From the NCBI GenBank assembly GCA_037576195.1, contig CM075103.1:1-64000 (forward strand): 64,000 nt of DNA, in the 5' to 3' direction. This document shows positions 1 to 64,000 of the stretch, in pieces; positions within the stretch are counted from its first letter, which is position 1; the number at the start of each line of letters is the position of its first letter. The DNA comes from Phytoseiulus persimilis (Eukaryota > Arthropoda > Arachnida > Mesostigmata > Phytoseiidae). Both the position numbers and the translations under genes were made by a program. Below the pieces are notes generated by a model, which was given only the letters and a program-made list of their open reading frames with translations, did not search any database and was not told where the DNA came from.

Positions 1-30
1 TAGCTTAAGACTAAATTCCACAAGCATACA

Positions 31-45
31 TTAGCTCAAAGCTAA
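31..45 (+). other. Perfect 15-bp dyad TTAGCT-CAA-AGCTAA (representative)
   Basis: A six-base inverted repeat flanks a three-base centre. It is present in every 37-mer with an AGCTAA first arm, that is, hundreds of times across the window. It could fold as a very short hairpin or be a two-fold symmetric protein site; the sequence alone does not say which. Confidence 0.8.
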
Positions 46-265
46 GACTAAATTTCAGGAGCAAGCCTTAGCCTGAGGCGAATTTTCAGAAGCATGCCTC
101 AGCCTAAGACTAAATTCCACAAGCATACATTAGCTCAAGGCTAAGACTAAATTTCAGAAGCATACATTAGCTCAACGCTAAGACTAAATTTCAGAAGCAT
201 GCCTTAGCCTGAGGCGAATTTTCAGAAGCATGCCTCAGCCTAAGACTAAATTTCAGAAGCATGCC

Positions 266-296
266 TTAGCCTGAGGCGAATTTTCAGAAGCAAACA
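266..296 (+). repeat. Reference copy of the 31-bp monomer, TTAGCC...GGCGAA type
   Basis: It reads left arm TTAGCC, spacer TGA, right arm GGCGAA and linker TTTTCAGAAGCAAACA (more usually ending GCATGCC). The right arm carries a CpG, and the linker starts with four T instead of ATTT or ATTC. A TAA-spacer form, TTAGCC-TAA-GGCGAA, also occurs (for example near 1,334). This subtype is much commoner left of 42.2 kb than in the right-hand domain. Confidence 0.93.
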
Positions 297-577
297 TCAG
301 CTCAACGCTAAGACCAAATTTCAGAAGCATACGTTAGCTCGAAGCTAAGACTAAATTTCGAAAACAGCCAACCTTAGCACAAGGCTGAGGCTAATTTTCA
401 GAAGCATGCCTTAGCTTAAGACTAAATTCCACAAGCATACATTAGCTTAAAGCTAAGACTAAATTTCAGGAGCAAGCCCTAGCCTGAGGCGAATTTTCAG
501 AAGCATGCCTCAGCCTAAGACTAAATTCCACAAGCATACATTAGCTCAACGCTAAGACCAAATTTCAGAAGCATACA

Positions 578-614
578 TTAGCTCAACGCTAAGACTAAAT
601 TTCAGAAGCATACA
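578..614 (+). repeat. Reference copy of the 37-bp monomer (two right arms)
   Basis: This is a clean example of the commonest long monomer. It reads left arm TTAGCT, spacer CAA, right arm CGCTAA, second right arm GACTAA and linker ATTTCAGAAGCATACA, and the next monomer starts immediately at 615. Across the window the first right arm varies (AGCTAA, CGCTAA, GGCTAA), while GACTAA and the linker are stable. The 37-mer is the 31-mer plus exactly one 6-nt arm. Confidence 0.95.
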
Positions 615-1219
615 TTAGCTCAACGCTAAGACTAAATTTCAGAAGCATGCCTTAGCCTGAGGCGAATTTTCAGAAGCATGCCTCAGCCTGAGACTAAATT
701 TCAGAAGCATGCCTTAGCCTGAGGCGAATTTTCAGAAGCATGCCTCAGCCTAAGACTAAATTCCACAAGCATACATTAGCTCAAGGCTAAGACTAAATTT
801 CAGAAGCATACATTAGCTCGAAGCTAAGACTGAATTTCAGAAGCATGCCTTAGCCTAAGACTAAATTCCACAAGCATACATTAGCCTAAGGCGAACTTTC
901 AGAAACATGCTTTAGCTTAAGACTAAATTCGACAAGCATACATTAGCTCAAGGCTAAGACTAAATTTTCAGAAGCATGCCTTAGCCTAAGACTAAATTTC
1001 AGAAGCATGCCTTAGCCTAAGACTAAATTTCAGAAGCAAGCCTTAGCCTAAGACTGAATTCCACAAGCATACATTAGCTCAAAGCTAAGACTAAATTTCA
1101 GAAGCATACCTTAGCTTAAGACTAAATTCCACAAGTATACATTAGCTCAAGGCTAAGGCTAAATTTCAAAAACAGCCAACCTCAGCTCAAGGCTAAGGCT
1201 GAATTCCAAAAACCGCCCA

Positions 1220-1238
1220 CCTTAGCTCAAGGCTAAGG
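1220..1238 (+). other. 7-bp-stem dyad in 40-mers, CCTTAGC and GCTAAGG
   Basis: In 40-mers the dyad grows to seven pairs around TCAAG, because CC before the left arm pairs with GG of the second right arm. It repeats every 40 bp within each run of 40-mers that has CCTTAGCT; copies with CCTCAGCT lose one pair. Confidence 0.75.
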
Positions 1239-1261
1239 CTAAATTTCAAAAACAGCCAACC
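1222..1261 (+). repeat. Reference copy of the 40-bp monomer
   Basis: It reads TTAGCT, CAA, GGCTAA, GGCTAA and a 19-nt linker ATTTCAAAAACAGCCAACC; the next copy starts at 1262. It differs from the 37-mer by a linker that is 3 nt longer and of different sequence (CAAAAACAGCCAACC replacing CAGAAGCATACA). The arm pair with flanking CC and GG makes a 7-bp dyad, CCTTAGC and GCTAAGG around TCAAG (for example 1220-1238). These monomers form short homogeneous runs of 3-4, unlike the mixed 31/37 stretches. Confidence 0.93.
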
Positions 1262-2914
1262 TTAGCTCAAGGCTAAGGCTAAATTTCAAAAACAGCACAC
1301 CTCAGCTCAAGGCTAAGGCTAATTTTCAGAAGCATGCCCTAGCCTAAGGCGAATTTTCAGAAGCATGCCCTAGCCCAAGACTAAATTCCACAAGCATACA
1401 TTAGCTCAAAGCTAAGACTAAATTTCAGAAGCATACATTAGCTCAACGCTGAGACTAAATTTCAAAAACAGCCAACCTCAGCTCAAGGCTAAGGCTAAAT
1501 TTCAAAAACAGCCAACCTTAGCTCAAGGCTAAGGCTAAATTTCAAAAACAGCCAGCCTTAGCTCAAGGCTAAGGCTAAATTTCAAAAACAGCCAACCTCA
1601 GCTCAAGGCTAAGGCTAATTTTCAGAAGCATGCCCTAGCCTAAGGCGAATTTTCAGAAGCATGCCTTAGCCCAAGACTGAATTCCACAAGCATACATTAG
1701 CTCAAAGCTAAGACTAAATTTCAGAAGCATACCTTAGCTTAAGACTAAATTCCACAAGTATACATTAGCTCAAGGCTAAGGCTAAATTTCAAAAACAGCC
1801 AACCTCAGCTCAAGGCTAAGGCTAAATTTCAAAAACCGCCCACCTTAGCTCAAGGCTAAGGCTAAATTTCAAAAACAGCCAACCTTAGCTCAAGGCTAAG
1901 GCTAAATTTCAAAAACAGCCAACCTCAGCTCAAGGCTAAGGCTAATTTTCAGAGGCATGCCCTAGCCTAAGGCGAATTTTCAGAAGCATGCCTTAGCCCA
2001 AGACTAAATTCCACAAGCATACATTAGCTCAAAGCTAAGACTAAATTTCAGAAGCATACATTAGCTCAACGCTAAGACTAAATTTCAAAAACAGCCAACC
2101 TCAGCTCAAGGCTAAGGCTAAATTTCAAAAACAGCCAACCTTAGCTCAAGGCTAAGGCTAAATTTCAAAAACAGCCAACCTTAGCTCAAGGCTAAGGCTA
2201 AATTTCAAAAACAGCCAACCTCAGCTCAAGGCTAAGGCTAATTTTCAGAAGCATGCCCTAGCCTAAGGCGAATTTTCAGAAGCATGCCTTAGCCCAAGAC
2301 TGAATTCCACAAGCATACATTAGCTCAAAGCTAAGACTAAATTTCAGAAGCATACCTTAGCTTAAGACTAAATTCCACAAGTATACATTAGCTCAAGGCT
2401 AAGGCTAAATTTCAAAAACAGCCAACCTCAGCTCAAGGCTAAGGCTAAATTTCAAAAACAGCCAACCTTAGCTCAAGGCTAAGGCTAAATTTCAAAAACA
2501 GCCAACCTTAGCTCAAGGCTAAGGCTAAATTTCAAAAACAGCCAACCTCAGCTCAAGGCTAAGGCGCATTTTCAGACGCATGCCTTAGCCCAAAACTAAA
2601 TTCCACAAGTATACATTAGGTCAAGGCTGAATTCCACAAGCATACATTAGCTTCAGGCTAAGACCAAATTTCAGAAGCATACATTAACTCAAAGCTAAGA
2701 CTAAATTTCAGAAGCATGCCTTAGCCCAAACCTAAATTCCACAAGCATACATTAGCTCAAGGCTAAATTCCACAAGCATACATTAGCTTCGGGCTAAGAC
2801 TAAATTTCAGAAGCATACATTAGCTCAAAGCTAAGACTAAATTTCAGAAGCATGCCTTAGCCCAAGACTAAATTCCACAAGCATACATTAGCTTAAGGCT
2901 AAGACTAAATTTCA

Positions 2915-4382
2915 GAAGCATACATTAGCTCAAAGCTAAGACTGAATTTCAGAAGCATGCCTTAGCCCAAGACTAAATTCCACAAGCATACATTAGCTCA
3001 ACGCTAAGACTAAATTTCAGAAGCAAGCCTTAGCCCAAGACTGAATTCCACAAGCATACATTAGCTCAAAGCTGAGGCGAATTTTCAGAAGCATGCCTTG
3101 GCCGAAGGCGAATTTTCAGAAGCATGCCTTAGCCTAAGACTAAATTCCACAAGCATACATTAGCTCAACGCTAAGACCAAATTTCAGAAGCATGCCTTAG
3201 CCCAAGACTGAATTCCACAAGCATACATTAGCTCAACGCTAAGACCAAATTTCAGAAGCATACATTAGCTCAACGCTAAGACTGAATTTTCAGAAGCATG
3301 CCTTAGCCTGAGGCGAATTTTCAGAAGCGTGCCTCAGCCTGAGACTAAATTCCACAAGCAAACATTAGCTCAACGCTAAGACTAAATTTCAGGAGCATGC
3401 CTTAGCCTGAGGCTAAATTCCACAAGCATACATTAGCTCAACGCTAAGACTAAATTTCAGAAGCATGCCTTAGCCCAAGACTAAATTCCACAAGCATACA
3501 TCAGCTCAAAGCTAAGACTAAATTTCGAAAACAGCCAACCTTAGCTCAAGGCTGAGGCTAATTTTCAGAAGCATGCCTTAGCTTAAGACTAAATTCCACA
3601 AGCATACATTAGCTCAACGCTAAGGCTAAATTTCAGAAGCATACATTAGCTCAAAGCTAAGACTGAATTTCAGAAGCATGCCTTAGCCCAAGACTAAATT
3701 CCACAAGCATACATTAGCTCAACGCTAAGACTAAATTTCAGAAGCAAGCCTTAGCCCAAGACTGAATTCCACAAGCATACATTAGCTCAAAGCTGAGGCG
3801 AATTTTCAGAAGCATGCCTTGGCCGAAGGCGAATTTTCAGAAGCATGCCTTAGCCTAAGACTAAATTCTACAAGCATACATTAGCTCAACGCTAAGACCA
3901 AATTTCAGAAGCATGCCTTAGCCCAAGACTAAATTCCACAAGCATACATTAGCTCAACGCTAAGACCAAATTTCAGAAGCATACATTAGCTCAACGCTAA
4001 GACTGAATTTTCAGAAGCATGCCTTAGCCTGAGGCGAATTTTCAGAAGCGTGCCTCAGCCTGAGACTGAATTCCACAAGCAAACATTAGCTCAACGCTAA
4101 GACTAAATTTCAGGAGCATGCCTTAGCCTGAGGCTAAATTCCACAAGCATACATTAGCTCAACGCTAAGACTAAATTTCAGAAGCATGCCTTAGCCCAAG
4201 ACTAAATTCCACAAGCATACATCAGCTCAAAGCTAAGACTAAATTTCGAAAACAGCCAACCTTAGCTCAAGGCTGAGGCTAATTTTCAGAAGCATGCCTT
4301 AGCTTAAGACTAAATTCCACAAGCATACATTAGCTCAACGCTAAGGCTAAATTTCAGAAGCATACATTAGCTCAAAGCTAAG
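2915..4382 (+). repeat. 721-bp tandem pair
   Basis: Anchors repeat 721 bp apart: GCTGAGGCG at 3071 and 3792, GCGTGCCTCAG at 3327 and 4048, and ACTGAATTTCAG at 2941 and 3662. The two copies differ by a few single bases. The same pair exists at about 14,988-16,455 in the next block copy, so it is older than that block duplication. Confidence 0.85.
3683..3713 (+). repeat. Reference copy of the 31-bp monomer, TTAGCC...GACTAA type
   Basis: It reads left arm TTAGCC, spacer CAA, single right arm GACTAA and linker ATTCCACAAGCATACA, followed directly by the next TTAGCT at 3714. It is usually preceded by a linker ending in GCATGCC, which contains an SphI site. With the 37-mer it makes the 68-bp dimer that is the commonest pairing, especially right of 42 kb. 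The A-to-G variant TGAATTCC in the linker creates an EcoRI site in many copies. Confidence 0.95.
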
Positions 4383-6051
4383 ACTAAATGCCAGAAGCAT
4401 GCCTTAGCCCAATACTAAATTCCACAAGCAAACATCAGCTCAACGCTAAGACCAAATTTCAGAAGCATACATTAGCTCGAAGCTAAGACTAAATTTCGAA
4501 AACAGCGGACCTTAGCTCAAGGCTGAGGCTAATTTTCAGGAGCATGCCTTAGCCCAAGACTAAATTCCACAAGCATACATTAGCTCAACGCTAAGACCAA
4601 ATTTCAGAAGCATACATTAGCTCAACGCTAAGACTGAATTTTCAGAAGCATGCCTTAGCCTGAGGCGAATTTTCAGAAGCGTGCCTCAGCCTGAGACTAA
4701 ATTCCACAAGCAAACATTAGCTCAACGCTAAGACTAAATTTCAGGAGCATGCCTTAGCCTGAGGCTAAATTCCACAAGCATACATTAGCTCAACGCTAAG
4801 ACTAAATTTCAGAAGCATGCCTTAGCCCAAGACTAAATTCCACAAGCATACATCAGCTCAAAGCTAAGACTAAATTTCGAAAACAGCCAACCTTAGCTCA
4901 AGGCTGAGGCTAATTTTCAGAAGCATGCCTTAGCTTAAGACTAAATTCCACAAGCATACATTAGCTCAACGCTAAGGCTGAATTCCAGAAGCATACATTA
5001 GCTCAAAGCTAAGACTAAATGCCAGAAGCATGCCTTAGCCCAATACTAAATTCCACAAGCAAACATCAGCTCAACGCTAAGACCAAATTTCAGAAGCATA
5101 CATTAGCTCGAAGCTAAGACTAAATTTCGAAAACAGCCAACCTTAGCTCAAGGCTGAGGCTAATTTGCAGGAGCATGCCTTAGCTTAAGACTAAATTCCA
5201 CAAGCATACATTAGCTCAACGCTAAGGCTAAATTTCAGAAGCATACATTAGCTCAAAGCTAAGACTAAATGCCAGAAGCATGCCTTAGCCCAATACTAAA
5301 TTCCACAAGCAAACATCAGCTCAACGCTAAGACCAAATTTCAGAAGCATACATTAGCTCGAAGCTAAGACTAAATTTCGAAAACAGCGGACCTTAGCTCA
5401 AGGCTGAGGCTAATTTTCAGGAGCATGCCTTAGCCCAAGACTAAATTCCACAAGCATACATTAGCTCAACGCTAAGACCAAATTTCAGAAGCATACATTA
5501 GCTCAACGCTAAGACTGAATTTTCAGAAGCATGCCTTAGCCTGAGGCGAATTTTCAGAAGCGTGCCTCAGCCTGAGACTAAATTCCACAAGCAAACATTA
5601 GCTCAACGCTAAGACTAAATTTCAGGAGCATGCCTTAGCCTGAGGCTAAATTCCACAAGCATACATTAGCTCAACGCTAAGACTAAATTTCAGAAGCATG
5701 CCTTAGCCCAAGACTAAATTCCACAAGCATACATCAGCTCAAAGCTAAGACTAAATTTCGAAAACAGCCAACCTTAGCTCAAGGCTGAGGCTAATTTTCA
5801 GAAGCATGCCTTAGCTTAAGACTAAATTCCACAAGCATACATTAGCTCAACGCTAAGGCTGAATTCCAGAAGCATACATTAGCTCAAAGCTAAGACTAAA
5901 TGCCAGAAGCATGCCTTAGCCCAATACTAAATTCCACAAGCAAACATCAGCTCAACGCTAAGACCAAATTTCAGAAGCATACATTAGCTCGAAGCTAAGA
6001 CTAAATTTCGAAAACAGCCAACCTTAGCTCAAGGCTGAGGCTAATTTGCAG
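4290..6051 (+). repeat. 881-bp tandem pair
   Basis: Anchors lie 881 bp apart: AATGCCAG at 4387 and 5268 and again at 5018 and 5899, CAGCGGA at 4503 and 5384, and GCGTGCCTCAG at 4679 and 5560. The corresponding block from 14,644 has only one unit here, and it continues from TAATTTGCAGG at 17,233, matching 6,042. The pair is therefore younger than the block duplication, or one unit was lost there. Confidence 0.85.
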
Positions 6052-7080
6052 GAGCATGCCTTAGCTTAAGACTAAATTCCACAAGCATACATTAGCTCAA
6101 CGCTAAGACTAAATTTCAGAAGCATACATCAGCCTGAGGCAAATTTTCAGAAGCATGCCTCAGCCTAAGACTAAATTCCACAAGCATACATTAGCTTAAG
6201 GCTAAGACCAAATTTCAGAAGCATACATTAGCTCAAAGCTAAGACTAAATTTCAGGAGCATGCCTTAGCCCAAGACTAAATTCCACAAGCATACATTAGC
6301 TTAAGGCTAAGACTGAATTTCAGAAGCATGCCTTAGCCTGAGGCGAATTTTCAGAAGCATGCTTCAGCCCAAAACTAAATTCCATAAGCATACATTAGCT
6401 CAAGGCTGAATTCCACAAGCATACATTAGCTTCAGGCTAAGACTAAATTTCAGAAGCATACATTAGCTCAAAGCTGAGACTAAATTTCAGAAGCATGCCT
6501 TAGCCTGAGGCGAATTTTCAGAAGCATGCCTCAGCCTAAGACTAAATTCCACAAGCCTACATTAGCTCAACGCTAAGACTAAATTTCAGAAGCATACATC
6601 AGCTCAACGCTAAGACTAAATTTCAGAAGCATGCCTTAGCCTGAGGCGAATTTTCAGAAGCAGCACTCAGCCTAAGACTAAATTTCAGAAGCATGCCTTA
6701 GCCTGAGGCGGATTTTCAGAAGCATGCCTCAGCCTAAGACTAAATTCCACAAGCATACATTAGCTTAAGGCTAAGACCAAATTTCAGAAGCACACATTAG
6801 CTCAAAGCTTAGACCAAATTTCAGAAGCATGCCTTAGCCCAAGACTAAATTCCACAAGCATACATTAGCTTAAGGCTAAGACTGAATTTCAGAAGCATGC
6901 CTTAGCCTGAGGCGAATTTTCAGAAGCATGCCTTAGCCCAAAACTAAATTCCATAAGCATACATTAGCTCAAGGCTAAATTCCACAAGCATACATTAGCT
7001 TCAGGCTAAGACTAAATTTCAGAAGCATACATTAGCTCAAAGCTAAGACTCAATTTCAGAAGCATGCCTTAGCCCAAGAC

Positions 7081-8600
7081 TAAATTTCAGAAGCATACAT
7101 CAGCTCGAAGCTGAGACTAAATTTCAGAAGCATACATCAGCTCGAAGCTGAGACTAAATTTCAGAAGCATACCTCAGCCTAAGACTAAATTCCACAAGCA
7201 TACATTAGCTTAAGGCTAAGACTAAATTTCAGAAGCATACATTAGCTCAAAGCTAAGACTAAATTTCAGAAGCATACATTAGCTCGAAGATAAGACTAAA
7301 TTTCAGAAGCAAGCCATAGCCTAAGGCTAATTTTCAGAAGCATGCCTTAGTCTAAGACTAAATTCCACAAGCTTACATTAGCTCAACACTAAGACTGAAT
7401 TTAAGAAGCATACATTAGCTCAAAGCTAAGACTAAATTCCAGAAGCATGCCTTAGCCCAAGACATAATTCCACAAGCATACATTAGCTCAACGCTAAGAC
7501 TAAATTTCAGAAGCATGCCTTAGCCCAAGACTAAATTCCACAAGCATGCATTAGCTCAAGGCTAAATTCCACGGGCATACATTAGCTCAAGGCTAAGACT
7601 AAATTTCAGAAGCATACATTAGCTCAAAGCTAAGACTGAATTTCAGAAGCATGCCTCAGCCCAAGACTGAATTCCACAAGCATACATTAGCTTAAGGCTG
7701 AGACTAAATTTCAGAAGCATACATTAGCTCAAAGCTGAGACTAAATTTCAGAAGCATGCCCCAGCCTAAGACTAAATTCCACAAGCATACATTAGCTTAA
7801 GGCTGAGACTAAATTTCAGAAGCATACATTAGCTCAAAGCTAAGACTGAATTTCAGAAGCATGCCTTAGCCCAAGACCAAATTCTACAAGCCTACATTAG
7901 CTCAACGCTGAGACTAAATTTCAGAAGCATGCCTTAGACCAAGACTAAATTCCACAAGCATACATTAGCTCACAGCTAAGACTAAATTCCAGAAGCATAC
8001 ATTAGCTCAAAGCTAAGACTAAATTTCAGAAGCATGCCTTAGCCCAAGACTAAATTCCACAAGCATACATTAGCTTGAGGCTGAGACTAAATTTCAGAAG
8101 CATACATTAGCTCAAAGCTAAGACTGAATTTCAGAAGCATGCCTTAGCCCAAGACTAAATTCCACAAGCATACATTAGCTCAACGCTAAGACTAAATTCC
8201 AGAAGCATGCCTTAGCCTGAGGCGAATTTTCAGAAGCATGCCTTAGCCCAAAACTAAATTCCACAAGCATACATTAGCTCAAGGCTAAATTCCACAAGCA
8301 TACATTAGCTCAAGTTTAAATTCCACAAGCATACATTAGCTCAAGGCTAAATTCCACAAGCATACATTAGCTCAAGTTTAAATTCCACAAGCATACATTA
8401 GCTCAAGGCTAAGACTAAATTTCAGAAGCATACATTAGCTCAAAGCTAAGACTAAATTTCAGAAGCATGCCTTAGCCCGAAACTAAATTCCACAAGCATA
8501 CATTAGCTCAAGGCTAAATTCCACAAGCATACATTAGCTTCAGGCTAAGACTAAATTTCAGAAGCATACATTAGCTCAAAGCTAAGACTGAATTCCAGAA
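7081..8600 (+). repeat. 31/37-bp stretch, largely without a long-range copy in the left domain
   Basis: After 7,080 the match to 18,272 onward stops. The stretch opens with a 37-bp duplication (CATCAGCTCGAAGCTGAG twice near 7,110-7,150) and holds the rare perfect dyad TTAGTC-TAA-GACTAA at 7347-7361. The part from about 7,300 to 7,930 matches about 30,750-31,380 at offset 23,445 (anchors GAATTTAAG at 7397 and 30842, ACCAAATTCTACAAG at 7876 and 31321). It ends with the 62-bp dimers at 8274-8397. Confidence 0.8.
8274..8397 (+). repeat. Four 31-bp monomers in a row with alternating right arms (62-bp dimer x2)
   Basis: Four consecutive single-arm monomers start at 8274, 8305, 8336 and 8367. Each has TTAGCT, CAA, one right arm and linker ATTCCACAAGCATACA. 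The right arm alternates GGCTAA, GTTTAA, GGCTAA, GTTTAA, so the true unit is a 62-bp dimer repeated twice. The GTTTAA arm is rare elsewhere, so this looks like a small local duplication. Confidence 0.9.
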
Positions 8601-9992
8601 GCATGCCTTAGCCCAAGACTAAATTCCACAAGCATACACTAGCTCAACGCTAAGACTAAATTTCAGAAGCAAGCCTTAGCCTGAGACTGAATTCCACAAG
8701 CATACATAAGCTCAAAGCTAAGGCGAATTTTCAGAAGCATGCCTTGGCCTAAGGCGAATTTTCAGAAGCATGCCTTAGCCTAAGACTAAATTCCACAAGC
8801 ATACATTAGCCTAAGGCGAACTTTCAGAAACATGCTTTAGCTTAAGACTAAATTCGACAAGCATACATTAGCTCAAGGCTAAGACTAAATTTTCAGAAGC
8901 ATGCCTTAGCTCAAGGCTAAGACTAAATTTTCAGAAGCATGCCTTAGCCTAAGACTAAATTTCAGAAGCATGCCTTAGCCTAAGACTAAATTTCAGAAGC
9001 AAGCCTTAGCCTAAGACTGAATTCCACAAGCAAGCCTTAGCCTAAGACTGAATTCCACAAGCATACATTAGCTCAAAGCTAAGACTAAATTTCAGAAGCA
9101 TACCTTAGCTTAAGACTAAATTCCAAAAGCATACATTAGCTCAAGGCTAAGGCTAAATTTCAAAAACAGCCAACCTCAGCTCAAGGCTAAGGCTAAATTT
9201 CAAAAACAGCCAACCTGAGCTCAAGGCTAAGGCTAAATTTCGAAAACAGCCAACCTCAGCTCAAGGCTAAGGCTAATTTTCAGAAGCATGCCCTAGCCTG
9301 AGGCGAATTTTCAGAAGCATGCCTTAGCCCAAGACTAAATTCCACAAGCATACATTAGCTCAACGCTGAGACTGAATTTCAGAAGCATACATTAGCTCAA
9401 CGCTAAGACTAAATTTCAGACGCATGCCTTAGCCCAAAACTAAATTCCACAAGTATACATTAGCTCAAGGCTAAATTCCACAAGCATACATTAGCTTCAG
9501 GCTAAGACTAAATTTCAGAAGCATACATTAGCTCAAAGCTAAGACTAAATTTCAGAAGCATGCCTTAGCTCAAGACTAAATTCCACAAGCATACATTAGC
9601 TTAAGGCTAAGACTAAATTTCAGAAGCATACATTAGCTCAAAGCTAAGACTGAATTTCAGAAGCATGCCTTAGCCCAAGACTAAATTCCACAAGCATACA
9701 TTAGCTCAACGCTAAGACTAAATTTCAGAAGCAAGCCTTAGCCCAAGACTGAATCCCACAAGCATACATTAGCTCAAAGCTGAGGCGAATTTTCAGAAGC
9801 ATGCCTTGGCCAAAGGCGAATTCTCAGAAGCATGCCGTAGCCTAAGACTAAATTCCACAAGCATACATTAGCTCAAGGCTAAGACCAAATTTCAGAAGCA
9901 TGCCTTAGCCCAAGACTAAATTCCACAAGCATACATTAGCTCAACGCTAAGACCAAATTTCAGAAGCATACATTAGCTCAACGCTAAGACTG
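8601..9992 (+). repeat. Mosaic stretch re-using pieces of 0.6-3.3 kb
   Basis: It contains a second version of the GAACTTTCAGAAAC segment (8,819, versus 893: offset 7,926), one run of three 40-mers at about 9,141-9,280, and then a TTCAGACGC exit near 9,416 followed by a shortened version of the 4.5-kb block start. The order of pieces resembles 0.6-1.3 kb joined to 2.57-3.3 kb, as if about 1 kb of the 623-bp HOR region had been removed. Confidence 0.78.
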
Positions 9993-12152
9993 AATTTTCA
10001 GAAGCATGCCTTAGCCTGAGGCGAATTTTCAGAAGCGTGCCTCAGCCTGAGACTAAATTCCACAAGCAAACATTAGCTCAACGCTAAGACTAAATTTCAG
10101 GAGCATGCCTTAGCCTGAGGCTAAATTCCACAAGCATACATTAGCTCAACGCTAAGACTAAATTTCAGAAGCATGCCTTAGCCCAAGACTAAATTCCACA
10201 AGCATACATCAGCTCAAAGCTAAGACTAAATTTCGAGAACAGCCAACCTTAGCTCAAGGCTGAGGCTAATTTTCAGAAGCATGCCTTAGCTTAAGACTAA
10301 ATTCCACAAGCATACATTAGCTCAACGCTAAGGCTAAATTCCAGAAGCATACATTAGCTCAAAGCTAAGACTAAATTTCAGAAGCATGCCTTAGCCCAAT
10401 ACTAAATTCCACAAGCAAACATCAGCTCAACGCTAAGACCAAATTTCAGAAGCATACGTTAGCTCGAAGCTAAGACTAAATTTCGAAAACAGCAAACCTT
10501 AGCTCAAGGCTGAGGCTAATTTTCAGAAGCATGCCTTAGCTTAAGACTAAATTCCACAAGCATACATTAGCTCAAAGCTAAGACTAAATTTCAGGAGCAA
10601 GCCTTAGCCTGAGGCGAATTTTCAGAAGCATGCCTCAGCCTAAGACTAAATTCCACAAGCATACATTAGCTCAAGGCTAAGACTAAATTTCAGAAGCATA
10701 CATTAGCTCAACGCTAAGACTAAATTTCAGAAGCATGCCTTAGCCTGAGGCGAATTTTCAGAAGCATGCCTCAGCCTAAGACTAAATTTCAGAAGCATGC
10801 CTTAGCCTGAGGCGAATTTTCAGAAGCAAACATCAGCTCAACGCTAAGACCAAATTTCAGAAGCATACGTTAGCTCGAAGCTAAGACTAAATTTCGAAAA
10901 CAGCCAACCTTAGCACAAGGCTGAGGCTAATTTTCAGAAGCATGCCTTAGCTTAAGACTAAATTCCACAAGCATACATTAGCTTAAAGCTAAGACTGAAT
11001 TTCAGGAGCAAGCCCTAGCCTGAGGCGAATTTTCAGAAGCATGCCTCAGCCTAAGACTAAATTCCACAAGCATACATTAGCTCAACGCTAAGACCAAATT
11101 TCAGAAGCATACATTAGCTCAACGCTAAGACTAAATTTCAGAAGCATACATTAGCTCAACGCTAAGACTAAATTTCAGAAGCATGCCTTAGCCTGAGGCG
11201 AATTTTCAGAAGCATGCCTCAGCCTGAGACTAAATTTCAGAAGCATGCCTTAGCCTGAGGCGAATTTTCAGAAGCATGCCTCAGCCTAAGACTAAATTCC
11301 ACAAGCATACATTAGCTCAAGGCTAAGACTAAATTTCAGAAGCATACATTAGCTCGAAGCTAAGACTGAATTTCAGAAGCATGCCTTAGCCTAAGACTAA
11401 ATTCCACAAGCATACATTAGCCTAAGGCGAACTTTCAGAAACATGCTTTAGCTTAAGACTAAATTCGACAAGCATACATTAGCTCAGGGCTAAGACTAAA
11501 TTTTCAGAAGCATGCCTTAGCCTAAGACTAAATTTCAGAAGCATGCCTTAGCCTAAGACTAAATTTCAGAAGCAAGCCTTAGCCTAAGACTGAATTCCAC
11601 AAGCATACATTAGCTCAAAGCTAAGACTAAATTTCAGAAGCATACCTTAGCTTAAGACTAAATTCCACAAGTATACATTAGCTCAAGGCTAAGGCTAAAT
11701 TTCAAAAACAGCCAACCTCAGCTCAAGGCTAAGGCTGAATTCCAAAAACCGCCCACCTTAGCTCAAGGCTAAGGCTAAATTTCAAAAACAGCCAACCTTA
11801 GCTCAAGGCTAAGGCTAAATTTCAAAAACAGCACACCTCAGCTCAAGGCTAAGGCTAATTTTCAGAAGCATGCCCTAGCCTAAGGCGAATTTTCAGAAGC
11901 ATGCCTTAGCCCAAGACTAAATTCCACAAGCATACATTAGCTCAAAGCTAAGACTAAATTTCAGAAGCATACATTAGCTCAACGCTGAGACTAAATTTCA
12001 AAAACAGCCAACCTCAGCTCAAGGCTAAGGCTAAATTTCAAAAACAGCCAACCTTAGCTCAAGGCTAAGGCTAAATTTCAAAAACAGCCAGCCTTAGCTC
12101 AAGGCTAAGGCTAAATTTCAAAAACAGCCAACCTCAGCTCAAGGCTAAGGCT
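9993..12152 (+). repeat. 2,160-bp tandem pair, copy 1
   Basis: This copy and the next (12,153-14,312) are collinear at offset 2,160 from AATTTTCAGAAGC (9,993 and 12,153). By eye I found only three differences: 10,415 G versus 12,575 C, 10,997 G versus 13,157 A, and 11,487 G versus 13,647 A. The part from 10,537 also matches the window start (offset 10,536), including two runs of 40-mers at about 11,700-11,865 and 12,000-12,150. This is among the youngest long duplications in the window. Confidence 0.92.
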
Positions 12153-14312
12153 AATTTTCAGAAGCATGCCTTAGCCTGAGGCGAATTTTCAGAAGCGTGC
12201 CTCAGCCTGAGACTAAATTCCACAAGCAAACATTAGCTCAACGCTAAGACTAAATTTCAGGAGCATGCCTTAGCCTGAGGCTAAATTCCACAAGCATACA
12301 TTAGCTCAACGCTAAGACTAAATTTCAGAAGCATGCCTTAGCCCAAGACTAAATTCCACAAGCATACATCAGCTCAAAGCTAAGACTAAATTTCGAGAAC
12401 AGCCAACCTTAGCTCAAGGCTGAGGCTAATTTTCAGAAGCATGCCTTAGCTTAAGACTAAATTCCACAAGCATACATTAGCTCAACGCTAAGGCTAAATT
12501 CCAGAAGCATACATTAGCTCAAAGCTAAGACTAAATTTCAGAAGCATGCCTTAGCCCAATACTAAATTCCACAACCAAACATCAGCTCAACGCTAAGACC
12601 AAATTTCAGAAGCATACGTTAGCTCGAAGCTAAGACTAAATTTCGAAAACAGCAAACCTTAGCTCAAGGCTGAGGCTAATTTTCAGAAGCATGCCTTAGC
12701 TTAAGACTAAATTCCACAAGCATACATTAGCTCAAAGCTAAGACTAAATTTCAGGAGCAAGCCTTAGCCTGAGGCGAATTTTCAGAAGCATGCCTCAGCC
12801 TAAGACTAAATTCCACAAGCATACATTAGCTCAAGGCTAAGACTAAATTTCAGAAGCATACATTAGCTCAACGCTAAGACTAAATTTCAGAAGCATGCCT
12901 TAGCCTGAGGCGAATTTTCAGAAGCATGCCTCAGCCTAAGACTAAATTTCAGAAGCATGCCTTAGCCTGAGGCGAATTTTCAGAAGCAAACATCAGCTCA
13001 ACGCTAAGACCAAATTTCAGAAGCATACGTTAGCTCGAAGCTAAGACTAAATTTCGAAAACAGCCAACCTTAGCACAAGGCTGAGGCTAATTTTCAGAAG
13101 CATGCCTTAGCTTAAGACTAAATTCCACAAGCATACATTAGCTTAAAGCTAAGACTAAATTTCAGGAGCAAGCCCTAGCCTGAGGCGAATTTTCAGAAGC
13201 ATGCCTCAGCCTAAGACTAAATTCCACAAGCATACATTAGCTCAACGCTAAGACCAAATTTCAGAAGCATACATTAGCTCAACGCTAAGACTAAATTTCA
13301 GAAGCATACATTAGCTCAACGCTAAGACTAAATTTCAGAAGCATGCCTTAGCCTGAGGCGAATTTTCAGAAGCATGCCTCAGCCTGAGACTAAATTTCAG
13401 AAGCATGCCTTAGCCTGAGGCGAATTTTCAGAAGCATGCCTCAGCCTAAGACTAAATTCCACAAGCATACATTAGCTCAAGGCTAAGACTAAATTTCAGA
13501 AGCATACATTAGCTCGAAGCTAAGACTGAATTTCAGAAGCATGCCTTAGCCTAAGACTAAATTCCACAAGCATACATTAGCCTAAGGCGAACTTTCAGAA
13601 ACATGCTTTAGCTTAAGACTAAATTCGACAAGCATACATTAGCTCAAGGCTAAGACTAAATTTTCAGAAGCATGCCTTAGCCTAAGACTAAATTTCAGAA
13701 GCATGCCTTAGCCTAAGACTAAATTTCAGAAGCAAGCCTTAGCCTAAGACTGAATTCCACAAGCATACATTAGCTCAAAGCTAAGACTAAATTTCAGAAG
13801 CATACCTTAGCTTAAGACTAAATTCCACAAGTATACATTAGCTCAAGGCTAAGGCTAAATTTCAAAAACAGCCAACCTCAGCTCAAGGCTAAGGCTGAAT
13901 TCCAAAAACCGCCCACCTTAGCTCAAGGCTAAGGCTAAATTTCAAAAACAGCCAACCTTAGCTCAAGGCTAAGGCTAAATTTCAAAAACAGCACACCTCA
14001 GCTCAAGGCTAAGGCTAATTTTCAGAAGCATGCCCTAGCCTAAGGCGAATTTTCAGAAGCATGCCTTAGCCCAAGACTAAATTCCACAAGCATACATTAG
14101 CTCAAAGCTAAGACTAAATTTCAGAAGCATACATTAGCTCAACGCTGAGACTAAATTTCAAAAACAGCCAACCTCAGCTCAAGGCTAAGGCTAAATTTCA
14201 AAAACAGCCAACCTTAGCTCAAGGCTAAGGCTAAATTTCAAAAACAGCCAGCCTTAGCTCAAGGCTAAGGCTAAATTTCAAAAACAGCCAACCTCAGCTC
14301 AAGGCTAAGGCT
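12153..14312 (+). repeat. 2,160-bp tandem pair, copy 2
   Basis: It is the second copy of the 2,160-bp unit, and its end is marked by the change from CCTTAGCCTGAGG to CCCTAGCCTAAGG near 14,331. From 12,697 it also aligns with the window start at offset 12,696. Runs of 40-mers lie at about 13,860-14,025 and 14,160-14,312. Confidence 0.92.
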
Positions 14313-17300
14313 AATTTTCAGAAGCATGCCCTAGCCTAAGGCGAATTTTCAGAAGCATGCCTTAGCCCAAGACTGAATTCCACAAGCATACATTAGCTCA
14401 AAGCTAAGACTAAATTTCAGAAGCATACCTTAGCTTAAGACTAAATTCCACAAGTATACATTAGCTCAAGGCTAAGGCTAAATTTCAAAAACAGCCAACC
14501 TCAGCTCAAGGCTAAGGCTAAATTTCAAAAACAGCCAACCTTAGCTCAAGGCTAAGGCTAAATTTCAAAAACAGCCAACCTTAGCTCAAGGCTAAGGCTA
14601 AATTTCAAAAACAGCCAACCTCAGCTCAAGGCTAAGGCGCATTTTCAGACGCATGCCTTAGCCCAAAACTAAATTCCACAAGTATACATTAGGTCAAGGC
14701 TGAATTCCACAAGCATACATTAGCTTCAGGCTAAGACCAAATTTCAGAAGCATACATTAACTCAAAGCTAAGACTAAATTTCAGAAGCATGCCTTAGCCC
14801 AAACCTAAATTCCACAAGCATACATTAGCTCAAGGCTAAATTCCACAAGCATACATTAGCTTCGGGCTAAGACTAAATTTCAGAAGCATACATTAGCTCA
14901 AAGCTAAGACTAAATTTCAGAAGCATGCCTTAGCCCAAGACTAAATTCCACAAGCACACATTAGCTTAAGGCTAAGACTAAATTTCAGAAGCATACATTA
15001 GCTCAAAGCTAAGACTGAATTTCAGAAGCATGCCTTAGCCCAAGACTAAATTCCACAAGCATACATTAGCTCAACGCTAAGACTAAATTTCAGAAGCAAG
15101 CCTTAGCCCAAGACTGAATTCCACAAGCATACATTAGCTCAAAGCTGAGGCGAATTTTCAGAAGCATGCCTTGGCCGAAGGCGAATTTTCAGAAGCATGC
15201 CTTAGCCTAAGACTAAATTCCACAAGCATACATTAGCTCAACGCTAAGACCAAATTTCAGAAGCATGCCTTAGCCCAAGACTAAATTCCACAAGCATACA
15301 TTAGCTCAACGCTAAGACCAAATTTCAGAAGCATACATTAGCTCAACGCTAAGACTGAATTTTCAGAAGCATGCCTTAGCCTGAGGCGAATTTTCAGAAG
15401 CGTGCCTCAGCCTGAGACTAAATTCCACAAGCAAACATTAGCTCAACGCTAAGACTAAATTTCAGGAGCATGCCTTAGCCTGAGGCTAAATTCCACAAGC
15501 ATACATTAGCTCAACGCTAAGACTAAATTTCAGAAGCATGCCTTAGCCCAAGACTAAATTCCACAAGCATACATCAGCTCAAAGCTAAGACTAAATTTCG
15601 AAAACAGCCAACCTTAGCTCAAGGCTGAGGCTAATTTTCAGAAGCATGCCTTAGCTTAAGACTAAATTCCACAAGCATACATTAGCTCAACGCTAAGGCT
15701 AAATTTCAGAAGCATACATTAGCTCAAAGCTAAGACTGAATTTCAGAAGCATGCCTTAGCCCAAGACTAAATTCCACAAGCATACATCAGCTCAACGCTA
15801 AGACTAAATTTCAGAAGCAAGCCTTAGCCCAAGACTGAATTCCACAAGCATACATTAGCTCAAAGCTGAGGCGAATTTTCAGAAGCATGCCTTGGCCGAA
15901 GGCGAATTTTCAGAAGCATGCCTTAGCCTAAGACTAAATTCCACAAGCATACATTAGCTCAACGCTAAGACCAAATTTCAGAAGCATGCCTTAGCCCAAG
16001 ACTAAATTCCACAAGCATACATTAGCTCAACGCTAAGACCAAATTTCAGAAGCATACATTAGCTCAACGCTAAGACTGAATTTTCAGAAGCATGCCTTAG
16101 CCTGAGGCGAATTTTCAGAAGCGTGCCTCAGCCTGAGACTGAATTCCACAAGCAAACATTAGCTCAACGCTAAGACTAAATTTCAGGAGCATGCCTTAGC
16201 CTGAGGCTAAATTCCACAAGCATACATTAGCTCAACGCTAAGACTAAATTTCAGAAGCATGCCTTAGCCCAAGACTAAATTCCACAAGCATACATCAGCT
16301 CAAAGCTAAGACTAAATTTCGAAAACAGCCAACCTTAGCTCAAGGCTGAGGCTAATTTTCAGAAGCATGCCTTAGCTTAAGACTAAATTCCACAAGCATA
16401 CATTAGCTCAACGCTAAGGCTAAATTTCAGAAGCATACATTAGCTCAAAGCTAAGACTAAATGCCAGAAGCATGCCTTAGCCCAATACTAAATTCCACAA
16501 GCAAACATCAGCTCAACGCTAAGACCAAATTTCAGAAGCATACATTAGCTCGAGGCTAAGACTAAATTTCGAAAACAGCCGACCTTAGCTCAAGGCTGAG
16601 GCTAATTTTCAGAAGCATGCCTTAGCCCAAGACTAAATTCCACAAGCATACATTAGCTCAACGCTAAGACCAAATTTCAGAAGCATACATTAGCTCAACG
16701 CTAAGACTGAATTTTCAGAAGCATGCCTTAGCCTGAGGCGAATTTTCAGAAGCGTGCCTCAGCCTGAGACTAAATTCCACAAGCAAACATTAGCTCAACG
16801 CTAAGACTAAATTTCAGGAGCATGCCTTAGCCTGAGGCTAAATTCCACAAGCATACATTAGCTCAACGCTAAGACTAAATTTCAGAAGCATGCCTTAGCC
16901 CAAGACTAAATTCCACAAGCATACATCAGCTCAAAGCTAAGACTAAATTTCGAAAACAGCCAACCTTAGCTCAAGGCTGAGGCTAATTTTCAGAAGCATG
17001 CCTTAGCTTAAGACTAAATTCCACAAGCATACATTAGCTCAACGCTAAGGCTGAATTCCAGAAGCATACATTAGCTCAAAGCTAAGACTAATGCCAGAAG
17101 CATGCCTTAGCCCAATACTAAATTCCACAAGCAAACATCAGCTCAACGCTAAGACTAAATTTCAGAAGCATACATTAGCTCGAAGCTAAGACTAAATTTC
17201 GAAAACAGCCAACCTTAGCTCAAGGCTGAGGCTAATTTGCAGGAGCATGCCTTAGCTTAAGACTAAATTCCACAAGCATACATTAGCTCAACGCTAAGAC

Positions 17301-18271
17301 TAAATTTCAGAAGCATACATCAGCCTGAGGCAAATTTTCAGAAGCATGCCTCAGCCTAAGACTAAATTCCACAAGCATACATTAGCTTAAGGCTAAGACC
17401 AAATTTCAGAAGCATACATTAGCTCAAAGCTAAGACTAAATTTCAGGAGCATGCCTTAGCCCAAGACTAAATTCCACAAGCATACATTAGCTTAAGGCTA
17501 AGACTGAATTTCAGAAGCATGCCTTAGCCTGAGGCGAATTTTCAGAAGCATGCTTTAGCCCAAAACTAAATTCCATAAGCATACATTAGCTCAAGGCTGA
17601 ATTCCACAAGCATACATTAGCTTCAGGCTAAGACTAAATTTCAGAAGCATACATTAGCTCAAAGCTGAGACTAAATTTCAGAAGCATGCCTTAGCCTGAG
17701 GCGAATTTTCAGAAGCATGCCTCAGCCTAAGACTAAATTCCACAAGCCTACATTAGCTCAACGCTAAGACTAAATTTCAGAAGCATACATCAGCTCAACG
17801 CTAAGACTAAATTTCAGAAGCATGCCTTAGCCTGAGGCGAATTTTCAGAAGCAGCACTCAGCCTAAGACTAAATTTCAGAAGCATGCCTTAGCCTGAGGC
17901 GGATTTTCAGAAGCATGCCTCAGCCTAAGACTAAATTCCACAAGCATACATTAGCTTAAGGCTAAGACCAAATTTCAGAAGCACACATTAGCTCAAAGCT
18001 TAGACCAAATTTCAGAAGCATGCCTTAGCCCAAGACTAAATTCCACAAGCATACATTAGCTTAAGGCTAAGACTGAATTTCAGAAGCATGCCTTAGCCTG
18101 AGGCGAATTTTCAGAAGCATGCCTTAGCCCAAAACTAAATTCCATAAGCATACATTAGCTCAAGGCTAAATTCCACAAGCATACATTAGCTTCAGGCTAA
18201 GACTAAATTTCAGAAGCATACATTAGCTCAAAGCTAAGACTCAATTTCAGAAGCATGCCTTAGCCCAAGAC
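14313..18271 (+). repeat. Last 40-mer run plus second copy of the 4.5-kb block
   Basis: It aligns with 2,238-4,990 at offset 12,073 (anchor GCGC at 2564 and 14637; ATGCCAG at 4388 and 16461). It then aligns with 6,042-7,080 at offset 11,191 (TAATTTGCAGG at 6042 and 17233; CACACATTAG at 6791 and 17982). The 882-bp change in offset equals the missing unit of the 881-bp pair plus a 1-bp deletion near 17,090. A run of four 40-mers lies at about 14,475-14,635. The match stops near 18,271. Confidence 0.87.
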
Positions 18272-18968
18272 TAAATTCCACAAGCATACATTAACTTAAG
18301 GCTAAGACTAAATTTCAGAAGCATACATTAGCTCAAAGCTAAGACTGAATTTCAGAAGCATGCCTTAGCCCAAGACTAAATTCCATAAGCATACATTAGC
18401 TCAAGGCTAAATTCCACAAGCATACATTAGCTTCAGGCTAAGACTAAATTTCAGAAGCATACATTAGCTCAAAGCTAAGACTAAATTTCAGAAGCATGCC
18501 TTAGCCTGAGGCGAATTTTCAGAAGCATGCCTCAGCCTAAGACTGAATTCCACAAGCCTACATTAGCTCAACGCTAAGACTAAATTTCAGAAGCATACAT
18601 TAGCTCAAAGCTAAGACTCAATTTCAGAAGCATGCCTTAGCCCAAGACTAAATTCCACAAGCATACATTAGCTTAAGGCTAACACTAAATTTCAGAAGCA
18701 TACATTAGCTCAAAGCTAAGACTGAATTTCAGAAGCATGCCTTAGCCCAAGACTAAATTCCATAAGCATACATTAGCTCAAGGCTAAATTCCACAAGCAT
18801 ACATTAGCTTCAGGCTACGACTAAATTTCAGAAGCATACATTAGCTCAAAGCTAAGACTAAATTTCAGAAGCATGCCTTAGCCTGAGGCGAATTTTCAGA
18901 AGCATGCCTCAGCCTAAGACTAAATTCCACAAGCCTACATCAGCTCAACGCCAAGACTAAATTTCAGA
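18215..18968 (+). repeat. 377-bp tandem pair
   Basis: CCATAAGCATACATTAG occurs at 18,383 and 18,760, a 377-bp spacing, with collinear flanks that include the GACTCAATTTCAG variant. One copy has GGCTACGAC where the other has GGCTAAGAC. The pair is also present in the 13.46-kb duplicate (about 31,674-32,427). Confidence 0.82.
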
Positions 18969-18997
18969 AGCATACATTAGCTCAACGCTAAGACTAA

Positions 18998-21067
18998 ATT
19001 TCAGAAGCATGCCTTAGCCTGAGGCGAATTTTCAGAAGCAGCACTCAGCCTAAGACTAAATTTCAGAAGCATGCCTTAGCCTGAGGCGAATTTTCAGAAG
19101 CATGCCTCAGCCTAAGACTAAATTCTACAAGCATACATTAGCTTAAGGCTAAGACCAAATTTCAGAAGCACACATTAGCTCAAAGCTAAGACCAAATTTC
19201 AGAAGCATGCCCTAGCCCAAGACTAAATTCCACAAGCATACATTAGCTTAAGGCTAAGACTGAATTTCAGAAGCATGCCTTAGCCTGAGGCGAATTTTCA
19301 GAAGCATGCCTTAGCCCAAAACTAAATTCCATAAGCATACATTAGCTCAAGGCTAAATTTCACAAGCATACATTAGCTTCAGGCTAAGACTAAATTTCAG
19401 AAGCATACATTAGCTCAAAGCTAAGACTCGATTTCAGAAGCATGCCTTAGCCCAAGACTAAATTCCACAAGCATACATTAGCTTAAGGCTAAGACTAAAT
19501 TTCAGAAGCATGCCCTAGCCTAAGGCGAATTTTCAGAAGCATGCCTTAGCCCAAGACTGAATTCCACAAGCATACATTAGCTCAAAGCTAAGACTAAATT
19601 TCAGAAGCATACCTTAGCTTAAGACTAAATTCCACAAGTATACATTAGCTCAAGGCTAAGGCTAAATTTCAAAAACAGCCAACCTCAGCTCAAGGCTAAG
19701 GCTAAATTTCAAAAACCGCCCACCTTAGCTCAAGGCTAAGGCTAAATTTCAAAAACAGCCAACCTTAGCTCAAGGCTAAGGCTAAATTTCAAAAACAGCC
19801 AACCTCAGCTCAAGGCTAAGGCTAATTTTCAGAAGCATGCCCTAGCCTAAGGCGAATTTTCAGAAGCATGCCTTAGCCCAAGACTAAATTCCACAAGCAT
19901 ACATTAGCTCAAAGCTAAGACTAAATTTCAGAAGCATACCTTAGCTTAAGACTAAATTCCACAAGTATACATTAGCTCAAGGCTAAGGCTAAATTTCAAA
20001 AACAGCCAACCTCAGCTCAAGGCTAAGGCTAAATTTCAGAAGCATGCCTTAGCCTGAGGCGAATTTTCAGAAGCAGCACTCAGCCTAAGACTAAATTTCA
20101 GAAGCATGCCTTAGCCTGAGGCGAATTTTCAGAAGCATGCCTCAGCCTAAGACTAAATTCTACAAGCATACATTAGCTTAAGGCTAAGACCAAATTTCAG
20201 AAGCACACATTAGCTCAAAGCTAAGACCAAATTTCAGAAGCATGCCCTAGCCCAAGACTAAATTCCACAAGCATACATTAGCTTAAGGCTAAGACTGAAT
20301 TTCAGAAGCATGCCTTAGCCTGAGGCGAATTTTCAGAAGCATGCCTTAGCCCAAAACTAAATTCCATAAGCATACATTAGCTCAAGGCTAAATTTCACAA
20401 GCATACATTAGCTTCAGGCTAAGACTAAATTTCAGAAGCATACATTAGCTCAAAGCTAAGACTCGATTTCAGAAGCATGCCTTAGCCCAAGACTAAATTC
20501 CACAAGCATACATTAGCTTAAGGCTAAGACTAAATTTCAGAAGCATGCCCTAGCCTAAGGCGAATTTTCAGAAGCATGCCTTAGCCCAAGACTGAATTCC
20601 ACAAGCATACATTAGCTCAAAGCTAAGACTAAATTTCAGAAGCATACCTTAGCTTAAGACTAAATTCCACAAGTATACATTAGCTCAAGGCTAAGGCTAA
20701 ATTTCAAAAACAGCCAACCTCAGCTCAAGGCTAAGGCTAAATTTCAAAAACCGCCCACCTTAGCTCAAGGCTAAGGCTAAATTTCAAAAACAGCCAACCT
20801 TAGCTCAAGGCTAAGGCTAAATTTCAAAAACAGCCAACCTCAGCTCAAGGCTAAGGCTAATTTTCAGAAGCATGCCCTAGCCTAAGGCGAATTTTCAGAA
20901 GCATGCCTTAGCCCAAGACTAAATTCCACAAGCATACATTAGCTCAAAGCTAAGACTAAATTTCAGAAGCATACCTTAGCTTAAGACTAAATTCCACAAG
21001 TATACATTAGCTCAAGGCTAAGGCTAAATTTCAAAAACAGTCAACCTCAGCTCAAGGCTAAGGCTAA
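18998..21067 (+). repeat. 1,035-bp tandem pair with 40-mer runs
   Basis: The marker GCAGCACTCAG lies at 19,038 and 20,073, and TTCAGAAGCATGCCCTAG at 19,501 and 20,536; both pairs are 1,035 bp apart. Each unit holds a run of four 40-mers (about 19,660-19,830 and 20,690-20,860). A visible difference is AACAGTCAACC near 21,041 against AACAGCCAACC near 20,006. The pair recurs at about 32,457-34,526 in the long-range duplicate. Confidence 0.88.
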
Positions 21068-21189
21068 ATTTCAAAAACAGCCAACCTTAGCTCAAGGCTA
21101 AGGCTAAATTTCAAAAACAGCCAACCTTAGCTCAAGGCTAAGGCTAAATTTCAAAAACAGCCAACCTCAGCTCAAGGCTAAGGCTGATT

Positions 21190-24100
21190 TTCAGACGCAT
21201 GCCTTAGCCCAAAACTAAATTCCACAAGTATACATTAGGTCAAGGCTGAATTCCACAAGCATACATTAGCTTCAGGCTAAGACCAAATTTCAGAAGCATA
21301 CATTAGCTCAAAGCTAAGACTAAATTTCAGAAGCATGCCTTAGCCCAAACCTAAATTCCACAAGCATACATTAGCTCAAGGCTAAATTCCACAAGCATAC
21401 ATTAGCTTCGGGCTAAGACTAAATTTCAGAAGCATACATTAGCTCAAAGCTAAGACTAAATTTCAGAAGCATGCCTTAGCCCAAGACTAAATTCCACAAG
21501 CATACATTAGCTTAAGGCTAAGACTAAATTTCAGAAGCATACATTAGCTCAAAGCTAAGACTGAATTTCAGAAGCATGCCTTAGCCCAAGACTAAATTCC
21601 ACAAGCATACATTAGCTCAACGCTAAGACTAAATTTCAGAAGCAAGCCTTAGCCCAAGACTGAATTCCACAAGCATACATTAGCTCAAAGCTGAGGCGAA
21701 TTTTCAGAAGCATGCCTTGGCCGAAGGCGAATTTTCAGAAGCATGCCTTAGCCTAAGACTAAATTCCACAAGCATACATTAGCTCAACGCTAAGACCAAA
21801 TTTCAGAAGCATGCCTTGGCCCAAGACTAAATTCCACAAGCATACATTAGCTCAACGCTAAGACTGAATTTTCAGAAGCATGCCTTAGCCTGAGGCGAAT
21901 TTTCAGAAGCGTGCCTCAGCCTGAGACTAAATTCCACAAGCAAACATTAGCTCAACGCTAAGACTTAATTTCAGGAGCATGCCTTAGCCTGAGGCTAAAT
22001 TCCACAAGCATACATTAGCTCAACGCTAAGACTAAATTTCAGAAGCATGCCTTAGCCCAAGACTAAATTCCACAAGCATACATCAGCTCAAAGCTAAGAC
22101 TAAATTTCGAAAACAGCCAACCTTAGCTCAAGGCTGAGGCTAATTTTCAGAAGCATGCCTTAGCTTAAGACTAAATTCCACAAGCATACATTAGCTCAAC
22201 GCTAAGGCTAAATTTCAGAAGCATACATTAGCTCAAAGCTAAGACTGAATTTGAGAAGCATGCCTTAGCCCAAGACTAAATTCCACAAGCATACATTAGC
22301 TCAACGCTAAGACTAAATTTCAGAAGCAAGCCTTAGCCCAAGACTGAATTCCACAAGCATACATTAGCTCAAAGCTGAGGCGAATTTTCAGAAGCATGCC
22401 TTGGCCTAAGACTAAATTCCACAAGCATACATTAGCTCAACGCTAAGACCAAATTTCAGAAGCATGCCTTAGCCCAAGACTAAATTCCACAAGCATACAT
22501 TAGCTCAACGCTAAGACCAAATTTCAGAAGCATACATTAGCTCAACGCTAAGACTGAATTTTCAGAAGCATGCCTTAGCCTGAGGCGAATTTTCAGAAGC
22601 GTGCCTCAGCCTGAGACTAAATTCCACAAGCAAACATCAGCTCAAAGCTAAGACTAAATTTCGAAAACAGCCAACCTTAGCTCAAGGCTGAGGCTAATTT
22701 TCAGAAGCATGCCTTGGCCGAAGGCGAATTTTCAGAAGCATGCCTTGGCCGAAGGCGAATTTTCAGAAGCATGCCTTAGCCTAAGACTAAATTCCACAAG
22801 CATACATTAGCTCAACGCTAAGACCAAATTTCAGAAGCATGCCTTAGCCCAAGACTAAATTCCACAAGCATACATTAGCTCAACGCTAAGACCAAATTTC
22901 AGAAGCATACATTAGCTCAACGCTAAGACTGAATTTTCAGAAGCATGCCTTAGCCTGAGGCGAATTTTCAGAAGCGTGCCTCAGCCTGAGACTAAATTCC
23001 ACAAGCAAACATCAGCTCAAAGCTAAGACTAAATTTCGAAAACAGCCAACCTTAGCTCAAGGCTGAGGCTAATTTTCAGAAGCATGCCTTGGCCGAAGGC
23101 GAATTTTCAGAAGCATGCCTTGGCCGAAGGCGAATTTTCAGAAGCATGCCTTAGCCTAAGACTAAATTCCACAAGCATACATTAGCTCAACGCTAAGACC
23201 AAATTTCAGAAGCATGCCTTAGCCCAAGACTAAATTCCACAAGCATACATTAGCTCAACGCTAAGACCAAATTTCAGAAGCATACATTAGCTCAAAGCTA
23301 AGACTAAATGCCAGAAGCATGCCTTAGCCCAATACTAAATTCCACAAGCAAACATCAGCTCAACGCTAAGACCAAATTTCAGAAGCATACATTAGCTCGA
23401 AGCTAAGACTAAATTTCGAAAACAGCCGACCTTAGCTCAAGGCTGAGGCTAATTTTCAGGAGCATGCCTTAGCTTAAGACTAAATTCCACAAGCATACAT
23501 TAGCTCAACGCTAAGACCAAATTTCAGACGCATGCCTTAGCCCAAGACTAAATTCCACGAGCATACATTAGCTCAACGCTAAGACCAAATTTCAAAAGCA
23601 TACATTAGCTCAACGCTAAGACTGAATTTTCAGAAGCATGCCTTAGCCTAAGGCGAATTCTCAGAAGCGTGCCTCAGCCTGAGACTAAATTCCACAAGCA
23701 AACATTAGCTCAACGCTAAGACTAAATTTCAGGAGCATGCCTTAGCCTGAGGCTAAATTCCACAAGCATACATTAGCTCAACGCTAAGACTAAATTTCAG
23801 AAGCATGCCTCAGCCCAAGACTAAATTCCACAAGCATACATCAGCTCAAAGCTAAGACTAAATTTCGAAAACAGCCAACCTTAGCTCAAGGCTGAGGCTA
23901 ATTTGCAGAAGCATGCCTTGGCTTAAGACTAAATTCCACAAGCATACATTAGCTCAACGCTAAGGCTGAATTCCAGAAGCATACATTAGCTCAAAGCTAA
24001 GACTAAATGCCAGAAGCATGCCTTAGCCCAATACTAAATTCCACAAGCAAACATCAGCTCAACGCTAAGACCAAATTTCAGAAGCATACATTAGCTCGAA

Positions 24101-26320
24101 GCTAAGACTAAATTTCGAAAACAGCCAACCTTAGCTCAAGGCTGAGGCTAATTTTCAGGAGCATGCCTTAGCTTAAGACTAAATTCCACAAGCATACATT
24201 AGCTCAACGCTAAGACTAAATTTCAGAAGCATACATTAGCCTGAGGCAAATTTTCAGAAGCATGCCTCAGCCTGAGACTAAATTCCACAAGCAAAAATTT
24301 GCTTAAGGCTAAGACCAAATTTCAGAAGCATACATTAGCTCAAAGCTAAGACTAAATTTCAGGAGCATGCCTTAGCCCAAGACTAAATTCCACAAGCATA
24401 CATTAGCTCAAGGCTAAGACTGAATTTCAGAAGCATGCCTTAGCCTGAGGCGAATTTTCAGAAGCATGCTTTAGCCCAAAACTAAATTCCATAAGCATAC
24501 ATTAGCTCAAGGCTGAATTCCACAAGCATACATTAGCTTCAGGCTAAGACTAAATTTCAGAAGCATACATTAGCTCAAAGCTGAGACTAAATTTCAGAAG
24601 CATGCCTTAGCCTGAGGCGAATTTTCAGAAGCAGCACTCAGCCTAAGACTAAATTTCAGAAGCATGCCTTAGCCTGAGGCGAATTTTCAGAAGCATGCCT
24701 CAGCCTGAGACTAAATTCCACAAGCATACATTAGCTTAAGGCTAAGACCAAATTTCAGAAGCACACATTAGCTCAAAGCTAAGACCAAATTTCAGAAGCA
24801 TGCCTTAGCCCAAGACTAAATTCCACAAGCATACATTAGCTTAAGGCTAAGACTGAATTTCAGAAGCATGCTTTAGCCTGAGGCGAATTTTCAGAAGCAT
24901 GCCTTAGCCCAAAACTAAATTCCATGAGCATACATTAGCTCAAGGCTAAATTCCACAAGCATACATTAGCTTCAGGCTAAGACTAAATTTCAGAAGCATA
25001 CATTAGCTCAAAGCTAAGACTCAATTTCAGAAGCATGCCTTAGCCCAAGACTAAATTCCACAAGCATACATTAACTTAAGGCTAAGACTAAATTTCAGAA
25101 GCATACATTAGCTCAAAGCTGAGACTGAATTTCAGAAGCATGCCTTAGCCCAAGACTAAATTCCATAAGCATACATTAGCTCAAGGCTAAATTCCACAAG
25201 CATACACTAGCTTCAGGCTAAGACTAAATTTCAGAAGCATACATTAGCTCAAAGCTAAGACTAAATTTCAGAAGCATGCCTTAGCCTGAGGCGAATTTTC
25301 AGAAGCATGCCTCAGCCTAAGACTGAATTCCACAAGCCTACATTAGCTCAACGCTAAGACTAAATTTCAGAAGCATACATTAGCTCAAAGCTAAGACTCA
25401 ATTTCAGAAGCATGCCTTAGCCCAAGACTAAATTCCACAAGCATACATTAGCTTAAGGCTAAGACTAAATTTCAGAAGCATACATTAGCTCAAAGCTAAG
25501 ACTGAATTTCAGAAGCATGCCTTAGCCCAAGACTAAATTCCATAAGCATACATTAGCTCAAGGCTAAATTCCACAAGCATACATTAGCTTCAGGCTACGA
25601 CTAAATTTCAGAAGCATACATTTGCTCAAAGCTAAGACTAAATTTCAGAAGCATGCCTTAGCCTGAGGCGAATTTTCAGAAGCATGCCTCAGCCTAAGAC
25701 TAAATTCCACAAGCCTACATTAGCTCAACGCCAAGACTAAATTTCAGAAGCATACATTAGCTCGACGCTAAGACTAAATTTCAGAAGCATGCCTTAGCCT
25801 GAGGCGAATTTTCAGAAGCAGCACTCAGCCTAAGACTAAATTTCAGAAGCATGCCTTAGCCTGAGGCGAATTTTCAGAAGCATGCCTCAGCCTAAGACTA
25901 AATTCTACAAGCATACATTAGCTTAAGGCTAAGACCAAATTTCAGAAGCACACATTAGCTCAAAGCTAAGACCAAATTTCAGAAGCATGCCTTAGCCCAA
26001 GACTAAATTCCACAAGCATACATTAGCTTAAGGCTAAGACTGAATTTCAGAAGCATGCCTTAGCCTGAGGCGAATTTTCAGAAGCATGCCTTAGCCCAAA
26101 ACTAAATTCCATAAGCATACATTAGCTCAAGGCTAAATTTCACAAGCATACATTAGCTTCAGGCTAAGACTAAATTTCAGAAGCATACATTAGCTCAAAG
26201 CGAAGACTCGATTTCAGAAGCATGCCTCAGCCCAAGACTAAATTCCACAAGCATACATTAGCTTAAGGCTAAGACTAAATTTCAGAAGCATACTTTAGCT
26301 CAAAGCTAAGACTGAATTTC
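21190..26320 (+). repeat. Third copy of the 4.5-kb block, with extensions
   Basis: It begins at TTCAGACGC (21,190; 2,571 plus 18,619). GCTGAGGCG at 21,690 matches 3,071 at the same offset, and CCTGAGGCAAATTTT at about 24,240 matches 6,133 at offset 18,107. It carries its own 375-bp pair and an odd monomer with GCAAAAATTTGCTT near 24,291. Beyond 24.9 kb it repeats the CCATAAGC and GACTCAATTT segments also seen at 18.1-19.4 kb. Confidence 0.82.
22621..23293 (+). repeat. 375-bp tandem pair not shared with the long-range duplicate
   Basis: CAAACATCAGCTCAAAGC with its CGAAAACAGCC flank and the double GCCTTGGCCGAAGGC segment recur 375 bp apart (22,621 and 22,996). In the 13.46-kb-spaced duplicate only the first unit is present. 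At the position of the second unit (about 36,487-36,770) that copy has CATTAGCTCAACGC and GGAGCATGCC monomers, as in the other 4.5-kb blocks. One of the two copies has been locally rewritten. Confidence 0.82.
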
Positions 26321-28302
26321 AGAAGCAAGCCTTAGCCTAAGACTGAATTCCACAAGCATACATTAGCTCAAAGCTAGGGCGAATTTTCGGAAGCATGCCT
26401 TGGCCTAAGGCGAATTTTCAGAAGCATGCCTTAGCCTAAGACTGAATTCCACAAGCATACATTAGCTCAAGGCTACGACTAAATTTTCAGAAGCATGCCT
26501 TAGCCTAAGACTAAATTTCAGAAGCAAGCCTTAGCCTAAGACTGAATTCCACAAGCATACATTAGCTCAAAGCTAAGACTAAATTTCAGAAGCATACCTT
26601 AGCTTAAGACTAAATTCCACAAGCATACATTAGCTCAAGGCTAAGGCTAAATTTCAGAAACAGCCAACCTTAGCTCAAGGCTAAGGCTAATTTTCAGAAG
26701 CATGCCTTGGCCCAAAACTAAATTCCACAAGCATACATCAGCTCAACGCTAAGACTAAATTTCGGATGCATACATTAGCTCAACGCTAAGACTAAATTTC
26801 AGATGCATACATTAGCTCAACGCTAAGACTAAATTTCAGAAGCATGCCTTAGCCCAAAACTAAATTCCACAAGCATACATCAGGTCAAGGCTGAATTCCA
26901 CAAGCATACATTAGCTTCAGGCTAAGACTTAATTTCAGAAGCATACATTAGCTCAAAGCTAAGACTAAATTTCAGAAGCATGCCTTAGTCCAAGACTAAA
27001 TTCCACAAGCATACATTAGCTTAAGGCTAAGACTAAATTTCAGAAGCATACATTAGCTCAAAGCTAAGACTGAATTTCAGAAGCATGCCTTAGCCCAAGA
27101 CTAAATTCCACAAGCATACATCAGCTCAACGCTAAGACTAAATTTCAGAAGCAAGCCTTAGCCCAAGACCGAATTCCACAAGCATACATTAGCTCAAAGC
27201 TAAGGCGAATTTTCAGAAGCATGCCTTGGCCAAAGGCGAGTTTCCAGAAGCATGCCTTAGCCTAAGACTAAATCCCACAAGCATACATTAGCCTAAGGCG
27301 AATTTTCAGAAGCATGCCTTTGCTTAAGACTAAATTCCACAAGCATACATTAGCTCAAGGCTAAGACTAAATTTTCAGAAGCATGCCTTAGCCTTAGACT
27401 AAATTTCAGAAGCAAGCCTTAGCCTAAGACTGAATTCCACAAGCATACATTAGCTTAAAGCTAAGACTAAATTTCAGAAGCATACCTTAGCTTAAGACTA
27501 AATTCCACAAGCATACATTAGCTCAAGGCTAAGGCTAAATTTCAAAAACAGCCAACCTTAGCTCAAGGCTTAGGCTAATTTTCAGAAGCATGCCCTAGCC
27601 TAAGGCGAATTTTCAGAAGCATGCCTTAGCCCAAGACTAAATTCCACAAGCACACATAAGCTCAACGCTAAGACTAAATTTCAGAAGCATACATTAGCTC
27701 AACGCTAAGACTAAATTTCAGAAGCATACATTAGCTCAACGCTAAGACTAAATTTCAGAAGCATGCCTTAGCCCAAAACTAAATTCCACAAGCATACATT
27801 AGGTCAAAGCTGAATTCCACAAGCATACATCAGCTTCAGGCTAAGACTAAATTTCAGAAGCATACATTAGCCCAAAGCTAAGACTAAATTTTGGAAGCAT
27901 GCCTTGGCCCAAGACTAAATTCCACAAGCATACATTAGCACAAGGCTAAGACTAAATTCTCAGGAGCATGCCTCAGCCTAAGACTAAATTTCAGAAGCAT
28001 ACATTACCTCAAAGCTGAGACTAAATTTCAGAAGCAAGCCACAGCCGAAGGCTAATTTTCAGAAGCATGCCTTAGCCTAAGACTAAATTCCACAAGCTTA
28101 CATTAGCTCAACGCTAAGACTGAATTTAAGAAGCATACATTAGCTCAAAGCTAAGACTAAATTTCAGAAGCATGCCTTAGCCCAAGACTTAATTCCACAA
28201 GCACACATTAGCTCAACGCTAAGACTAAATTTCAGAAGCATGCATTAGCTCAAAGCTGAGACTAAATTTCAGAAGCATGCCTCAGCCTAAGACTAAATTC
28301 CA
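26321..28302 (+). repeat. 31/37-bp stretch with single 40-bp-like monomers
   Basis: Mixed monomers include isolated AAACAGCCAACC units (about 26,660 and 27,545), TTCAGATGCATAC variants near 26,760-26,815, and the perfect dyad TTAGTC-CAA-GACTAA at 26985-26999. From about 27,760 to 28,240 it matches 30,480-30,960 at offset 2,720 (GAATTTAAG at 28,122 and 30,842). Confidence 0.82.
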
Positions 28303-30508
28303 CAAGCATACATTAGCTCAAGGCTAAGACTAAACTTCAGAAGCATGAATTAGCTTAACGTTAAGACTAAATTTCAGGAGCATGCCTTAGCCCAAGACTA
28401 AATTCCACAAGCATACATTAGCCCAACGCTAAGACTAAATTTCAGAAGCATGCCTTAGCCTAAGACTAAATTTCAGAAGCATGCCTCAGCCTAAGACTAA
28501 ATTCCACAAGCATACATTAGCTTAAGGCTAAGACTAAATTTCAGAAGCATGAGTTAGCTTAACGATTAGACTGAATTTCAGAAGCATGCCTTAGCCCAAG
28601 ACTAAATTCCACAAGCATGAATTAGCTTAACGCTAAGACTAAATTTCAGAAGCATACATTAGCTCAAAGCTGAGACTGAATTTCAGAAGCATGCCTCAGC
28701 CCAAGACTGAATTCCACAAGCATACATTAGCTTAAGGCTGAGACTAAATTTCAGAAGCATACATTAGCTTTAGGCTAAGACTAAATTTCAGAAGCATACA
28801 TTAGCTCAAAGCTAAGACTGAATTTCAGAAGCATGCCTTAGCCCAAGACTAAATTCCACAAGCATACACTAGCTCAACGCTAAGACTAAATTTCAGAAGC
28901 ATGCATTAGCCCAAGACTAAATTCCACAAGCATGAATTAGCTTAACGCTAAGACTAAATTTCAGGAGCATGCCTTAGCCCAAGGCTAAATTCCACAAGCA
29001 TACATTAGCTCAACGCTAAGACTAAATTTCAGAAGCATGCCTCAGCCTAAGACTAAATTTCAGAAGCATGCCTTAGCCCAAGACTAAATTCCACAAGCAT
29101 GAATTAGCTTAACGCTGAGACTAAATTTCAGGAGCATGCCTTAGCCCAAGACTAAATTCCACAAGCATACATTAGCTCAAGGCTAAGGCTAAATTTCAAA
29201 AACAGCCAACCTTAGCTCAAGGCTAAGGCTTATTTTCAGAAGCATGCCCTAGCCTAAGGCGAATTTTCAGAAGCATGAGTTAGCCCAAGACTAAATTCCA
29301 CAAGCATACATAAGCTCAACGCTAAGACTAAATTTCAGAAGCATACATTAGCTCAAAGCTAAGACTAAATTTCAGAAGCATGCCTTAGCCCAAAACTAAA
29401 TTCCACAAGCATACATTAGCTCAAGGCTAAGACTAAACTTCAGAAGCATGAATTAGCTTAACGTTAAGACTAAATTTCAGGAGCATGCCTTAGCCCAAGA
29501 CTAAATTCCACAAGCATACATTAGCCCAACGCTAAGACTAAATTTCAGAAGCATGCCTTAGCCTAAGACTAAATTTCAGAAGCATGCCTCAGCCTAAGAC
29601 TAAATTCCACAAGCATACATTAGCTTAAGGCTAAGACTAAATTTCAGAAGCATGAGTTAGCTTAACGATTAGACTGAATTTCAGAAGCATGCCTTAGCCC
29701 AAGACTAAATTCCACAAGCATGAATTAGCTTAACGCTAAGACTAAATTTCAGAAGCATACATTAGCTCAAAGCTGAGACTGAATTTCAGAAGCATGCCTC
29801 AGCCCAAGACTGAATTCCACAAGCATACATTAGCTTAAGGCTGAGACTAAATTTCAGAAGCATACATTAGCTTTAGGCTAAGACTAAATTTCAGAAGCAT
29901 ACATTAGCTCAAAGCTAAGACTGAATTTCAGAAGCATGCCTTAGCCCAAGACTAAATTCCACAAGCATACACTAGCTCAACGCTAAGACTAAATTTCAGA
30001 AGCATGCATTAGCCCAAGACTAAATTCCACAAGCATGAATTAGCTTAACGCTAAGACTAAATTTCAGGAGCATGCCTTAGCCCAAGGCTAAATTCCACAA
30101 GCATACATTAGCTCAACGCTAAGACTAAATTTCAGAAGCATGCCTCAGCCTAAGACTAAATTTCAGAAGCATGCCTTAGCCCAAGACTAAATTCCACAAG
30201 CATGAATTAGCTTAACGCTGAGACTAAATTTCAGGAGCATGCCTTAGCCCAAGACTAAATTCCACAAGCATACATTAGCTCAAGGCTAAGGCTAAATTTC
30301 AAAAACAGCCAACCTTAGCTCAAGGCTAAGGCTTATTTTCAGAAGCATGCCCTAGCCTAAGGCGAATTTTCAGAAGCATGAGTTAGCCCAAGACTAAATT
30401 CCACAAGCATACATAAGCTCAACGCTAAGACTAAATTTCAGAAGCATACATTAGCTCAAAGCTAAGACTAAATTTCAGAAGCATGCCTTAGCCCAAAACT
30501 AAATTCCA
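28303..30508 (+). repeat. 1,103-bp tandem pair
   Basis: TAAACTTCAGAAGCATGAAT lies at 28,331 and 29,434, and the run between is collinear with the next, including the unusual GAATTAGCTTAACG and CGATTAGACTG variants. I noticed no base differences between the two copies when reading them side by side. Each copy has one 40-bp-like monomer near its end (about 29,200 and 30,300). After the pair, sequence like 27,760-28,240 resumes. Confidence 0.9.
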
Positions 30509-31383
30509 CTAGCATACATTAGGTCAAAGCTGAATTCCACAAGCATACATTAGCTTCAGGCTAAGACTAAATTTCAGAAGCATACATTAGCTCAAAGCTA
30601 AGACTAAATTTTGGAAGCATGCCTTGGCTCAAGACTAAATTCCACAAGCATACATTAGCTCAAGGCTAAGACTAAATTCTCAGAAGCGTGCCTTAGCCTA
30701 AGACTAAATTTCAGAAGCATACATTAGCTCAAAGCTAAGACTAAATTTCAGAAGCAAGCCATAGCCTAAGGCTAATTTTCAGAAGCATGCCTTAGCCTAA
30801 GACTAAATTCCACAAGCTTACATTAGCTCAACGCTAAGACTGAATTTAAGAAGCATACATTAGCTCAAAGCTAAGACTAAATTTCAGAAGCATGCCTTAG
30901 CCCAAGACTTAATTCCACAAGCATACATTAGCTCAACGCTAAGACTAAATTTCAGAAGCATGCCTTAGCCCAAGACTAAATTCCACAAGCATGCATTAGC
31001 TCAAGGCTAAATTCCACGAGCATACATTAGCTTAAGGCTAAGACTAGATTTCAGAAGCATACATTAGCTCAAAGCTAAGACTGAATTTCAGAAGCATGCC
31101 TCAGCCCAAGACTGAATTCCACAAGCATACATTAGCTTAAGGCTGAGGCTAAATTTCAGAAGCATACATTAGCTCAAAGCTGAGACTAAATTTCAGAAGC
31201 ATGCCTCAGCCCAAGACTAAATTCCACAAGCATACATTAGCTTAAGGCTAGGACTAAATTTCAGAAGCATACATTAGCTCAAAGCTAAGACTGAATTTCA
31301 GAAGCATGGCTCAGCCCAAGACCAAATTCTACAAGCCTACATTAGCTCAACGCTGAGACTAAATTTCAGAAGCATGCCTTAGC
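30509..31383 (+). repeat. Junction stretch before the long-range duplicate
   Basis: The first part repeats 27,790-28,240. The rest matches 7.5-7.93 kb at offset 23,445 and ends with ACCAAATTCTACAAGCCTAC (31,321). At about 31,384-31,400, inside a shared ACTAAATTCCACAAGC monomer, the sequence switches to that of 17,925 onward, which marks the left breakpoint of the duplicate block. Confidence 0.8.
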
Positions 31384-34300
31384 CCAAGACTAAATTCCAC
31401 AAGCATACATTAGCTTAAGGCTAAGACCAAATTTCAGAAGCACACATTAGCTCAAAGCTTAGACCAAATTTCAGAAGCATGCCTTAGCCCAAGACTAAAT
31501 TCCACAAGCATACATTAGCTTAAGGCTAAGACTGAATTTCAGAAGCATGCCTTAGCCTGAGGCGAATTTTCAGAAGCATGCCTTAGCCCAAAACTAAATT
31601 CCATAAGCATACATTAGCTCAAGGCTAAATTCCACAAGCATACATTAGCTTCAGGCTAAGACTAAATTTCAGAAGCATACATTAGCTCAAAGCTAAGACT
31701 CAATTTCAGAAGCATGCCTTAGCCCAAGACTAAATTCCACAAGCATACATTAACTTAAGGCTAAGACTAAATTTCAGAAGCATACATTAGCTCAAAGCTA
31801 AGACTGAATTTCAGAAGCATGCCTTAGCCCAAGACTAAATTCCATAAGCATACATTAGCTCAAGGCTAAATTCCACAAGCATACATTAGCTTCAGGCTAA
31901 GACTAAATTTCAGAAGCATACATTAGCTCAAAGCTAAGACTAAATTTCAGAAGCATGCCTTAGCCTGAGGCGAATTTTCAGAAGCATGCCTCAGCCTAAG
32001 ACTGAATTCCACAAGCCTACATTAGCTCAACGCTAAGACTAAATTTCAGAAGCATACATTAGCTCAAAGCTAAGACTCAATTTCAGAAGCATGCCTTAGC
32101 CCAAGACTAAATTCCACAAGCATACATTAGCTTAAGGCTAACACTAAATTTCAGAAGCATACATTAGCTCAAAGCTAAGACTGAATTTCAGAAGCATGCC
32201 TTAGCCCAAGACTAAATTCCATAAGCATACATTAGCTCAAGGCTAAATTCCACAAGCATACATTAGCTTCAGGCTACGACTAAATTTCAGAAGCATACAT
32301 TAGCTCAAAGCTAAGACTAAATTTCAGAAGCATGCCTTAGCCTGAGGCGAATTTTCAGAAGCATGCCTCAGCCTAAGACTAAATTCCACAAGCCTACATC
32401 AGCTCAACGCCAAGACTAAATTTCAGAAGCATACATTAGCTCAACGCTAAGACTAAATTTCAGAAGCATGCCTTAGCCTGAGGCGAATTTTCAGAAGCAG
32501 CACTCAGCCTAAGACTAAATTTCAGAAGCATGCCTTAGCCTGAGGCGAATTTTCAGAAGCATGCCTCAGCCTAAGACTAAATTCTACAAGCATACATTAG
32601 CTTAAGGCTAAGACCAAATTTCAGAAGCACACATTAGCTCAAAGCTAAGACCAAATTTCAGAAGCATGCCCTAGCCCAAGACTAAATTCCACAAGCATAC
32701 ATTAGCTTAAGGCCAAGACTGAATTTCAGAAGCATGCCTTAGCCTGAGGCGAATTTTCAGAAGCATGCCTTAGCCCAAAACTAAATTCCATAAGCATACA
32801 TTAGCTCAAGGCTAAATTTCACAAGCATACATTAGCTTCAGGCTAAGACTAAATTTCAGAAGCATACATTAGCTCAAAGCTAAGACTCGATTTCAGAAGC
32901 ATGCCTTAGCCCAAGACTAAATTCCACAAGCATACATTAGCTTAAGGCTAAGACTAAATTTCAGAAGCATGCCCTAGCCTAAGGCGAATTTTCAGAAGCA
33001 TGCCTTAGCCCAAGACTGAATTCCACAAGCATACATTAGCTCAAAGCTAAGACTAAATTTCAGAAGCATACCTTAGCTTAAGACTAAATTCCACAAGTAT
33101 ACATTAGCTCAAGGCTAAGGCTAAATTTCAAAAACAGCCAACCTCAGCTCAAGGCTAAGGCTAAATTTCAAAAACCGCCCACCTTAGCTCAAGGCTAAGG
33201 CTAAATTTCAAAAACAGCCAACCTTAGCTCAAGGCTAAGGCTAAATTTCAAAAACAGCCAACCTCAGCTCAAGGCTAAGGCTAATTTTCAGAAGCATGCC
33301 CTAGCCTAAGGCGAATTTTCAGAAGCATGCCTTAGCCCAAGACTAAATTCCACAAGCATACATTAGCTCAAAGCTAAGACTAAATTTCAGAAGCATACCT
33401 TAGCTTAAGACTAAATTCCACAAGTATACATTAGCTCAAGGCTAAGGCTAAATTTCAAAAACAGCCAACCTCAGCTCAAGGCTAAGGCTAAATTTCAGAA
33501 GCATGCCTTAGCCTGAGGCGAATTTTCAGAAGCAGCACTCAGCCTAAGACTAAATTTCAGAAGCATGCCTTAGCCTGAGGCGAATTTTCAGAAGCATGCC
33601 TCAGCCTAAGACTAAATTCTACAAGCATACATTAGCTTAAGGCTAAGACCAAATTTCAGAAGCACACATTAGCTCAAAGCTAAGACCAAATTTCAGAAGC
33701 ATGCCCTAGCCCAAGACTAAATTCCACAAGCATACATTAGCTTAAGGCTAAGACTGAATTTCAGAAGCATGCCTTAGCCTGAGGCGAATTTTCAGAAGCA
33801 TGCCTTAGCCCAAAACTAAATTCCATAAGCATACATTAGCTCAAGGCTAAATTTCACAAGCATACATTAGCTTCAGGCTAAGACTAAATTTCAGAAGCAT
33901 ACATTAGCTCAAAGCTAAGACTCGATTTCAGAAGCATGCCTTAGCCCAAGACTAAATTCCACAAGCATACATTAGCTTAAGGCTAAGACTAAATTTCAGA
34001 AGCATGCCCTAGCCTAAGGCGAATTTTCAGAAGCATGCCTTAGCCCAAGACTGAATTCCACAAGCATACATTAGCTCAAAGCTAAGACTAAATTTCAGAA
34101 GCATACCTTAGCTTAAGACTAAATTCCACAAGTATACATTAGCTCAAGGCTAAGGCTAAATTTCAAAAACAGCCAACCTCAGCTCAAGGCTAAGGCTAAA
34201 TTTCAAAAACCGCCCACCTTAGCTCAAGGCTAAGGCTAAATTTCAAAAACAGCCAACCTTAGCTCAAGGCTAAGGCTAAATTTCAAAAACAGCCAACCTC

Positions 34301-37300
34301 AGCTCAAGGCTAAGGCTAATTTTCAGAAGCATGCCCTAGCCTAAGGCGAATTTTCAGAAGCATGCCTTAGCCCAAGACTAAATTCCACAAGCATACATTA
34401 GCTCAAAGCTAAGACTAAATTTCAGAAGCATACCTTAGCTTAAGACTAAATTCCACAAGTATACATTAGCTCAAGGCTAAGGCTAAATTTCAAAAACAGT
34501 CAACCTCAGCTCAAGGCTAAGGCTAAATTTCAAAAACAGCCAACCTTAGCTCAAGGCTAAGGCTAAATTTCAAAAACAGCCAACCTTAGCTCAAGGCTAA
34601 GGCTAAATTTCAAAAACAGCCAACCTCAGCTCAAGGCTAAGGCTGATTTTCAGACGCATGCCTTAGCCCAAAACTAAATTCCACAAGTATACATTAGGTC
34701 AAGGCTGAATTCCACAAGCATACATTAGCTTCAGGCTAAGACCAAATTTCAGAAGCATACATTAGCTCAAAGCTAAGACTAAATTTCAGAAGCATGCCTT
34801 AGCCCAAACCTAAATTCCACAAGCATACATTAGCTCAAGGCTAAATTCCACAAGCATACATTAGCTTCGGGCTAAGACTAAATTTCAGAAGCATACATTA
34901 GCTCAAAGCTAAGACTAAATTTCAGAAGCATGCCTTAGCCCAAGACTAAATTCCACAAGCATACATTAGCTTAAGGCTAAGACTAAATTTCAGAAGCATA
35001 CATTAGCTCAAAGCTAAGACTGAATTTCAGAAGCATGCCTTAGCCCAAGACTAAATTCCACAAGCATACATTAGCTCAACGCTAAGACTAAATTTCAGAA
35101 GCAAGCCTTAGCCCAAGACTGAATTCCACAAGCATACATTAGCTCAAAGCTGAGGCGAATTTTCAGAAGCATGCCTTGGCCGAAGGCGAATTTTCAGAAG
35201 CATGCCTTAGCCTAAGACTAAATTCCACAAGCATACATTAGCTCAACGCTAAGACCAAATTTCAGAAGCATGCCTTGGCCCAAGACTAAATTCCACAAGC
35301 ATACATTAGCTCAACGCTAAGACTGAATTTTCAGAAGCATGCCTTAGCCTGAGGCGAATTTTCAGAAGCGTGCCTCAGCCTGAGACTAAATTCCACAAGC
35401 AAACATTAGCTCAACGCTAAGACTAAATTTCAGGAGCATGCCTTAGCCTGAGGCTAAATTCCACAAGCATACATTAGCTCAACGCTAAGACTAAATTTCA
35501 GAAGCATGCCTTAGCCCAAGACTAAATTCCACAAGCATACATCAGCTCAAAGCTAAGACTAAATTTCGAAAACAGCCAACCTTAGCTCAAGGCTGAGGCT
35601 AATTTTCAGAAGCATGCCTTAGCTTAAGACTAAATTCCACAAGCATACATTAGCTCAACGCTAAGGCTAAATTTCAGAAGCATACATTAGCTCAAAGCTA
35701 AGACTGAATTTGAGAAGCATGCCTTAGCCCAAGACTAAATTCCACAAGCATACATTAGCTCAACGCTAAGACTAAATTTCAGAAGCAAGCCTTAGCCCAA
35801 GACTGAATTCCACAAGCATACATTAGCTCAAAGCTGAGGCGAATTTTCAGAAGCATGCCTTGGCCGAAGGCGAATTTTCAGAAGCATGCCTTAGCCTAAG
35901 ACTAAATTCCACAAGCATACATTAGCTCAACGCTAAGACCAAATTTCAGAAGCATGCCTTAGCCCAAGACTAAATTCCACAAGCATACATTAGCTCAACG
36001 CTAAGACCAAATTTCAGAAGCATACATTAGCTCAACGCTAAGACTGAATTTTCAGAAGCATGCCTTAGCCTGAGGCGAATTTTCAGAAGCGTGCCTCAGC
36101 CTGAGACTAAATTCCACAAGCAAACATCAGCTCAAAGCTAAGACTAAATTTCGAAAACAGCCAACCTTAGCTCAAGGCTGAGGCTAATTTTCAGAAGCAT
36201 GCCTTGGCCGAAGGCGAATTTTCAGAAGCATGCCTTGGCCGAAGGCGAATTTTCAGAAGCATGCCTTAGCCTAAGACTAAATTCCACAAGCATACATTAG
36301 CTCAACGCTAAGACCAAATTTCAGAAGCATGCCTTAGCCCAAGACTAAATTCCACAAGCATACATTAGCTCAACGCTAAGACCAAATTTCAGAAGCATAC
36401 ATTAGCTCAACGCTAAGACTGAATTTTCAGAAGCATGCCTTAGCCTGAGGCGAATTTTCAGAAGCGTGCCTCAGCCTGAGACTAAATTCCACAAGCAAAC
36501 ATTAGCTCAACGCTAAGACTAAATTTCAGGAGCATGCCTTAGCCTGAGGCTAAATTCCACAAGCATACATTAGCTCAACGCTAAGACTAAATTTCAGAAG
36601 CATGCCTTAGCCCAAGACTAAATTCCACAAGCATACATCAGCTCAAAGCTAAGACTAAATTTCGAAAACAGCCAACCTTAGCTCAAGGCTGAGGCTAATT
36701 TTCAGAAGCATGCCTTAGCTTAAGACTAAATTCCACAAGCATACATTAGCTCAACGCTAAGGCTAAATTTCAGAAGCATACATTAGCTCAAAGCTAAGAC
36801 TAAATGCCAGAAGCATGCCTTAGCCCAATACTAAATTCCACAAGCAAACATCAGCTCAACGCTAAGACCAAATTTCAGAAGCATACATTAGCTCGAAGCT
36901 AAGACTAAATTTCGAAAACAGCCGACCTTAGCTCAAGGCTGAGGCTAATTTTCAGGAGCATGCCTTAGCTTAAGACTAAATTCCACAAGCATACATTAGC
37001 TCAACGCTAAGACCAAATTTCAGACGCATGCCTTAGCCCAAGACTAAATTCCACGAGCATACATTAGCTCAACGCTAAGACCAAATTTCAAAAGCATACA
37101 TTAGCTCAACGCTAAGACTGAATTTTCAGAAGCATGCCTTAGCCTAAGGCGAATTCTCAGAAGCGTGCCTCAGCCTGAGACTAAATTCCACAAGCAAACA
37201 TTAGCTCAACGCTAAGACTAAATTTCAGGAGCATGCCTTAGCCTGAGGCTAAATTCCACAAGCATACATTAGCTCAACGCTAAGACTAAATTTCAGAAGC

Positions 37301-40300
37301 ATGCCTCAGCCCAAGACTAAATTCCACAAGCATACATCAGCTCAAAGCTAAGACTAAATTTCGAAAACAGCCAACCTTAGCTCAAGGCTGAGGCTAATTT
37401 GCAGAAGCATGCCTTGGCTTTAGACTAAATTCCACAAGCATACATTAGCTCAACGCTAAGGCTGAATTCCAGAAGCATACATTAGCTCAAAGCTAAGACT
37501 AAATGCCAGAAGCATGCCTTAGCCCAATACTAAATTCCACAAGCAAACATCAGCTCAACGCTAAGACCAAATTTCAGAAGCATACATTAGCTCGAAGCTA
37601 AGACTAAATTTCGAAAACAGCCAACCTTAGCTCAAGGCTGAGGCTAATTTTCAGGAGCATGCCTTAGCTTAAGACTAAATTCCACAAGCATACATTAGCT
37701 CAACGCTAAGACTAAATTTCAGAAGCATACATTAGCCTGAGGCAAATTTTCAGAAGCATGCCTCAGCCTGAGACTAAATTCCACAAGCAAAAATTTGCTT
37801 AAGGCTAAGACCAAATTTCAGAAGCATACATTAGCTCAAAGCTAAGACTAAATTTCAGGAGCATGCCTTAGCCCAAGACTAAATTCCACAAGCATACATT
37901 AGCTTAAGGCTAAGACTGAATTTCAGAAGCATGCCTTAGCCTGAGGCGAATTTTCAGAAGCATGCTTTAGCCCAAAACTAAATTCCATAAGCATACATTA
38001 GCTCAAGGCTGAATTCCACAAGCATACATTAGCTTCAGGCTAAGACTAAATTTCAGAAGCATACATTAGCTCAAAGCTGAGACTAAATTTCAGAAGCATG
38101 CCTTAGCCTGAGGCGAATTTTCAGAAGCAGCACTCAGCCTAAGACTAAATTTCAGAAGCATGCCTTAGCCTGAGGCGAATTTTCAGAAGCATGCCTCAGC
38201 CTGAGACTAAATTCCACAAGCATACATTAGCTTAAGGCTAAGACCAAATTTCAGAAGCACACATTAGCTCAAAGCTAAGACCAAATTTCAGAAGCATGCC
38301 TTAGCCCAAGACTAAATTCCACAAGCATACATTAGCTTAAGGCTAAGACTGAATTTCAGAAGCATGCTTTAGCCTGAGGCGAATTTTCAGAAGCATGCCT
38401 TAGCCCAAAACTAAATTCCATGAGCATACATTAGCTCAAGGCTAAATTCCACAAGCATACATTAGCTTCAGGCTAAGACTAAATTTCAGAAGCATACATT
38501 AGCTCAAAGCTAAGACTCAATTTCAGAAGCATGCCTTAGCCCAAGACTAAATTCCACAAGCATACATTAACTTAAGGCTAAGACTAAATTTCAGAAGCAT
38601 ACATTAGCTCAAAGCTGAGACTGAATTTCAGAAGCATGCCTTAGCCCAAGACTAAATTCCATAAGCATACATTAGCTCAAGGCTAAATTCCACAAGCATA
38701 CACTAGCTTCAGGCTAAGACTAAATTTCAGAAGCATACATTAGCTCAAAGCTAAGACTAAATTTCAGAAGCATGCCTTAGCCTGAGGCGAATTTTCAGAA
38801 GCATGCCTCAGCCTAAGACTGAATTCCACAAGCCTACATTAGCTCAACGCTAAGACTAAATTTCAGAAGCATACATTAGCTCAAAGCTAAGACTCAATTT
38901 CAGAAGCATGCCTTAGCCCAAGACTAAATTCCACAAGCATACATTAGCTTAAGGCTAAGACTAAATTTCAGAAGCATACATTAGCTCAAAGCTAAGACTG
39001 AATTTCAGAAGCATGCCTTAGCCCAAGACTAAATTCCATAAGCATACATTAGCTCAAGGCTAAATTCCACAAGCATACATTAGCTTCAGGCTACGACTAA
39101 ATTTCAGAAGCATACATTTGCTCAAAGCTAAGACTAAATTTCAGAAGCATGCCTTAGCCTGAGGCGAATTTTCAGAAGCATGCCTCAGCCTAAGACTAAA
39201 TTCCACAAGCCTACATTAGCTCAACGCCAAGACTAAATTTCAGAAGCATACATTAGCTCGACGCTAAGACTAAATTTCAGAAGCATGCCTTAGCCTGAGG
39301 CGAATTTTCAGAAGCAGCACTCAGCCTAAGACTAAATTTCAGAAGCATGCCTTAGCCTGAGGCGAATTTTCAGAAGCATGCCTCAGCCTAAGACTAAATT
39401 CTACAAGCATACATTAGCTTAAGGCTAAGACCAAATTTCAGAAGCACACATTAGCTCAAAGCTAAGACCAAATTTCAGAAGCATGCCTTAGCCCAAGACT
39501 AAATTCCACAAGCATACATTAGCTTAAGGCTAAGACTGAATTTCAGAAGCATGCCTTAGCCTGAGGCGAATTTTCAGAAGCATGCCTTAGCCCAAAACTA
39601 AATTCCATAAGCATACATTAGCTCAAGGCTAAATTTCACAAGCATACATTAGCTTCAGGCTAAGACTAAATTTCAGAAGCATACATTAGCTCAAAGCGAA
39701 GACTCGATTTCAGAAGCATGCCTCAGCCCAAGACTAAATTCCACAAGCATACATTAGCTTAAGGCTAAGACTAAATTTCAGAAGCATACTTTAGCTCAAA
39801 GCTAAGACTGAATTTCAGAAGCAAGCCTTAGCCTAAGACTGAATTCCACAAGCATACATTAGCTCAAAGCTAGGGCGAATTTTCGGAAGCATGCCTTGGC
39901 CTAAGGCGAATTTTCAGAAGCATGCCTTAGCTTAAGACTGAATTCCACAAGCATACATTAGCTCAAGGCTACGACTAAATTTTCAGAAGCATGCCTTAGC
40001 CTAAGACTAAATTTCAGAAGCAAGCCTTAGCCTAAGACTGAATTCCACAAGCATACATTAGCTCAAAGCTAAGACTAAATTTCAGAAGCATACCTTAGCT
40101 TAAGACTAAATTCCACAAGCATACATTAGCTCAAGGCTAAGGCTAAATTTCAGAAACAGCCAACCTTAGCTCAAGGCTAAGGCTAATTTTCAGAAGCATG
40201 CCTTGGCCCAAAACTAAATTCCACAAGCATACATCAGCTCAACGCTAAGACTAAATTTCAGATGCATACATTAGCTCAACGCTAAGACTAAATTTCAGAT

Positions 40301-42206
40301 GCATACATTAGCTCAACGCTAAGACTAAATTTCAGAAGCATGCCTTAGCCCAAAACTAAATTCCACAAGCATACATCAGGTCAAGGCTGAATTCCACAAG
40401 CATACATTAGCTTCAGGCTAAGACTTAATTTCAGAAGCATACATTAGCTCAAAGCTAAGACTAAATTTCAGAAGCATGCCTTAGCCCAAGACTAAATTCC
40501 ACAAGCATACATTAGCTTAAGGCTAAGACTAAATTTCAGAAGCATACATTAGCTCAAAGCTAAGACTGAATTTCAGAAGCATGCCTTAGCCCAAGACTAA
40601 ATTCCACAAGCATACATCAGCTCAACGCTAAGACTAAATTTCAGAAGCAAGCCTTAGCCCAAGACCGAATTCCACAAGCATACATTAGCTCAAAGCTAAG
40701 GCGAATTTTCAGAAGCATGCCTTGGCCAAAGGCGAGTTTCCAGAAGCATGCCTTAGCCTAAGACTAAATCCCACAAGCATACATTAGCCTAAGGCGAATT
40801 TTCAGAAGCATGCCTTTGCTTAAGACTAAATTCCACAAGCATACATTAGCTCAAGGCTAAGACTAAATTTTCAGAAGCATGCCTTAGCCTTAGACTAAAT
40901 TTCAGAAGCAAGCCTTAGCCTAAGACTGAATTCCACAAGCATACATTAGCTTAAAGCTAAGACTAAATTTCAGAAGCATACCTTAGCTTAAGACTAAATT
41001 CCACAAGCATACATTAGCTCAAGGCTAAGGCTAAATTTCAAAAACAGCCAACCTTAGCTCAAGGCTTAGGCTAATTTTCAGAAGCATGCCCTAGCCTAAG
41101 GCGAATTTTCAGAAGCATGCCTTAGCCCAAGACTAAATTCCACAAGCACACATAAGCTCAACGCTAAGACTAAATTTCAGAAGCATACATTAGCTCAACG
41201 CTAAGACTAAATTTCAGAAGCATACATTAGCTCAACGCTAAGACTAAATTTCAGAAGCATGCCTTAGCCCAAAACTAAATTCCACAAGCATACATTAGGT
41301 CAAAGCTGAATTCCACAAGCATACATTAGCTTCAGGCTAAGACTAAATTTCAGAAGCATACATTAGCCCAAAGCTAAGACTAAATTTTGGAAGCATGCCT
41401 TGGCCCAAGACTAAATTCCACAAGCATACATTAGCACAAGGCTAAGACTAAATTCTCAGGAGCATGCCTCAGCCTAAGACTAAATTTCAGAAGCATACAT
41501 TACCTCAAAGCTGAGACTAAATTTCAGAAGCAAGCCACAGCCGAAGGCTAATTTTCAGAAGCATGCCTTAGCCTAAGACTAAATTCCACAAGCTTACATT
41601 AGCTCAACGCTAAGACTGAATTTAAGAAGCATACATTAGCTCAAAGCTAAGACTAAATTTCAGAAGCATGCCTTAGCCCAAGACTTAATTCCACAAGCAC
41701 ACATTAGCTCAACGCTAAGACTAAATTTCAGAAGCATGCATTAGCTCAAAGCTGAGACTAAATTTCAGAAGCATGCCTCAGCCTAAGACTAAATTCCACA
41801 AGCATACATTAGCTCAAGGCTAAGACTAAACTTCAGAAGCATGAATTAGCTTAACGTTAAGACTAAATTTCAGGAGCATGCCTTAGCCCAAGACTAAATT
41901 CCACAAGCATACATTAGCCCAACGCTAAGACTAAATTTCAGAAGCATGCCTTAGCCTAAGACTAAATTTCAGAAGCATGCCTCAGCCTAAGACTAAATTC
42001 CACAAGCATACATTAGCTTAAGGCTAAGACTAAATTTCAGAAGCATGAGTTAGCTTAACGATTAGACTGAATTTCAGAAGCATGCCTTAGCCCAAGACTA
42101 AATTCCACAAGCATGAATTAGCTTAACGCTAAGACTAAATTTCAGAAGCATACATTAGCTCAAAGCTGAGACTGAATTTCAGAAGCATGCCTCAGCCCAA
42201 GACTGA
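31384..42206 (+). repeat. 10.8-kb block, copy 2 of the 13.46-kb-spaced duplication
   Basis: It is collinear with 17,925-28,710, including the nested 377-bp, 1,035-bp and 4.5-kb-block structures. Relative to copy 1 it has an extra GGCGAA-type 31-mer near 35,866 and a different patch at 36,487-36,770. Elsewhere I saw scattered substitutions, such as GGCTTTAGAC at 37,428 against GGCTTAAGAC at about 23,932. The match stops at about 42,207, where copy 1 continues GAATTCCACAAGC but this copy reads GAATCCACAAAGC and enters the indel-rich region. Confidence 0.92.
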
Positions 42207-43815
42207 ATCCACAAAGCATACATTAGCTCAAAGCTAAGACTAAATTTCAGAAGCATAGCCTTAGCTCAAGGCTAAGACTAAATTTCAGAAGCATGCCTTA
42301 GCCTAAGACCAAGACTAAATTCCAGCATACATTAGCTCAACGCTAAGACTAAATTTCAGAAGCATACATTAGCTCAACGCTAAGACTAAATTTCAGAAGC
42401 ATGCCTTAGCCCAAGACTAAATTCCACAAGCATACATTAGCTCTCAAGGCTAAGACTAATTTCAGAAGCATACATTAGCTCAAAGCTAAGACTAAATTTC
42501 AAGCATGCCTTAGCCTAAGACTAAATTCCACAAGCCTTAGCTCAGGACCAAATTCCACAGCATACATTAGCTCAACGCTGAGACCAATTTCAGAAGCATA
42601 CATCAGCTCAAAGCTGAGACTAAATTTCAGGAGCAAGCCTTAGCCTGGGGCGAATTTTCAGAAGCATGCCTCAGCCTAAGACTAATTCCACAGCTACATA
42701 GCTCAAAGTAAGACTAAATTTCAGAAGCATACATGAGCTCAAAGCTAAGACTAAATTTCAGACGCATGCCTCAGCCTAAGACTGAATTCCTACAAGCATA
42801 AATTAGCTTAAGGCTAAGACTAAATTTCAGAAGCATACATTAGCTCAAAGCTAAGACTGAATTTCAGAAGCATGCCTTAGCCCAAGACTAAATTCCACAA
42901 GCATACATTAGCTCAACGCTAAGACTAAATTTCAGAAGCATGCCTTAGCCCAAGACGAATTCCACAAGCATTACATTAGCTCAACGCTAAGACTAAATTT
43001 CAGGAGCATGCCTTAGCCCAAGACTAAATTCCACAAGCATACATTAGCTTCAACGCTAAGACCTAAATTTCAGAAGCATGCCTTAGCCTAAGACTAATTT
43101 CAGAAGCATACATTAGCCTAAGGCGAATTTTCAGAAGCATACATCAGCTCAAGGCTAAGACTAAACTTCGAAAACAGCCAACCTGTAGCTCAAGACTGAG
43201 GCTAATTTTCAGAAGCATGCCTTAGCCTAAGACTAAATTCCACAGCATACATTAGCTCAACGCTAAGACTAAATTTCAGAAGCATTACATTAGCTCAAAG
43301 CTAAGACTGAATTTCAGAAGCATGCAATTCAGCCTCTAAGACTAAATTTTCCACAAGCATACAGTAGTAACGCTAAGGACTAAATTTCAAAAGATGCCTT
43401 AGCCCAAGACTGAATTCCACAAGCATACATAGCTAAAAGATCAACGACTAAATTCAGAAGCATCGAGCTCAAGCTAAGACTAAATTTCAGAAGCATTGCC
43501 TCAGCCTAAGACTAAATTCCACAAGCCTACATAGCTCAACGCTAAGGACCAAATTTCAGACGCATACATTAGGCTCAAAGCTAAGACTAAATTCGAAAAC
43601 AGCCAAACTTAGCTCAAGGATGAGGCTAATTTCAGAAGCATGCCTTAGCTTAGGACTAAATTCCAAAAGCATACTTAGCTCAAACGCTAAGGGACAAATT
43701 TCAGAAGCATGCCTTAGCCTGATGCGAATTTTCAGAAGCATGCCTCAGCCAAGACGAAATTCCACAAGCATACATTAGCTCAAAGCTAAAGACTAAATTT
43801 CAGAAGCAACATGAG
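42190..43815 (+). repeat. Indel-rich satellite patch
   Basis: Monomers are recognisable but many are off-length because of one- or two-base gains and losses, for example TTCCAGCATAC (42,331), ACTAATTCCACAGCTACATAG (about 42,680) and CATGCAATTCAGCCTCTAAG (43,321). Outside the middle domain monomer lengths are nearly always exact. The content corresponds to cleaner copies such as about 45,400-45,620 and 52,900-53,130. The only longer open frame in the window lies here because stops are lost to the indels. The indels may reflect unpolished consensus or real decay. Confidence 0.85.
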
Positions 43816-45360
43816 CTCAAAGCTAAGACTAAATTTCAGAAGCATGCCTTAGCCCAAGACTAAATTCCACAAGCACACATTAGCTTAAGCCTAAGACTAA
43901 ATTTCAGAAGCATACATTAGCTCAAAGCTAAGACTGAATTTCAGAAGCATGCCTTAGCCCAAGACTAAATTCCACAAGCATACATTAGCTCAACGCTGAG
44001 ACTAAATTTCAGAAGCATGCCTTAGCCCAAGACTGAATTCCACAAGCATACATTAGCTCAACGCTAAGACTAATTTCAGGAGCATGCCTTAGCCCAAGAC
44101 TAAATTCCACAAGCATACATTAGCTCAACGCTAAGACTAAATTTCAGAAGCATGCCTTAGCCTAAGACTAAATTTCAGAAGCATACATGAGCCTAAGGCG
44201 AATTTTCAGAAGCATACATCAGCTCAAGGCTAAGACTAAACTTCGAAAACAGCCAATGTTAGCTCAAGACTGAGGCTTAATTTTCAGAAGCATGCCTTAG
44301 CCTAAGACTAAATGCCACAAGCATACATTAGCTCAACGCTAAGACTAAATTTCAGGAGCATGCCTTAGCTCAACGCTAAGACTAAATTTCAGAAGCATAC
44401 ATTAGCTCAAAGCTAAGATCAAATTTCAGAAGCATGCCTTAGCCCAAGACTAAATTCCACAAGCATACATTAGCTCAACGCTAAGACTAAATTTCAGAAG
44501 CATACGTTAGCTCAAAGCTAAGACTAAATTTCAGAAGCATGCTTTAGCTCAAGACCAAATTCCACAAGCATACATTAGCTTAAGGCTAAGACTAAATTTC
44601 AGAAGCATACATTAGCTCAAAGCTAAGACTAAATTTCAGAAGCATGCCTTAGCTTAAGGACTGAATTCCACAAGCATACATCAGCTCAAAGCTAAGACTA
44701 AATTTCAGAAGCATGCCTCAGCCTGAGACTAAATTCCACAAGCATAAATTCGCTCAAGCTAAGACTAAATTTCAAGGAGCAAGCCTTAGCCTGAGGCGAA
44801 TTTCAGAAGCAGGCCTCAGCCTAAGACTAAATTCCACAAGCTTACATTAGCTCAACGCTAAGACTAAATTCCACAAGCATACATTAGCTCAAGGCTAATT
44901 CCACAAGCATACATTAGCTTAAGTCTAAGACTAAATTTCAGAAGCATACATTAGCTCAAAGCTAAGACTGAATTTCAGAAGCATGCCTAGCCCAAGACTA
45001 AATTCCACAAGCATACATTAGCTTAAGGCTAAGACTCAATTTCAGAAGCATACATTAGCTCAAAGCTGACACTACATTTCAGAAGCATGCCTCAGCCTTA
45101 GACTTAATTCCACAAGCATACATTAGCTTTAAGGCTAAGACGAAATTTCAGAAGCATACATTAGCTCAAAGCTAAGACTGAATTTCAGAAGCATGCCTTA
45201 GCCAAGACTAAATTCCACAAGCATACAGTAGCTCAGCGCTAAGACTAAATTTCAAAAGCATGCCTTAGCCTGAGGCTAATTTTCAGAAGCATGCCTTAGC
45301 TTAAGACTAAATTCCACAAGCATACATTAGCTCAACGCTAAGACTAAATTTCAGAAGCAT
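43816..45360 (+). repeat. 68-bp-dimer stretch with a sister copy at 50.4-51.5 kb
   Basis: It is mostly 37+31 dimers. From about 44,100 to 45,270 it matches 50,355-51,525 at offset about 6,256 (AATGTTAGCTC at 44,255 and 50,511). Compared with that copy it has around ten one-base indels, for example GAGGCTTAATTTT versus GAGGCTAATTTT, GCTCAAGCT versus GCTCAAAGCT, and GCATGCCTAGCC versus GCATGCCTTAGCC, but few substitutions. Confidence 0.82.
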
Positions 45361-45369
45361 ACATTAGCT

Positions 45370-46630
45370 CAAAGCTGAGACTAAATTTCAGGAGCGTGCC
45401 TTAGCTCAGGACCGAATTCCACAAGCATACATTAGCTCAACGCTGAGACCGAATTTCAGAAGCATACATCAGCTCAAAGCTGAGACTAAATTTCAGGAGC
45501 AAGCCTTAGCCTGAGGCGAATTTTCAGAAGCATGCCTCAGCCTAAGACTAAATTCCACAAGCATACATTAGCTCAAAGCTAAGACTAAATTTCAGAAGCA
45601 TACATGAGCTCAAAGCTAAGACTAAATTTCAGAAGCATGCCTTAGCCCAAGACTAAATTCCACAAGCACACATTAGCTTAAGGCTAAGACTAAATTTCAG
45701 AAGCATACATTAGCTCAAAGCTAAGACTGAATTTCAGAAGCATGCCTTAGCCCGAGACTAAATTCCACAAGCATACATTAGCTCAACGCTAAGACTAAAT
45801 TTCAGAAGCATGCCTTAGCCCAAGACTGAATTCCACAAGCATACATTAGCTCAACGCTAAGACTAAATTTCAGGAGCATGCCTTAGCCCAAGACCAAATT
45901 CCACAAGCATACATTAGCTCAACGCTAAGACTAAATTTCAGAAGCATGCCTTAGCCTAAGACTAAATTTCAGAAGCATACATTAGCCTAAGGCGAATTTT
46001 CAGAAGCATACATCAGCTCAAGGCTAAGACTAAACTTCGAAAACAGCCAATGTTATTCAAGACTGAGGCTAATTTTCAGAAGCATGCCTTAGCCTGAGAC
46101 TAAATTCCACAAGCATACATTAGCTCAACGCTAAGACTAAATTTCAGAAGCATACATTAGCTCAAAGCTAAGACTAAATTTCAGAAGCATGCCTTAGCCC
46201 AAGACTGAATTCCACAAGCATACATTGGCTCAAAGCTAAGACTAAATTTCAGAAGCATGCCTCAGCCTAAGACTAAATTCCACAAGCATAAATTAGCTCA
46301 AAGCTAAGACTAAATTTCAGGAGCAAGCCTTAGCCTGAGGCGAATTTTCAGAAGCATGCCTCAGCCTAAGACTAAATTCCACAAGCATACATTAGCTCAA
46401 CGCTAAGACTAAATTTCAGAAGCATACATAAGCTCAAAGCTAAGACTAAATTTCAGAAGCATGCCTTAGCCCAAGATTAAGTTTCAGAAGCATGCCTTAG
46501 CTTAAGACTAAATTCCACAAGCATACATTAGCCTAAGGCGAATTTTCAGAAGCATACATCAGCTCAAGGCTAAGACTAAATTTCGAAAACAGCCAACCTT
46601 AGCTCAAGGCTGAGGCTATTTTTCAGAAGC
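45370..46630 (+). repeat. 1.26-kb unit, clean copy of a 1.6-kb-spaced pair
   Basis: It matches 46,970-48,230 at offset 1,601-1,602 (AATGTTATT at 46,049 and 47,650; TGAGGCTATT at 46,611 and 48,213). Its first 0.7 kb also matches 52,900-53,620 at offset about 7,533. The monomer CCAATGTTATTCAAGACTGAGG lacks a normal left arm and is a good marker for this lineage. Confidence 0.85.
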
Positions 46631-46774
46631 ATGCCTTAGCCTAAGACTAAATTCCACAAGCACACATTAGCTCAACGCTAAGGCTAAATTTCAGAAGCAT
46701 ACCTTAGCTCAAAGCTAAAACTAAATTTCAGAAGCATGCTTTAGCCCAAGACCAAATTCCACAAGCATACATTA

Positions 46775-47190
46775 GCTAGCGATGTTTCAGAAGCATGCCC
46801 TCAGCCTAAGACTAATTCCACAGCATACATTAGCTCAAAGCTAAGACAATTTCAGGGCAAGCCTTAGCCTGAGGGCTAATTTTCGAGAAGCTGCCTTAGC
46901 GTAAGACAAATTCCACAAGCAGACAGTAGCTCAACGCGAAGACTAATTTCGAAGCATACATTAGCTCAACTGAGACTAAATTTCAGAGCGTGACCTTAGC
47001 TCGGACACAAATTCCACAAGCATACATTAGCTCAACGCTGGGACCAAATTTCAGGAAGCCCTACATCAGCTCACTAAGCTGAGACTAAATTTCAGGAGCA
47101 AGCCTTAGCCTGAGGCGAATTTTCAGAAGCATAGCCTCAAGCCTAAGACTAAATTCCACAAAGCATACATTAGCTCAAAGTAAGACTAAA
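46775..47190 (+). repeat. Second indel-rich patch
   Basis: It begins at a disrupted monomer TTAGCTAGCGATGTTTCAG (about 46,772) and continues with forms such as AAGACAATTTCAGGGCAAGCC and TCAACTGAGACTAAATTTCAGAGCGTGACC. The order of variants corresponds to about 48,570-48,980, with about two dozen small indels. Regular monomers resume near 47,190. Confidence 0.83.
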
Positions 47191-48230
47191 TTCAGAAGCA
47201 TACATGAGCTCAAAGCTAAGACTAAATTTCAGAAGCATGCCTTAGCCCAAGACTAAATTCCACAAGCACACATTAGCTTAAGGCTAAGACTAAATTTCAG
47301 AAGCATACATTAGCTCAAAGCTAAGACTGAATTTCAGAAGCATGCCTTAGCCCGAAGACTAAATTCCACAAGCATACATTAGCTCAACGCTAAGACTAAA
47401 TTTCAGAAGCATGCCTTAGCCCAAGACTGAATTCCACAAGCATACATTAGCTCAACGCTAAGACTAAATTTCAGGAGCATGCCTTAGCCCAAGACCAAAT
47501 TCCACAAGCATACATTAGCTCAACGCTAAGACTAAATTTCAGAAGCATGCCTTAGCCTAAGACTAAATTTCAGAAGCATACATTAGCCTAAGGCGAATTT
47601 TCAGAAGCATACATCAGCTCAAGGCTAAGACTAAACTTCGAAAACAGCCAATGTTATTTCAAGACTGAGGCTAATTTTCAGAAGCATGCCTTAGCCTGAG
47701 ACTAAATTCCACAAGCATACATTAGCTCAACGCTAAGACTAAATTTCAGAAGCATACATTAGCTCAAAGCTAAGACTAAATTTCAGAAGCATGCCTTAGC
47801 CCAAGACTGAATTCCACAAGCATACATTGGCTCAAAGCTAAGACTAAATTTCAGAAGCATGCCTCAGCCTAAGACTAAATTCCACAAGCATAAATTAGCT
47901 CAAAGCTAAGACTAAATTTCAGGAGCAAGCCTTAGCCTGAGGCGAATTTTCAGAAGCATGCCTCAGCCTAAGACTAAATTCCACAAGCATACATTAGCTC
48001 AACGCTAAGACTAAATTTCAGAAGCATACATAAGCTCAAAGCTAAGACTAAATTTCAGAAGCATGCCTTAGCCCAAGATTAAGTTTCAGAAGCATGCCTT
48101 AGCTTAAGACTAAATTCCACAAGCATACATTAGCCTAAGGCGAATTTTCAGAAGCATACATCAGCTCAAGGCTAAGACTAAATTTCGAAAACAGCCAACC
48201 TTAGCTCAAGGCTGAGGCTATTTTTCAGAA
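46970..48230 (+). repeat. 1.26-kb unit, second copy of the 1.6-kb-spaced pair
   Basis: It is collinear with 45,370-46,630. Its first 200 bp lie inside the indel-rich patch, and the rest is nearly identical to the first copy apart from one-base differences such as GTTATTTCAAG against GTTATTCAAG and CCCGAAGAC against CCCGAGAC. Confidence 0.83.
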
Positions 48231-50240
48231 GCATGCCTTAGCCTAAGACTAAATTCCACAAGCATACATTAGCTCAACGCTAAGACTAAATTTCAGAAGC
48301 ATACGTTAGCTCAAAGCTAAGACTAAATTTCAGAAGCATGCCTCAGCCTAAGACTAAATTCTACAAGCATACATTAGCTCAACGCTAAGACCAAATTTCA
48401 GAAGCATACATTAGCTCAAAGCTAAGACTAAATTTCGAAAACAGCCAACCTTAGCTCAAGGCTGAGGCTAATTTTCAGAAGCATGCCTTAGCTTGAGACT
48501 AAATTCCACAAGCATACATTAGCTCAACGCTAAGACTAAATTTCAGAAGCATGCCTTAGCCTGAGGCGAATTTTCAGAAGCATGCCTCAGCCTAAGACTA
48601 AATTCCACAAGCATACATTAGCTCAAAGCTAAGACTAAATTTCAGGAGCAAGCCTTAGCCTGAGGCTAATTTTCAGAAGTATGCCTTAGCTTAAGACTAA
48701 ATTCCACAAGCATACATTAGCTCAACGCTAAGACTAAATTTCAGAAGCATGCATTAGCTCAAAGCTAAGACTACATTTCAGAGCGTGCCTTAGCTCAGGA
48801 CCAAATTCCACAAGCATACATTAGCTCAACGCTGAGACCAAATTTCAGAAGCATACATCAGCTCAAAGCTGAGACTAAATTTCAGGAGCAGCCTTAGCCT
48901 GGGCGAATTTTCAGAAGCATGCCTCAGCCTAAGACTAAATTCCACAAGCATACATTAGCTCAAAGCTAAGACTAAATTTCAGAAGCATACATGAGCTCAA
49001 AGCTAAGACTAAATTTCAGAAGCATGCCTTAGCCCAAGACTAAATTCCACAAGGCACACATTAGCTTAAGGCTAAGACTAAATTCAGAAGCATACATTAG
49101 CTCAAAGCTAGGACGGAATTTCAGAAGCATGCCTTAGCCCAAGACTAAATTCCACAAGCAGACATTAGCTCAACGCTAAGACTAAATTTCAGAAGCATGC
49201 CTTAGCCCAAGACTGAATTCCACAAGCATACATTAGCTCAACGCTGAGGCTATTTTTCAGAAGCATGCCTTAGCCTAAGACTAAATTCCACAAGCATACA
49301 TTAGCTCAACGCTAAGACTAAATTTCAGAAGCATACGTTAGCTCAAAGCTAAGACTAAATTCCACAAGCATAGATTAGCCTAAGGCGAATTTTCAGAAGC
49401 ATACATTAGCTCAAGGCTAAGACTAAATTTCGAAAACAGCCAACCTTAGCTCAAGGCTGAGGCTAAATTTCAGACGCATGCCTTAGCCTAAGACTAAATT
49501 CCACAAGCATACATTAGCTCAACGCTAAGACTAAATTTCAGAAGCATACGTTAGCTCAAAGCTAAGACTAAATTTCAGAAGCATGCCTCAGCCTAAGACT
49601 AAATTCCACAAGCATACATTAGCTCAACGCTAAGACCAAATTTCAGAAGCATACATTAGCTCAAAGCTAAGACTAAATTTCGAAAACAGCCAACCTTAGC
49701 TCAAGGCTGAGGCTAATTTTCAGAAGCATGCCTTAGCTTGAGACTAAATTCCACAAGCATACATTAGCTCAACGCTAAGACTAAATTTCAGAAGCATGCC
49801 TTAGCCTGAGGCGAATTTTCGGAAGCATGCCTCAGCCTAAGACTAAATTCCACAAGCATACATTAGCTCAAAGCTAAGACTAAATTTCAGGAGCAAGCCT
49901 TAGCCTGAGGCTAATTTTCAGAAGTATGCCTTAGCTTAAGACTAAATTCCACAAGCATACATTAGCTCAAAGCTGACACTAAATTTCAGAAGCATGCCTC
50001 AGCCTCAGACTTAATTCCACAAGCATACATTAGCTTAAGGCTAAGACGAAATTTCAGAAGCATACATTAGCTCAAAGCGAAGACTGAATTTCAGAAGCAT
50101 GCCTTAGCCCAAGACTAAATTCCACAAGCATACAGTAGCTCAGCGCTAAGACTAAATTTCAAAAGCATGCCTTAGCCCAAGACTAAATTCCACAAGCATA
50201 CAGTAGCTCAGCGCTAAGACTAAATTTCAAAAGCATGCCT
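48231..50240 (+). repeat. 37/31-bp stretch with CGAAAACAGCC monomers
   Basis: About 48,230-48,720 recurs near 49,255-49,950 and again near 52,350-52,850. A milder indel zone lies at about 48,780-49,120 (CAGAGCGTGCC, GGAGCAGCCTTAGCCTGGGCG, CACAAGGCACAC). At 50,101-50,236 a single 68-bp dimer is duplicated exactly (CAGTAGCTCAGCGC at 50,133 and 50,201). Confidence 0.8.
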
Positions 50241-53200
50241 TAGCCCAAGACTGAATTCCACAAGCATACATTAGCTCAAAGCTAAGACTAAATTTCAGAA
50301 GCATACATGAGCTCAAAGCTAAGACTAAATTTCAGAAGCATGCCTTAGCCCAAGACTAAATTCCACAAGCATACATTAGCTCAACGCTAAGACTAAATTT
50401 CAGAAGCATGCCTTAGCCTAAGACTAAATTTCAGAAGCATACATGAGCCTGAGGCGAATTTTCAGAAGCATACATCAGCTCAAGGCTAAGACTAAACTTC
50501 GAAAACAGCCAATGTTAGCTCAAGACTGAGGCTAATTTTCAGAAGCATGCCTTAGCCTAAGACTAAATGCCACAAGCATACATTAGCTCAACGCTAAGAC
50601 TAAATTTCAGGAGCATGCCTTAGCTCAACGCTAAGACTAAATTTCAGAAGCATACATTAGCTCAAAGCTAAGATCAAATTTCAGAAGCATGCCTTAGCCC
50701 AAGACTAAATTCCACAAGCATACATTAGCTCAACGCTAAGACTAAATTTCAGAAGCATACGTTAGCTCAAAGCTAAGACTAAATTTCAGAAGCATGCTTT
50801 AGCTCAAGACCAAATTCCACAAGCATACATTAGCGTAAGGCTAAGACTAAATTTCAGAAGCATACATTAGCTCAAAGCTAAGACTAAATTTCAGAAGCAT
50901 GCCTTAGCTTAAGACTGAATTCCACAAGCATACATCAGCTCAAAGCTAAGACTAAATTTCAGAAGCATGCCTCAGCCTGAGACTAAATTCCACAAGCATA
51001 AATTCGCTCAAAGCTAAGACTAAATTTCAGGAGCAAGCCTTAGCCTGAGGCGAATTTTCAGAAGCAGGCCTCAGCCTAAGACTAAATTCCACAAGCTTAC
51101 ATTAGCTCAACGCTAAGACTAAATTCCACAAGCATACATTAGCTCAAGGCTAAATTCCACAAGCATACATTAGCTTAAGTCTAAGACTAAATTTCAGAAG
51201 CATACATTAGCTCAAAGCTAAGACTGAATTTCAGAAGCATGCCTTAGCCCAAGACTAAATTCCACAAGCATACATTAGCTTAAGGCTAAGACTCAATTTC
51301 AGAAGCATACATTAGCTCAAAGCTGACACTAAATTTCAGAAGCATGCCTCAGCCTTAGACTTAATTCCACAAGCATACATTAGCTTAAGGCTAAGACGAA
51401 ATTTCAGAAGCATACATTAGCTCAAAGCTAAGACTGAATTTCAGAAGCATGCCTTAGCCCAAGACTAAATTCTACAAGCATACAGTAGCTCAGCGCTAAG
51501 ACTAAATTTCAAAAGCATGCCTTAGCCCAAGACTGAATTCCACAAGCATACATTAGCTCAAAGCTAAGACTAAATTTCAGAAGCATACGTTAGCTCAAAG
51601 CTAAGACTAAATTTCAGAAGCATGCCTCAGCCTAAGACTAAATTCCACAAGCATACATTAGCTCAACGCTAAGACCAAATTTCAGAAGCATACATTAGCT
51701 CAAAGCTAAGACTAAATTTCGAAAACAGCCAACCTTAGCTCAAGGCTGAGGCTAATTTTCAGAAGCATGCCTTAGCTTAGGACTAAATTCCACAAGCATA
51801 CATTAGCTCAACGCTAAGACTAAATTTCAGAAGCATGTCTTAGCCTGAGGCGAATTTTCAGAAGCATGCCTCAGCCTAAGACTAAATTCCACAAGCATAC
51901 ATTAGCTCAAAGCTAAGACTAAATTTCAGGAGCAAGCCTTAGCCTGAGGCTAATTTTCAGAAGCATGCCTTAGCTTAAGACTAAATTCCACAAGCATACA
52001 TTAGCTCAACGCTAAGACTAAATTTCAGAAGCATACATTAGCTCAAAGCTGAGACTAAATTTCAGAAGCATACATCAGCTCAAAGCTGAGACTAAATTTC
52101 AGGAGCAAGCCTTAGCCTGAGGCGAATTTTCAGAAGCATGCCTCAGCCTAAGACTAAATTCCACAAGCATACATTAGCTCAAAGCTAAGACTAAATTTCA
52201 GGAGCAAGCCTTAGCCTGAGGCGAATTTTCAGAAGCATGCCTCAGCCTGAGACTAAATTCCACAAGCATACATTAGCCTAAGGCGAATTTTCAGAAGCAT
52301 ACATCAGCTCAAGGCTAAGACTAAATTTCGAAAACAGCCAACCTTAGCTCAAGGCTGAGGCTATTTTTCAGAAGCATGCCTTAGCCTAAGACTAAATTCC
52401 ACAAGCATACATTAGCTCAACGCTAAGACTAAATTTCAGAAGCATACGTTAGCCCAAAGCTAAGACTAAATTTCAGAAGCATGCCTCAGCCTAAGACTAA
52501 ATTCCACAAGCATACATCAGCTCAACGCTAAGACCAAATTTCAGAAGCATACATTAGCTCAAAGCTAAGACTAAATTTCGAAAACAGCCAACCTTAGCTC
52601 AAGGCTGAGGCTAATTTCCAGAAGCATGCCTTAGCTTAAGACTAAATTCCACAAGCATACATTAGCTCAACGCTAAGACTAAATTTCAGAAGCATGCCTT
52701 AGCCTGAGGCGAATTTTCAGAAGCATGCCTCAGCCTAAGACTAAATTCCACAAGCATACATTAGCTCAAAGCTAAGACTAAATTTCAGGAGCAAGCCTTA
52801 GCCTGAGGCTAATTTTCAGAAGCATGCCTTAGCTTAAGACTAAGTTCCACAAGCATACATTAGCTCAACGCTAAGACTAAATTTCAGAAGCATACATTAG
52901 CTCAAAGCTGAGAGTAAATTTCAGGAGCGTGCCTTAGCTCAGGACCAAATTCCACAAGCATACATTAGCTCAACGCTGAGACCGAATTTCAGAAGCATAC
53001 ATCAGCTCAAAGCTGAGACTAAATTTCAGGAGCAAGCCTTAGCCTGAGGCGAATTTTCAGAAGCATGCCTCAGCCTAAGACTAAATTCCACAAGCATACA
53101 TTAGCTCAAAGCTAAGACTAAATTTCAGAAGCATACATGAGCTCAAAGCTAAGACTAAATTTCAGAAGCATGCCTTAGCCCAAGACTAAATTCCACAAGC

Positions 53201-53640
53201 ACACATTAGCTTAAGGCTAAGACTAAATTTCAGAAGCATACATTAGCTCAAAGCTAAGACTGAATTTCAGAAGCATGCCTTAGCCCAAGACTAAATTCCA
53301 CAAGCATACATTAGCTCAACGCTAAGACTAAATTTCAGAAGCATGCCTTAGCCCAAGACTGAATTCCACAAGCATACATTAGCTCAACGCTAAGACTAAA
53401 TTCCAGGAGCATGCCTTAGCCCAAGACCAAATTCCACAAGCATACATTAGCTCAACGCTAAGACTAAATTTCAGAAGCATGCCTTAGCCTAAGACTAAAT
53501 TTCAGAAGCATACATTAGCCTAAGGCGAATTTTCAGAAGCATACATCAGCTCAAGGCTAAGACTAAACTTCGAAAACAGCCAATGTTATTTCAAGACTGA
53601 GGCTAATTTTCAGAAGCATGCCTTAGCCTAAGACTAAATT
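50241..53640 (+). repeat. Clean copies of the middle-domain units
   Basis: About 50,355-51,525 is the exact-length sister of 44,100-45,270. About 51,580-52,060 resembles 48,310-48,760, and about 52,900-53,620 is the sister of 45,370-46,080 and 46,970-47,680. Monomer lengths are regular here, unlike in the indel patches carrying the same variants. The stretch ends where AAATTGCTCAAGC (53,637) joins the right-hand domain. Confidence 0.82.
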
Positions 53641-54620
53641 GCTCAAGCTAAGACTAAATTTCAGAAGCATGCCTTAGCCTAAGACTGAATCCCACGAGCA
53701 TACATTAGCTCAACGCTAAGACTAAATTCCACAAGCATACATTAGCTCAAGGCTAAGACTAAATTTTCAGAAGCATGCCTTAGCCTAAGACTGAATCCCA
53801 CGAGCACACATTAGCTCAACGCTAAGACTAAATTTCAGAAGCATACATTAGCTCAACGCTAAGACTAAATTTCAGAAGCATGCCTTAGCCCAAAACTAAA
53901 TTCCACAAGCATACATTAGCTCAAGGCTAAATTCCACAAGCATACATTAGCTTCAGGCTAAGACTGAATTTCAGAAGCACACATTAGCTCAAGGCTAAAT
54001 TCCACAAGCATACATTAGCTTCAGGCTAAGACTGAATTTCAGAAGCATACATTAGCTCAAAGCTAAGACTAAACAGAAGCATGCCTTAGCCCAAGACTAA
54101 ATTCCACAAGCATACATTAGCTCAAGGCTAAGACTAAATTTTCAGAAGCATGCCTTAGCCTAAGACTGAATCCCACGAGCATACATTAGCTCAACGCCAA
54201 GACTAAATTTCAGAAGCATACATTAGCTCAAAGCTAAGACTAAATTTCAGAAGCAAGCCTTAGCCTAAGACTGAATCCCACGAGCATACATTAGCTCAAC
54301 ACTAAGACTAAATTTCAGAAGCATACATTAGCTCAAAGCTAAGACTAAATTTCAGAAGCATGCCTTAGCCCAAGACTGAATTCCACAAGCATACATTAGC
54401 TCGAAGCTAAGACTAAATTTCAGAAGCAAGCCTTAGCCTAAGGTTAATTTTCAGAAGCATGCCTTAGCCTAAGACTAAATTCCACAAGCATACATTAGCT
54501 CAACGCTAAGACTAAATTTCAAAAGCATACATTAGCTCAAAGCTAAGACTAAATTTCAGAAGCATGCCTTAGCCCAAAACTAAATTCCACAAGCATACAT
54601 TAGCTTCAGGCTAAGACTGA
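53641..54620 (+). repeat. Start of right-hand domain, CCCACGAG linker type
   Basis: A linker variant GAATCCCACGAGCATACA appears here (from about 53,686) and recurs through to 62 kb, but I did not find it to the left. The first 34-bp monomer is at 54052-54085. Monomers with GGTTAATTTTCAG (right arm GGTTAA) also begin here. Confidence 0.83.
54052..54085 (+). repeat. Reference copy of the 34-bp deletion monomer
   Basis: It reads TTAGCT, CAA, AGCTAA, GACTAA and then a 13-nt linker ACAGAAGCATGCC. Compared with the usual linker, three T are missing (TAAACAG in place of TAAATTTCAG). I found eight copies, with the TAAACAG at 54070, 54723, 55197, 57439, 57956, 58430, 60877 and 62105, all in the right-hand domain. 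It is a useful lineage marker for the duplications there. Confidence 0.9.
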
Positions 54621-57105
54621 ATTTCAGAAGCAACCATTAGCTCAAGGCTAAATTCCACAAGCATACATTAGCTTCAGGCTAAGACTGAAATTCAGAAGCA
54701 TACATTAGCTCAAAGCGAAGACTAAACAGAAGCATGCCTTAGCCCAAGGCTGAATTCCACAAGCATACATTAGCTCAAGGCTAAGACTAAATTTTCAGAA
54801 GCATGCCTTAGCCTAAGACTGAATCCCACGAGCATACATTAGCTCAGCGCCAAGACTAAATTTCAGAAGCATACATTAGCTCAAAGCTAAGACTAAATTT
54901 CAGAAGCAAGCCTTAGCCTAAGGTTAATTTTCAGAAGCATGCCTTAGCCTAAGTTTAAATTCCACAAGCATACATTAGCTCAACGCTAAGACTAAACTTC
55001 AGAAGTATGCCTTAGCCCAAAACTAAATTCCACAAGCATACATTAGCTCAAGGCTAAATTCCACAAGCATACATTTGCTTCAGGCTAAGACTGAATTTCA
55101 GAAGCATACATTAGCTCAAGGCTAAATTTCACAAGCATACATTAGCTTCAGGCTAAGACTGAATTTCAGAAGCATACATTAGCTCAAAGCTAAGACTAAA
55201 CAGAAGCATGCCTTAGCCCAAGACTAAATTCCACAAGCATACATTAGCTCAAGGCTAAGACTAAATTTTCAGAAGCATGCCTTAGCCTAAGACTGAATCC
55301 CACGAGCATACATTAGCTCAACGCCAAGACTAAATTTCAGAAGCATACATTAGCTCAAAGCTAAGACTAAATTTCAGAAGCATGCCTTAGCCCAAGACTG
55401 AATTCCACAAGCATACATTAGCTCAAAGCTAAGACTAAATTTCAGAAGCAAGCCTTAGCCTAAGGTTAATTCTCAGAAGCATGCCTTAGCCTAAGACTAA
55501 ATTCCACAAGCATACGTTAGCTCAACGCTAAGACTAAATTTCAAAAGCATACATTAGCTCAAAGCTAAGACTAAATCTCAGAAGCATGCCATAGCCCAAG
55601 ACTAAATTCCACAAGCATACATTAGCTCAACGCTAAGACTGAATTTCAGAAGCATGCCTTAGCCCAAGACTGAATTCCACAAGCATACATTAGCTCAAAG
55701 CTAAGACTAAATTTCAGAAGCAAGCCTTAGCCTAAGGTTAATTTTCAGAAGCATGCCTTAGCCTAAGACTAAATTTCAAAAGCATACATTAGCTTAAGGC
55801 TAAGACTAAATTTCAGAAGCATACATTAGCTCAAAGCTGAGACTAAATTTCAGAAGCATGCCTCAGCCTAAGACTAAATTCCACAAGCATACATTAGCTT
55901 AAGGCTAAGACTAAATTTCAGAAGCATACATTAGCTCAAAGCTTAGACTGAATTTCAGAAGCATGCCTTAGCCCAAGACTGAATTCCACAAGCATACATT
56001 AGCTCAACGCTAAGACTAAATTTCAGAAGCATGCCTTAGCCCAAGACTAAATTCCACAAGCATACATTAGCTCAAAGCTAAGACTAAATTTCAGAAGCAT
56101 ACATTAGCTCAAAGCTGAGACTAAATTTCAGAAGCATGCCTTAGCCCAAGACTAAATTCCACAAGCATACATTAGCTTGAGGCTAAATTCCACGAGCATA
56201 CATCAGCTTAAGGCTAATACTAAATTTCAGAAGCATACATTAGCTCAAAGCTAAGACTAAATTTCAGAAGCATGCCTTAGCCCAAGACTAAATTCCACAA
56301 GCATACATTAGCTCAAGGCTAAGACTAAATTTCAGAAGCATGCCTTAGCGTAAGACTAAATTTCAGAAACATGCCTTAGCGTAAGACTAAATTTCAGAAG
56401 CATGCCTTAGCTTGAGACTAAATTCTACGAGCATGCCTTAGCCTGGGGCGAATTTTCAGAAGCATGCCTTAGCCCAAAACTGAATTCCACAAGCATACAT
56501 TAGCTCAAAGCTAAGACTAAATTTCAGAAGCATGCCTTAGCCCAAGACTAAATTCCACAAGCATACATTAGCTTAAGGCTAAGACTAAATTCCACAAGCA
56601 TACATTAGCTTAAGGCTAAGACTAAATTTCAGAAGCATACATTAGCTCAAAGCTAAGACTAAATTTCAGAAGCATGCCTTAGCCCAAGACTAAATTCCAC
56701 AAGCATACATTAGCTCAACGCTAAGACTAAATTTTCAGAAGCATGCCTTAGCCTGAGGCGAATTCTCAGAAGCATGCCTTAGCCCAAGACTGAATTCCAC
56801 AAGCATACATTAGCTCAAGGCTAAGACTAAATTTCAGAAGCATGCCTTAGCGTAAGACTAAATTTCAGAAGCATGCCTTAGCTTAAGACTAAATTCCACG
56901 AGCATGCCTTAGCCTGGGGCGAATTTTCAGAAGCACGCCTTAGCCCAAAACTAAATTCCACAAGCATACATTAGCTCAAGGCTAAATTCCATGAGCATAC
57001 ATTAGCTTAAGGCTAAGACTGAATTTCAGAAGCATACATTAGCTCAAAGCTAAGACTAAATTCCAGAAGCATGCCTTAGCCCAAGACTAAATTCCACGAG
57101 CATAC
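54621..57105 (+). repeat. 2.5-kb block, copy 1
   Basis: It is collinear with 57,857-60,390 at offset 3,233 (CAACCATTAG at 54,631 and 57,864). The offset becomes 3,270 after the second copy gains one 37-mer near 59,270 (CCTGGGGCG at 56,442 and 59,712). It contains two 34-bp monomers and a series of GCGTAAGAC variants near 56,350-56,390. Confidence 0.88.
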
Positions 57106-57856
57106 ATTAGCTCAACGCTAAGACTAAATTTCAGAAGCATACATAAGCTCAAAGCTAAGACTAAATTTCAGAAGCATACATAAGCTCAAAGCTAAGACTA
57201 AATTTCAGAAGCATGCCTTAGCCCAAGACTGAATCCCACGAGCGTACATTAGCTCAACGCTAAGACTAAATTTCAGAGCATACATTAGCTCAACGCTAAG
57301 ACTAAATTTCAGAAGCATGCCTTAGCCCAAAACTAAATTCCACAAGCATACATTAGCTCAAGGCTAAATTCCACAAGCATACATTAGCTTCAGGCTAAGA
57401 CTGAATTTCAGAAGCATACATTAGCTCAAAGCTAAGACTAAACAGAAGCATGCCTTAGCCCAAGACTAAATTCCACAAGCATACATTAGCTCAAGGCTAG
57501 GACTAAATTTTCAGAAGCATGCCTTAGCCTAAGACTGAATCCCACGAGCATACATTAGCTCAACGCTAAGACCAAATTTCAGAAGCATACATTAGCTCAA
57601 AGCTAAGACTAAATTTCAGAAGCATGCCTTAGCCCAAGACTGAATCCCACGAGCATACATTAGCTCAACGCTAAGACTGAATTTCAGAAGCATACATTAG
57701 CTCAAAGCTAAGACTAAATTTCAGGAGCATGCCTTAGCCTGAGGCGAATTTTCAGAAGCATACATTAGCTCAAAGCTAAGACTGAATTTCAGAAGCATGC
57801 CTTAGCCCAAGACTAAATTCCACAAGCATACATTAGCTCAAGGCTAAGACTAAATT
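57106..57856 (+). repeat. Connector between the 2.5-kb blocks
   Basis: It carries the TTCAGAGCATACATTAG one-base-deletion marker at 57,272 and one 34-bp monomer (TAAACAG at 57,439). It is repeated twice more inside the 1,228-bp pair (same marker at 60,710 and 61,938). Confidence 0.83.
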
Positions 57857-60390
57857 TCAGAAGCAACCATTAGCTCAAGGCTAAATTCCACAAGCATACA
57901 TTAGCTTCAGGCTAAGACTGAAATTCAGAAGCATACATTAGCTCAAAGCGAAGACTAAACAGAAGCATGCCTTAGCCCAAGGCTGAATTCCACAAGCATA
58001 CATTAGCTCAAGGCTAAGACTAAATTTTCAGAAGCATGCCTTAGCCTAAGACTGAATCCCACGAGCATACATTAGCTCAGCGCCAAGACTAAATTTCAGA
58101 AGCATACATTAGCTCAAAGCTAAGACTAAATTTCAGAAGCAAGCCTTAGCCTAAGGTTAATTTTCAGAAGCATGCCTTAGCCTAAGTTTAAATTCCACAA
58201 GCATACATTAGCTCAACGCTAAGACTAAACTTCAGAAGTATGCCTTAGCCCAAAACTGAATTCCACAAGCATACATTAGCTCAAGGCTAAATTCCACAAG
58301 CATACATTTGCTTCAGGCTAAGACTGAATTTCAGAAGCATACATTAGCTCAAGGCTAAATTTCACAAGCATACATTAGCTTCAGGCTAAGACTGAATTTC
58401 AGAAGCATACATTAGCTCAAAGCTAAGACTAAACAGAAGCATGCCTTAGCCCAAGACTAAATTCCACAAGCATACATTAGCTCAAGGCTAAGACTAAATT
58501 TTCAGAAGCATGCCTTAGCCTAAGACTGAATCCCACGAGCATACATTAGCTCAACGCCAAGACTAAATTTCAGAAGCATACATTAGCTCAAAGCTAAGAC
58601 TAAATTTCAGAAGCATGCCTTAGCCCAAGACTGAATTCCACAAGCATACATTAGCTCAAAGCTAAGACTAAATTTCAGAAGCAAGCCTTAGCCTAAGGTT
58701 AATTCTCAGAAGCATGCCTTAGCCTAAGACTAAATTCCACAAGCATACATTAGCTCAACGCTAAGACTAAATTTCAAAAGCATACATTAGCTCAAAGCTA
58801 AGACTAAATCTCAGAAGCATGCCATAGCCCGAGACTAAATTCCACAAGCATACATTAGCTCAACGCTAAGACTGAATTTCAGAAGCATGCCTTAGCCCAA
58901 GACTGAATTCCACAAGCATACATTAGCTCAAAGCTAAGACTAAATTTCAGAAGCAAGCCTTAGCCTAAGGTTAATTTTCAGAAGCATGCCTTAGCCTAAG
59001 ACTAAATTTCAAAAGCATACATTAGCTTAAGGCTAAGACTAAATTTCAGAAGCATACATTAGCTCAAAGCTGAGACTAAATTTCAGAAGCATGCCTCAGC
59101 CTAAGACTAAATTCCACAAGCATACATTAGCTTAAGGCTAAGACTAAATTTCAGAAGCATACATTAGCTCAAAGCTTAGACTGAATTTCAGAAGCATGCC
59201 TTAGCCCAAGACTGGATTCCACAAGCATACATTAGCTCAACGCTAAGACTAAATTTCAGAAGCATGCCTTAGCTCAACGCTAAGACTAAATTTCAGAAGC
59301 ATGCCTTAGCCCAAGACTAAATTCCACAAGCATACATTAGCTCAAAGCTAAGACTAAATTTCAGAAGCACACATTAGCTCAAAGCTGAGACTAAATTTCA
59401 GAAGCATGCCTTAGCCCAAGACTAAATTCCACAAGCATACATTAGCTTGAGGCTAAATTCCACGAGCATACATTAGCTTAAGGCTAATACTAAATTTCAG
59501 AAGCATACATTAGCTCAAAGCTAAGACTAAATTTCAGAAGCATGCCTTAGCCCAAGACTAAATTCCACAAGCATACATTAGCTCAAGGCTAAGACTAAAT
59601 TTCAGAAGCATGCCTTAGCGTAAGACTAAATTTCAGAAGCATGCCTTAGCGTAAGACTAAATTTCAGAAGCATGCCTTAGCTTGAGACTAAATTCTACGA
59701 GCATGCCTTAGCCTGGGGCGAATTTTCAGAAGCATGCCTTAGCCCAAAACTGAATTCCACAAGCATACATTAGCTCAAAGCTAAGACTAAATTTCAGAAG
59801 CATGCCTTAGCCCAAGACTAAATTCCACAAGCATACATTAGCTTAAGGCTAAGACTAAATTCCACAAGCATACATTAGCTTAAGGCTAAGACTAAATTTC
59901 AGAAGCATACATTAGCTCAAAGCTAAGACTAAATTTCAGAAGCATGCCTTAGCCCAAGACTAAATTCCACAAGCATACATTAGCTCAACGCTAAGACTAA
60001 ATTTTCAGAAGCATGCCTTAGCCTGAGGCGAATTCTCAGAAGCATGCCTTAGCCCAAGACTGAATTCCACAAGCATACATTAGCTCAAGGCTAAGACTAA
60101 ATTTCAGAAGCATGCCTTAGCGTAAGACTAAATTTCAGAAGCATGCCTTAGCTTAAGACTAAATTCCACGAGCATGCCTTAGCCTGGGGCGAATTTTCAG
60201 AAGCATGCCTTAGCCCAAAACTAAATTCCACAAGCATACATTAGCTCAAGGCTAAATTCCATGAGCATACATTAGCTTAAGGCTAAGACTGAATTTCAGA
60301 AGCATACATTAGCTCAAAGCTAAGACTAAATTCCAGAAGCATGCCTTAGCCCAAGACTAAATTCCACAAGCATACATTAGCTCAACGCTA
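57857..60390 (+). repeat. 2.5-kb block, copy 2
   Basis: It is the second copy of 54,621-57,105, about 3.23 kb downstream. The main structural change is one additional 37-mer (CTCAACGC type) at about 59,255-59,291. Small substitutions include ACTGGATTCC near 59,213 against ACTGAATTCC. Confidence 0.88.
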
Positions 60391-62535
60391 AGACTAAATT
60401 TCAGAAGCATGCCTTAGCCCAAGACTAAATTCCACGAGCACACATTAGCTCAACGCTAAGACTGAATTTCAGGAGCATGCCTTAGCCCAAGACTAAATTC
60501 CACAAGCATACATTAGCTCAAGGCTAAGACTAAATTTTCAGAAGCATGCCTTAGCCTAAGACTGAATCCCACGAGCATACATTAGCTCAACGCTAGGACT
60601 AAATTTCAGAAGCATACATAAGCTCAAAGCTAAGACTAAATTTCAGAAGCATGCCTTAGCCCAAGACTGAATCCCACGAGCGTACATTAGCTCAACGCTA
60701 AGACTAAATTTCAGAGCATACATTAGCTCAACGCTAAGACTAAATTTCAGAAGCATGCCTTAGCCCAAAACTAAATTCCACAAGCATACATTAGCTCAAG
60801 GCTAAATTCCACAAGCATACATTAGCTTCAGGCTAAGACTGAATTTCAGAAGCATACATTAGCTCAAAGCTAAGACTAAACAGAAGCATGCCTTAGCCCA
60901 AGACTAAATTCCACAAGCATACATTAGCTCAAGGCTAAGACTAAATTTTCAGAAGCATGCCTTAGCCTAAGACTGAATCCCACGAGCATACATTAGCTCA
61001 ACGCTAAGACCAAATTTCAGAAGCATACATTAGCTCAAAGCTAAGACTAAATTTCAGAAGCATGCCTTAGCCCAAGACTGAATCCCACGAGCATACATTA
61101 GCTCAACGCTAAGACTGAATTTCAGAAGCATACATTAGCTCAAAGCTAAGACTAAATTTCAGGAGCATGCCTTAGCCTGAGGCGAATTTTCAGAAGCATA
61201 CATTAGCTCAAAGCTAAGACTGAATTTCAGAAGCATGCCTTAGCCCAAGACTAAATTCCACAAGCATACATTAGCTCAAGGCTAAGACTAAATTTCAGAA
61301 GCATACATTAGCTCAAGGCTAAGACTAAATTTCAGAAGCATGCCTTAGCGTAAGACTAAATTTCAGAAGCATGCCTTAGCTTAAGACTAAATTCCACGAG
61401 CATGCCTTAGCCTGGGGCGAATTTTCAGAAGCATGCCTTAGCCCAAAACTAAATTCCACAAGCATACATTAGCTCAAGGCTAAATTCCATGAGCATACAT
61501 TAGCTTAAGGCTAAGACTGAATTTCAGAAGCATACATTAGCTCAAAGCTAAGACTAAATTCCAGAAGCATGCCTTAGCCCAAGACTAAATTCCACAAGCA
61601 TACATTAGCTCAACGCTAAGACTAAATTTCAGAAGCATGCCTTAGCCCAAGACTAAATTCCACGAGCACACATTAGCTCAACGCTAAGACTGAATTTCAG
61701 GAGCATGCCTTAGCCCAAGACTAAATTCCACAAGCATACATTAGCTCAAGGCTAAGACTAAATTTTCAGAAGCATGCCTTAGCCTAAGACTGAATCCCAC
61801 GAGCATACATTAGCTCAACGCTAGGACTAAATTTCAGAAGCATACATAAGCTCAAAGCTAAGACTAAATTTCAGAAGCATGCCTTAGCCCAAGACTGAAT
61901 CCCACGAGCGTACATTAGCTCAACGCTGAGACTAAATTTCAGAGCATACATTAGCTCAACGCTAAGACTAAATTTCAGAAGCATGCCTTAGCCCAAAACT
62001 AAATTCCACAAGCATACATTAGCTCAAGGCTAAATTCCACAAGCATACATTAGCTTCAGGCTAAGACTGAATTTCAGAAGCATACATTAGCTCAAAGCTA
62101 AGACTAAACAGAAGCATGCCTTAGCCAAAGACTAAATTCCACAAGCATACATTAGCTCAAGGCTAAGACTAAATTTTCAGAAGCATGCCTTAGCCTAAGA
62201 CTGAATCCCACGAGCATACATTAGCTCAACGCTAAGACCAAATTTCAGAAGCATACATTAGCTCAAAGCTAAGACTAAATTTCAGAAGCATGCCTTAGCC
62301 CAAGACTGAATCCCACGAGCATACATTAGCTCAACGCTAAGACTGAATTTCAGAAGCATACATTAGCTCAAAGCTAAGACTAAATTTCAGGAGCATGCCT
62401 TAGCCTGAGGCGAATTTTCAGAAGCATACATTAGCTCAAAGCTAAGACTGAATTTCAGAAGCATGCCTTAGCCCAAGACTAAATTCCACAAGCATACATT
62501 AGCTCAAGGCTAAGACTAAATTTCAGAAGCATACA
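60080..62535 (+). repeat. 1,228-bp tandem pair
   Basis: CCTGGGGCG at 60,183 and 61,411 and TTCAGAGCATAC at 60,710 and 61,938 are each 1,228 bp apart, with the junction near 61,308. I noticed two differences: 60,700 A versus 61,928 G, and 60,899 C versus 62,127 A. The left part overlaps the end of the 2.5-kb block, so the pair arose after or together with that duplication. Confidence 0.9.
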
Positions 62536-62847
62536 TTAGCTCGAAGCTAAGACTAAACTTCAGAAGCATGCCTTAGCCCAAGACTAAATTCCACAAGCAT
62601 ACATTAGCTTAAGGCTAAATTCCACAAGCATACATTAGCTTCAGGCTAAGACTAAATTTCAGAAGCATACATTAGCTCAAAGCTAAGACTGGATTTCAGA
62701 AGCATGCCTTAGCCCCAGACTAAATTCCACAAGCATACATTAGCTTAAGGCTAAGACTAAATTTTCAGAAGCATGCCTTAGCCTAAGACTAAATTTCAGA
62801 AGCAAGCCTTAGCCTAAGACGTAATTCCACAAGCATACATTAGCTCA
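62536..62847 (+). repeat. Short 31/37-bp connector
   Basis: These are ordinary mixed monomers with a few private variants (ACTGGATTTCAG, CCCCAGACTAAATTCC, GACGTAATTCC) and no long-range copy that I could find. Confidence 0.75.
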
Positions 62848-64000
62848 AAGCTAAATTCCACAAGCATACATTAGCTCAAGGCTAAGACTAAATTTCGGAA
62901 GCATGCCTTGGCCCAAGACTGAAATCCACAAGCATACATTAGCTTAAGGCTAACACTGAATTTCAGAAGCATACCTTAGCCTAAGACTGAATTCCACAAG
63001 CATACATTAGCTCAACGCTAAGACCAGATTTCAGAAGCATGCCTTCGCCCAAGGCGAATTTTCAGAAGCATGCCCTAGCCTGAGGCGAATTTTCAGAAGC
63101 ATGCCCTAGCCTAAGGCGAATTTTCAGAAGCATGCCTTGGCCCAAGACTGAATTCCACGAGCATACATTAGCTCAACGCTAAGACTAAATTTCAGAAGCA
63201 TGCCTTAGCCCAAGACTAAATTCCACAAGCATACATTAGCTCAACGCTAAGACTAAATTTCAGAAGCATGCCTTAGCCTAGGACTAAATTTCAGAAGCAT
63301 ACATTAGCTCAAAGCTAAGACTAAATTTCAGAAGCATGCCTTAGCCCAAGACTGAATTCCACAAGCATGCATTAGCTCGAAGCTAAGACTAAATTTCAGA
63401 AGCAAGCCTTAGCCTAAGGTTAATTTTCAGAAGCATGCCTTAGCCTAAGACTAAATTCCACAAGCATACATTAGCTCAACGCTAAATTCCACAAGCATAC
63501 ATTAGCTCAAGGCTAAGACTAAATTTCGGAAGCATGCCTTGGCCCAAGACTGAAATCCACAAGCATACATTAGCTTAAGGCTAACACTGAATTTCAGAAG
63601 CATACCTTAGCCTAAGACTGAATTCCACAAGCATACATTAGCTCAACGCTAAGACCAGATTTCAGAAGCATGCCTTCGCCCAAGGCGAATTTTCAGAAGC
63701 ATGCCCTAGCCTGAGGCGAATTTTCAGAAGCATGCCCTAGCCTAAGGCGAATTTTCAGAAGCATGCCTTGGCCCAAGACTGAATTCCACGAGCATACATT
63801 AGCTCAACGCTAAGACTAAATTTCAGAAGCATGCCTTAGCCCAAGACTAAATTCCACAAGCATACATTAGCTCAACGCTAAGACTAAATTTCAGAAGCAT
63901 GCCTTAGCCTAGGACTAAATTTCAGAAGCATACATTAGCTCAAAGCTAAGACTAAATTTCAGAAGCATGCCTTAGCCCAAGACTGAATTCCACAAGCATA
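62848..64000 (+). repeat. 631-bp tandem pair, second copy cut by the window end
   Basis: CTAAATTCCACAAGC at 62,851 and 63,482, TTTCGGAAG at 62,893 and 63,524, and TTCGCC-CAA-GGCGAA at 63,044 and 63,675 are all 631 bp apart. I saw no difference over the roughly 520 bp that can be compared. The second unit is incomplete at 64,000. Confidence 0.9.
63044..63058 (+). other. Perfect dyad TTCGCC-CAA-GGCGAA
   Basis: Here the left arm has changed from the usual TTAGCC to TTCGCC, which restores full complementarity to a GGCGAA right arm. The same dyad recurs at 63,675-63,689 in the second 631-bp unit. In most other GGCGAA monomers the left arm is TTAGCC, leaving one mismatch. Confidence 0.75.

Follow-up and report, generated by a model that had tools for sequence, protein, structure and literature searches.

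Discrete monomer lengths mark lineages in a tandem satellite array of Phytoseiulus persimilis

A tandem array whose monomers come in a few discrete lengths raises the question of whether those lengths obey a rule of construction or record a history of copying. The window analysed here (the whole stretch of 64,000 bases of Phytoseiulus persimilis DNA) is filled by such an array, and a sequence-only reading had proposed that its monomers are assembled from whole modules: a six-base left arm, a three-base spacer, one or two six-base right arms and a linker of 16 or 19 bases, with the hexamer arm itself serving as a unit of duplication or of function, for example as a protein half-site. We consider it probable that the array is ordinary satellite DNA with higher-order repeats, in which a few old monomer lineages have been copied, presumably by unequal exchange and block duplication.

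The array and its genomic setting

The window makes up the first 64000 bases of scaffold C3 (38.88 Mb) in an assembly of 181 Mb and 127 contigs, the large scaffolds of which, C1 to C4, measure 54.7, 52.0, 38.9 and 28.1 Mb. It is a single tandem array throughout (the TRF row spans 6-63981), and Rfam gives no match in the window at the gathering threshold.

1..64000, + strand: uninterrupted tandem satellite array in a single orientation, 1860 monomers parsed (TRF and HMM parse)

The family was located across the whole genome with two exact 30-mers, a search that would miss diverged copies or satellite absent from the assembly; it returned 80 and 89 matches, all on C1 and C3, with C2, C4 and every small contig free of them. 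On C1 there is a block at 31.77-31.81 Mb; C3 has matches within 0-304 kb and at 38.70-38.88 Mb, one of the patterns also matching at 23.69 Mb and a lone match lying at 32.19 Mb, and the C3 blocks are present in both orientations. A 22-base core occurs 1730 times genome-wide, 320 of them in the window.

Monomer lengths

Monomers were delimited by an HMM parse with trained profiles for the linker and TTAGC, the remainder of each monomer being allowed any length from 0 to 60 bases, which left arm lengths unconstrained. Among the 1860 monomers parsed, 839 have 31 bp, 793 have 37, 118 have 40, 54 have 38 and 56 some other length; the claim of discrete lengths of 31, 37 and 40 bp is therefore borne out by 1750 monomers. 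The arm region that follows TTAGC has 9 bases in 852 monomers (short-arm), 15 in 919 (long-arm), 16 in 51 and another length in 38, so that 1771 of the 1860 have either 9 or 15, and none has the 20-22 bases that three right arms would occupy. The 40-mer combines a 15-base arm region with a linker three bases longer (19 bases). In a model-free check, the commonest spacings between exact TTAGC were 37 (585) and 31 (485).

954..1051, + strand: example run of 31-bp monomers with a linker ending in GCC and a 9-base arm region (TRF row and sequence)
1144..2565, + strand: many 40-bp monomers (two right arms and a 19-base linker) clustered together with 31- and 37-bp ones (TRF, sequence and parse)
9138..9282, + strand: 3.6 clean consecutive copies of the 40-bp monomer (TRF)
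42000..48000, + strand: indel patch with 38 of the 56 off-length monomers (parse and alignment to its copy)

Off-length monomers had been expected to gather in indel patches, and 38 of the 56 do lie within 42-48 kb. Outside that patch 1623 of 1686 monomers have 31, 37 or 40 bp; none has 32-35 or 39 bp, five have 36 bp and 45 (of the 54 in the window) have 38 bp, so that only the 38-mers count against the expected absence of many intermediate sizes. The 38-mers, a class missing from the module plan, mostly carry one added base next to the A/T run at the arm-linker junction.

Seven other stretches of C1 and C3 contain 1666 monomers, of which 727 have 31 bp, 684 have 37, 57 have 38, 78 have 40 and 120 another length (1489 with 31, 37 or 40 bp); the most irregular stretch, L009, has 32 monomers of other length among 161. 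The 31- and 37-bp classes thus recur within the same genome, whereas 40-mers are absent from two stretches (L014 and L023) and are present in five of the seven in other forms. One exact 40-mer form has 26 matches genome-wide, 26 of 26 inside the window (1144-34643), and that form may therefore be a local, recent offshoot.

Linker type and monomer length

Three lineages can be told apart by their linkers: a 31-bp lineage with a linker ending in GCATGCC, a 37-bp lineage with one ending in GCATACA, and the 40-bp form with its 19-base linker. We counted the first two on 22-base blocks that read GCC or ACA at the three diagnostic bases and belong to an arm region of either 9 or 15 bases. In the window, GCC is followed by the 9-base region in 698 monomers and by the 15-base region in 4, and ACA by the 15-base region in 749 and by the 9-base region in 79, so that length agrees with linker (GCC short, ACA long) in 1447 of 1530 monomers. 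The corresponding counts in the seven other stretches are 611 versus 3 and 638 versus 49, an agreement of 1249 of 1301. Monomer length is a lineage marker and, because the linker predicts the arms after it, the natural unit consists of linker, left arm and right arm or arms.

Placement of the six-base step

When each arm is allowed up to one mismatch, the arms given by the sequence-only reading account for 809 of 834 short-arm monomers in the window and for 815 of 908 long-arm ones (monomers whose linker block had neither 22 nor 25 bases, 18 among 852 and 11 among 919, were set aside); in the seven other stretches they fit 682 of 703 and 641 of 758. To this extent the module plan describes the array, but it leaves out the 38-bp class, and its arm count is ambiguous: in 367 of the 852 short-arm monomers there is another CTRA hexamer, which overlaps the left arm (TTAGCCTAAGACTAA), so that the choice between one arm and two has no unique answer. 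Nor is the supposed extra arm restricted to GACTAA or GGCTAA, since in the 919 long-arm monomers the first right arm is GGCTAA in 257, and AGCTAA (264) and CGCTAA (247) are about as common.

The step from 31 to 37 bp had been described as exactly one extra arm. We placed it by cutting six bases from the four common long-arm cores and comparing the products with real short-arm monomers. The mean mismatch in the window is 1.33 when TCAANG is cut immediately after TTAGC and 2.09 when the first right arm is cut; monomer by monomer (n = 852), the TCAANG placement is better in 406, worse in 70 and tied in 376. The seven other stretches give means of 1.21 and 2.02 (better in 352, worse in 48, tied in 344). 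Exact matches to the four common cores number 129 and 46 of 852, respectively, and when all cores with at least five copies are admitted 477 of 852 short-arm monomers are explained exactly by the TCAANG placement and 121 of 852 by the arm placement, the former figure resting partly on rare cores (seven copies of the CCAAGACTA form and nine of CTGAGGCGA). The step is better described by TCAANG placed immediately behind TTAGC than by an extra arm, and it does not fall uniquely at a right-arm boundary.

Among the 79 short monomers with the ACA linker, 50 are of type TCAAGGCTA/G (TCAAGGCTA in 40, TCAAGGCTG in 10). This form does look as though one of two neighbouring arms had been lost, from which it follows that arm-by-arm slippage probably happened a few times. 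Private arm-loss forms are TCAAAGCTG (3), TCAAAGCTA (1) and TCAACGCTA (1), and one GCC-linker monomer (n = 1), at 42281 in the indel patch, reads CTAAGACCAAGACTA, as after the gain of a hexamer.

Duplications and growth of the array

Internal duplications were identified from exact-word diagonals and by pairwise alignment. Exact repeats of at least 150 bp cover 82% of the window, the longest being 2710 bp at an offset of 13459.

19256..21965, + strand: exact 2710-bp duplication, first copy (exact-word diagonals; offset 13459)
32715..35424, + strand: exact 2710-bp duplication, second copy (exact-word diagonals)
28292..29406, + strand: 1115 bp repeated exactly from 29395 onward, offset 1103 (exact-word diagonals and alignment)

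The order of lengths is non-random, with 705 distinct words of 10 monomers against a mean of 1726 after shuffling, and distinct sequences number only 178 among the 839 31-mers and 173 among the 793 37-mers. Ten duplicate pairs were aligned, and the five called cleanest here were picked after the result was seen (offsets 3.25k, 1.10k, 1.23k, 2.16k and 10.54k; mismatch 0 to 1.33%). Over 8418 aligned bases these contain four gaps, of 28, 31, 37 and 168 bases, two of which (31 and 37) are whole monomers, and no six-base gap. The other 84 gaps, among them all eight six-base gaps and nearly all of the single-base gaps, fall in the five more diverged pairs (offsets 13.46k, 12.07k, 12.70k, 1.60k and 11.19k; mismatch 1.81 to 3.44%), where we think that gaps stem partly from paralogous monomers aligned out of register. 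As written by the aligner, seven of the eight six-base gaps are TCAAAG, TCAACG or TCAAGG and one is CTAAGA. Together with the private arm-loss forms, these eight gaps indicate that six-base events have recurred.

The dyad and possible function

Both length classes retain the dyad TTAG-N7-CTAA: if up to one mismatch is allowed, it is found in 90% of short-arm monomers (the 31-mers) and 98% of long-arm monomers (the 37- and 40-mers), and exactly in 48% and 70%. The second CTAA lies at N1 in 79% of short-arm and at N13 in 95% of long-arm monomers, again allowing one mismatch. Conservation does not single out the arms as a whole. In the window, entropy per position in the 31-mers is 0.33 bits for the linker, 0.34 for the left arm and 0.54 for the last right arm, and in the 37-mers it is 0.27, 0.16 and 0.33, with 0.42 for the first right arm; in the other stretches the values are 0.29, 0.30 and 0.48 for 31-mers and 0.26, 0.13, 0.24 and 0.46 for 37-mers. 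The left arm is therefore more conserved than the linker only in 37-mers, and the right arms are more variable than the linker or about equal to it.

Compensating changes between the arms are at most weak: for one dyad position pair per class, joint changes in the four sets number 29, 7, 24 and 9 against 24.7, 4.8, 16.9 and 5.3 expected (69 versus 51.7 in all), counts taken over rows that are related to one another. Folding z-scores against shuffled sequences are 1.30 and -0.45 for the 31-mer consensuses, -2.15 and -1.32 for the 37-mer consensuses and -2.87 for the 40-mer consensus.

Lengths of 31 and 37 bp correspond to about 3 and 3.5 helical turns. Rotational phasing of nucleosomes by the order of 31- and 37-bp monomers was considered and rejected: coherence of AATT/ATTT per 147 bp is below that of the shuffled order at 10.2, 10.5, 10.7 and 11.0 bp (0.322 versus 0.438 at 10.5 bp) and slightly exceeds it at 10.0 bp (0.585 versus 0.552). 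Most likely the array has no function beyond that of bulk heterochromatin.

Explanations of the length classes

The array displays discrete length classes, their linkage to linker type, a non-random order of lengths and exact block duplications. Under the higher-order satellite reading, each lineage (31, 37 and 40 bp) would have fixed its own length once or a few times, through what may have been only a few original indel events (of 6, 3 and 1 bp); unequal exchange, the probable copying process, together with block duplication in units ranging from roughly a single monomer to many kb, would then have spread the mixture into higher-order repeats. The apparent regularity of the lengths would come from a small number of ancestral indels copied hundreds of times, and the locus would offer a clean case in which a few chance indels and subsequent amplification mimic a rule, with discrete lengths and a neat module plan. 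If instead the hexamer arm were the unit of duplication, slippage between adjacent CTAA hexamers would gain and lose arms and so create the classes. We regard this as improbable as the main process, in spite of the arm-loss forms in the ACA lineage, the presence of CTAA at the six-base step in both classes (at N7 as well as at N1 or N13, one mismatch allowed), the apparent hexamer gain at 42281 and the six-base gaps of the diverged pairs: three-arm monomers are absent, length follows the linker to the point that the GCC lineage has only 4 long monomers, the TCAANG placement beats the arm placement both in the window and elsewhere, seven of the eight gaps are written in the TCAANG form, and the cleanest duplicates have none. 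What survives of the hexamer as a unit of duplication is slippage on probably a few occasions.

The arms have also been read as putative protein half-sites, so that the array would bind a sequence-specific satellite protein and length steps would be tolerated as long as one dyad stays intact. Retention of the dyad in both classes keeps this reading a candidate; the low entropy of the left arm in 37-mers, in the window and elsewhere, and the folding of the 40-mer and one 37-mer consensus, better than most shuffles, also speak for it. It is nevertheless unlikely, given that the left arm about equals the linker in 31-mers, that the variability of the last right arm exceeds that of the linker in three sets out of four and is close to it in the remaining one, that the first right arm is more variable in both of its sets, that covariation is at most weak, that 31-mer consensuses fold no better than shuffles and that the window has no CENP-B box; conservation and covariation give no clear support. 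A more specific version, which we consider slightly less likely still, would make TTAG-N7-CTAA a true binding site: six bases inserted after the left arm would keep the spacing of one dyad while the second CTAA moved from N1 to N13, the 31/37 step would be tolerated or favoured, and the array would alternate two versions of the site. Were it correct, a satellite-binding protein would have a candidate site that is both short and well defined. Finally, the array might be chromosome-end, telomere-like DNA with TTAGNC-like hexamers on the G-rich strand toward the scaffold end, a reading that would suit a window starting at base 1 of C3, a strand that is C-rich throughout, the same family near the opposite end of C3 and an assembly with no exact (TTAGG)5 anywhere. 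We rejected it as very improbable, since a telomeric array would be confined to chromosome ends and keep one orientation, whereas this family has an interior block on C1, which alone largely refutes the reading, and matches at 23.69 and 32.19 Mb on C3, flips orientation several times, gives way to about 2.6 kb of other sequence at the right end of C3 and is missing from the opening 10 kb of both C1 and C2.

Comparison with known satellites

The higher-order satellite reading places the array beside satellites of which alpha satellite is the best known. The likeness lies in head-to-tail monomers forming one long array of related units (1860 over 64 kb), in a few divergent lineages copied in repeated order as multi-monomer blocks, and in near-identical large duplications; the difference is that the monomers here are short (31-40 bp) and unequal, so that the higher-order pattern is visible as an order of lengths. 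A centromeric satellite would be expected on every chromosome; the exact 30-mers, which register neither diverged nor unassembled copies, place this family on C1 and C3 only. The CENP-B box has no match on either strand within the window; many centromeric satellites are without one.

TmSat1 and TmSat2 of Tribolium madens resemble the array in having short inverted repeats (<10 bp) within subunits and arrays with reversed subarrays that form large dyads (PMC13081366). Their subunits go back to a sequence of about 110 bp, to which 38% of that genome is attributed (PMC13081366), whereas the units here have 31-40 bp and were seen on two of four large scaffolds; the likeness is one of description. 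A literature search on length variants of satellite monomers returned no paper.

Observations on the assembly

The several flips of orientation towards the two ends of C3 (within 0-304 kb and within 38.70-38.88 Mb) produce reversed subarrays, which may be genuine large dyads or may result from scaffold joining; runs of N are present in stretches L011, L012 and L014. The non-satellite sequence in the last ~2.6 kb of C3 (stretch L010) resembles a non-LTR retroelement, judged by eye. Between ~46798 and ~47354 (~46.8-47.4 kb) most differences from the copy at ~48.6-49.1 kb are single-base indels, and this stretch has the look of unpolished assembly, not of true divergence. The whole assembly has no COX1 match. 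Three small contigs whose length is shown have 25000, 25000 and 125000 bases, all multiples of 25,000, which suggests scaffolding fragments.
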